Below, piece after piece: positions 1-64,000 of a stretch of DNA of 64,000 nucleotides. A program made the translations under genes and the position numbers. This DNA comes from Xestospongia bergquistia (lineage: Eukaryota > Porifera > Demospongiae > Haplosclerida > Petrosiidae). The stretch is from NCBI GenBank assembly GCA_963965975.1, contig OZ014419.1, positions 1,798,001 through 1,862,000 on the forward strand, given 5' to 3'. Position 1 is the stretch's first letter. Every line of letters begins with the position of its first letter. A model generated the notes under the pieces. That model saw nothing but the letters and a program-made list of their open reading frames with translations, searched no databases and was not told where the DNA came from.

Positions 1-45
1 TATTGATTACAACTATTCACCTATATTGAGAAGTAGGATGTAAAC

Positions 46-88
46 ATATATATATATATATATATATATATCTATATATATATATATA
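46..88. repeat. (TA)n microsatellite
   Basis: Alternating TA with one interruption. No gene signal around it. Confidence 0.9.
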
Positions 89-130
89 GTATTAGATTGT
101 GCACTCTGCTAAAATTAAATATATTATTTC

Positions 131-313
131 AACAACTAATTTGTAGCTTACAAGGTGGATTACTATGGAATCCAAAATTCATGTGAATTACTCATTGTAC
201 AAATTATTGTGTTGTAATAGTACAACATAATAACAAATTAGTTATACAGTGAGTAATCATGAGTTCTAGATTCCATAGCAATCCACTAATGTAAGCTACA
301 AATTGACTGTTAT
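131..313. repeat. Foldback (inverted-repeat) element
   Basis: Two arms of about 75 bp are near-perfect reverse complements: the left arm carries AATTTGTAGCTTACA and TGGATTACTATGGAATC, the right arm their complements (GATTCCATAGCAATCCA, TGTAAGCTACAAATT). The loop is short and AT-rich. No coding capacity, so it fits a non-autonomous foldback/MITE-like element. No clear target duplication was identified. Confidence 0.8.
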
Positions 314-1158
314 AATAATTGATTAATTAATTTTTACAGTGATATAATATATATAAGAATAATGATGACATGTGTAAAATGAGATTGTGCACTCTACTAA
401 CAATATAAATTTATGATAGCATTAATATAACTTATAGTGACCATGGTGTTACATATAACAGCTTTTTGGTATGGGAGATACTCCAATTACAAAATTACTA
501 CCTTTAGGATCTATGGTTTAGGGTTAGGGTCTATGATATAGTATTAACCTAGTCTAGTGATCATGAACTAGCTCCTCTTCCTATTGATAAGCTGACATGC
601 AGAGGAGATTCTAAAAGTAAACTTGACTTGCTACCCATGCACTGAAATGTGGAATAGTACTGTAGTACCAAAGTTGTCATATATAGTAGTTATGAATGTA
701 GCCATATCAGTCAAATTTTTTGCCTATGTGTTTTTATGCAAGCTACCATGAGTGATATTTAAAGTTTAATGAAAGTAACATTGTAAAAGAGGGAATAGAT
801 TTGGATGTATACATGTAACAGCTGGCCAAATATTTGTGGGTGTAGATAATGAACCAAAAAAATAGATTTAAGATGTCTTAGTAGGTTATGGTTTGATTAC
901 AGTTTGATTTGTACTTGATGCAAAGGTGTGGAGAACCATTTTTCTTAATAGAGTGAAAGAGTGAGTTCCTTTTTCAAAATGTTTAATGTAGGAGTTATCA
1001 ATTCAAGCAAGATTTGAGTTATAGATGATAGCTATTGAGATGTATGACAGATATGGCAGTTGTAGCTTCATCACACTATGACACCTTTGTGGTGCTGGTC
1101 CACATTACACACATTCCAATAAGTCGAATTCGCTTCAGGATGTATGGGTCAGTTCTTA

Positions 1159-1183
1159 TAACGTGACGTTTTACGTCACGTTA
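1159..1183. promoter_or_regulatory. Perfect palindrome with two CRE-like half sites
   Basis: The arms TAACGTGACGT and ACGTCACGTTA are exact reverse complements around a 3-base TTT spacer. Each arm holds TGACGT, the ATF/CREB core. The patch (about 1,100-1,330) is richer in G+C and CpG than its surroundings and also has a TGGCGCCA palindrome, so it may be a promoter, but no transcription unit could be attached to it. Confidence 0.5.
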
Positions 1184-2397
1184 TTGTTTTCTTCTCGTTA
1201 CACTTGGCGCCAGCTTATTAAAAAGCTCGCTAGACTAAGTATTAATTTTCATTACAATATTCATTTCTCTGTGCCGTACAAATAACCACTGCATGCGTAC
1301 TTAAACATCAGAGGCCCTCTCATCCTTCTCAACGGATAAAAGTAGTCTAATCATAAGTAAAGATGTGGCATTCATCAGTTAAGGTAAAGAGACATTATAT
1401 ATAATATCATGGCCACTAACTTATATTAATTATTGCTATTATAAATTATTACTGTAAGTAGAGAGTACAAACTCATTATATATATGTCATCAATATTATT
1501 ATATATCACATATTTAACTTTTAATCTTATAAATAGTAAATATGCTTTTACTATTTATATGTTGCAATTTTATATGCTTTCCAATGGATAGATGTCAATA
1601 TACAGTGAATGAAGACATTACAAATCCTCAGAGTCTAGCATCCTAATTCACAATATTATAAAGATGAAAAGTTATAGCCAATATACATAGGTGTACTTGT
1701 GTCTTATTCTAATAATAATTTCATTTATATTTTTACTTTAAGGGGCCTGGATTTTTAATATAATTTCTTAAACCATGAATGTCTAGTTTAAGAATTCGTC
1801 ATATAATTATTAGTCATACAAAGTCTAAAATATAATCCCTAAAAATGACATTTTTGTGTTGAGGATAATTTGTGTACTTACTTTAGTTGAAGAATTGGAT
1901 ATTAATATTTCTTATGTCACAGCTGTACTGTGTAAAAGGTAAGATCATTAACATAAATTGTGTTGCTATATTTTCTCTTTATATTTGAATAAATCTAAAA
2001 ATTAAAAGTTATGTAATAAGATACTTACACTATGGGAGAAGTAGCTGAATAGTTCACTAATGTGTTTTGTAAAGGAATTTTGAAAATTCTTATACTATGT
2101 CTGTTTTCATAGCACTTACAGTAGAAGCTATGGTATGCTGTTTATGTCAAAGGTTTTTAATGATTATGGAAGTGGTATCATCAGTATTATAATATATTTT
2201 ATACTGTTACTAGACTAATCCCAACCTTCCTAAACCTTAATCCTAAACATTTGACTGTATATTCCACAGTCAGTAATAAAGTATTCTCATTATCATAATT
2301 AATATTAATTTTGACGCCAGAGGTACGTCATAGAGGCTAATTATGGTTTCCAATTAGCTATATCTATTACTAGTTTAATTTTGTCAGTGAAGGTATG

Positions 2398-2617
2398 TAG
2401 CCTCGTACCCAGGCTTTCGTGAAAGCCTGGTAATTACTGCTTGCGCATGTGCGTAATTACTTTAATTTTGCAATATAGTGACATCATAATTACAACCTTT
2501 TAAATTAACGAATAAATGGACTGGGTTTATATTGATAATTCACTACACGAGTTTAAGCATGGCTAGTCGAATTTGTCGGTTGTAAGTGGAATAGCGTCAA
2601 ACTTGGGTATGAGGCTA
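2398..2617. mobile_element. MITE with terminal inverted repeats and 10-bp target duplication
   Basis: Left end TAGCCTCGTACCCAG (2398-2412) and right end CTTGGGTATGAGGCTA (2602-2617) are inverted copies. The element is flanked by exact direct repeats TGAAGGTATG at 2388-2397 and 2618-2627. It is 220 bp with no open frame. Just inside the left end is a perfect stem, CCAGGCTTTC paired with GAAAGCCTGG (2409-2430). Target duplications of 9-10 bp are typical of Mutator-like elements; that class assignment is an inference. Confidence 0.8.
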
Positions 2618-3162
2618 TGAAGGTATGCAGTGATTATGACATTTGTCACATACTATAAAATACAAATGGAGATACAAATAATATATGTACAGGATACTGC
2701 ATAAACCTAAACAATTATATAACAATTAAACAATTACTATAGGACTGTCGAATATAATAAGAAATAAATAATTCACAAAATTATATAACTAATTGTAAAA
2801 ATTAACCTAAGATTCTTTTATTTGATGACTGGATAGTTGACAAAACTATGAGAAACTACTAAAAAACATTTTTGAGTTAGACAAATTAAAATCATTGATC
2901 ACAGTTCAAAGTGCTCACAGTCAAAGTAATAATATTCATTGATTGTTATGAATGTTGGTGGATATTGTAAGTAGCTAATTAAATTCAGCATGCTAAAAAG
3001 ATGTTTACAACAATTGATTAAAACTGTGAAATGGACACACACATATATAAACATGTACAAAAGGGAAAATCTCTATCAGAAACCACCTCCAGCAGTTATA
3101 GCATGCTAGGTAGAAAAAATCTATGAATGTCTAATTTATGTACAACATCTTTTTATACAACT

Positions 3163-3206
3163 ATTGATATCTTATTTTAATAATCTTAATTGGTCTCTTT
3201 TTCAAG
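3163..3206 (+). pseudogene. Decayed signal-peptide exon of receptor R1
   Basis: The segment aligns base for base with the signal exons of R2 and R6 (shared core TATTTTNANAATCTTA, then TTGGTCT and the donor AAG|GTA). The ATG is gone (the position reads ATT), an extra A shifts the frame, and in-frame TAA codons occur. It sits 71 bp before the first SRCR exon, the place where an intact signal exon lies in the paralogs (51 to 70 bp away in R2-R6). No other in-frame ATG with a hydrophobic run was found upstream. Confidence 0.75.
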
Positions 3207-3277
3207 GTAGTCTTATTGTCTTATATATGTATCCACTCATCATTAAACTTTTTGACCTCTCTATTTGTCTACATCAG

Positions 3278-6200
3278 GTACTTTTAATGTCTATTGTGAA
3301 CATGGATCTTTAAGGTTAGTAAATGGAGGTTCTGCTAATGAAGGAAGACTGGAGATTTGTATAAATTATGTTTGGGGTACAATATGTGATAACATTTACT
3401 CTTCTGATACTAACAATGCTAAAGTGGCTTGTAGACAATTGGGATATGAAGTGGATGGAGGACAAAGTGAGAATAAAAATATTACTACATACATTTCAAT
3501 ACTTAATAGATGTGACAAATGCATATAATGGACATGGTAGTGGACCAATATGGTTGAAGTACCCCCAGTGTACTGGTATTGAGAGTAACTTATTGGAATG
3601 TCCAAGAAGATATGATCTTGGCAATCCTTATGGTTGCTCTCACCCTGAAGATGTTAGTATAGTTTGTCCAGGTATAGATACTATACTATAATCACATAAT
3701 TATTATAATTTTATATTCTAGTTAACTCCTGTACACAAGGTGATGTTCGTCTCACTGATGGACTGGTACCAAATGAAGGAACAGTTGAAGTGTGTTATAA
3801 TGGAGCTTGGAATTCTCTATGTTATTATGACTTTGGCTATCAAGAAGCATTTGTAGTCTGTAGACAGTTAGGTTATCCAGCAACAGGTAATAATAATAAT
3901 AATAATAACAACAATATATTACTTGATCTTTGGTATATATAGGTGCACAGTCTTTATCATCTAACTACTTTGGTACTGGACATGGAATACCAACACTAAC
4001 TGACTGGAGATGTATTGGAAATGAAACAAAATTATTGGACTGCCTTCATACCAGTGGTTCATCTTGTTTCTCATATCCTGGTGTGTATCATAGAGCAAGT
4101 ATTAGATGTACAGAATTGATAGCGTCTGGTAATACTTATTTCATGATTAAAATATTCATTATTATGTAAATTTCACACATATAGACAGCTGTGCTACAAG
4201 TGGTAATATGCGTCTTGTTGGACCTAATGATGCTGAGGGCAGAGTAGAATACTGCAGTAATGGAGTTTGGGGGACTGTGTCCTATTATGGATTTGATGTA
4301 AATGATGGGAAAGTTATCTGCAGGAAACTTGGACATCAGGAACCTCGTAATTTGAATACAAATTTTGTAACTTATTTTATTAGTTATTTTATACAGGTGT
4401 ACTGATATTTAGAAATTATGGACAAGGATCAGGTCCTGTTCTTTTTGTATATCTTAACTGTAATGAAAAGAAGTTTACTCTGGATCACTGTAGTTTTGGC
4501 TTAGATCCTTATTATTACACTCACTCCACTGATGTTGCAGTGAGGTGTATGGAAAAGGGTATTGATAGAATATATACAAAGTCTGCAAACTTATATTAAT
4601 TAACCCTTCCTTAGTTTTCACTGGTTGTACTCATGGTAACATTAGATTAGTAAATGGTTCCACTTCACATGAAGGAAGAGTAGAAATATGTGTCGATGGA
4701 GAATGGGGAACTATCTGTGGTACCTCTTGGGATAGAGTAGATGCTCAAGTTGTCTGTAGACAACTGGGATATGTCCCAACATGTAAACTAGTATTCATTA
4801 GTGTATACATAATATTGACTGTGGATATTATAGGGGCATCATTTTATACTTCATCACAATTTGGAGATGGAAACTTACAACAACTTATTTGGAATGTCCA
4901 ATGTAGTGGTTCAGAGATATATCTACTGTCATGTAGTTATCAATATGATCCTAGTTCATCCTGTTATTATGGTCGTACTGCTGGAGTCAAATGTTATAGT
5001 AAGATAACATTAATATTTTGTACAAATAGAAATAATGATTTCAATATCTCTCAGACTCTACATACTGTACTGAAGGAGATATCAGACTAGTTGGAGGAAA
5101 TAGTTCAAATGAAGGAGATATACAAATATGTAGAAGTGGAGTATGGGGATTTATATGTGGTGATTACTGGCATTGGTTTTGGTATTGGTATTACTCAGCA
5201 AACATGATTGTTACATGTAGACAACTGGGATATCACAGTGATAATAACTGTAAGTTTAATTTCCATCATAATATTTTAACTATTCTTTATTTGAAGGGAT
5301 TGCTACTAGTTGGTATTCATTCTTTGGAGGAAATCAAGACAATGCACCAATAGTATGGGATGGATTTAACTGTGTAGGCAATGAAACATCTTTAACTCAG
5401 TGCTCAAAGTATAACTATGGATATTATAGTACATGTACACAGAGTGCAGTAATCCATTGTGCAGGTCAAACTTGCTACTACATTTAACACTAGTTACAAT
5501 ACTTTCTTTATATCTACAGATGTAGTCAACTGTACTAATTGGTCAGTTCGTTTAGTGGATGGAGAAAGTGATAATGAAGGCAAAGTTGAGATATGTATAG
5601 ATGGAATATGGATGACAACAGAGGCAAATTATTGGTCTTATTCTCATGCTAAAATTGTATGTAGACAACTTGGATATTATGACAAATGTAAAATAAATGT
5701 TTTATATGATAGTGAATACTTTAGCATACTGTAGGGTCAGTAGCTATCACAGATATAATTTGGAAAACTAAAAGTAAAAGAGTTGGCTATCAATATTTTG
5801 GTTGTACTGGAAATGAAACATCACTGAGTAATTGTTCTTATTATTATGATCCATGGTATTATAAAGGGATAGCTTACTGGTATGACAAAATCAGAGCAGG
5901 TGTAGAATGTCAGATGAAATTACAATCAGGTATGATATCAGTACAACACTATGGATTATCTTCATTACTTTACAGAGTCATGTACAAATGTTGGAGATAT
6001 TCGTTTGTCTGGTGGTAGTCAATTAAATGAGGGTAGAGTTGAAATATGTCTTGATGGATACTGGGGTAGTGTATGTAGTAATGGATGGGATGAACAAGAT
6101 GCTCTAGTAACATGTAGACAAGCTGGATATCAGACATTAAGTGAGGAATTCACTAGTCAATGAAGTGACCATTATCTTCTATATATACAGGAGCTATTCC

Positions 6201-8740
6201 AATGTATGGTGCATTCTTTGGAAAAGGAGTTGGACCCGTTCATATGACATCTGTTGGTTGTCATGGCAACGAGAACAATCTAACTGAGTGCTCTTATATG
6301 AGTGGTATAGGAGTAGATAATTGTTATCATGGTAAAGATGTAGGAGTCATCTGTTTAGGTAAAGAGTAAGAGAGTCATTATAATATATTTCCTCTAAAAC
6401 AATAGATACTGTTTATTTCTATAATGTCACTATATCATTGAGTTCAGACCAGTCCTCTGTAATTATTGGTAGTAATGTGACACTTCATTGTAATGTATCT
6501 CCAAGACCTCCTATTAACACTACTTATCAATGGAGGACTACTGTGTCAGGAGTTACGTTATCACAACCTATTTCTACCTATTCCAATGTGATATTGACTG
6601 TTCCTACAGGACATACACAACAAGGGAATTACTACTGTATTGTTAAATATAATGGAGCAACATTAGGGAGAGGACATACTCAAATTTCTGTAAAAGGTAA
6701 TATAATATAGCCATTTTCTTTATAACTATTATTAATTAGATATTCTTAATGCTGTTGGCAATAAAGTAAAATCTACTGTTATTGGGTCTAATGTCAACCT
6801 CACAGTTGATATAACTGATAGATTTATTATTGACTATCTTCGTGAACTCAATTGGTATCATAATGATCAACAGATTGTTAATACCTTCAACAAGTACAGT
6901 ATTACAAATGATAACAAGACACTGATTATTACTAATATTACTAAAGAAGATGTAGGAGAATACTCTGTTAAATATGATGGTCTCAGACTGTATCAGTACA
7001 ATAGAGACTGTGAACAGAAAGTCCTACAACTTTTAAGACACTATCCAGTATTGAGTCCTACTGTGTTCTATGTCTCTGTTGAGGGTAAGCTAGGACACTT
7101 TATATAACTAGTGTAAACTTTTTATTAATTTAGGAGATGGATATGATATTACAAAGTCATCTAGATGTTCAAATTCTACTTATCCTGTCACTGGTTTTAA
7201 TAAGACAACTCAGAAAACTGTAGTCATTAGTTTTCTTAATACGAACAACCAATACAGTAATAAAGCACAAGTATTTTGGTATCATAATGGTAATAAGGTT
7301 ACCTCAGGAATGACCAGTAGTCATTTGGGGTTATATTGTGAACCATATTATAGTTTGAGTATTAATAATCCTACTGTGTTACACTCTGGATATTATGAGT
7401 CTCAACTAACTGTTACATCTTCAACAGTACTCTCATCATTGAGTTGTAGTAATTCATATCAAAATTTCCTGACTTCTTCCAATTATCTCAATTTATCAAC
7501 TATTGTCATAGATTCTATAGTACAAAGACTGGAATACTATGGTTAGTATTAATACAACTAAATATAACATTATGATAAAATGTTTATTATAGAAACTCCA
7601 TCAGTAAACTTGATAACAGATAAAACCAGTTTTAACTCAACATCTAATGCTGAATTAGTGTGTTCAGCTAGTGGTGGTTATCCTCTATATTATAACATTA
7701 CATTGATGAAGAATGGACTGTCTATTGCTAACACTATTGGATCATCTCAATTAGTCTATAATACTGAGGAAGATCAAACTGGTAGTAAATATGGAGTGTA
7801 TAAGTGTATAGTCAATAATACAGTCATTGAGATTGAATCAAGTGTATATCTAAAGGAAGAAGGTTAGATATTCATAATAATAATTATTTTAATATTTTGT
7901 TTTTAGCTAAATTATCTCTGTATTTACAAGCTGACAGTTGTCATCAATGGAATGTAAGAGATTATAACAAAAGATTAGTCTCAAGTTTTCATCACCTTAG
8001 GATCTTCAAATTCCAGCAATAGAGTTTGCTATAAAGGAACATGCTCAAATATCATGTAGTTGTTCATTAGTTAATAGTTCCTTTAATAACAGTACTCAAT
8101 CATGTTCTAACAACAATCTGACTTTCTCCTCTACTTTCATTTATTCTTCTAGTAATGGTCTCTTTATAGCGTCAGAGATAGTTGAACAACTAGAGAGAGA
8201 TTTCAGTCTAGGAAGGAATGCAACTTTAATAGTTAATGGACAACAATTAATAGCACTAACCAGTACCAACTTAAATCAAAAGGAGAGCAATAATAATGGA
8301 ATTTTGACAGGACTGTTCTTTGCTGGATTCACTAGTGCTACAATACTATGTGTAATAATCATTATTATAATCATGTAAGTATATATTATCTTATAAATTA
8401 ATAACAATTTTATGTATTGTATAGTGTTTTGTTGTTGAAATCAAGAAAAGTTAGACCAACAAAGACTTCAAAACCACAAAAGGAAGTACAATACAATGCA
8501 AAGTCTATGTCTGTATCTATCTGTAGTAATGAGGTACTAAATGATACAGCACTTTATAGTATACCACGTTACCACCATATTGGGCAAACATCAAGTAAAG
8601 GTCTCAAGGCAGTCAATAATTCTCAACAAACAAAACCAAATATTACTACAGTTACACTCTCAAATGAGAAATTCAAAGGAAATGAAACAATGATGTCAAC
8701 ATATGAAGACATGGATCATTATGAAGGACTGTATAATTAA
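3278..8740 (+). CDS. R1: SRCR x7 - Ig x4 transmembrane receptor, subfamily A, 5' exon missing
   Basis: Predicted type I surface receptor; ligand unknown. Exons: 3278-3466, 3510-3671, 3722-3886, 3943-4128, 4185-4346, 4397-4558, 4615-4782, 4834-4998, 5055-5249, 5297-5464, 5520-5687, 5735-5929, 5976-6140, 6191-6358 (seven SRCR domains, two exons each); 6406-6696, 6740-7084, 7134-7541, 7593-7862 (four Ig-like domains); 7907-7953 and 8001-8374 (juxtamembrane module and TM helix starting GILTGLFFAGF); 8425-8740 (tail). All phases agree, giving about 1,489 open codons. SRCR hallmarks such as VWGTIC and CRQLGY are clear, and Ig1 keeps the C..W..YYC pattern. The tail ends TYEDMDHYEGLYN: two close YxxM/YxxL motifs, not an ITAM. 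The signal-peptide exon upstream has decayed, so the copy may be non-secreted, use an unseen exon, or be a young pseudogene. Confidence 0.82.
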
Positions 8741-10092
8741 CTTTCAATGTTATATGTCATTGTTTGCAGTATATATAGTTTACTTTCAATGTTTTTATAG
8801 TTAGTTGTTAAAAAGTTTAGTCTAGTGACCAAGACACTTGCTGGTTTACAAGATTGGTCATTCATTATCTAAAATATTGATTTCTAATACAGGATACATA
8901 GTACTTGTATAAGTGATCATAACAATATATCCAGTTAAAAGGTAATCCTAAGCCATTTATCTCAAACGAAGATAGTTAATTTTTTATGAGGATAGGACTA
9001 GATATGGGACACAAGACCTTAGGACCACATGTTGGTATGACAAATGAACCTGTAATTGTTATTATATAATGACTAACTACCTTTAAAACCACTATTAATT
9101 GTGCTTATAAAATTTACCAATTTTAAATGTTATTATTTTAGCATGCATTCTGTGTCACTTCCAATTGAATCCTATAATTTTATGCATATGTGTCATGTAA
9201 CTAATTTATACTAAAATAAAACCCCACCCACTAAATCTTCTTATATAATAAACTGCAGGTGTAAAATATACTAAAAGTATTATACCAATAAGTTCTATTA
9301 ATATTTTAATTTAATACACCACTCTAATTTTACAGTTGTCACTAAATTGCTAAAATATTAAAATATGCATTTAATTAAGGTACATTAATGTACATAAACA
9401 AAATAATAATAATATTTATAAACATGAATAAAATTTAACTCTTTCTTCTTTATGAACTCTTGTCACAATAGTTTATGAATTTTATTGTGAAACTATTTAT
9501 GAGAAGTATAACTGTTAGCTCTTTAACTCCATCAAACTATAGTCTATTCGCCTTCACCTTGCCAGTATAAAAATATTATCATAACTTTCTAATAACTCAA
9601 CCAAATTCAAAATTTCAAAGTCAAGTGGTCTCCTGACGACCATTCTATTCTTTGACGTCATTTTTTATATGATACGGCCCACAATAGCTTGTACTTAGGG
9701 ATGTGATCTCGTGAATTTCGTTATTCAATAAAATGGCTGCTGCTTGAAGAGAGAAACCAGTACCGTAAGAAATACATTCTAACTGTAAAAGTTTAATCAC
9801 ACAGATATAGGTAAAAGTACAGTATTACTGTAGCTAATAATTTTGTTCTCACAAAAAAAGAAAATTAATTCTATACACAGACACGTAGACTTCTATTTTC
9901 ATGTGATAACTCAAAGAAAACATTTCATTTGTAATGTGTGGTATGTGTAATTTATACTACTTACACCCACTACTAATTTCCGCCGGGAAGGTGAACGCAA
10001 ATAGATTGGTTACATAGAAGGTATAATTCACTGACACAGATTGTACTAGCTATAATTTTGTGCTAGCTCTGGCAGGTACATGTAATATAAAA
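8741..10092. other. R1-R2 spacer, no gene recognised
   Basis: AT-rich. Possible poly(A) signals for R1 occur (for example AATAAA near 9214). A short CpG-containing patch from about 9,630 to 9,760 holds a perfect CRE palindrome TGACGTCA (9653-9660). No coding exon is supported. Confidence 0.5.
9653..9660. promoter_or_regulatory. CRE palindrome TGACGTCA
   Basis: Exact 8-bp ATF/CREB consensus in a locally CpG-bearing patch. No start of a gene could be attached to it; R2 starts 2 kb downstream with its own TATA box. Confidence 0.35.
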
Positions 10093-10240
10093 TTATGACC
10101 ATGGATCGTTAAGGCTAAACAATGGAAGTGCTACTACTTGATGACAACTGGAATTATGCATGATTATTGGGGTACAAGGGGAGGAGGGGCATGACGAATG
10201 TTCTGCTATTGATTAGCAAGACGTATTGGAATATAGCATC
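10093..10240 (+). pseudogene. Relic of a first-half SRCR exon
   Basis: The run GACCATGGATCGTTAAGGCT followed by AACAATGGAAGTGCTAC and later GATTATTGGGGTACA matches the start and middle of the SRCR1 first exon (GAACATGGATCTTTAAGGTT, TGGGGTACA). It is frame-disrupted and lacks the CRQLGY end. Upstream remnant of a lost array member. Confidence 0.55.
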
Positions 10241-10559
10241 ATGGTTTTTGATATGTGTAATAATTGAAGATTTTTCTACTATGAATGTTTTTATTGACAG
10301 TCAATAACTATATACACCATGTGAAGAGATAAAACAATCATAAGAATGTTGATACAAGTGTGTCCTTTTTTGAGAGAGGAAGTTGTTGTTTGTCCAGCAG
10401 GAAGTCATACTTTGCTGCATGTAGTTAATGTTTACGCCCAGAGATGGGGACCAGTATTATAATACACAATAAAGTATAGACTTCCTGTTGTACAAATAGT
10501 CATTGCCTTTAAGAATAGAGGATAGCTCTTAAATTAGTTTATTTAATCTTTCATCCTAT

Positions 10560-10842
10560 TGAAGGTGTGGTCAAATGTTGTGAACGGGTGAGTCTGAAGG
10601 TTGGCCCAAGTAATGTAGATGTAAGATTCAATATTCCAAAGTCTACTATTGCACCAGTATTACAACAGTACACAAGTACATTGACATGTGTTACTTCTAA
10701 ACCGTATCAACTAAGATGTCATTCTAGTAAGTCAGTTTTTATTCCCTCCAAAATTCCTATACGGGTTTATATTTTGATGATTCTAAGAATAGGTGCATGT
10801 AATATACATATACATACAATTGACCATTCATACAGTTAATTA
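10560..10842 (+). other. Unrecognised open stretch in spacer
   Basis: About 90 codons are open from 10567, with residues such as STLTCVTSK that loosely recall an Ig strand, but there is no convincing domain. Part of it (10697-10731) recurs at 45663-45700 beside the tandem repeat, so it belongs to a duplicated spacer block shared by the R2 and R6 upstream regions. Confidence 0.3.
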
Positions 10843-10890
10843 GCTAGCAGACATATAACTTATTGCTGATGTGTATACATTTATATAATG

Positions 10891-10938
10891 TTGTGTTTTC
10901 CTCTAATGTATTTTCTTTGTTAATAGATGTTAATGACT
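10891..10938 (+). repeat. Recurrent intergenic motif, copy 1
   Basis: Contains CCTCTAATGTATTTTCTTTG then TTAATAG and GTTAATGACT. The same block recurs at 17589-17637, 27511-27552 (plus) and 28002-28041, 37580-37618 (minus). The core TTTTCTTTGTTAATAG looks like a splice acceptor, so it may be the edge of a lost exon. Confidence 0.7.
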
Positions 10939-11633
10939 TGTAAAGGAAAAACCAATGTAAACAAAACAATTCATACCTACATGATGCATGTATACTGCAT
11001 GTTTGTATTTAACCCTAAGAATTAAAACCAATTCTGTAAGTCTTTATAATTGAATTTATACTAAGTAACAAAATGTAGCAATACAATAAAATGATGAAAA
11101 CAAACATATCAATAAATATATAGTATAAAACAATTTTAGGACCATTTGTCACAGCCATTCTTTTCATGCAAGTACCAGTACAAATGAACTAGCAAACAAG
11201 CAGGTTTAAACATGCAGATTTTTATGCAAAATGCTGTCAATGAAAATCTATTGTTCAAAATAAATCATACTGTATTTTTTAAATGTCTTTGAGATGAGGA
11301 ATGTTATATTTATATATAGTTCACAATTTAATTCTATCTGAACAGATTTAAGTGGCATATCATCTTGTTGTGTCCATTACTATTATAATGTATGTTATAA
11401 CTAAAAGCCATCAACCATATAATGTGTTTGTATGCTTTTCTCAAATGACCAATTAACTAAATGGATTATTGTTGACACAAATCCTACTTGCTTTTAGACC
11501 TCTTTCAACCATTAATCAAATATTAACTACGACATACTATATTTCCATAATGTTGCTATGTACACATGTACCATTTGTGCATTCTGTCCACATGTAATAT
11601 TTGTTTTGTCAGATATTCTTAATTGACCCACAC

Positions 11634-11643
11634 TATATAAAAT
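11634..11643 (+). promoter_or_regulatory. TATA box of R2
   Basis: TATATAAAAT lies 55 bp before the R2 ATG. The equivalent R6 position (51835-51844) has TATATAAAAG in a strongly similar 500-bp upstream region. Confidence 0.6.
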
Positions 11644-11667
11644 ATAAGTGATAAACTAGTAGACTAG

Positions 11668-17231
<5,564 letters not shown>

Positions 17232-18276
17232 ATATTATTTTGCTGAACTAAGTATTAATATGTGCTGAACTTTTGTTAGTAGAATAGTAAACAACTCTTA
17301 GTTTGTGTAGTAATTGAAGTCTGCTATTACATTAACTATTGTATATAATATGTTATTGTCATTGTATATATAAGAACCATATGATAAGAAAAACAACTAT
17401 GACAATGTTGATACATAATGAGTGTTTACTTGTTTAATTTTGAAAATTCTGTTTAAGTAGTTATACATTATTTTGAGAATAGTTACATATCAACTATACA
17501 TGAATGTAGAGTAGTTAAATACTTGATATGTAGATACATATATACTGATACATCTAGGTAATATAATAACTGTTCATGTAAATTTAATGTTGTGTTTTCC
17601 TCTAATGTATTTTCTTTGTTAATAGACGTTAATGACTATAAATAAACAACAAAAATGTAAACAACACTGTAAATTGATTTGTATTCTGTGTGTACATACT
17701 ATTTAATGAACAATTCTTGTTGTAAGTCCCTTCAAAATGGACCTACAACATCCACTACAAATGCATTGTCTGATCCTTTTAGAAGTAGTAATGTTATATA
17801 CAATTCTACCTTCTTCAAAACAGACTTGAAATAAGATAAAACAATGTTGTTGTGTGTGAGTGTGTGTGTGCATATGTACCTCATCCAAACTACAGTGGAT
17901 CATGTGATAAAATATCTGACTACTGTTCAGAAGATCCTGTAATTTTTCTGACTGCCATCTCTTTGTAAAATATACTTCACCTTCAAGATCTCTTTGAACT
18001 TCTGTTACATTCATAAATTATTGTCAATGTATTTTTAAGTAATGGATTACTGTTGCTACAAGTACTTGCAGGCAGCTTTCCTAAAACAAAAATAAAGTTT
18101 GTTTTATTATTATAGCAATCATAACAGTATTAATATAATGTATTAGATGACAGGTTAAATTGCTATATGCACATGTCAATAATAATACACATGGAGTCAA
18201 TTTAACAAGTAAGTATGTACTATATTAAAGCCTTGAGTTGTTTTGTATAGTTCGGATTTATATGATGTACTTTATC
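17232..18276. other. R2-R3 spacer, first part: 3' flank and recurrent motif
   Basis: Non-coding. Holds copy 2 of the recurrent motif (17589-17637) and a short TG-rich run near 17850-17875. A 104-codon open frame on the minus strand (17703-18014) shows no recognisable domain, and its His/Thr-rich middle comes from the TG repeat. Confidence 0.5.
17589..17637 (+). repeat. Recurrent intergenic motif, copy 2
   Basis: Near-identical to copy 1 at 10891-10938, including TTTTCTTTGTTAATAG and GTTAATGACT. Confidence 0.75.
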
Positions 18277-18321
18277 ATGGAGTTACTTATTTCAATCATC
18301 TTATTGGCCTTTGTTTTAAAG
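18277..18321 (+). pseudogene. Relic signal-peptide exon with relic promoter
   Basis: ATGGAGTTACTTATTTCAATC and the following bases match the R4/R5 signal exons ([10 protein letters not shown] type), and the preceding 40 bp match the R5 promoter (TTTGTGTAGTTC, TTTATCATGG). One base is deleted and the donor GGTGA has become GATGT, so it cannot splice normally. No SRCR exon follows. Confidence 0.75.
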
Positions 18322-18940
18322 ATGTACACTCACTAAAAGTATACTGACTAATGTAACTTTGTTTTTATTCTGACCTTTCCTTCATATTAATGTAATGTCA
18401 TTGAAACGTGATAGTCTATTACTGAATGATTGTAGTATTTGAATAAGGAGAATGATCCCAGGATTAAATATCCATGCAAGAAACAGAAAATCCTATGACA
18501 TTATGGCTGGACTACAATATTTATGATATTGGATTTACTGCACTGTAGGTTGCTTCTTCATATAAGTTAATAAAATACTACACACATAAGTTTGTTACAT
18601 TTTGTGCCACAAACACTATATACAAATATTACAGGCACTACAGACACTGCAGATATATACTAAAGCATAATTTAAATACTGTGAACACCACAATACATAT
18701 GAAGAAGCAATCCCATTGCATCATTGGAGTTGTCATTATAATTGGAATGTAGGTCATCATGTGTTTAGTGATATGTCCACAATGTTACCCTTTAATTGAG
18801 CAAATGACAGAGAGACAAGAAGACTATCTACGGTTAGCCTGCTAAACTATATAACATGTATAGCTATCATTATTAAGTTACGTTTAATAAACTAGGCCTA
18901 ATCTAGACTTAGAATTTGGTATCAATAATTTAGTCTGCTT

Positions 18941-19010
18941 TTCTTTGCTATGTCTGTTAGTGCTACAATACTATGTGTGGAGTAATCATCACAACGATTA
19001 TAAAACACAG
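18941..19010 (+). pseudogene. Relic of a subfamily A transmembrane exon
   Basis: TTAGTGCTACAATACTATGT and the run that follows match the TM coding stretch of R1-R3 (residues like SATILCVIII), but the frame is disrupted. It is an isolated fragment. Confidence 0.6.
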
Positions 19011-19985
19011 TAAGTTATGTTAGTACCATATTAATTTATATGCACTATATACTACCATATTTCCCCTCCAAGAATACATCAATAAGCCAATAGTGGATTC
19101 TCTGCACGGATGACATAACCCAATAGTAAAATCATTGTAAAAACCATTGGAAAGAATTTGAAAAACAACAGTTGAAATAAGAATCATTTTCCTGTGATAT
19201 CTACAGTCATTTATACAAAATGCACCAGTACATTATTAGTTTAGTCTTTATATATATATTACTGTTTGACTGTTCAAACTACATCCTTCAAACAGTCAGT
19301 TATGACAACCAGCTATATCATGATATTTATTTTACTACATACATATACACATACCACTTTCAACTGGAAATCCCTTTTGCATGGCAGTGCTACAATATAT
19401 AAGAATATTTTCTCTTACAACTATATTTCATTAACATGAAAAGAAATCTGTAACATACCTCAATTCTTGTTATAATCTCCATTACATGGTGTGTAATTTT
19501 AACACATCAATTTGTTATTTCAAATTCATTTCATTTATTAGTTATGTAGTGGTGAAAAGGATATCTAAACAGATCTACAGTGTACACACATAATGGCTTC
19601 CTCAGTTTTAATTATCTAGAATAATTATTAATAACATTGTACAAGTAAGCATCAATAATTATATAACATGGATTCTATTAAAATTAAATTTCATGTATGG
19701 AATACGAGATAGTTAGTTAATATATGCTAGTACATTAACTATACAAACATTACATCTTATGGTGTTTCTCAGTAAGTACTTGCATTATAGCTACTTTTAG
19801 TGTGCCTATATATACTCATCTCTAGTAAATCCATGTGTTTTCCAAAACTCAGTAAATATACTGAACAACCTACTAATATATAGTATGATATACAGTCATA
19901 CTCATGTATGAAACTCATATAACAAATTCATATATTATAAAGCATCCTATATTTATTCATTAGTTGATGTTACCTTTTATAATTA

Positions 19986-20520
19986 ATCATGTTCTAATAA
20001 TATTCTATCTTTCTCCTCTACTTTCATCTATGCTGCTAGTAATGGTCTTCTTACATCATCAGAAATAACAAATGGAAAAAGATTTCAGTCTAGGAAGAAA
20101 CACAACTCTAATAGTTAATAGACAACAATTAACAGCAATCAATGAAATAAAGGAATCTTCTAGTAATAGATAGTATCAATGGTGGAGTTTTGACAGGATT
20201 GTTCTTCATTGGTTTTGTTACTGCCATCCTGTGTATAATGATTGTTATGACATTTATGTGAGTTTAAACAGTGTACAGTTGTAGTTTTCTTGCTTGTATT
20301 AGGTAGCATTATTGTTGATATATTTTCATGTCTAAACATCAAGTTTTAATGATTAATTTGTATTTCATCTCATCACTTCTATAGTATGTGTTTTAAAATT
20401 AAGAAAGACAAAGGACACTCCTACAAAAGAAGAGGATGTACATTATGATACTAAGGCAGGATCTGTATCTTTGTCTCAGAAAGCATCACTGAGTTCATCT
20501 CAAGAACAACAAGAAATTTT
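19986..20520 (+). pseudogene. Relic of juxtamembrane, TM and tail exons (subfamily A)
   Basis: 19986-20140 matches the juxtamembrane module (ATGTTCTAATAATATTCT, GATTTCAGTCTAGGAAG, GTTAATAGACAACAATTAAC). 20186-20258 matches the TM exon with a donor-like GTGAG, and 20384-20515 matches the start of the tail exon (TTTTAAAATTAAGAAAGACA). Frameshifts and in-frame stops are present. With 18277-18321 and 18941-19010 it marks at least one lost receptor between R2 and R3. Confidence 0.8.
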
Positions 20521-20633
20521 TCTAAAGTTTGTATGCATAATCTGTCATCTGTGTTTATTATTATTGTTGCTATTTTATAAAAACATCCCTTTATAATATG
20601 TAAACTCTTTCTCATTGTTCCAATGACTTTATT

Positions 20634-20671
20634 CATTCAGTTAATACTAATTTGTTAGTATTAACTGAATG
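20634..20671. repeat. Perfect 17-bp stem-loop
   Basis: CATTCAGTTAATACTAA, loop TTTG, then the exact reverse complement TTAGTATTAACTGAATG. It lies just after the receptor relic. Confidence 0.85.
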
Positions 20672-21064
20672 TTAGTATTATATTACATAGTAAATCAAAT
20701 TTAGAACATAGTTAAGAAGTCTTCAAACAAGTAGATCTAGATCAGTTCTGAATATATACACTTGACTTGTCTATTATACTATCAACAAATTGACATAAAC
20801 AAAACTAAATATCATCATTACTATCTTGTATTATATATAATAACTTGTATATATTTGCTTTACATCTTCCCAAATCATTATAAATTTAAAAGAGATAGAT
20901 TACTGTTGATACAAGTGTCACTTGTTTATCTGACTTATTCTCCAAATCACATTTCATACACTCTATTGAATATTTTATAAAAGTCACAACATAGTTCTAT
21001 TTAAAGATAAGCTAATAATCAGTCATTGTGTAGGTCACAATTGCTATATCTGCTGTATAGGATC

Positions 21065-24000
21065 ATGATATTGCTTATTTCAGTTATCATAGTTATTTTC
21101 ATTTCTGAAGGTAATCTAAAAAATGACTATACTTATTATCATTAGACATCTTTCCTTTAGGTAAATGTAATGAAAACTTTATGTGTGAACATGGATCTTT
21201 AAGGCTAGAAGGTGGAGTTGCTAGTAACAAAGGACAATTGGAGATTTGTATAAACAATATGTGGGGCACAATATGCAATGACTCTTTTGACAATAATGCT
21301 GCCAAAGTAGCCTGTACTCAAATGGGATATGAAATTGATGAAGGACAAAGTAGGAAAAGAAAATAAACTCATTTTTTGGTCATAATCTATTACAAAGATG
21401 TGACATTTCATTCAAGGAGTACTAGTAGTACTAGTAGACAAATATGGCTGAGCTATCTCCACTGTAGTGGTACTGAGAGCACTCTTTTAGAGTGTCCAAG
21501 AGCAAATGACATTGGCTACACTAATTGCTCTCTATCACAAGATGTTGATGTGGATTGTCCAGGTAGATCCCAATACATTTCATGATATAGATAAAATATA
21601 CATTAATATTTTCAGCCAACAACTGTACACAAGGTGATGTTCGTCTCACTGATGGACTGGTACCAAATGAAGGAACAGTTGAAGTGTGTGATAATGGAGC
21701 TTGGACTTCTGTGTGTGATAGTTATTGGGGCTATCAAGAAGCATTCGTAGTTTGTAGACAGTTACGTCTTCCAGCAACAGGTAATAATAACAATAACAAT
21801 AATAATAATATATATTACTTGATGTTTGGTGTATATAGGTGCAGAGTATTTATCATTTAACTACTTTGGTACTGGACATGGAATACCAACACTAACTGAC
21901 TGGAGATGTATTGGAAATGAAAAGAAATTACTGGATTGTACCTATGATAATTCCACTTGTTTCTCTTCAGTAGCTAGTAGTTACCACAGAGCTGGTGTCA
22001 GATGTATTGGAGATTTAGTAATAGGTATTTAATTCTCTTTTCTGGTCTGACAGAGAAAGTTATGAATAGATCTAGACAACTGTGCAACTGGTACTCCACG
22101 TCTTGTTGGACCTAATGGTACTAATGATGTTGAGGGCAGAGTTGAGTACTGTAGTAATGGAATATGGGGAACTGTATCCAGTACTGGGTTTGATGTAAAT
22201 GATGGAAAAGTTGTATGTAGAGAATTTAACTTTACACATCCACGTATGTGACTATAACAATATATGCAAAATGTAATCTTAATTATTATTAGGTGTGTTA
22301 ATATTCCCAAATGGTCACTTTGGTCAAGGATCAGGTCCTGTAATATTTAATTCTCTTGAGTGTGTTGGAAATGAGTCTATTTTAGCTAATTGTAGTTTTA
22401 ATTTAACTTCATACACTTCATCTCACTCATCTGATGTTGGAATTAGATGTATGAATGAGGGTATGTAATATAGGTATACGTAGCTACAACTAACTAACAT
22501 GTTGTACATATAATTAGTGCCCAGTATTAACTGTACTCATGGTGACATTAGATTAGTAAATGATTCCACTTCACATGAAGGAAGAGTAGAAATATGTCTC
22601 AATGGAGAATGGGGAACTGTCTGTGATTACTCTTGGGACAGGAGAGATGCTCAAGTTGTCTGTAGACAACTGGGATATGTCCCAACATGTAAACTAGTAT
22701 TCATTAGTATATAAATAATATTAACTGTGGATATTATAGGGGCATCATTTTATACATCATCACAATTTGGAGATGGAGACTTACAACAACTTATTTGGAA
22801 TGTCCAATGTAGTGGTTCAGAGACGTCTCTACTGTATTGTAGTTATCAATATGATCCTAGTTCATCCTGTTATTATGGTCATACTGCTGGAGTTAGATGT
22901 TATAGTAAGGTAATGTTAATACAGTGATCTAGATATTTTTTTAATTCAGACTCTACAAACTGTACTGAAGGAGATATCAGATTTGTTGGAGGAAATACTT
23001 CAAATGAAGGTGATATACAAATATGTAGAAATGGAGTGTGGGGATTTATATGTAGTGATGACTGGGACTACCCAGACAGTATCGTTGTATGTAGACAACA
23101 TGATTATCATAATAACAGTACTTGTAAGTTAATACATGTATATCACTTTATAATAGTATTCAATAATTCAGGGCATGCTTATAGTCAGTCTTCATTCTTT
23201 GGAGGAAGTCAAGACATTGCACCAATAGTATGGAAAAGATTTAACTGTGTAGATAATGAGACATCTTTAACTGAATGCTCAAACTACACCTATGGATACA
23301 ATAGTACATGTACTAAGACTGCAGGAATCTATTGTTCAGGTAAACCAATTAATCACAATTATCAGTATTTTATTAACTTATATCTACAGATGTAGTCAAC
23401 TGTACTAATTGGTCAGTTCATTTAGTGGATGGAGAAAGTGATAATGAAGGCAAAGTTGAGATATGTATAGATGGAATATGGATGACAACACCTGTATCCA
23501 GTTGGTCTTATAGTAATGCTCAAGTTCTATGCAAACAACTTGGATATAATGATGCTTGTAAGGTCAATGTTATAACAACTAAATGAATATCATATAACTA
23601 TAGGGTCAGTTGCTATCACAGATATAGTTTGGACCAACAATACAAGAATTGGTTATCATTTTAATTGTACAGGAAATGAAACATCTTTGTACAATTGTTC
23701 AAATAACAAAATACTTAAGCCTTCTTATTTAAACTCCTGGTATCACAAAATGAGAGCAGGTGTGGAATGTCAGAATGAAACACAGTCTGGTATGACATAT
23801 TAGCTATAATAAAATAGTTGTACTGTTTGTACATTGATAGAACCATGTTCTAATATTAAAAATATTCGTTTGTCTAATGGAAGTCAATTAAATGGTAGTG
23901 AGGGTAGAGTTGAGATATGTCTTGATGGATACTGGGGTAGTGTGTGTAGTAATGGATGGGATGAACAAGATGCTCTAGTAACATGTAGACAAGCTGGATA

Positions 24001-26731
24001 TCGGACATTAAGTGAGGAATTCACTAGTTAATAAAGTGACCATTACCTTCTATAGTTAATGAAGTGACCATTACATTCTATACATATAGGAGCTATTCCA
24101 ATGTATGGTGCATTCTTTGGAAGAGGAGTTGGACCAGTTCATATGACATCTGTTGGTTGTCATGGCAATGAAAACAATCTAACTGAGTGCTCTTATATGA
24201 GTGGTATAGGAGTAAATAATTGTTATCATGGTAAAGATGTAGGAGTCATCTGTTTAGGTAAAGAGTAAGAGAGTCATTGTAATATATTTCCTCTAAAACA
24301 ATAGATACTGTTAATTTCTATAATGTCACTATATCATTGAGTTCAAACCAGTCCTCTGTAACTATTGGTAGTAATGTGACACTTCATTGTAATTTCTCTC
24401 CAAGTCCTCCTATTAACACTACTTATCAATGGAGGACCACTGTGTCAGGAGTTACATTATCACAACCTATTTCTGCTTATCCAAATGTGACATTAACTAT
24501 TCCTACAGGACATACGCAACAAGGGAATTACTACTGTATTGTTAAATATAATGGAGCAACATTAGGAATAGGACATACTCAAATTTCTGTAAAAGGTAAT
24601 ATAACATAGCCATTTTCTTTATAATTATTATTAATTAGATCTTCTTACTCCTGTTGACAAAAAAGTAAAATCTTCTACTATTGGATCTAATGTCAACCTC
24701 ACAGTTGATATAACTGATAGTTTTATTACTGACTATCTTCGTGAACTCAACTGGTATCATAATGATCAACAGATTGTTAATACCTTCAACAAGTACAGTA
24801 TTACTAATGATAATAAGACACTGTTTATTACTAATATTACTAAAGAAGATGTAGGAGAATACTCTGTTAAATTTGATGGTCTCAGACTGTATCGCTACAA
24901 TAGAGACTGTGAACAGAAAGTCGTACAACTTTTAAGACACTATCCAGTATTGAGTCCTACTGTGTTCTATGTCTCTGTTGAGGGTAAGCTAGGACACTTT
25001 GTATAACTAGTATAAACTTGTTATTAATTTAGGAGATGTAGATGATATTATAAACTCAACTAAATGTTCAGCTTCTACTTATCCTGTCACTGGCTTTAAT
25101 AAGACAACTCAGAAAGCTATAGTCATTAGTTTTCTTAATGAAGACAAACAATACAGTAATGAGGCACAAGTATTTTGGTATCATGATGGTAGTAGGGTCA
25201 ACTCAGGAATGACCAGTAGTCACTTGGGGTTATATTCTGAACCATATTATAGTTTGAGTATTAACAATCCTACTGTGTTACACTCTGGATATTATGAGTC
25301 TCAACTAACTGTTACATCTTCAACAGTACTGTCATTATTGAGTTGTGGTAACTCATATCAAAACTTCCTGACTTCTTCCAATTATCTTAATTTATCAACT
25401 ATTGTCATAGATTCTATAGTACAAAGACTGGAATACTATGGTTAGTAATAATACAACTAAATATAACATTATGATTAAATGTTTATTATAGAAACTCCAT
25501 CAGTAAACTTGACAACAGATAAAACCAGTTTTAACTCAACATCTAATGCTGAGTTAGTCTGTTCTGTTAGTGGTGGTTATCCTCTATATTATAACATTAC
25601 ATTGATGAAGAATGGACTGTCTATTGCTAACACTATTGGATCATCTCAATTAGTCTATAATACTGAGGAAGATCAAACTGGTAGTAAATATGGAGTGTAT
25701 AAGTGTATAGTCAATAATACAGTCATTGAGATTGTATCAAGTGTATATCTGAAGGAAGAAGGTTAAATATTTCATAATGATAATTATTTTAATATTCCAT
25801 CTTTAGCTAAACTATCTCTGTATTTACAAGCTGACAGTTGTCATCAATGGAATGTAAGAAATTAGAATGAAAGATTAGTCTCAATATTTTCATCACCTTA
25901 GGATCTTCAAATTCCAGCAATAGAGGTTGCTATAAAGGAACATGCTCAAAACTTCTGTAGTTGTTCATTAGTTAATAGTTCCTTTAATGACAGTAGTCTA
26001 TCATGTTCTAATAATATTCTGACTTTCTTCACTACTTTCACATATTCTTCTAGTAATGGTCTCCTTACAGCATCAGAAGTTATTGAACAACTGGAGAGAG
26101 ATTTCAGTCAAGGAAGGAATACAACTTTAATAGTTAATGGACAAATATTGACACCAATTAGTAGCACTGTGGAAAATTTATGTGATGATAAAGGTGGAGC
26201 TTTGGCAGGACTGTTCTTTGCTGGGTTCATTAGTGCTACAATACTATATGGAATAATCATTATTATAATCATGTTAGTATAGATTGTCATTATGAATAAG
26301 TGATCATACATATTTAATTCTTTTGTAGTGTTGTGTTTCTAAAATCAAGAAAGTCAAAAATATCAAAGACTCTGGGACTACAACATAAAGTACAATATAC
26401 CACTAAGCCATCAGCTGTCACTATAGCTAGTAGTAAACCATCTAATCAGAAACAACCAAACAAAACATCAGGTAATACTATTTATAATCAATCTTCCAGA
26501 CCTAGATCAACAAGCACGGCTCAAACAAAGCCCAGAGTACCTACTACTACTAGACAGGTAAAATCCATTGGTACTACAGCTATCGCTGCCAGCAAGAAAC
26601 CTAAAGAAATACCATGTACTTATGAAACAATGACAGCTATTAATGAACCAAAAGAAACACCACATATTGATTATGAAGCAATGACATCATCATTTGATGA
26701 TATTGATACTTATGAAGGACTTTACAGTTAA
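21065..26731 (+). CDS. R3: SRCR x7 - Ig x4 transmembrane receptor (subfamily A)
   Basis: Complete gene, 22 exons, 1,530 aa. Exons: 21065-21110, 21161-21349, 21398-21562, 21616-21780, 21839-22024, 22076-22243, 22293-22460, 22518-22688, 22740-22904, 22950-23123, 23172-23339, 23390-23557, 23604-23789, 23841-24011, 24090-24257, 24305-24595, 24639-24983, 25033-25440, 25492-25761, 25807-25853, 25902-26272, 26329-26731. Signal peptide [19 protein letters not shown]1-7 to about aa 819; Ig1-4 to about 1257; juxtamembrane and TM to about 1396; tail to 1530. It is the most divergent array member in the SRCR region (for example the SRCR1 second half). The tail has three tyrosine motifs: YETM, YEAM and YEGL. 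The last two are spaced nine residues apart (ITAM-like with Met in place of Leu/Ile); YxxM is the classical PI3-kinase p85 SH2 target. A TATAAAA run at 20974-20982 may serve as promoter. Confidence 0.88.
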
Positions 26732-26843
26732 ACACTACTACTCTTGTACTAAGTGTTAATACATGTTATAATTTTATAATTGATTAGTAGGGTAGTCAAC
26801 TTATTATTTCACTTTTAATTTATGTAGTAATTGGTGTTTTTGT

Positions 26844-26849
26844 AATAAA
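26844..26849 (+). terminator. Poly(A) signal candidate of R3
   Basis: AATAAA 113 bp after the R3 stop codon. The same 3' flank is copied at 35047-35290, which has its own AATAAA. Confidence 0.5.
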
Positions 26850-27194
26850 ATTATGTGATTTATATTAACTTTATTGTATACAGTATGTTATCACAATTGT
26901 ATACATAATATTATACCATATTCAAGTAAAACTACTAAGAACAAAGTGATAGTATATTGTTGTTCCAATAAGTCCTCTTAGATGCCAATCAATACTATTT
27001 ATGAAATGTTGAGCATTGACTTTAACACACATATAGTAAAATCCAAGTTTCAGTTTTTATAAACTCCAAAGTGTCCATCAAAAAGTGTATTTGTGTTTGT
27101 TCTAAAGCTAAAATAACTGCTATATCGGAAGGAAGTTGTTATTTTTAAGGAATACTTATATTGCAATACTTCAAGAACAGATACATATGTGACC

Positions 27195-27417
27195 TGATTT
27201 ACAAAAAGGGACCACTTCTGTCAAAACATTTGTGACCTGATTTGTGATAAAAAAACAATGTTAAAACATATTAAAAACAGTTTGCATACATATAGAATAG
27301 TTATGCATATATAACAACTGTATGTATACAAAACTGTTTTTTGATATGTTTGAACAGGTGATTTTTCACAAATCAGGTCACATATGTTTTGACAGAAGTG
27401 GTCCCTTTTTGCAAATC
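27195..27417. repeat. Foldback element with arms of about 100 bp
   Basis: The left arm contains AAAAAGGGACCACTTCTGTC and TGACCTGATTTGTGA; the right arm contains TCACAAATCAGGTCA and GACAGAAGTGGTCCCTTTTT. The arms are near-perfect complements around a short AT-rich centre. No coding capacity, so it is MITE-like. Confidence 0.85.
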
Positions 27418-27510
27418 ATCAATTGCTGAGAATACAAAGTGACAATTCTAACATACTTGATGAGTAATTATATAGTTTGTAGACTGTTGATCCTTCAAAC
27501 TTAAAGGTTA

Positions 27511-27552
27511 TACTTTCCTCTAATGTTTTTCTTTGTTAATAGAGTTTAATGA
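27511..27552 (+). repeat. Recurrent intergenic motif, copy 3
   Basis: CCTCTAATG, TTTCTTTGTTAATAG and TTTAATGACTGTAAAC match copies 1 and 2. Confidence 0.65.
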
Positions 27553-27649
27553 CTGTAAACAAACAATCAAGAATCTGTTAAAAAGACAGTAAATTGATCT
27601 GTATGTAACATGCAAACTTACACTAATTTGATGGCATTTTAACAGAAGG

Positions 27650-27915
27650 AACAATCCTTGCTGAAACTGGTAGTTATTCTTTACAAAATAGACATAATCT
27701 AAACACCTCAACTCCTTTAGTATGGAAAGTCCATTTCTGTCTTCTTCTAACCAGACCCAATGTTAATTATTATATGTACAAAGTAGTATTGTGTTTTCAT
27801 TACAGCTTGTATTGTGTTTCTATAATAGTGTACTGTATTGTTGTACATAACTAAGAGTGACATCAATTTCTACAATTATATTGTACAAAATGCTATTTAT
27901 TTTCCTAATTTCAGT
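27650..27915. repeat. Duplicated spacer block (second copy 35330-35610)
   Basis: Shared strings include GAAGGAACAATCCTTGCTG, CACCTCAACTCCTTTAG and ATAACTAAGAGTGACATCAA. The block precedes R4 here and R5 at the second copy, which shows that the R3-R4 spacer was duplicated with its neighbours. Confidence 0.75.
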
Positions 27916-27934
27916 AATGGACTATAATTTATCA

Positions 27935-27990
27935 CTTGATGTTTGGTATATATAGGGTAAACAGTCTTTATCATCTAACTACTTTTTCTT
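27935..27990 (+). pseudogene. Relic of intron end and start of SRCR2 second exon
   Basis: TTGATGTTTGGTATATATAG and then CAGTCTTTATCATCTAACTA match the acceptor and first bases of the SRCR2 second exon in R1, R4 and R6. The match stops after about 25 coding bases. Confidence 0.6.
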
Positions 27991-28001
27991 GTTGTTTTTT
28001 G

Positions 28002-28041
28002 TAGTCATTAACCACTATTAACAAAGAAAACACATCAGTGG
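28002..28041 (-). repeat. Recurrent intergenic motif, copy 4 (inverted)
   Basis: Reverse complement contains TTTTCTTTGTTAATAG followed by TGGTTAATGACTAC, as in copies 1-3. Confidence 0.65.
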
Positions 28042-28184
28042 ACATTAATGTTTAATGTATCAAGTGTCTACATATTTAACTATATCATACACGTACATTA
28101 TGTATGTATGCATTATCACATTGTATTCTCAGTAGTTGATATTTATCTGTTCTTATAGTACTGCAATAAGTGCTCCTTATACAG

Positions 28185-28341
28185 GTAATAACATGATAAC
28201 AATTATCTGCTCCTATACCACTGATCATGATATAAGAGCATTGATGTCCTCATTGCCATGACAACCAACATATGTCATATGAACTGATCCAATACCCCTC
28301 CCAAACAATGCATCATGCACTGGAATAATTCCTATATATAG
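28185..28341 (-). pseudogene. Antisense relic of SRCR7 second exon
   Basis: Reverse complement begins at an acceptor-like CTATATATAGG and reads AATTATTCCAGTGCATGATG, then strings matching GGACCAGTTCATATGACAT and GGTATAGGAG of the SRCR7 second exon. It is frame-disrupted. A second inverted copy lies at 37752-37898. Confidence 0.75.
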
Positions 28342-28689
28342 AATGTAAGAGTATAATAGTAAATGCAATGTTGCTGATTACATGTTATATGATATAAGTA
28401 GTATTATATTCTCATTATAACTAGTATTATGTTTCTATAATAGGGTGTTGTATTGTCATATAATAACTAAAAGTTACATCAATTTACCCTATTATGCTAC
28501 ATGTATAAAATGATATTAAACTGGATAGTTTCCTTAATAATATTATAGATGATGACATTAGCAATCATAACAAAATGTAATATAATAGTATTAAATTTAT
28601 ATTATGTACATGCTAACAATAAACTAATGGAATAATGATACATTTGTATTATTCATTTGTGTTTGTCTAATTCCCACACGTTTTCATTT

Positions 28690-28805
28690 ACATAAAATAT
28701 CTTTAGTCCGACAATTTAAAAAAAGACAATATATCTACTAGTAAGTGCTATATAAACAGTTTGAGTTACTTTGTGTAGTTCATGTTAATATCATGTATTT
28801 TATCA
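28690..28805 (+). promoter_or_regulatory. R4 promoter block, separated from its ATG
   Basis: Closely matches the R5 promoter (38231-38334), including the TATATAAA box (28749-28756). In R5 the block runs straight into the ATG; here it is cut off by a 330-bp insertion. Confidence 0.7.
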
Positions 28806-29131
28806 ATAGTCATTAGTGCATGTGGGTGCTTTTGCACCCAGTTATGAGCATAGTGCACCCAGTGCCACCCATGACCAAGAGAACTCACTACTCAGAATAA
28901 GTCTTTAGCACACTTTCCAATTGATACTAATTGCCCTCTGCCTCTCTAAAGAGTAAAATATACCTCTAACTTTCAGTTAGTTACTTACAAGACAAATTGG
29001 GACCTCAATTAGAAATAATTAATTAATAATTAACATTAATAATAAAGTCACGTGACAAGTCAATTGAAAATAATTATAATAATTCATATGTTTGAAGCCA
29101 CACATGATCGATCCACTCTAGGACGCCCCTG
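28806..29131. mobile_element. Insertion of about 330 bp between R4 promoter and start codon
   Basis: Comparison with R5 gives exact edges: ...TTTTATCA | insert | ATCATGGAG. ATCA is repeated at both edges (28802-28805 and 29132-29135), consistent with a 4-bp target duplication. The insert contains a hairpin GGGTGC-TTTT-GCACCC (28824-28839) and ends with CGCCCCTG. Its two ends are not clear inverted repeats, so the class is unresolved (truncated DNA element or SINE-like). Confidence 0.65.
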
Positions 29132-29134
29132 ATC

Positions 29135-32100
29135 ATGGAGTTGATTCTTTCAATTATCTTATTGTTCTTTTGTGTAAAAGGTGATCTATTTGTCAAATGT
29201 GTACTCACTAATAACAATGTGTTTTGTATTATCATTTTTCTTTGTTCAGGTCATTGCAATGATTATTGTGAACATGGATCTTTAAGGTTAGTAAATGGAG
29301 GTACTTATTATGGACGACTAGAGATTTGCATAAATTTTGTTTGGGGTACAGTATGTGATGACTCTTTTTACACTAATGATGCTAAAGTGGTTTGTAGACA
29401 ATTGGGATATGAAGTGGATGGAGGACAAAGAGAGAATATAGAATATTACTACATATATGTAATACTTAATAGTTGTGACATACTATCCAAATGCACATTA
29501 TGGACAAGGTAGTGGACCAACATGGTTGAACTATCTCTATTGTACTGGTACTGAGAGTAACCTTTTGCAATGTCCAAGAGGATATGATATTGGCTATCCT
29601 TATGGTTGCTCTCACTCTGAAGATGTTAGTGTGGTTTGTCCAGGTATAGATACTATACTACTAATCACATAATTATCATAATTTTATATTCTAGTTAACT
29701 CCTGTACACAAGGTGATGTTCGTCTCACTGATGGACTGGTACCAAATGAAGGAACAGTTGAAGTGTGTTATAATGGAGCTTGGACTTCAGTGTGTGATAA
29801 TGGTTGGGGCTATCAAGAAGCATTTGTAGTCTGTAGACAGTTAGGTCTTCCAGCAACAGGTAATAATAATAATAATAATATATATTACTTGATGTTTGGT
29901 ATATATAGGTGCACAGTCTTTATCATCTAACTTCTTTGGTACTGGACATGGAATACCAACACTAACTGACTGGAGATGTATTGGAAATGAAACAAAATTA
30001 TTAGATTGCCTTCATACCAGTGGTTCAACTTGTTTCTCATATCCTGGTGTGTATCATAGAGCAAGTATTAGATGTATAGGAGAAACAGTAACAGGTAACA
30101 TGTATTCTTCTATTATTAAAATATTCATCATTTTGTAACTTTCACATTCAGACAGCTGTGGTATAAGTGGTTCTATGCGTCTTGTTGGACCTAATGGTCC
30201 TAAAAATTATAAGGTTGAGGGCAGAGTAGAGTACTGTAGTAATGGAGTATGGGGTACTGTGTCCTATTATGGGTTTGATGTAAATGATGGAAAAGTTGTC
30301 TGCAGGAAACTGGGACATCAGGAACCACGTAATTTGAATACAAATTTTGTAACTTAGTTTATTAGTTATTCTGTACAGGTGTACTGATATTTAGAAATTA
30401 TGGACAAGGATCAGGTCCTGTTCTTTTTGTATACCTCTACTGTAATGGAAATGAGTTTACTCTGGATGACTGTAGTTTTAACTTATATCCTTATTGGTAT
30501 AGTCACTTCACTGATGTTGGAGTGAAGTGTATGGAAAAAGGTTTTTTACATTATATATTATATCATTCAATATTTATACTTTAATAGTTCCCACTGGTTG
30601 TACTCATGGTAACATTAGATTAGTAAATGGTTCCACTCCACATGAAGGAAGAGTAGAAATATGTCTCAATGGAGAATGGGGAACTATCTGTTGTACCTCT
30701 TGGGACAGAAGAGATGCTCAAGTTGTCTGTAGACAACTGGGATATGACCCAACATGTAAACTAGTATTCATTAGTATATACATAATATTAACTGTGGATA
30801 TTATAGGGGCATCATTTTATACATCATCACAATTTGGAGATGGAGATTTACAACAACTTATTTGGAATGTCCAATGTAGTGGATCAGAGACATCTCTACT
30901 GTCATGTAGTCCAAAAAATTTTTCATCCTGTAATAATTATAATAGTTGTTCTTATTGTTATTATGGTCGTACTACTGGAGTCAGATGTTATAGTAAGATA
31001 ATGATAATATGTTGATATAGACATGTTTTTAATTCAGACTCTACATACTGTACTGAAGGAGATATCAGACTAGTTGGAGGAAATAGTACAAATGAAGGAG
31101 ATATACAAATATGTAGAAATGGAGTATGGGGATTTATATGTGGTGATTACTGGTATTACACAACAAATATAATTGTATTATGTAGACAATTGGGATATCA
31201 CAGTGATAAGAACTGTAAGTTTAATGTCCATCATAATATTTTAACTATTTTTCGTTTGAAGGGCATGCTTATAGTCGGTATTCGTTCTTTGGAGGAAGTC
31301 AAGACACTGCACCATTAGTATGGGATAGATTTTATTGTGGAGGTAGTGAGACATCTCTAACTCAATGCTCAAAGTATCACTATTGATATAGAAGAACATG
31401 TACACAGACTGCAGGAATCTATTGTGCAGGTCAAAATTTTGCTCCATACTAACAGTAATTAAATTCCTTTATATCTACAGATGTAGTCAACTGTACTAAT
31501 TGGTCAGTTCGTTTAGTGGATGGAGAAAGTGATAATGAAGGCAAAGTTGAAATATGTATAGATGGAATATGGATGACAACAGAGGCAAATTATTGGTCTT
31601 ATTCTCATGCTAAAATTGTATGTAGACAACTTGGATATTATGACAAATGTAAGATAAATGTTTTATATGATAGTGAATACTTTAGCTTACTGTAGGGTCA
31701 GTAGCTATCACAGATATAATTTGGAAAAATAAAAGTGAAAGAGTTGGCTACATCTATTTAGGTTGTACTGGAAATGAAACATCACTGAGTAATTGTTCTT
31801 ATCATAAGCCCTGGTATTATAGGTATTTGAGATACTGGTATGATCATATCAGAGCAGGAGCAGAATGTCAGATGAAATCACAGTCAGGTATGACAATAAA
31901 TATAACTAATATACATTATCTTCATTATTTTACAGAGTCATGTACAAATGTTGGAGCTATTCGTTTGTCTGGTGGTAGTCAATTAAATGAGGGTAGAGTT
32001 GAGATATGTCTTGATGGATACTGGGGTACTATGTGTAGTAATGGATGGGATGAACAAGATGCTCTAGTAACATGTAGACAAGTTGGATATCAGACATTAA

Positions 32101-34394
32101 GTGAGGAATTCACTAGTCAATGAAGTGACCATTACCTTCTATATATACAGAAGCTATTCCAATGTATGGTGCATTCTTTGGAAGAGGAGTTGGACCAGTT
32201 CATATGACATCTGTTGGTTGTCATGGCAATGAGAACAGTCTAACTGAGTGCTCTTATATGAGTGGTATAGGAGTAGATAATTGTTATCATGGTAAAGATG
32301 TAGGAGTCATTTGTTTAGGTAAAGAGTAAGAGAGCCATTATAATATATTTCCTCTAATACAATAGATACTGTTAATTTCTATAATGTCACTATATCACTG
32401 AGCACAAACCAGTCCTCTGTAACTATTGGTAGTAATGTGACACTTCATTGTAATGTCTCTCCAAGTCCTCCTAATAACACTACTTATCAATGGAGGACCA
32501 CTGTGTCAGGAGTTACATTATCACAACCTATTTCTACTTATCCAAATGTGATATTGACTGTTCCTACAGGACATACACAACAAGGGAATTACTACTGTAT
32601 TGTTAAATATAATGGAGCAACATTAGGAAGAGGACATACTCAAATTTCTGTAAAAGGTAATATAACATATCCATTTTCTTTATAATTATTATTAATTAGA
32701 TCTTCTTAATCCTGTTGGCAATAAAGTAAAATCTACTACTATTGGGCCTAATGTCAACCTCACAGTTGATATAACGGATAGCTTTATTACTGACTATCTT
32801 CGTGAACTCAACTGGTATCATAATGATCAACAGATTGTTAATACCTCCAACAAGTACAGTATTACTAATGATAATAAGACACTGATTATTACTAATATTA
32901 CTAAAGAAGATGTAGGAGAATACTCTGTTAAATTTGATGGTCTCAGACTGTATCGCTACAATAGAGACTGTGAACAGAAAGTCCTACAACTTCTAAGAAA
33001 CTATCCAGTATTGAGTGCTGCTGTGTTCTATGTCTCTGTTGAGGGTAAGATATGACACTTGTATAATTAGCATAAAACTTGTTATTAATTTAGGAGATAG
33101 AAATGATATTACAAAGTCATCTGCTGCTAGATGTTCAGTTTTTACTTATCCTGTCACTGTTTTTAATAAGACAATCCAGAAAGCTATAATCATTAGTTTT
33201 CTTAATGAAGACAAACAATACAGTAATGAGGCACAAGTATTTTGGTATCATGATGGTAGTAGGGTTACCTCAGGAATGACCAGTAGTCATTTGGGATTAT
33301 ATTCTGAACCATATTATAGTTTGAGTATTAACAATCCTACTGTGTTACACTCTGGATATTATGAGTCTCAACTAACTGTTACACCTTCAATAGTACTGTC
33401 ATCATTGAGTTGTAGTAACTCATATCAAAACTTCCTGACTTCTTCCAATTATCTTAATTTATCAACTATTGTCATAGATTCTATAGTACAAAGACTGGAA
33501 TACTATGGTTAGTAGTAATACAACTAAATATAACATTATGATTAAATGTTTATTATAGAAACTCCATCAGTAAATTTGACAACAGATAAAATCAGTTTTA
33601 ACTCAACATCTAATGCTGAGTTAGTGTGTTCAGTTAGTGGTGGTTATCCTCTATATTATAACATTACATTGATGAAGAATGGACTGTCTATTGCTAACAC
33701 TATTGTATCATCTCAATTAGTCTATAATACTGAGGAAGATCAAACTGGTAGTAAATATGGAGATTACAAATGTGTTGTGGACAATACAGTTATTGTGGTA
33801 ACAACTGCTATAGTAACATTGACAGAGGACACTACCAACACTACCAATACTACCAGCATTACCAACACAACATCAAAAACTGATGCTGGTACTGCTAATA
33901 ATAGTAATAGCTTGTTAGCTGGGCTGTTTACAGCTGGATTCTTTAGTTCAGCCATTGTATTTGTGATTGTTGCTGTGATTGCAGTGTAAGTCAAAATTCA
34001 ATGTGTATTTTTTTAATTTTAATATTTTTTCAGAGTTTGTTTTGCAATATTTCATCGTAATACTACAGAAAAGAACAATGAATCAGAGAGTGTTCATTAC
34101 AGTTCAAGTCAAAGTGTTAGGGTACCAGATACCAGCCTAAAAATAAAAAAAGAAATATTTAATAATAATCCACAATTTTTTAGTGAACAAAAACCAGCTA
34201 CGAATCAGCAAGTGAAGTTCAAGTCTGTAGACACATCCAAAGTTCAGCCGGCAAAGCCTAATTATAAAAAAGCAGGTACAAAACCACCAATCAAACCAAA
34301 GCCTAAGTTTAACACAAAAGATGAAGAATATGTAGATATGGAAGAGGAAATGGAAGTTTATGAACCTATGAACTTGTATGAACTAACCCAGTAA
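29135..34394 (+). pseudogene. R4: SRCR x7 - Ig x4 receptor, subfamily B, disrupted
   Basis: Exon set by comparison with paralogs: 29135-29180, 29250-29429, 29473-29643, 29695-29859, 29909-30094, 30152-30328, 30379-30540, 30588-30755, 30807-30992, 31038-31214, 31262-31429, 31481-31648, 31696-31887, 31936-32100, 32151-32318, 32366-32656, 32700-33044, 33094-33507, 33559-33985, 34034-34394. Three defects: the SRCR1 donor reads GAGAG instead of GTGAG (29430-29434), and read-through of those 43 bp shifts frame to a stop; TGA replaces a Gly codon in SRCR5 (31384-31386); and the promoter is displaced by an insertion. Otherwise it is open and well preserved, so loss is recent or allelic. Ig4, an Asn/Thr-rich stalk and the TM ([20 protein letters not shown]) share one exon. 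The tail carries YVDM, YEPM and YELT, the first two being PI3K-type YxxM motifs, after a Pro/Lys-rich KPPIKPKPK segment. Confidence 0.87.
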
Positions 34395-34538
34395 ACAACT
34401 TAGTGACAAAGTAATTAACTATAACACATCAATAAGCTACACAGCTATAGATATAAGCTACTTAGGATTAATTAAAGTATTGTCTTTTATTTGTAGTTTT
34501 TAAATATGTCTTCCCCTGGTTAATTTTTTTTAAAACAT

Positions 34539-34544
34539 AATAAA
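34539..34544 (+). terminator. Poly(A) signal candidate of R4
   Basis: AATAAA 145 bp after the stop, in a 3' flank shared with R5 and R6 (block containing ATAGATATAAGCTACTTAGG). Confidence 0.45.
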
Positions 34545-34579
34545 TGATTATTTCAATTAATTAGACTAGTAACGATAAA

Positions 34580-35045
34580 TGTCACGCCCCGTTTTGCGGG
34601 TTACAAGTGTAAAATAAACACAACAAAGTATTTGAAGGAGAGACCACAAAAACATTTATCACAACCTCAAGAGCTCCTCCCTGCACTTGAAAGATCCTCC
34701 TGCAGAAGAAGGAGAGATTTTGTCTTCGACATAATATAGTTCAACTGTGACAATTTACTAGTGATCAGTGAATAACAGGTCTTAAAATAATTTCAGTGAT
34801 ACAATTTTATTTGACATAAAATAATGACTTCTAGGAGTGGAAGATTGGTCAACGCAAAATTTCAAGAGTTAAGCAATAAAATTAATCCTTTATGATAATA
34901 AAATTAATCCTTCATTCAATGTCACAGCTGCTTTTGTCAAATATGATAATGAGTTCTTTCTATATATTACAGTTACTGGAAACTATTGACTCTGAAAGTA
35001 CAACTTCAAATGGATTCACTTCAAAAATGAAGAGAGTATTTTGAT
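34580..35045 (+). pseudogene. FAM13-like RhoGAP 5' fragment (exons 1-2 only)
   Basis: Promoter/5' UTR (from TGTCACGCCCC), exon 1 (ATG at 34824) and exon 2 (from 34973) match the intact gene at 57360-57890. The exon 1 donor GGTAAGC has become GTTAAGC. The copy stops inside exon 2 after AAGAGAGTATTT and switches directly to the 3' end of a subfamily A receptor. Not functional. Confidence 0.85.
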
Positions 35046-35300
35046 GACATCATCATTAATTTTGATGATATTGATACTTATGAAGGACTTTACAGTTAAA
35101 CACTACTACTCTTGTACTAAGTGTTAATACATGTTATAATTTTATAATTTAGTAGATTATTCAACTTATCATTTCAGTTTTAATTTATGTAGTAATTGGT
35201 GCTTTTGTAATAAAATTATGTGATTTATATTAACTTTATTGTATACAGTATGTTATCACAAATTGTATACATAATATTATACCATATTCAAGTAAAACTA
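35046..35300 (+). pseudogene. Receptor 3'-end fragment copied from the R3 type
   Basis: GATATTGATACTTATGAAGG and ACTTTACAGTTAAACACTAC reproduce the last codons, stop and 3' flank of R3 (26698-26940). It abuts the RhoGAP fragment with no spacer, a recombination junction. Confidence 0.8.
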
Positions 35301-35329
35301 CTAAGAACAAAGTGATTTTAACAGAAGGA

Positions 35330-35610
35330 ACAATCCTTGCTGTAACTGGTAATTGTTCCTTATAAAAATAGACATAATTTAAACACCTCAACTCCTTTAG
35401 CTGGGAAAGTCCAATTCTGCTTTCTTCTAAGCAGACCCAATGAGAGTAGAATATTAAATGCAATGTTAATTATTGTATTATGTTACATGTATTATTGTGC
35501 TCTCGTTACAACTTGTATTGTGTTTCTATAATAGTGTGCTATATTGTTGTATATAACTAAGAGTGACATCAATTTTTTACAATTATATTACACAAAATGT
35601 TATTTATTTT
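35330..35610. repeat. Duplicated spacer block (first copy 27650-27915)
   Basis: Same strings as the R3-R4 spacer (GAAGGAACAATCCTTGCTG, ATAACTAAGAGTGACATCAA). Non-coding. Confidence 0.75.
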
Positions 35611-35837
35611 ACTAATTTGAGTAATAGACTATATACTATTTACAAAGTTACTAATTGTCTTCAGACAGTTTCCTTAAAAACGTTTAAATGTGTTTTGTTT
35701 TCATAAACACTTACGATCATAACTGCAGTGATGGAATGTATTATAGTGTATATATATATATATATTCTACTAATGAATAATGGTATATGTATATTCATTC
35801 ATTTATGTTTGTCTAATTCTCAAATTGTCAATTTGTC

Positions 35838-36263
35838 AATAAGTCAAGAGGAGAACAATAATGGAATTTTGACAGGACTGTTCTTTGCTAGGTTCATTAG
35901 TACTACAATACTATATGGAATAATCATTATTTAATTATGTAAGTATATATTATATTATAATAATTTTATAGTGTTTTGTTGTTGAAATCAAGAAAAACTA
36001 CAAAGACTTCAAAGCCACAAAAGGAAATACAACATAAAGCAAAGTCTACAACTAGTAGTAAACCATTCAACAAAACACCAAGTTGCACTAAGGAGCAAAC
36101 ATCAAGTATAGGTCCTCTAGTAGTCAGTACTATTGAAATAACAAAAACAGATTTTACTACAGCTACCATCTCAAATGAGAAATGCAAAGGAAAAGTAAAT
36201 ACCTACAAAGCAATGATGTCAATGTATGAAGACATTAGTCATTATCAAGGACTTTATACCTAA
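35838..36263 (+). pseudogene. Orphan TM and tail exons of a subfamily A receptor
   Basis: 35838-35942 encodes the end of the juxtamembrane module and a TM segment (GILTGLFFARFISTT) but runs into TAA at the place where the paralogs read IIM; GTAAG follows. 35972-36263 is an open tail exon related to R1 (LLLKSRKTTKTSKPQKE), ending with YKAM, YEDI and YQGL motifs. No SRCR or Ig exons precede it. Confidence 0.8.
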
Positions 36264-36597
36264 CTTTATATGCCATTGTATAGTTTACTCTTAATGTTTT
36301 TATTATATTTAGTATCAATAGTCAGCTGTTAACAAGTACACACAGTCACACAGTATTACTATGCTGCTTTATGACAGTATTTTAGACTTTAATTTTACTT
36401 TTACTGTTCAGTGACTATGACAAATAAATAATTAATGTCAAGCTCAGCAAATTTGTAAAAGTAAAAAATGAGGATATATATGTAGTTACTGGTCATGGTG
36501 GGTGTTTGTAAGTAATAATTTATCTAGTATTATAGGTCAACAGATAGGATGCTTGTTAGTATTTAAGTATATTTTATATTTGAATTATGAAGAATAT
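36264..36597. other. Spacer without recognised content
   Basis: AT-rich non-coding DNA between two receptor relics. Nothing recognisable on either strand. Confidence 0.5.
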
Positions 36598-37425
36598 GCT
36601 TATATTCAGTTTTAATTCTTAAGAGGAATTCAAGACACAGCACCATTAGTATGGGATGAATTTATTTGTTGAAGAATTGAGACATCTATCTCTGCCTCTA
36701 ACTACAGCTATGGGTATCACAGTTACTAGTGACTCATTAGATTAATAGTTCAGGCAAAATAAATCACAGTTTAGATTTATTTTTTCCAGAATTAATGTTC
36801 AGAAAAAAATACTGCAGGTTGACATTTATATAAACGATTGTCACTACAGATGCAGATAACTGTACTAATTGCATATGCATGGCAGTTTGCTTAGAGTGGG
36901 TAGAGAATGTGGTGATAAGTGAAGGCAAGTTGAGATATATATAGATGGAATATAGATGACGGCAAAAGAAATTTATTATTTGTCTTATTATCAGTTAAAT
37001 TTGAATGTAGACAACAGGGAAATTATGCTACACGTAAGATAAATATAGTAATTACATTATTAATTTATCAATACATTACAGGGTAAGTTACTATCAAATA
37101 TATACACTAGAATTCTAAATATATGGAAGAGTTACATGACTATCATTATTCAAGTTGTACTAGAAATGAAACGTATACTTGTGTGATGACATCAGAGCAG
37201 ATTCATAGTCAGGTATGATATTATAACAACAAAACAATACCACTGTGGTTTGTGTTCAATATTTTATAGAGTCATGTACAAATATTGGTCCTATACATTT
37301 GTCTTAATGGGAGTCAATTGTGTCATAATGGATACTGGGGTAGTGCATATAGTACTGGATGGAATGAACAAGATTCTCATCTATAGCTAGTTACATGTAG
37401 ACAAGCTGGATATCATCCAAATGGT
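36598..37425 (+). pseudogene. Decayed SRCR5b-SRCR6-SRCR7a exons
   Basis: Four exons remain in the original order: SRCR5 second half (36598-36750, GACACAGCACCATTAGTATG), SRCR6 first half (36848-37035, TGTACTAATTG ... GATGGAATATAGATGAC), SRCR6 second half (37080-37214) and SRCR7 first half (37269-37423, GGATACTGGGGTAGTG). All carry stops and indels. The divergence is larger than between R1-R6, so this is an older relic. Confidence 0.8.
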
Positions 37426-37579
37426 GATTAGGTGTTTGGATTATGTTTATTTTTGTATAGAACATCTACCAGTTACAGCAAGGTCTGTTAAAACAGCATC
37501 AAATTAATGTAAGTGTTCATGTACATGATGAATTAATATCACTTTACACTCTTGTTTGCATTTTCTTGTTGTTTTTTAT

Positions 37580-37618
37580 AGTCATTAACCACTATTAACA
37601 AAGAAAACACATTAGTGG
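37580..37618 (-). repeat. Recurrent intergenic motif, copy 5 (inverted)
   Basis: Reverse complement matches copy 4 (TTTTCTTTGTTAATAGTGGT, then TAATGACTA). Confidence 0.65.
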
Positions 37619-37751
37619 AAAACATAACAGTAATGTTTAATGTATCAAGTGTCTACATATTTAACAATATAATTATACATTATGTATATGTAAGTTATCA
37701 GTAGTTGACATTTATCTGTTCTTATAGTACTGCAATAAGTGCTCCTTATAC

Positions 37752-37898
37752 AGGTAATAACATGATAACAATTATCTGTTCCTATACCACTGATATAAGA
37801 GCATCAATATCCTCATTGTCATACCAACACATCTTATGAACTGATCCAATTCCCCTCCCAAAGAATACATCATACACTGGAATAATTCCTATACATAG
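37752..37898 (-). pseudogene. Antisense relic of SRCR7 second exon, second copy
   Basis: Closely matches 28185-28341, so both descend from one duplicated spacer. It has its own small deletions. Confidence 0.75.
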
Positions 37899-38278
37899 AA
37901 GGCAAGAGTATAATAGTAACACAGTGTTGTTGATTACATGTTATATGCTGTAAGTAGTATTATATTCTCACTACAACTAATATTGGGTTTCTGCAATAGT
38001 GTACTGTATTGTCATATAGAACTAAAACTGACATCAATTTGTGCTATTACACTATATGTATAAAATGCTATTAAGTTTGGCATTAGCAATCATAACAGAA
38101 TGTAGTATAATAGTATTAAATTAATATTATATACATACTAATCATAAACGAATGGAATAATGATACATGTATATTTATTCATTTGTGTTTGTCTAATTCC
38201 CACACATGTTTTCATTTACATAAAATATCTTTAGTCCGACAATTTATAATAACAGACAATATATCTACTAGTAAGTGC

Positions 38279-38286
38279 TATATAAA
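38279..38286 (+). promoter_or_regulatory. TATA box of R5
   Basis: TATATAAA 56 bp before the R5 ATG, in a block shared with the R4 promoter and with the relic promoter before 18277. Confidence 0.6.
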
Positions 38287-38334
38287 CAGTTTGAGTTACT
38301 TTGTGTAGTTCATGTTAATATGATGTATTTTATC

Positions 38335-41300
38335 ATGGAGTTGATTCTTTCAATTATCTTATTGTTCCTTTGTGTAAAAGGTGGTCTATTTGTCAAATGT
38401 GTACTCACTAATAATAATGTGTTCTTTTATTATCATTTTTCTTTGTTTTAGGTCAGTATAATAGCAATTGTGAACAAGGCTCATTAAGACTGGTAAATGG
38501 AGGTGGATATTATGGACGACTAGAGATTTGCATAAATTTTGTTTGGGGTACAGTATGTGATAACTCTTTTAACATTAATGATGCTAAAGTGGTTTGTAGA
38601 CAATTGGGATATGAAGTGGATGGAGGACAAAGTGAGAATAAAAATATTACTACATACATTTCAGTACTTATTAGCTGTGACATACTATCCAAATGCACAT
38701 TATGGACAAGGTAGTGGACCAACATGGTTGAACTATCTCTATTGTACTGGTACTGAGAGTAATCTATTGGAATGTCCAAGAGGATATGACATTGGCTATC
38801 CTTATTACTGCTCTCACTATGAAGATGTTAGTGTAGTTTGTCCAGGTATAGATACTATACTACTAATCACATAATTATTATAATTTTATATTCTAGTTAA
38901 CTCCTGTACACAAGGTGATGTTCGTCTCACTGATGGACTGGTACCAAATGAAGGAACAGTTGAAGTGTGTTATAATGGAGCTTGGAATTCTGTGTGTGAT
39001 AGTTATTGGGGCTATCAAGAAGCATTTGTAGTCTGTAGACAGTTAGGTCTTCCAGCAACAGGTAATAATAATAATAATAATAATATATTACTTGATGTTT
39101 GGTATATATAGGTGTAGAATCTTTATCATCTAACTACTTTGGTACTGGACATGGAATACCAACACTAAATTCCTGGAGATGTATTGGAAATGAAACAAAA
39201 TTATTGGACTGCATTCATACCAGTGGTTCATCTTGTTTCTCATATCCTGGTATGTATCATAGAGCAAGTATCAGATGTATGGGAGAAGTAGTAACAGGTA
39301 ATATTTATTCTATTAATAAAATATTCATCATTTTGTAACTTTCACATTCAGACAGCTGTGGTACAACTGGTTCTATGCGTCTTGTTGGACCTAATGGTCC
39401 TAAAAATTATAAGGTTGAAGGCAGAGTACAGTACTGCAGTAATGACGTATGGGGGACTGTGTCTTATTATGGCTTTGATGTAAATGCTGGAAAAGTTGTT
39501 TGCAGGAAACTGGGACATCAGGAACCACGTAATTTGAATACAAATTTTGCAATTTATTTTATTAGTTATTCTGTACAGGTGTACTGATATTTAGAAATTA
39601 TGAACAAGGATCAGGTCCTGTTCTTTTTGTATACCTTGACTGTAATGGAAATGAATTTACTTTGGATGACTGTAGTTTTAACTTATATCCTTATTCCTAT
39701 GATCACTCCACTGATGTTGGAGTGAAGTGTATGGAAAAAGGTTTTTTATTCTATATATTATATCATTCAACATATCTTCATAGATTTCACTGGTTGTACT
39801 CATGGTAACATTAGATTAGTAAATGGTTCCACTCCACATGAAGGAAGAGTAGAAATATGTCTCAATGGAGAATGGGGAACTGTCTGTGGTTACTATTGGG
39901 ACAGAAGAGATGCTCAAGTTGTCTGTAGACAACTAGAATATGATCCAACATGTAAACTAGTATTCATTAGTATATACATAATATTAACTATGGATATTAT
40001 AGGGGCATCATTTTATAGATCATCACAATTTGGAGATGGAGACTTACAACAAATTATTTGGAATGTCCAATGTAGTGGTTTAGAGACATCTCTACTAAAT
40101 TGTAGTTCAAAAAATTTTTCATCCTGTTATAATCATTATAGTTGTTCTTATTGTTATTATGGTCGCACTGCTGGAGTCAGATGTTATAGTAAGATAATGT
40201 TAATTCAGTGATGTAGACATGTTTTTAATTCAGACTCTACATACTGTACTGAAGGAGATATCAGACTAGTTGGAGGAAATAGTACAAATGAAGGAGATAT
40301 TCAAATATGTAGAAGTGGAGTGTGGGGATTTATATGTGATTACCGCTGGTATTACACAGCAAACAGTAACGTTGCATGTAGACAACTTGGATACTCTAAC
40401 AGCAACTGTAAGTTTAAAGCCCACTATAATATTATTCAGTATTTTCATTTGAAGGGCATGCTTATAGTCAGAATTCATTCTTTGGAGGAAGTCAAGACTC
40501 TGCACCATTAGTATGGGATAGACTTTATTGTGGAGGTAGTGAAACATCTTTAACTCAATGCTCAAAGTATCACTATGGATATAGAAGAACATGTACACAG
40601 AGTGCAGGAATCTATTGTGCAGGTCAAAATTTTGCTCCATACTAACAGTAATTCAATTCCTTTAATTATATCTACAGATGTAGTCAACTGTACTAATTGG
40701 TCAGTTCGTTTAGTGGATGGAGAAAGTGATAACGAAGGCAAAGTTGAGATATGTGTAGATGGAATATGGATGACAACAGAGGCAAATTATTGGTCTTACT
40801 CTCATGCTGAAATTGTATGTAGACAACTTGGATATTATGACAAATGTAAGATAAATGTTGAGACAGTTCATTATCATTTACACTGTAGGGTCAGTTGCTA
40901 TCAAAGATATGTTTTGGAAAACTAAAAGTGAAAGAGTTGGGTATCGTTATTTAAGTTGTATTGGGAATGAATCACTATTGAGCAATTGTTCATATCGTAA
41001 ACCATCTGATTATTTGAACTATTGGTATAATGAGATTAGAGCAGGTGTGGAGTGTAAAATGAAATCACAGTCAGGTGTGATATTACTAATAATAACAGTA
41101 TATATACCATGTCCATTATTTTGCAGAGTCATGTACAAATGTTGGAGCTATTCGTTTGTCTGGTGGTAGTCAGCTAAATGAGGGTAGAGTTGAGATATGT
41201 CTTGATGGATACTGGGGTAGTGTGTGTAGTAATGGATGGGATGAACAAGATGCTCTAGTAACATGTAGACAAGCTGGATATCAGACATTAAGTGAGGAAT

Positions 41301-43514
41301 TCACTAGTTAATGAAGTGACCATTACCTTCTACATAATATATAGGAGCTATTCCAATGTATGGTGCATTCTATGGAAGAGGAGTTGGACCAGTTCATATG
41401 ACATCTGTTAGTTGTCATGGCAATGAGAACAGTCTAACTGAGTGCTCTTATATGAGTGGTATAGGAGTAGATAATTGTTATCATGGTAAAGATGTAGGAG
41501 TCATCTGTTTAGGTGAAGAGTAAGAGAGTCATTATAATATATTTTCTTTAATACAATAGATTCTCCTGTTTTCTATAATGTCACTATATCATTGAGTTCA
41601 GACCAGTCCTTTATAATTATTGGTAGTAATGTGACACTTTATTGTAATGTCTCTCCAAGTCCTCCTATTAACACTACTTATCAATGGAGGACTACTGTGT
41701 CAGGAGTTACATTATTACAACCTATTTCTACTTATCCAAATGTGACAATGACTGTTCCTACAGGACATACACAACAAGGGAATTACTACTGTATTGTTAA
41801 ATATAATGGAGCAACATTAGGGAGAGGACATACTCAAATTTCTGTAAAAGGTAATATAACATAGCCATTTTCTTTATAATTATTATTAATTACATCTTCT
41901 TAATCCTGTTGGCAATAAAATAAAATCTACTATTATTGGGTCTAATGTCAACCTCACGATTGATATAAATTTTTTTACTGACTATCTTCGTGAACTCAAT
42001 TGGTATCATAATGATCAACAGATTGTTAATACCTTCAACAAGTACAGTATTACTAATGATAATAAGACACTGATTATTACTAATATTACTAAAGAAGATG
42101 TAGGAGAATACTCTGTTAAATTTGATAGTCTCAGACTCTATCAGTACAATAGAGACTGTGAACAGAAAGTCCTACAACTTTTACAACACTATCCAGTATT
42201 GAGTCCTACTGTGTTCTATGTCTCTGTTGAGGGTAAGCTAAGACACTTTGTATAACTAGTATAAACTTGTTAATAATTTAAAAGATGGAGATGATATTAC
42301 AAAGTCAACTAGATGTTCAGTTTCTACTTATCCTGTCACTGGTTTTAATAAGACAACTCAGAAAGCTATAGTCATTAGTTTTCTTAATAAGGACAAACAA
42401 TACAGTAATGAAGCACAAGTATTTTGGTATCATGATGGTAGTAGGGTTACTACAGGAATGACCAGTAGTCACTTGGGGTTATATTCTAAACCATATTATA
42501 GTTTGAGTATTAACAATCCTACTGTGTTACACTCTGGATATTATGAGTCTCAACTAACTGTTACACCTTCAACAGTACTGCCATCATTGAGTTGTAGTAA
42601 CTCATATCAAGACTTCCTGACTTCTTCCAATTATCTTAATTTATCAACTATTGTCATAGATTCTATAGTACAAAGACTGGAATACTATGGTTAGTACTAA
42701 TGCAACTAAATATAACATTATGATTAAATCTTTATTATAGAAACTCCATCAGTAAACTTGACAACAGATAAAACCAGTTTTAACTCAACATCTAATGCTG
42801 AGTTAGTGTGTTCAGTTAGTGGTGGTTATCCTCTATATTATAACATTACATTGATAAAGAATGGACTGTCTATTGCTAACATTATTGGATCATCTCAATT
42901 AGTCTATAATACTGAGGAAGATCAAACTGGTAGTAAATATGGAGATTACAAATGTGTTGTGGACAATACAGTTATAGTGGTAAAAACTGCTATAGTAACA
43001 TTAACAGAGGACACTAGTAACACAACATCAAAAACTGATGCTGGTACTGCTAATAGTGATAGCTTGTTAGCTGGGCTTTTTACAGCTGGATTCTTTAGTT
43101 CAGCCATTGTATTTGTGATTGTCATTGTGATTGGATTGTAAGTCAAAACTGAATTTATATGTTTTAATTTTAATATTTTTCAGAGTTTGTTTTGCAATAC
43201 TCCGTCGTAATACTACAGAAAAGAACAATGAATCAGAGAGTGTTTCAAGTCAAGGTGTTAGGGTACCAGATACCAGCCTACAAATAAATAAAGAAGTATT
43301 TAATAAAGATCCACAACCTTTTAGTGTACAAAAACCAGCAATGAAGTTCAAGTCTGTCGACACATCCAAAGTTCAGCTGGCAAATCCTATTAATAAAAAA
43401 GCAGGTACAAAACCATCAATCAGACCAAAGCCTGAGCTTAAGGCTAAAGATGAAGAATATGTAGATATGCTAGAGGGAGCAGAAGTTTATGAATCCATAA
43501 ACGTCTATGACTAA
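38335..43514 (+). CDS. R5: SRCR x7 - Ig x4 (Ig2 splice acceptor lost) receptor, subfamily B
   Basis: Exons: 38335-38380, 38452-38631, 38675-38845, 38897-39061, 39112-39297, 39352-39528, 39579-39740, 39784-39951, 40003-40188, 40234-40407, 40455-40622, 40678-40845, 40889-41074, 41127-41291, 41345-41512, 41560-41850, (41894-42232), 42285-42689, 42741-43137, 43184-43514. Signal peptide [15 protein letters not shown]. The acceptor before Ig2 reads TTAC instead of TTAG, and no other AG lies suitably placed. Skipping Ig2 keeps frame because both neighbours are phase 1, so the likely product is 1,297 aa with three Ig domains (1,410 aa if Ig2 is somehow used). The Ig3 acceptor has shifted 3 bp in frame. 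Ig4, a short stalk and TM share an exon. The tail is YVDM, six residues, YESI (ITAM-like with Met first). Everything else is open. Confidence 0.86.
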
Positions 43515-43719
43515 CCAGCCAATAACTTAGTGACAAGGTAATTAACTACAACACTTCAATAAGCTACATTGTATTGCTATAGATATAAGCTACTTAGGAT
43601 TAATTAAAATATTGTCTTTTATTTGTAGTTTTTAAATATATACTCTCCTGTCTAAATTTTTTAAACATTATAAAAAATTATTAATCAACAAGGGGTGGAG
43701 AGAAATATGAAAATTAATT

Positions 43720-45645
43720 ATAGCGATATGTCACGCCCCCTTTTGTGGATTATTTGAAGGAGAGACCACAAGAACACTTATCGCAACCCCAAGAGCTCCT
43801 CCCTGGGGGAAGATCCTCCTGCAGAAGAAGGAGGGATTTTGTCTTCGACATAATATAATTCTACTGTGGCGGTTTACTGATGATCAGTGAACAACAGATC
43901 TTAGTAATGCAATTTTATTAACATAAAATAATGACTTCTAGGAATGGAAGACTGGTCAAAGCAAAACCTCAAGAGGTAAACAATAAATTAATCCTTTGTA
44001 ACAAGAGTCATCACATTAAATATTACAGTGAATGTCTTCATTCACTGTCACAGCTGCTTTTGTCAAATATGATAATAAGTTCTTTCTATATTTTACAGTT
44101 ACTGGAAACTATTGATTCTGAAAGTCCAACTTCAAATGGTTCACTTCAAAAATGAAGAGAGTATTTGGATCTCCATTGATGAAGAAAAGAAGATCACAGT
44201 CATTGGATATTCTAGGTTAGAGATATGACTCTCTATATTGAATGTCTTTGTTATATACTCTACCAATTTCTTTATGTAAACTTATAATCATAGATAGCAT
44301 GTACTGATTTAGTAATAACTTTCTCACTCAGTTCTAAGATAGGAATAAGGTTTTTTTTCTTTTGCTTTGCAGGTAGTACTTTAACCTTTGGAGTCCCTCT
44401 AACACACCTGCTAACAACATCAGAGGATCCACGAAAGGTTTCTTCTCCAACTGATACCCACCAACCCATAATGCAATCGAATATCCCTCTTATCGTTCAG
44501 AAAATATAGGAACATATTGAAGAACATGGTAAGATCACAGGCTACTTATTAATAGTAACAGGCATTCATATACGAATCAGAATATTTTCAGATAACATCC
44601 ATATAATTCTCAGTCATGTATACAGAAATAATTCAGAATATTTTCAGATTACTAGGCCCAGTAGTGCACAGAGACGATTGCCAGATCTTCTAATTCCAGA
44701 TGCAACAACTAATAAAATTGTTGACTTGCAGGAAAGTGAGTACCACACCTACTTTTACAGGATCATAATTATTAATCATTCCAATCTATAGCCATAGGAG
44801 GATCCTATACATCAAGTACTATTACTACTCTAAAGAATATTTTATCGACATTACCCAAACCACACTATCATCTCTTGAGCTATCTCTGTAGACATCTTCT
44901 TCTAGTATCAGAGCACTCAGGTACATTATATATCAAATATTACCTTCACTGCCTTATCTTTATATTTAAGATACTAACAAGATGACTTCTGTGTCATTAT
45001 CCATTGTATTTGGTCCTAATGTCTTCAGGTATATAGTATATAATGTATATTATAATATCTATTGTGTTATAAGATGTGGAGGAGAACTAATTGGTTTAAG
45101 GAAACAAGGATATGCTAACTCAGCATTTGCTCAAATGATAATAAACTATCATTCTTTATTTGAAAATAAATTGGTAAGTAACTGGACACACACATACACA
45201 CACACTCTTTCTCTCTCTTTCTTTCTCACTCTCTTCATAATGATCTATTAAACCAGGAACTCAACAAAATGAGAACAATCAGTGAAGTATCTGATGATGT
45301 CTTTCTGTCTCCAGTAAGTACAAAAGCTCCTACAGACTTTACAAATTATCATCAGTACATTGCTGAGAAGCATCAGAAAACTGATACACCAGTAAACTAT
45401 ACTATATTATGTCGTCACATATAGCTCACATTTACATTTGTTTCTAGACTGGTGACATGGATATTCACACTTCAATGAGTACTGATATCTCTAAAGATGA
45501 AATGGAGCCAGTCTCTCCTCATGAGCATAGTGTTGATGAGGCCATAGATGAAGCAATAGTAACTGTTGCAGCAGAACATGAAGAGATGAAAATAAAGAGA
45601 AAGAAAAAAGCTGAAAATTGGTAAGAAAATACAACATGAGTACAA
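43720..45645 (+). pseudogene. Truncated FAM13-like RhoGAP pseudogene
   Basis: Second copy of the gene at 57595-63727. Exon 1 starts at ATG 43931. Exon 2 (from 44099) lost one base near 44139, giving a TGA at 44152-44154. The third exon (44374-44522) is present with a damaged end. The fourth exon, which carries the arginine finger EGIYR and the LLKLFL segment, is absent; the copy jumps to the next exon (44672). The exons equivalent to 58866-59795 follow with a 27-bp in-frame deletion. It then ends at the donor after AAAAGCTGAAAATTG near 45620, and 3' of that the DNA is spacer and tandem repeat. It cannot encode an active GAP. Confidence 0.88.
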
Positions 45646-45699
45646 TGATGATGTAATCAACCATAAACCATATCAGCTAAGTGTCATTCTAGTAGTGTT

Positions 45700-46173
45700 G
45701 TTTTAGTAAACTAAAACTAAAATATATTTTAGTAGACCCTAAAACTTTTAGTAAACTAAACTAAAATATATTTTAGTAGACCCTAAAACTTTTAGTAAAC
45801 TAAACTAAAATATATTTTAGTAGACCCTAAAACTTTTAGTAAACTAAACTAAAATATATTTTAGTAGACCCTAAAACTTTTAGTAAACTAAACTAAAATA
45901 TATTTTAGTAGACCCTAAAACTTTTAGTAAACTAAACTAAAATATATTTTAGTAGACCCTAAAACTTTTAGTAAACTAAACTAAAATATATTTTAGTAGA
46001 CCCTAAAACTTTTAGTAAACTAAACTAAAATATATTTTAGTAGACCCTAAAACTTTTAGTAAACTAAACTAAAATATATTTTAGTAGACCCTAAAACTTT
46101 TAGTAAACTAAACTAAAATATATTTTAGTAGACCCTAAAACTTTTAGTAAACTAAACTAAAATTTTCTTTCAT
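45700..46173. repeat. 44-bp tandem repeat, ten near-identical units
   Basis: The marker AGACCCTAAAAC recurs at 45734 and then every 44 bp to 46130. Each unit contains an 18-bp perfect palindrome ACTAAAATATATTTTAGT and a second inverted repeat CTAAAA-C-TTTTAG. The units look essentially identical, indicating recent expansion or homogenisation. Confidence 0.93.
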
Positions 46174-46690
46174 GACCAACTAAAACTAAACTAAAAATTA
46201 TCATTTCCAGACAACTAAAACTAAACTATAACTAAAATTTTTAGCTGTCAAAAACTAAAATAATACTAAAATTAAAGCTGACATTATGTTATTTTACTAA
46301 TATTAACTAATATTAATAGACTGACAAACCACAACTTAGAACGTGAAGTCCTTCTTAGAAAAACAGAAAATATGTGTATCTTTGATCTGTCATTATTTCA
46401 TTGCCTTTTCTTACATGATTGAAAAATTAAGTGAATCAAGTAAACTAATATTAACTAAAGTAGAAAACTATATTAAGTTACTAAACTAATACTAACTAAA
46501 ATTGTTTCGTCAACTCCTTACTAAAACTACTAAAATAAAATAAAAATCAAATTGAAAAACTAAACTAATACTAACTAAAATTACTTTTGCTGGTTGCATA
46601 CTAAAACTAAACTAAACTAAAATGTATTTTATAACCATTCACTAATACTAAACTAAACTAAACTAAAATGTATTTTATAACCATTCACTA
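46174..46690. repeat. Degenerate CTAAA-rich repeat, ending in 41-bp units
   Basis: The CTAAAACTAAA motif continues irregularly with single-copy islands. The last about 90 bp are two units of the 41-bp repeat (TGTATTTTATAACCATTCAC core) that resumes at 51225. The LTR element is inserted in this array. Confidence 0.8.
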
Positions 46691-46980
46691 TGTGGTAACT
46701 TAAACCACTGAATTCACAAAATATGATTTAGAAATAAATCTTTCTATCTCTCTATATTCAATAACAACATCAAGCAAGTTTATATAGAAAACTCAACAAA
46801 GAAAGGTGTAACTAAAAAGTAACACATAGCATAAAAGAAAGAGTATTAACACAACTAACATATAACAAAAGAAACATAGTAAGCACCTATTAACAAATAC
46901 ACAGTAAATCAAACATAACAAAAGATACAATTATACACAATAAGTAAGTGCTAAGTAATATACAATTACAGTATATTACA
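46691..46980 (-). repeat. 3' LTR (element orientation)
   Basis: 290 bp, same sequence as 50935-51224. Preceded in element orientation by the polypurine tract. Confidence 0.95.
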
Positions 46981-46993
46981 TTCCTCCCTTTTT
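46981..46993 (-). other. Polypurine tract
   Basis: On the minus strand AAAAAGGGAGGAA directly abuts the 3' LTR. This is the priming site for plus-strand DNA synthesis in LTR elements. Confidence 0.85.
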
Positions 46994-47013
46994 AAATTGA
47001 ACTAATTGAGTTA

Positions 47014-50000
47014 TTAAAAATATCGATCAGGAGGTCGAGAAATTCTTGTTGAACGACGTAATGTAGGTTGGGGTGCTTCAACTGAAACAGGTGATGAATC
47101 TTCATGTAAAGGAGGTGTTGGGATAGAGATATCAGCTAAGTCATCATCAGAAACATTTAACGGAGCTGATACATCAGTAGGAGGTGAACATGAATTAGAT
47201 GTACATGCTCGAATATGGTCAACATGTCGTCGAACAATTCGTCCATCCTCAAGTTCCACTAAATAGGAACATGGACCTTTAGTAGATATAATTTTTCCAG
47301 AGAGCCAATGTTTACGATCTGGAAAATCACAAATAAATACAAAATCACCAACCTGAAATGTTCTCTCTTTAGAACGAACATCATGGTTTTCTTTCTGCTT
47401 TTCTTGCTTTCTAAGCACTCTTCCCGCTAAAGTTGGCTTCAGTAAGTCCAAATGTGAACGTGGAAGTCTACTGAATAAGAGTTCAGCTGGGCTAGTGCCA
47501 GTTGTTGTATGAGGAGTAATACGGTAGCTAAAGAGAAAACGAGCTATACGAGTATTGAGAGAGTCTTTTGACTGTTTCCTCATGCTTTCTTTAAATGTCT
47601 GAACAGCTCTCTCTGCCAGCCCATTAGATGCTGGGTGATATGGAGCAGACTTAACGTGACGTACTCCATTTCTCTTCATGAATTCCGCAAATTCAGTACT
47701 TGTAAATGCAGTGCCATTGTCAGTAACTAGCACTTCAGGTAAACCGTGTATGGAGAATATAGATCTGAACTGTTCAATTGTTGAGAGAGATGTAGCAGAA
47801 CTCACAGGTATAACTTCTAGCCATTTCGAGTAAGCATCTACGACGATAAGAAACATCTTACCTAAAAATGGACCTGCATAGTCTGCGTGTAACCGTGACC
47901 ATGGACGTTCTGGCCATTCCCACGGGTGTAGAGGAGCTGGTGGTGGACGATGTCTAGTACTCTGGCAATTGAAACATTCTTTCACCTTTTTCTCTAAGTC
48001 ATTATCCATGCCAGGCCACCATACAAAACTTCGAGCGAGGCTCTTCATCCGCGAGATACCTGGATGACCTTCATGAAGTTCGTCGATGACTTGTTGTCGT
48101 CCACGCGGTGGTACAACGACTCGATTACCCCAAAGAATACAACCACTCTCGATGCTAAGTTCGTTTTTACGCTGTTGGAATGGTTTTAGAGAATTGTCAG
48201 AGGTGTCTCTCCAACCATGGAGGATAAAATCTTTGACTTTAGCTAACAATGGATCACGAGCTGTCCATTGTCGAATTTCATTGGCAGTAATTGGAGAAGA
48301 TTGTAGAGCACTCATCAATAAGACAGTTTCACCAGGGGTTGGAACATTAGTAGGGAAGTCCGGAAGTGGAAGACGACTCAGTAGGTCAGCATTAGCATGC
48401 TGTTCTCCAGGCTTGTATGATATGGAGTAATCATACGCACCAAGGACCATTGCCCATCTTTGGATTCTAGCAGATGCCATTGTAGGAGTTCCTTTAGTTT
48501 CACTGAATAAATGTTGAAGGGGCTTGTGATCAGATAGTATAGTGAAGTGACGACCAAATAGGTACTGATGAAATTTCTTCACTCCAAACACAATAGCAAG
48601 TCCTTCTTTCTCGATTTGCGAGTACTTTCGTTCAGCTGGTGCTAACGATCTGGAGGCGAATGCGATGGGTTTGTCCAGACCATCTGGCATGCGATGAGAT
48701 AGAACGGCTCCGATTCCATATGGTGAGGCATCACAGGCTAAAATCAGTTCCTTTTCTGGATCAAAGTGAACGAGAACATGGTTAGAGGTGAGCATAGATC
48801 GGGCCTTTTCAAAACACTTCTGTTGTTCTGATCCCCAAGACCATGGTGTTGTTTTCTGTAGCAACCTGTAGAGAGGGGAAAGAACATGAGATAGATTAGG
48901 TAAAAATGTACTATAATAGTTAATGAGTCCGAGAAATGATTTGAGTTGTGAGACATTTTTGGGTACTGGTGCATTCTTTATAGCGGTGATCTTTTCATCG
49001 GTGGGTTGAAGACCCTTCTCTGATATCTTGTACCCTAAGTACTCCACAGATGTTAACATGAAAGAGCACTTCTCTCTTTTTAGACGAAGTCCAGCTTGTT
49101 CTAGACGTTGTAGTACAGTTTCCAGATTATAGAGGTGTTCATCCGTGGATTTTCCTGTGACCAAAATATCGTCGATGTAAACTGTGACGCCAGGTAAACC
49201 CTGTAGTATATTTTCCATCGTTCGTTGAAAAATCGAGGGAGCTGATGCAACTCCAAACGGTAGACGATTGTAGCGATAAAGTCCTTTGTGTGTATTGACT
49301 GTCACATACTGCTTAGAGTCTTCTTCCAAGGGGATCTGTTGATATGCATGAGCAAGATCAAGTTTGGAGAATGTTGTTCCTCCAGATAAAGAGGCAAACA
49401 AATCATGAATTCTCGGGAGTGGGTATGTATCTGTTTTAGCAGCTTGATTGACAGTTAGTTTATAATCTCCGCAAATACGAACTGATCCATCCTTTTTCAC
49501 GATTGGAACAATTGGTGCAGCCCAATCAGAGAATTGCACTGGTTCGATAACGCCATTTGCTTGTAGACGATCAAGCTCGCGTTCGACCTTCTCTCGTAAG
49601 GCATAGGGGACTGGACGAGCTCGTAGAAATTTCGGTTTTATACCAGACTTGAGATAAAATTTAGCTGTAGTTCCTTGAACTCTTCCCAGCTCGTCTTTAA
49701 AGGCATCTGGATGACGATCAATGACATCTTGCCACTGACTCTTTGGTCCTGCCACACTAAAAGCATATAGCCCCGACCAGTCTAGTTTGATCTGCTGTAG
49801 CCAGTCACGACCTAACAGTGATGGGCCATCTCCTGCAACTACTAACAGCGGTAACCGTCTCTTTTGAGTCTGGTAGGTCACATTGACATCAATAGACCCT
49901 AATACCTTAATCTGTTCACCAGTATACGTTTTTAACGTAGCGTGAGCGAACTTTAACAACGGAGCCAGCTTTTGTGTGGGCCATAGCCTCTCGTATGTCT

Positions 50001-50913
50001 TTTTGCTGATTATAGATAGAGTAGCTCCTGTGTCGACTTCCATCTGTAAGTCGGCGTTATTTATCTTCACTTTCACTGTAAGTGGGTGGTTTTTGCCTGT
50101 AGTGAGAGCATGCAAGGGATACTCCACTTCATCGGGTTCAGCAACAGTGTTTGTACCATGTGGAGTCGCCGTACGTTTACCATGTTGACTCCATGTCTTC
50201 TTACGGCAAACTTTGGATATGTGTCCTTTCTTGTGACAAAGGTGACACTCCGAGTCCTTAAATCGGCATTCCTTGGGCTCGTGCTTTCCGCCACAACGAA
50301 AACACGGTACAATCTGTGGAATTGTGTCTTGTCTCTTGGGTCTCTGGGATTGCCAAGGCTTGCGGACATGGTGTATCTTTGTAGCACCTTGAAGTTCTTT
50401 CACTTGGCTGTCTGCTGATTCTAGTGCTAGAACAATTTTCATAGCACTCTTGTACGTGAGATCTTCCTCACCGAGTAGACGACGCTGCCAGCGTTCGTTG
50501 CCTATTCCGCAAACAATACGATCACGGAGCATCGGTTCGAGCGTATCTCCAAAATTACAGAACTCAGCCAGCTTTTTCAGCTCAGCTACATACATCGAGA
50601 CTGATTCGCCTGCTCTTCGGGTCCTGGAGTAAAACAGGTATCGTTGTACCGTCTCAGAAGGAGTCGGGTGAAAATGTGTCCTCATTTGTGTGACAATGTC
50701 ATCAAAAGGGACGTCTGTAGGCCTATTAGGGGCCAGTACATTTTTGATGAGTCGATAAGTTGATGCACCACAGCAGCTAAGAAGGATTGCCCTTTGCTTT
50801 TCCGCATCTTGGACATCATTTGCTGTGAAGTATTGCTCTAGACGCTCAGTGTACGTCTCCCATTCTTCCTGAGTACTGTCGAACTCTCCCAGGTGACCAT
50901 GTGTAGCAGCCAT
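47014..50913 (-). CDS. gag-pol: Gag-pol polyprotein of Ty3/gypsy element
   Basis: Single 1,299-aa frame, starting at the ATG 22 bp from the LTR edge. An 18-bp upstream extension has no ATG and overlaps the primer site. Order: Gag region (about aa 1-200), two CCHC-type zinc knuckles (about 204-236; the first has the spacing C-x2-C-x3-H-x4-C), aspartic protease with DTGA (D294), reverse transcriptase with the YIDD box (about 579-582), RNase H (CDASPYGIG, about 727), and integrase with an HHCC zinc finger (about 950-985) and catalytic D1011, D1065, E1101 (35 residues between the last two). A C-terminal GPY/F-like stretch (KGPCSYLVELEDG) follows. No stops or frameshifts, so it could be active. 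It copies the element RNA and integrates the product. Confidence 0.95.
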   Translation of the reverse strand: MAATHGHLGEFDSTQEEWETYTERLEQYFTANDVQDAEKQRAILLSCCGASTYRLIKNVLAPNRPTDVPFDDIVTQMRTHFHPTPSETVQRYLFYSRTRRAGESVSMYVAELKKLAEFCNFGDTLEPMLRDRIVCGIGNERWQRRLLGEEDLTYKSAMKIVLALESADSQVKELQGATKIHHVRKPWQSQRPKRQDTIPQIVPCFRCGGKHEPKECRFKDSECHLCHKKGHISKVCRKKTWSQHGKRTATPHGTNTVAEPDEVEYPLHALTTGKNHPLTVKVKINNADLQMEVDTGATLSIISKKTYERLWPTQKLAPLLKFAHATLKTYTGEQIKVLGSIDVNVTYQTQKRRLPLLVVAGDGPSLLGRDWLQQIKLDWSGLYAFSVAGPKSQWQDVIDRHPDAFKDELGRVQGTTAKFYLKSGIKPKFLRARPVPYALREKVERELDRLQANGVIEPVQFSDWAAPIVPIVKKDGSVRICGDYKLTVNQAAKTDTYPLPRIHDLFASLSGGTTFSKLDLAHAYQQIPLEEDSKQYVTVNTHKGLYRYNRLPFGVASAPSIFQRTMENILQGLPGVTVYIDDILVTGKSTDEHLYNLETVLQRLEQAGLRLKREKCSFMLTSVEYLGYKISEKGLQPTDEKITAIKNAPVPKNVSQLKSFLGLINYYSTFLPNLSHVLSPLYRLLQKTTPWSWGSEQQKCFEKARSMLTSNHVLVHFDPEKELILACDASPYGIGAVLSHRMPDGLDKPIAFASRSLAPAERKYSQIEKEGLAIVFGVKKFHQYLFGRHFTILSDHKPLQHLFSETKGTPTMASARIQRWAMVLGAYDYSISYKPGEQHANADLLSRLPLPDFPTNVPTPGETVLLMSALQSSPITANEIRQWTARDPLLAKVKDFILHGWRDTSDNSLKPFQQRKNELSIESGCILWGNRVVVPPRGRQQVIDELHEGHPGISRMKSLARSFVWWPGMDNDLEKKVKECFNCQSTRHRPPPAPLHPWEWPERPWSRLHADYAGPFLGKMFLIVVDAYSKWLEVIPVSSATSLSTIEQFRSIFSIHGLPEVLVTDNGTAFTSTEFAEFMKRNGVRHVKSAPYHPASNGLAERAVQTFKESMRKQSKDSLNTRIARFLFSYRITPHTTTGTSPAELLFSRLPRSHLDLLKPTLAGRVLRKQEKQKENHDVRSKERTFQVGDFVFICDFPDRKHWLSGKIISTKGPCSYLVELEDGRIVRRHVDHIRACTSNSCSPPTDVSAPLNVSDDDLADISIPTPPLHEDSSPVSVEAPQPTLRRSTRISRPPDRYF

Positions 50914-50919
50914 TGAGAC

Positions 50920-50930
50920 CCTCGTCGCCA
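50920..50930 (-). other. tRNA primer-binding site, Ser(GCU) type
   Basis: On the minus strand TGGCGACGAGG starts four bases after the 5' LTR. It is complementary to CCTCGTCG plus CCA, the 3' end expected for a serine tRNA whose 5' strand is CGACGAGG-like (GACGAGG in tRNA-Ser-GCU). Ser-tRNA priming is common among Mag-type gypsy elements. Confidence 0.75.
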
Positions 50931-50934
50931 AATA

Positions 50935-51224
50935 TGTGGTAACTTAAACCACTGAATTCACAAAATATGATTTAGAAATAAATCTTTCTATCTCTCTATA
51001 TTCAATAACAACATCAAGCAAGTTTATATAGAAAACTCAACAAAGAAAGGTGTAACTAAAAAGTAACACATAGCATAAAAGAAAGAGTATTAACACAACT
51101 AACATATAACAAAAGAAACATAGTAAGCACCTATTAACAAATACACAGTAAATCAAACATAACAAAAGATACAATTATACACAATAAGTAAGTGCTAAGT
51201 AATATACAATTACAGTATATTACA
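50935..51224 (-). repeat. 5' LTR (element orientation)
   Basis: 290 bp, appears identical to 46691-46980 when read side by side, which indicates a recent insertion. Confidence 0.95.
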
Positions 51225-51370
51225 CACTAATACTAAACTAAACTAAAATGTATTTTATAACCATTCACTAATACTAAACTAAACTAAAATGTATTTTATA
51301 ACCATTCACTAATACTAAACTAAACTAAAATGTATTTTATAACCATTCACTAATACTAAACTAAACTAGA
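51225..51370. repeat. 41-bp tandem repeat, right-hand part
   Basis: Three units with the core TGTATTTTATAACCATTCAC at 41-bp spacing (51261, 51302, 51343). They continue the array interrupted by the retrotransposon. Confidence 0.9.
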
Positions 51371-51399
51371 ATACTTTTTCTTTAATAAAACAACACTAC

Positions 51400-51896
51400 A
51401 TTCTAGTAAGTCGGAGAGATTTTTATGTGAATGCTGTCAATGAAAATGCAATGCTCAAAATAAATCATACTGTTTTATTTTAAATGTCTTTGAAATGAAG
51501 AATGTTATATTTATATATAGTTCACCATTTAATTCTATCTGAGCTGATTTAAGTGGTATATCATGTTGTTGTATCCATTAATGTTATAATATATTATAAC
51601 TAAAGCCATCAACCATATAATATAACATGTCTGTATGCTTTACTCAAATGAGCAATTAACTAAATGGATTATTGTTGACACAAATCCTACGTGCTTTTAG
51701 ACCTCTTTCAATCAAATATCAACTATAACAAAGTATGTTTTCATAATGTTGTTATGTACATATACATGTACTATTTTGTATATTTTATACACATCTTATA
51801 TTTGTTTTGTCAGATATCATTAATTGATCTACACTATATAAAAGATAAGTCATAAGCTAATAGACTAGTTCACACTGGCATACTAGTGCTTTCACA
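51400..51896 (+). promoter_or_regulatory. R6 upstream region, paralogous to the R2 upstream region
   Basis: The block matches 11210-11697 along its length (for example AATGCTGTCAATGAAAAT and CAAATCCTACNTGCTTTTAG), ending with TATATAAAAG (51835-51844) 52 bp before the R6 ATG. Confidence 0.7.
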
Positions 51897-54800
51897 ATGA
51901 AGTTGCTTATTTTGATAATCTTGTTGTTCTTATGTTTTAAAGGTAATCTCTTTATCATAATTATATATACTCAGTAAGTTTGACTATTCTCTGTTTTCAG
52001 GTCAATGTAATGACTATTGTGAACATGGATCTTTAAAGCTGGTAGATGGAGGTACTTATAATGGACGACTGGAGATTTGTATAAACTTTGTTTGGGGTAC
52101 AGTATGTGATGACTCATTTGACACTATTGATGCTAAAGTGGCTTGTAGACAACTGGGATATGAAGTGGATGGAGGACAAAGTGAGAAGAAAATATTATTA
52201 CTAACTTTTAATACTTAATAGCTCTGACATATTATACAAATGCATATTATGGACAAGGTAGTGGACCAATATGGTTGAATCGTCTCTATTGTACTGGTAC
52301 TGAGGGTAGTCTTTTAGAGTGTGAAAGAAGATATGATATTGGCTATCCTTATCATTGCTCTCACTATGAAGATGTTAGTATAGTTTGTCCAGGTATAGAT
52401 ACTATACTACTAATCACATAATTATTATAATTTTATATTCTAGTTAACTGTACACAAGGTGATGTTCGTCTCACTGATGGACTGGTACCAAATGAAGGAA
52501 CAGTTGAAGTGTGTTATAATGGAGCTTGGGATTCTGTGTGTGATAGTTATTGGGGCTATCAAGAAGCATTTGTAGTCTGTAAACAGTTAGGTTTTCCATC
52601 AACAGGTAATTAATAATAATAATAATATATTACTTGATGTTTGGTATATATAGGTGCAGAGTCTTTATCATCTAACTACTTTGGTACTGGACATGGAATA
52701 CCAACACTAACAAACTGGAGATGTTTTGGAAATGAAACAAAATTATTGGACTGCCTTCATACCAGTGGTTCTTCTTGTTTCTCATCATCTGGTATGTATC
52801 GTAGAGCAAGTATTAGATGTACAGGAATGATAGTGTTAGGTAATATTTATTTCAAGATTAAAATGTTCATTATTATGTAAATTTCACACATATAGACAGC
52901 TGTGGTACAAGTGGTAATATGCAGCTTGTTGGACCTAATGGTCCTAATAAGGTAGAGGGCAGAGTAGAGTACTGTAGTAATGGACTGTGGGGGACTGTGT
53001 CCTATTATGGGTTTGATGTAAATGATGGGAAAGTTGTCTGCAGGAAACTTGGATATCAGGAACCACGTAATATGAATATAAAGTTTGTAACTTATTTTAT
53101 TAGTTATTCTGTACAGGTGTACTGATATTTAGAAATTATGGACAAGGATCAGGTCCTGTTCTTTTTACAGACCTTAACTGTAATGGAAATGAGTTTACTC
53201 TGGATGACTGTAGTTTTGACTTATATCCTTATTGGTATGATTATTATTACAGTCACTACTATGATGTTGCAGTCAGGTGTATGGAAAAAGGTTTTTAATG
53301 ATTTGTATTATATCATTCAACATATCTTCATAGTTCCCACTGGTTGTACTCATGGTAACATTAGATTAGTAAATGGTTCCACTTCACATGAAGGAAGAGT
53401 AGAAATATGTCTCAATGGAGAATGGGGAACTATCTGTGATTACTCTTGGGACAGAAGAGATGCTCAGGTTGTCTGTAGACAACTGGGATATGTCCCAACA
53501 TGTAAACTAGTATTCATTAGTATATACATAATATTAACTGTGGATATTATAGGGGCATCATTTTATACATCATCACAATTTGGAGATGGAGACTTACAAC
53601 AACTTATTTGGGATGTCCAATGTAGTTATGGTGGTTCAGAAACATCTCTACTGAATTGTAGTCCAAAAAATTCTTCATCCTGTAATAATCATTATGGTTG
53701 TTCTTATTGTTATTATGGTCATACTGCTGGAGTCAGATGTTATAGTAAGACAATTTCATCATTAAAACTGCAATGACTATGACTTATGCATTCATTCAGA
53801 CTCTACATACTGTACTGAAGGAGATATCAGACTAGTTGGAGGAAATAGTCCAAATGAAGGAGATATACAAATATGTAGAAGTGGAGTGTGGGGATTTATA
53901 TGTGATTACCGCTGGCAATACACAGGAAATAGGAATGTTGCATGTAGACAACTTGGATACTCTAACAACAACTGTAAGTTTAATGCCCACCAAAATATTA
54001 TTCAGATTTAACTATTCTTCATTTGAAGGGCATGCTTATAGTCGGTATTCATTCTTTGGAGGAAGTCAAGACACTGCACCATTAGTATGGGATAGAGTTA
54101 ATTGTGGAGGTAGTGAAACATCTCTAACTCAATGCTCAAAATATTACTATGGATATAGAAGAACTTGTACACAGACTGCAGGAATCTATTGTGCAGGTCA
54201 AAATTTTGCTACTATACTAACAGTAATTCAATTCCTTTATAACTACAGATGTAGTCAACTGCATTAATTCGTCAGTTCGTTTAGTGGATGGAGAAAGTGA
54301 TAATGAAGGCAAAGTTGAGATATGTATAGATGGAATATGGATGACAACAGAGGCAAATTATTGGTCTTATTCTCATGCTAAAATTGTATGTAGACAACTT
54401 GGATATTATGACAAATGTAAGATAAATGCTTTATATCATAATGTGTACTTTAGTTTACTGTAGGGTCAGTAGCTATAACAGATATAATTTGGAAAGCTAA
54501 AAGTAAAAGAGTTGGCTATCGATATTTAGGTTGTACTGGATATGAAACATCACTGAATAATTGTTCTCATTATTATAATCCATGGTATCATACAGATTTG
54601 ACATACTGGTATGACAAGATCAGAGCAGGTGTGGAGTGTCAGTTGAAATCACAGTCAGGTATGATATCAGTATAACACTATGAATTATCTTTATTATTTT
54701 ACAGAGTCATGTACAAATGTTGGAGCTATTCGTTTATCTAATGGAAGTCAATCAAATGAGGGTAGAGTTGAGATATGTCTTGATGGATACTGGGGTAGTG

Positions 54801-57140
54801 TGTGTAGTACTGGATGGGATGAACAAGATGCTCTAGTAACATGTAGACAAGCTGGATATCAGACATTAAGTGAGGAATTCACTAGTTAATAAAGTGACCA
54901 TTACCTTCTGTATATACAGGAGCTATTCCAATGTATGGTGCATTCTTTGGAAGAGGAGATGGACCAGTTCATATGACATCTGTTAGTTGTCATGGCAATG
55001 AAACTAATCTAACTCGGTGCTTTTATATGAGTGGTATAGGAGTAGATAATTGTTATCATGGTAAAGATGTAGGAGTCATCTGTTTAGGTAAAGAGTAAGA
55101 AAATTATTATGTATTTTCTTTAATACAATAGATTCTCCTGTTTTCTATAATGTCACTATATCATTGAGTTCAGACCAGTCCTCTCTAACTATTGGTAGTA
55201 ATGTGACACTTCATTGTAATGTATCTCCAAGTCCCCCTATTAACACTATTTATCAATGGAACACCACTGTATCAGGAGTTACATTATCACAACCTATTTC
55301 TACTTATCCCAATGTGACATTAACTGTTCCTACAGGACATACACAACAAGGAAATTACTACTGTATTGTTAAATATAATGGAGTAATATTAGGGAGAGGA
55401 CATACTCAAATTCCTATTAAAGGTGAATCATAGCCATTTTCATTATAACTACCATTACTTCTTATATAGATCTTCTTAATCCTGTTGGCAATAAAGTAAA
55501 ATCTACTATTATTGGGTCTAATGTCAACTTCACAGTTGATATAACTGATAGTTTTATTACTGACTATCTTCGTGAACTCAATTGGTATCATAATGATCAA
55601 CAGATTGTTAATACCTTCAACAAGTACAGTATTACTAATGATAATAAGACACTGATTATTACTAATATTACTAAAGAAGATGTAGGAGAATACTCTGTTA
55701 AATTTGATGGTCTCAGACTGTACCGCTACAATAGAGACTGTGAACAGAAAGTCCTACAACTTTTAAGACACTATCCAGTATTGAGTCCTACTGTGTTCTA
55801 TGTCTCTGTTGAGGGTAAGCTAGGACACTTTATATAACTAGTATAAACTTGTTAATAATTTAGGAAATGGAGATGATATTACAAAGTCATCTGCTGCTAG
55901 ATGTTCAGTTTCTACTTATCCTGTCACTGGTTTTAATAAGACAACTCAGAAAGCTGTAGTCATTAGTTTTCTTAATGAAGACAAACAATACAGTAATGAG
56001 GCACAAGTAATTTGGTATCATGATGGTAGTAGGGTTACCTCAGGAATGACCAGTAGTCACTTGGGGTTATATTCTAAACCATATTATAGTTTGAGTATTA
56101 ACAATCCTACTGTGTTACACTCTGGATATTATGAGTCTCAACTAACTGTTACACCTTCAACAGTACTGCCATCATTGAGTTGTAGTAACTCATATCAAGA
56201 CTTCCTGACTTCTTCCAGTTATCTTAATTTATCAACTATTGTCATAGATTCTATAGTACAAAGACTGGAATACTATGGTTAGTACTAATACAACTAAATA
56301 TAACATTATGATTAAATGTTTATTATAGAAACTCCATCAGTAAATTTGACAACAGATAAAACCAGTTTTAACTCAACATCTAATGCTGAGTTAGTGTGTT
56401 CAGTTAGTGGTGGTTATCCTCTATATTATAACATTACATTGATGAAGAATGGACTGTCTATTGCTAACATTATTGGATCATCTCAATTAGTCTATAATAC
56501 TGAGGAAGATCAAACTGGTAGTAAATATGGAGATTACAAATGTGTTGTGGACAATACAGTTATAGTAGTAAAAACTGCTATAGTAACATTAACAGAGGAC
56601 ACTGTCAACATTACCAACACTACCAACACAACATCAAAAACTGATGCTAGTACTGCTAATAATAGTGATAGCTTGTTAGCTGGGCTGTTTATAGCCGGAT
56701 TCTTTTGTTCAGCCATTGTATTTATGATTGTTATTGTGATTGGATTGTAAGTCAAAACTGAATTTATATGTTTTAATTTTAATATTTTCAGAGTTTGTTT
56801 TGCAATACTCCGTCGTAATACTACAGAAAAGAACAATGAATCAGAGAGTGTTCGTTACAGTTTAAGTCAAGGTGTTAGAGTACCAGATACCAGCCTACAA
56901 ATAAAGAAAGAAGTATTTAATAATAATCCACAACCTTTTAATGTACAAAAACCAGCAATGAAATCCAAGTCTGTTGACACATCCAAAGTTCATCTGGGAA
57001 ATCCTAATTATATAAAAGCAGGTACAAAACCACCAATCAGACCAAAGCCCGCATTTAAAGCCAAAGATGAAGAATATGTAGATGTGCTAGATATAGCAGA
57101 GGAAATGGAAGCTTATGAATCCATAAACATCTATGACTAA
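51897..57140 (+). CDS. R6: SRCR x7 - Ig x4 transmembrane receptor (subfamily B)
   Basis: Complete gene, 20 exons, 1,434 aa. Exons: 51897-51942, 52001-52180, 52222-52392, 52444-52605, 52654-52839, 52896-53066, 53117-53290, 53334-53501, 53553-53744, 53800-53973, 54029-54196, 54249-54416, 54464-54658, 54705-54869, 54920-55087, 55132-55422, 55470-55814, 55864-56277, 56329-56746, 56792-57140. Signal peptide [15 protein letters not shown], as in R2; SRCR1-7 to about aa 829; Ig1-4 about 830-1265; Asn/Thr-rich stalk with several N-x-T sequons; [20 protein letters not shown]; tail about 1318-1434. The tail has RYSL near the membrane, a Pro-rich KPPIRPKP stretch, then YVDV, nine residues, YESI. It is followed 454 bp later by the RhoGAP gene on the same strand. 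Confidence 0.91.
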
Positions 57141-57594
57141 CCAGTCAACAACTTAGTAATTAACTATAACAGAACTCAGGCACACTTCAATAAGCTACAT
57201 TGTATTGCTATAGATATAAGCTACTTAGGATTAATTAAAATATTGTCTTTTATTTGTAGTTTTTAAATATATCCTCCCCTGTCTAAATTTTTAAACATTA
57301 TAAAAAATTATTAATCAACAAGAGGTGGAGACAACTATGAATAATTAATTATTACCGATATGTCACGCCCTTTTTGTGGGTTACAAGTGTAAAATAAACA
57401 CAACAAAGTATTTGAAGGAGAGACCACAAGAACACTTATCGCAACCTCAAGAGCTCCTCCCTGCACTTGATAGATCCTCCTGCAGAAGAAGGAGGGATTT
57501 GTCTTCGAAGTTCTACTGTGGCAGTTTACTAATGATCAGTGAACAACAGATCTTAAAATCATTTCAGTGATACAATTTTATTTGACATGAAATA
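57141..57594 (+). promoter_or_regulatory. 3' flank of R6 and promoter/5' UTR of the RhoGAP gene
   Basis: 57141-57350 is the B-type receptor 3' flank, also seen after R4 and R5. From 57361 a G+C-richer block starts (TGTCACGCCC, then GGAGAGACCACAAGAACAC and GAGCTCCTCCCTGCAC). It is conserved before both RhoGAP relics (34580, 43727), which is why it is called the promoter/5' UTR of that gene. Confidence 0.6.
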
Positions 57595-58680
57595 ATGACT
57601 TCTAGGAGTGTAAGATTGGTCAAAGCAAAATCTCAAGAGGTAAGCAATAAAATTAATCTTTCATGACAAGGGTCATCACATTAAATATTACAGTGAATTA
57701 CAGGAATGTCTTCATTCACTATCACAGCTGCTTTTGTCAAATATGATAATAAGTTCTTTCTATATATTACAGTTACTGGAAACTATTGACTCTGAAAGTA
57801 CAACTTCAAATGGATTCACTTCAAAAATGAAGAGAGTATTTGGATCTCCATTGATGAAGAAAAGAAGAGCACAGTCATTGGATATTCTAGGTTAGAGATA
57901 TCGCTCTCTATATTGAATGTCTTTGTTATAAGCTTAATACAATCACTTACTCTATCAATTTCTTTATGTAAACTTATAACCATAGATAGCATGTACTGAT
58001 TTAGTAATAACTTTTTCACTCAGTTCTAAGATAGGAATAAGGTTTTAATCTTTTGCTTTGCAGGTAGTACTTTAACTTTTGGAGTCCCTCTAACACAGCT
58101 GCCAACATCATCAGAAGATCCACGAAAGGTTTCTACTCCAACTGATACCCACCAACCCATAATACAATCGAATATCCCTCTTATTGTTCAGAAAATAGTA
58201 GAATATATTGAAGAACATGGTAAGATCACATTAAAATGGCTACTTAACAGGCTGGTTTTATTAGTTTAATGAATTTGTCATTCTTACGTTGTCAATATAG
58301 GTCTTAATCAAGAAGGTATATACAGGGTTAATGGGAACTCTAAATTAATAGAGAAACTGAGAACGACATTTGATCAAAATGGAGATGCTGATTTGACAAT
58401 TGTTGATATTTATTCAATTGGAGGGCTTTTAAAATTGTTCTTGGTAAGCAAAAAAAGTCATTTCTCAGTACAATAGCTATAATGCATACACATACAAAAT
58501 GATTGAACTGAAACTAATTAATAGTAGTTTACAACAACTGAATTTTGTTTAAAAATATTATAAATGTTCCTCAAATGTTTAGAATATACAATGTTTGTAT
58601 TATTATAGTGTTTGTAAATTTGTTTTGAATTTTATTTTAAGTGTAGATTTGTCACATCCTTTTGTTTCTCCCTCCTCCCT

Positions 58681-58737
<57 letters not shown>

Positions 58738-59307
58738 CACCACAGAGACGATTGCCTGATCCTCTAATTCCAGATGCAACAACTAATAAAATTGTTGACT
58801 TGCAGGAAAGTGAGTACAACACCTACCTTTATAGGATCATGATTATGAATCATTCCATTCTATAGCCATAGGAGGATCCTATACACCAAGTACTATTACT
58901 ACTCTAAAGAACATATTATCGACATTACCCAAACCACACTATCACCTCTTGAGCTATCTCTGTAGACATCTTCTTCTAGTATCAGAGCACTCAGGTACAT
59001 TAAATATCAAGTATTACCTTCACTGCCTTATCTTTACATTTAAGATACTAACAAGATGACTTCTGTGTCACTATCCATTGTATTTGGTCCTAATGTCTTC
59101 AGGTATATAGTATATAGTAGTATATTATATTATGATGTCTATTGTGTTATAAGATGTGGAGGAGAACTAATTGGTTTAAGGAAACAAGGATATGCTAACT
59201 CAGCATTTGCTCAAATGATAATAAACTATCATTCTTTATTTGAAAATAAATTGGTAAGTAACTGGACACACACATACACACACACACACACACTCTTTCT
59301 CTCTCTT

Positions 59308-59354
<47 letters not shown>

Positions 59355-62300
59355 ATCTCTCTCTTTCTCTCTTTCTCTCTCTTCATAATGATCTATTAAA
59401 CTAGGAACTCAACAAAATGAGAACAATCAGTGAAGTATCTGATGATGTCTTTCTGTCTCCAGTAAGTACAAAAGCTCCCACAGACTTTACAAAGAAGGAA
59501 AAACCAGACATTCCTAAACCTTATCATCAGTACATTGCTGAGAAGCATCAAAAAACTGATACACCAGTAAACTATACTTTATTATGTCATCACATATAGC
59601 TCACATTTACACTTGTTTCTAGACTGGTGACATGGATATTCACACTTCAATGAGTACTGATATCTCTAAAGATGAAATGGAGCCAGTCTCTCCTCATGAG
59701 CGTAGTGTTGATGAGGCCATAGATGAAGCAATAGAAACTGTTGCAGCAGAACATGAAGAGATGAAAAGAAAGAGAAAGAAAAAAGCAGAAAATTGGTAAG
59801 AAAATACAACATGAGTACAGTGATTATGTGACTACATTTGTACAGGATGGCTAGTGTTAAGAGCAAATCATTGAAGTAAGTTATAACACAATACAACATT
59901 GATATATATCTTGTAATTGATACATAGTGATGATGCTCTTACAACTAGAGTCCCTTCACCTTACTCTTGGAAAAGCAGGTATGATGTTAATCAATTTTTG
60001 TTAAATAATCTCAATCTGATGTTTGTAGTCCTGGAACGAGTCCTTCTGTTTCTCCAGTTCTCACACCTAGAACATCACAGTAAGCCATTACAAAAACATT
60101 GAGTTAAATTTTATATATAATATCCCTAATGTGATTTTCTAAATCATTTTTTCCTACAGAGTATATACTAGCTTAATTGATGACAGCATACAAGATCACT
60201 TTGTACAAAATACTGCTCCAATTATCTCTCATTCATCCTCTTCTACACAGCAACCCGATACACTTAGCACTCGCTCTGAGAACTCATCTACAACAGTCCC
60301 TTATCAAGTACTCCCTTCATCGTCTGAAGGAAGTACAACCACTGAACTGAACAGAGAAACTGTCCCATCCTCTAGTAATGAGAGCGTCAATTCTCCATTT
60401 CGTAGAGAATCCTTCACAAGACGTAACAGAACTTTACGAAACAGGAAAAGTGCTATCTTTGGAACTGCCAATGAAGGAACTTTAAATGAAAATATTAAGG
60501 ATATGGACGTCCAAGTCTTAACAGTGAACTGTGAAGGGGATGATATGAGTACCACTCAACAAGTCAGAGCAAAAGAGGGAATAGTGTCAGAGCTAGTTAA
60601 AGAATTTGATGAAGAGGAGAGAGATGAGAAAAATAAACCACATGATCAGTTTGATGGAGATAGAGAACTTTTGTCAAGTAGTGATAGTGTCAAGAAAGCT
60701 AAAGATATGTTTGAGAAAACTGGAGTGATGATAAAGGTAACACAAATTACATACATGTCCATATGATTTTGTTCTGCTCTCTTTCCTTCTATAAGCCTGC
60801 TACTGAAAAATGTCTATCCCAACTGCTTTCAAAAGAAGAAAAACCAACTGCTCCATCAGATTCAGGTAGCTCCATACCTCCATCATCACCAAAAGTACCT
60901 CAAAAGCCTCAAAAATCTTCTGAAGATCATAATAACAAAATTAAACAAGATAAAGTTGATGTAGAAGGAGGATACAGAGCTCATGACTTTGATTATGTCA
61001 CCCGCCAAATTGAAACATTAGTTCATGTAAGTAAATATTACAATTATTATATTACTAGTCATTATTGCATTAGCCTACATTACAACGAGCCAAAGGACCA
61101 CGTAACAGAGCAAGACCTTCTCGAGGGAGACAGATATCAACAAGTACCATAGGTACCAGTGATGCAGACATAAAAGAACAAAATGTAAAGACACCTACTG
61201 AAAAGAAAGTTCACTTTGAAGAGATCACTGTAACAATGTCAAAAAGAGAAAAACACCGACTTCATAAAGAACAACAGACAAAAACAACTATCAGTCCCAT
61301 AAAAAGCACACAGGATAGCTTGTCACCAACCACTGCCATTTTGTATCCATCATCACATGACCAGTCAAAACAGGACAGGCTGGTTTCAATATCGTCACTA
61401 ACTAGTGTGTCCACAATATCTCGACCAAACTCCCTGTCCTCTCCAGGTCATAAGAATACTATTGAGACATCTCCAGTCCATGTAGTTACATCACATTTAC
61501 CACCCACTCAAGAACAAAGTACGGAAGACTCTCCACTTCATGTACGAAATATAGCACCAGAGGGGAAGCCTACAGTGTCACATGGATGGACAGGAGGTGT
61601 TGAGGATCAGTTTGACCTAGGCTCTGTTAATTATGAAAGGCATGACAAAGAGGAAGTAGAGGAGATATCAAACTATCAACAATTGAATGAAGAAGCAAAA
61701 AGTAGGTCTCTATTCAATAAGAAAATTACTTTATATACTTTCAAAGAATTAAGAGATATTGTCAAGAGATTTGAAGCTGACTTTATGGCAAAGAAAGGAA
61801 GAAAAGTAACAAAGTTATTATATTGTTCAAGATCATTGTTTTTCATTAATTGTACAGCCTCTCAATGAAGAAAAATATCCAGTAGCTGCTGAGCTCTCTT
61901 CATTGACTGTAATCAAAAAGAAGCTAAAAGGTATTGACATTATGAGAGAGTCATAGATTACATTTGCTCAAATCTCTCAGCTCTCAGGTCTACTGAAGAT
62001 CCTCTCAATAAATCAGCTCCTGCTGAAGTAGCTGGAGAAAGATGTAAGTTAATTGTATTGTAGTGTCGTTAATTTAGTTATACTATACTTAGCTGGTTGG
62101 ACGGAGAGATTAGCCAGTCTTTCAGCAGTCAAAATCGATGAAGATCTCTCTCCAAGCTTAGAAAGAAAGAAAGTTGCTACAGTTCGACGACATCAATCTC
62201 TTATAGTATCTCCAACTCATACCAAAGAGAGTCCACCATTTGAGCAGATTGTAAAGATGTTAGCAAATAAAAGAGCCACTGATGGTCGACCTGATGATAT

Positions 62301-63727
62301 TAAGGTAAGAATTAAACTCAATGTAATTGTCTTGTTATCAAGTGCTCTAGTTAATGACACACAATCAGTTAGTGGAAGAGAAACATGCAGTACAAAAGGC
62401 ACTACTTCACTATGAGAGAAAACATGGCAGACCAGTAAGTGTGCTTGATAGAGAAAAAATAGAGACAATTTATTTGATGGTACTTTATTACAGCAAAATT
62501 CTGACAACAAGAATGTAATGAGGCCAATTTATAATTATTATAGAGACATTAAAAAACTACTGTCAGTACATGAGGGCAGACAAAGAGTATGTTTATTATA
62601 TGTTTTGTTAATAATATATTATTGTTTTTCTCTTAGGGATTACTAAGTCAAAGTACAAATGAAGGTATTATTTTATACTAATAGTTTTAATGTTGTAATG
62701 ATGTGTTAATAGAATTGGGAGTGACCGGTGATAGTTTTGGTTCTCTTAGTCTCCTTCATTCATCATTGGCACATTCACTACCAACAGCACCACCACTGAC
62801 TCTACCTGAACTATATAAAGAAGTAACACTCAGTAAAACTATACCAGCTACTACAACAACTAATCACGAAAGACCTTCCATAAAGAAAGGTGATCATAAT
62901 GTACATTCTTGATTTATTAATATAGTGTCATTGTTCTTAGATTTACTGCCATCAAAACCAATTAAAAGGCATAAACCAACTCTTAGTGCACCTGAGGCAG
63001 TTCATTTCTCTGGCAGGAAGTCCAGGAGTCAAAATCAAATTACATCTCCTCCCCCTCTTTCTCCGCTAGTATCTGATGATATCAGACGAAGTAATAGTAA
63101 AAGTGCTAGTACTAGTCAAGTTCCTAAAGTATCCAACAATGAATGGATGAGTAACGAAGAAATACAGAAAGCTTCAGTGTATGAAAAATGGATGGATGAA
63201 TGCATTAATGAATAGACAGATACTTTTATGATGGATGAATGAATGGATGAATGGATAGATGAATAGAATGAGTTGTATGATGGATGGAATAATGGGATGA
63301 ATGGATGGACTTGTGGATGGATAAATGGACTTGTGGATGGATAGTTTTAAATATTGTAATTCTGTAGAACGGAATTGCATCATCAATTGTTACTGGCACA
63401 AACAAAGAAGAAAGAATTACGAAAAGAACTACGAGCATTTGAGAATGAATTTCTAACCAAACACAAAAGGTAAACACACACACTCTACATATTGAACAAT
63501 AAAATAAATGTCTTTTTATAATAGACCTGTTCAGAAAGATGACAAAAAGACAATGTATAAACAATATATTGATTATCGAGTGAGTTATAATATTTTATTA
63601 GTTGTTACACAACAATATACAATATAAAATGATATTATACAATCCATTTTCTTTATAGATGGTTAAAGTAAGGTTGTCATTATTAGATACTCTATTGTCA
63701 AAATGGGAACCTCAACACACAATTTAA
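57595..63727 (+). CDS. FAM13-like: FAM13-like Rho GTPase-activating protein
   Basis: 27 exons, consistent phases, 1,331 aa: 57595-57639, 57773-57890, 58064-58219, 58301-58443, 58746-58809, 58866-58994, 59045-59102, 59154-59253, 59405-59566, 59623-59795, 59846-59875, 59928-59978, 60029-60079, 60160-60736, 60796-61026, 61074-61805, 61858-61930, 61981-62043, 62093-62304, 62369-62434, 62494-62586, 62637-62664, 62713-62889, 62941-63178, 63368-63469, 63525-63579, 63659-63727. RhoGAP domain about aa 60-271 with arginine finger R115 in EGIYRVNG, LLKLFLRRLPDPLI and SIVFGPNVF; it should speed GTP hydrolysis on Rho-family GTPases. Long Ser-rich middle, then three FAM13-type helical segments: LRDIVKRFEADFMAKKGRK; QKALLHYERKHGRP with RPIYNYYRDIKKLL; and LRKELRAFENEFL with RLSLLDTLLS at the C terminus. 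Partial copies follow R4 and R5. The family assignment rests on domain order and these motifs. Confidence 0.88.
58669..58730. repeat. (CT)n microsatellite in RhoGAP intron
   Basis: CCCT-rich run passing into a pure CT repeat, directly upstream of the acceptor of the exon at 58746; it may act as an extended polypyrimidine tract. Confidence 0.9.
59268..59386. repeat. (CA)n-(CT)n compound microsatellite in RhoGAP intron
   Basis: CA repeat followed by a long CT/CTTT run before the acceptor at 59405. The pseudogene copy (45188-45236) has a much shorter version. Confidence 0.9.
63184..63345. repeat. ATGGATGA-type minisatellite in RhoGAP intron
   Basis: Irregular ATGG/ATGA tandem units plus two GGACTTGTGGATGGATA copies, all within the intron 63179-63367. 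Confidence 0.85.
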
Positions 63728-63848
63728 TGTAGTCTTTACAATATATTACTTACTATAATGTTTATATATTGTTAGTGTATTCCTATATTATGTGTATGTA
63801 TTGTTTTGTATCACAACATTATATTTTTGAATTCTATTTTATTTTAAT

Positions 63849-63854
63849 AATAAA
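63849..63854 (+). terminator. Poly(A) signal of the RhoGAP gene
   Basis: AATAAA 122 bp after the stop codon, in AT-rich sequence with no further coding signal to the window end. Confidence 0.6.
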
Positions 63855-64000
63855 GATCTCTATTACTATTAACTATTAATTTTGTAATCTAGAATAGTTT
63901 CAATATATTAATCCAATAAAGGAGCATATACACACTCGCTATATTATGTAGTCATTTCATCCCATCAATAACTAATCCTATAGCTACCAACTACAGACAT

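Follow-up and report, generated by a model that had tools for sequence, protein, structure and literature searches.

A sponge cluster of SRCR-Ig receptor-like genes with two classes of tyrosine-motif tail

Six tandem copies of one gene layout

Self-comparison of the window (the whole 64,000-nucleotide stretch of Xestospongia bergquistia DNA that was analysed) revealed six tandem plus-strand gene copies, g1 to g6, of ~5.2–5.7 kb apiece that share long blocks of 81–91% identity. Splice modelling was combined with a six-way alignment, and the final gene models are alignment-based. All six copies have homologous exons throughout: 14 SRCR exons, 4 Ig exons and then a TM/tail part, with modelled introns of 41–78 bp. 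Each of the seven SRCR domains per copy is split over two phase-1 exons, and every copy ends in a tail of ~90–120 residues with C-terminal tyrosine motifs. A sequence-only reading had described six plus-strand genes with a common layout; self-comparison and exon homology bear out the six copies and the layout, but three of the copies (g1, g4 and g5) carry lesions. This anatomy and these lesions, like the class junction, exchange and motifs described below, are as read from the DNA.

Three copies read as intact, with all modelled splice sites preserved and the reading fully open. The first, g2 (11698–17231, class A, 1508 aa), comprises a signal exon (11698–11743), SRCR exons (11795–14819), Ig1–4 (14865–16331), a stalk/TM part (16378–16832) and a tail (16883–17231). 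In g3 (21065–26731, class A, 1530 aa), whose SRCR1–6 are the most divergent among the copies, the same parts lie at 21065–21110, 21161–24257, 24305–25761, 25807–26272 and 26329–26731. The third, g6 (51897–57140, class B, 1434 aa), consists of a signal exon (51897–51942), SRCR exons (52001–55087), Ig1–3 (55132–56277), Ig4 with stalk and TM (56329–56746) and a tail (56792–57140).

The damaged class A copy, g1 (3278–8740), retains its 14 SRCR exons (3278–6358), Ig1–4 (6406–7862), stalk/TM (7907–8374) and tail (8425–8740); a signal-exon-like stretch (3166–3206) has no ATG, and an in-frame ATG is also absent back to the upstream stop. The class B copy g4 (29135–34394; signal exon 29135–29180, SRCR 29250–32318, Ig1–3 32366–33507, Ig4 with stalk and TM 33559–33985, tail 34034–34394) has lost a splice donor (GA for GT at 29430) and has a stop within the exon at 31262–31429. 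Its neighbour g5 (38335–43514, class B; signal exon 38335–38380, SRCR 38452–41512, Ig1–3 41560–42689, Ig4 with stalk and TM 42741–43137, tail 43184–43514) has lost a splice acceptor (AC for AG at 41892–41893).

The relics reported between the genes were confirmed as several intergenic fragments of SRCR, signal, stalk/TM and tail parts. On the plus strand, a first SRCR1 exon with stops lies at 10073–10177, and one or more decayed copies occupy 18277–20266 between g2 and g3 (signal exon 18277–18382, class A TM piece 18938–18989, and class A stalk/TM with an in-frame stop 19944–20266). Also on this strand are an SRCR2 intron/second exon border (27924–27985) and, between g4 and g5, relics spanning 35044–37416 (class A 3' end 35044–35099, class A TM/tail 35840–36258, SRCR5–SRCR7 36448–37416). 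Inverted relics of the second SRCR7 exon lie on the minus strand upstream of both g4 (28189–28348) and g5 (37758–37905). A young retrotransposon separates g5 from g6.

Domains of the predicted proteins

We submitted five copies (g1, g2, g3, g5 and g6) to a Pfam search, which returned seven SRCR stretches in each (E 8e-133 to 6e-141; 434–460 bits against a cut-off of 26), so that all five carry domains above the cut-off of the SRCR family; the SRCR count of g4 comes from exon homology. Seven SRCR domains per gene, as originally proposed, are thus upheld. CD163 was the best PDB match to the SRCR part of g2. Searches for relatives gave no match in viral genome contigs, and four pattern matches in prokaryote genome contigs, none of which was confirmed.

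The four Ig-like domains of the original description fared less evenly. Four homologous Ig exons are present, yet a Pfam search with those of g1 placed Ig1 and Ig2 above the cut-off and Ig4 below it, and did not recognise Ig3; because of this, membership of the Ig superfamily holds for part of the four exons. Ig3 of g2 gave weak matches to antibody light chains among PDB sequences (best E 3e-4), and its fold prediction was unusable (mean pLDDT 32). A SEA-like fold considered for the class A stalk was dropped because the stalk prediction (mean pLDDT 37) was likewise unusable. A simple hydropathy scan found one TM near the C-terminus in 6/6 copies, in agreement with the single TM claimed for each gene. 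The domain search suggested as a check on the spliced proteins therefore returned SRCR in every copy submitted and Ig1–2 in g1, but not Ig3, and Ig4 only below threshold.

Two C-terminal classes and their junction in Ig4

The stalks and tails fall into two unalike classes, class A (g1–g3) and class B (g4–g6). Class A is marked by an additional stalk that contains Cys and by a tail bearing an ITAM or a near-ITAM; in class B the stalk is rich in Thr/Ser and the tail has the form YVD[M/V]...YE[P/S][M/I]. The junction between the classes is sharp and falls within the Ig4 exon (plus strand, 16266–16331 on the g2 side; starting at 56533 on the g6 side), with a between-class identity of 96–98% before it and 50% after it, and 76 of the 104 class-diagnostic columns are located after the junction. 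Introns from SRCR7 to Ig4 are about as similar between classes (0.86–0.96) as within them (0.82–0.96), upstream DNA is common to g2 and g6 despite their differing tails, and AU tests accepted none of 105 trees in all seven segments. Since introns are similar across classes and no one tree fits all segments, the ectodomains were exchanged among copies while the tail classes remained distinct, as in vertebrate paired receptors.

We then scanned the tails for signalling motifs. A strict ITAM (YxxL/I-x6-8-YxxL/I) occurs in one tail of six, that of g2 (YETL-x8-YEEL; 17175–17222, plus strand, counted back from the stop codon), with a shuffle frequency of 0.00045. A looser tyrosine pair is found in 5/6 tails at shuffle frequencies of 0.011–0.050 each, which are not independent because the tails belong to two families. 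The tails of g1 and g6 lack the usual ITAM spacing or residues, and no ITIM was found in the last 110 residues of any of the six. Tyrosine-motif tails are thus present as first described, but not as one kind: the classes are unalike and the strict ITAM belongs to g2.

Sequence divergence among the copies is greatest in the SRCR1–6 head. dN/dS per ectodomain exon ranged from 0.37 to 1.21 (>1 in 2/18 exons), and was not seen to be higher in the SRCR head (pairwise 0.48–0.82) than in the Ig part (0.54–0.76). We also examined, in six of the seven domains (SRCR6 was missed by the pattern), the SRCR loops taken to bear the metal site in SRCR proteins of known structure. Replacements there were not unusual, as high a value being reached by 893 of the 5000 placements, and diversifying selection was not significant.

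Candidate function and alternative explanations

Three known systems, vertebrate paired receptors, Botryllus FcoR and bovine WC1, are each nearer to the cluster in one respect than is Hydractinia Alr; the likeness to Alr first proposed holds for clustered Ig type I proteins but is loose, as Alr proteins are not known to have an SRCR domain. In vertebrate paired receptors (KIR, LILR, SIRP type), exchange keeps ectodomains alike while tails differ, and the same is seen here. Those systems, however, couple an activating with an inhibitory form, whereas both tail classes of the cluster look activating; the family resembles paired receptors in its working, yet we do not file it as such because an ITIM is absent from 6/6 tails. 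The CD163/WC1 family is defined by an SRCR-only ectodomain, and neither WC1 nor CD163 is known to carry Ig domains; in the cluster, a row of SRCR domains is followed by Ig domains, each SRCR lies on two exons and the tail classes switch within an Ig exon. Bovine WC1 and the CD163 family are otherwise alike in being described as multigene SRCR type I receptors with tail tyrosine motifs (PMC8356672, PMC3511184, PMC2906472), and WC1 is reported to be a hybrid that acts both as co-receptor and as pattern recognition receptor, its key tyrosines being phosphorylated (PMC8356672, PMC3511184). Botryllus FcoR are likewise described as type I receptors of an invertebrate that are encoded in a cluster and have Ig domains as well as tyrosine motifs, but as Ig plus sushi proteins of 520–610 aa with ITIM or hemITAM, against the 1434–1530 aa, ITIM-free SRCR proteins here; ITAM and ITIM motifs are reported for Alr in the same source (PMC12065747). 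Among sponges, SRCR combined with Ig domains is on record (PMC4772301, PMC6208332), and Amphimedon queenslandica is reported to have 296 SRCR genes, 158 of them within tandem arrays. The array detailed there has 2–6 SRCR per gene rather than seven, most SRCR of the linked genes span three exons rather than two, and the account of these arrays, as far as it is available, mentions neither ITAM tails nor tail classes (PMC10855680).

From these features we infer the membrane topology, phosphorylation, partners, ligand and immune role as follows. The copies are most likely recognition receptors that have diversified in the germline and have activating tails of alternative kinds. That they are type I membrane receptors for recognition in a cluster evolving by birth and death, in which two tail versions give different outputs, we put at about an even chance. 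Weighing against this are the three damaged copies, the strict ITAM found in g2 alone, the activating look of both tail classes, and the exon dN/dS values and loop replacements given above. The recognition receptor complex first suggested survives here as a clustered type I SRCR-Ig family in which tyrosine tails, damaged copies and relics are all present, the tails being of two kinds instead of one. The SRCR1–6 head would probably make the ligand contact, and SRCR7 with Ig1–3 may serve as a common shaft homogenised by gene conversion or unequal exchange, to which the C-terminal module is joined in two versions at one point in Ig4. Ligand-driven clustering would allow a Src-type kinase to phosphorylate the paired tyrosines, whereupon class A (g2, perhaps g3) might recruit a putative tandem-SH2 kinase such as Syk, and class B a putative PI3-kinase or further proteins with SH2 domains. 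Similar ectodomains could in this way yield different signalling outputs. Syk-related proteins are said to exist in sponges (PMC9486129).

A bolder version, which we hold tentatively and consider unlikely, is that an early-branching animal has its own paired-receptor-like system: one SRCR7-Ig4 ectodomain family, homogenised by exchange and joined inside Ig4 to two tyrosine-signalling ends, one with a self-contained ITAM, would convert similar ligands into different signals, possibly in tissue self-recognition. If so, SRCR-Ig receptors of an invertebrate would also have a self-contained ITAM and part of the vertebrate paired-receptor logic, namely a common ectodomain with exchangeable tails, and the cluster would offer a compact locus for testing the origin of animal non-self recognition.

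Several tail motifs can be read in another way. YETL, YEEL, YEGL, YVDM, YESI and similar also match YxxO, an uptake signal, and the YREM motif of CD163 has an uptake role. The copies could therefore be scavenging or endocytic adhesion receptors, whose SRCR head traps microbes or debris and whose tails direct clathrin uptake and not ITAM signalling; the SRCR part of g2 has its closest PDB match in CD163, for which a YREM motif in the tail is reported (PMC2906472). We regard this as unlikely, as 5/6 tails pair two tyrosines with ITAM-like spacing at the extreme C-terminus, which would be superfluous for one uptake signal, and two alternative tails for one ectodomain would fit signalling better.

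Recognition receptors of this kind could also belong to an allorecognition locus, a histocompatibility complex comparing self and non-self at tissue contact as in Hydractinia Alr or Botryllus fuhc. Clustered type I Ig-bearing receptors, tyrosine motifs, relics and inter-copy exchange, as seen in the one haplotype analysed, are consistent with this, as are the Botryllus FcoR that join Ig and sushi domains to ITIM or hemITAM tails (PMC12065747). The lack of ITIMs in all six tails and of detectable diversifying selection by exon dN/dS or at the SRCR loops examined argues against it, and the main text of an A. queenslandica grafting transcriptome contains, by word search, none of the terms SRCR, scavenger receptor or receptor (PMC5450542); we consider it quite improbable. 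That the array is decaying, with little present function and a copy number sustained by unequal crossing-over, is very unlikely: lesions in 3/6 copies, several relics, a fairly high dN/dS and the young retrotransposon between g5 and g6 would suit it, but the damaged copies have only one or two small lesions each, which may be sequencing error, nothing interrupts the reading of g2, g3 or g6, whose modelled splice sites are all intact, and 16 of the 18 exons have a dN/dS below 1.

A receptor cluster with two kinds of tail

The six tandem genes (g1-g6) are a genuine receptor cluster, and their family type is already known. New, as far as could be searched, is the SRCR7-Ig4 order (seven SRCR domains, then Ig1-Ig4) with two alternative tyrosine tails. 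Self-comparison of the window, which is AT-rich (GC 0.30-0.40 per 4 kb), found six plus-strand copies arranged head-to-tail, at about 3.2-8.7 kb (g1), 11.7-17.2 kb (g2), 21.1-26.7 kb (g3), 29.1-34.4 kb (g4), 38.3-43.5 kb (g5) and 51.9-57.1 kb (g6). Initial gene models were built by a splice search with codon scores, and the final models use exon borders common to the six loci, set by MAFFT alignment. Modelled introns are 41-78 bp long and all, from the signal exon through Ig4, are in phase 1, so the SRCR half-domains and each of Ig1-3 are symmetric 1-1 exons.

Pfam placed seven SRCR stretches in each of the five copies submitted (g1, g2, g3, g5 and g6), and the best match of the g2 SRCR part was to CD163 structures (E 4e-128). 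Among the g1 Ig exons, Ig1 and Ig2 scored above Pfam cut-offs, Ig4 matched below them and Ig3 matched no Ig family in Pfam; g2 Ig3 matched antibody light chains among PDB sequences (best E 3.2e-4). By hydropathy, a single TM lies close to the C-terminus in all six copies, and an N-terminal hydrophobic segment is above threshold in g2, g3 and g6 and below it in g4 and g5, despite the presence of exon 1.

As read, three of the six copies are intact, with lesion-free proteins of 1508 (g2), 1530 (g3) and 1434 (g6) residues; sequencing error possibly lies behind the lesions. In g1, the stretch matching the signal exon lacks an ATG, as does the same frame up to an upstream stop codon, and a different first exon, farther upstream, may serve as the start. 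In g4 the SRCR1 donor is GA instead of GT and SRCR5 carries an in-frame stop. The g5 Ig2 acceptor is AC instead of AG, and none of five AGs in the 220 bp examined would restore the frame.

The copies fall into class A (g1-g3) and class B (g4-g6), with C-terminal identities of 70-77% and 88-92% within the classes; the 46-49% between them reflects an alignment without meaning. Alignment columns 600 to 5560 include 104 class-diagnostic columns. Of these, 76 lie at or past column 5314; a 200-column bin at 2200 holds another 22, and the remaining 6 fall outside both regions. The switch starts inside the Ig4 exon (g2 16266, g6 56533). Upstream of the switch, identity over the exon is 96-98% between as well as within classes; across it, between-class identity drops to 80% and then 50%, and within-class identity remains 96-100%. 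Beyond the switch, class A has a Cys-containing stalk and a TM on separate exons, and in class B the same exon runs through a Thr/Ser-rich stalk and the TM.

The tails end in YEDM-x2-YEGL-YN (g1), YETL-x8-YEEL-YR (g2, a strict ITAM), YETM...YEAM-x9-YEGL-YS (g3), YVDM-x6-YEPM-x2-YELTQ (g4), YVDM-x6-YESI-x2-YD (g5) and YVDV-x9-YESI-x2-YD (g6). When the last 100 residues were shuffled, the strict ITAM of g2 arose by chance at a frequency of 0.00045, and the looser tyrosine pair found in five of six tails at 0.011-0.050; no ITIM was found in the six tails. ITAMs recruit Syk and YxxM motifs recruit PI3-kinase. Sponges are said to have Syk-related proteins (PMC9486129). Judged by the anatomy of the receptors, an immune role is likely.

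Published accounts record 296 SRCR genes in Amphimedon queenslandica, 158 of them in tandem arrays (PMC10855680), SRCR combined with Ig domains in sponges (PMC4772301, PMC6208332), and sushi, fibronectin and EGF as SRCR partners (PMC8242945). The abundance of SRCR domains and the short introns make it plausible that the cluster comes from a sponge. No SRCR-Ig receptor with an ITAM appeared among the best matches listed (titles and abstract starts, for example the best 12 of 84, with subscription journals mostly outside coverage). Botryllus FcoR and WC1 are nearest to the cluster in logic (PMC12065747, PMC2906472).

Exchange and selection

Intron identity of g3 to the other copies is 0.42-0.91 for the introns starting with that inside SRCR1 and running to SRCR6-7, and 0.88-0.96 for those starting inside SRCR7 and running to Ig4. 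In the latter region, between-class identity (0.86-0.96) about equals within-class identity (0.82-0.96), and exon identity follows a parallel pattern. In AU tests on seven segments, none of 105 topologies was accepted throughout, and 4 of 21 segment pairs had no common tree. Two of these pairs include the upstream/signal segment, for which the alignment of several copies is poor (many pairs at 31-51%); the remaining two are Ig4 vs SRCR1-3 and Ig4 vs SRCR7-Ig1. Individual groupings are unreliable because the segments are short and bootstrap support ranges from 28 to 100. Upstream DNA is common to g2 and g6 (473 columns, 85%), the tails of which differ, and another type is common to g4 and g5 (675 columns, 85%).

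The SRCR heads differ, and diversifying selection was not detected in the tests run. Pooled dN/dS per ectodomain exon was 0.37-1.21 (the Ig4 row mixes both classes), exceeding 1 in 2 of 18, the first exons of SRCR2 and SRCR4. The number of replacements in the loops examined, which we take to be at the metal-site position (67 codons, six of seven SRCR domains), did not stand out: of 5000 placements made at random, 893 gave a count as high.

Two copies have features of their own. The SRCR5 loop of g1 alone carries an aromatic-rich insertion, about WHWFWYWYY (first SRCR5 exon, 5055-5249); g3 has the most divergent SRCR1-3, 5 and 6 of the copies (21065-24257). Counted in three copies, N-glycosylation sequons in the first 1360 residues number 49 in g3, 24 in g2 and 30 in g6.

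Relics and neighbours

A search of the sequence outside the six genes, with the retrotransposon masked, found decayed pieces of SRCR1, the signal exon, class A stalk/TM, SRCR2, class A tail and SRCR5-7. At 35.8-37.4 kb a tail piece precedes SRCR5-7, so this stretch probably holds the remains of two or more decayed copies. Two further pieces, which may be relics or regulatory, are inverted SRCR7 second exons on the minus strand (28189-28348 and 37758-37905). Each lies, antisense to the gene family, within one copy of a repeat whose two copies are 83% alike, one directly upstream of g4 (27984-28804) and the other directly upstream of g5 (37561-38334).

The retrotransposon between g5 and g6 is a recent insertion. 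This minus-strand Ty3/gypsy-type LTR element (46689-51224) has one open frame of 1309 codons encoding protease, reverse transcriptase, RNase H and integrase (Pfam). Its LTRs are identical at 292 of 292 bases and, with its ends taken as TG..CA, CACTA flanks both sides.

After g6 lies a predicted plus-strand gene with a RhoGAP domain (57743-63344; Pfam E 1.4e-21; gene model rough). A partial copy of it lies after g5 (44667-45654, 91-94% identity), so g5 and g6 arose with a segmental duplication that included neighbouring sequence.
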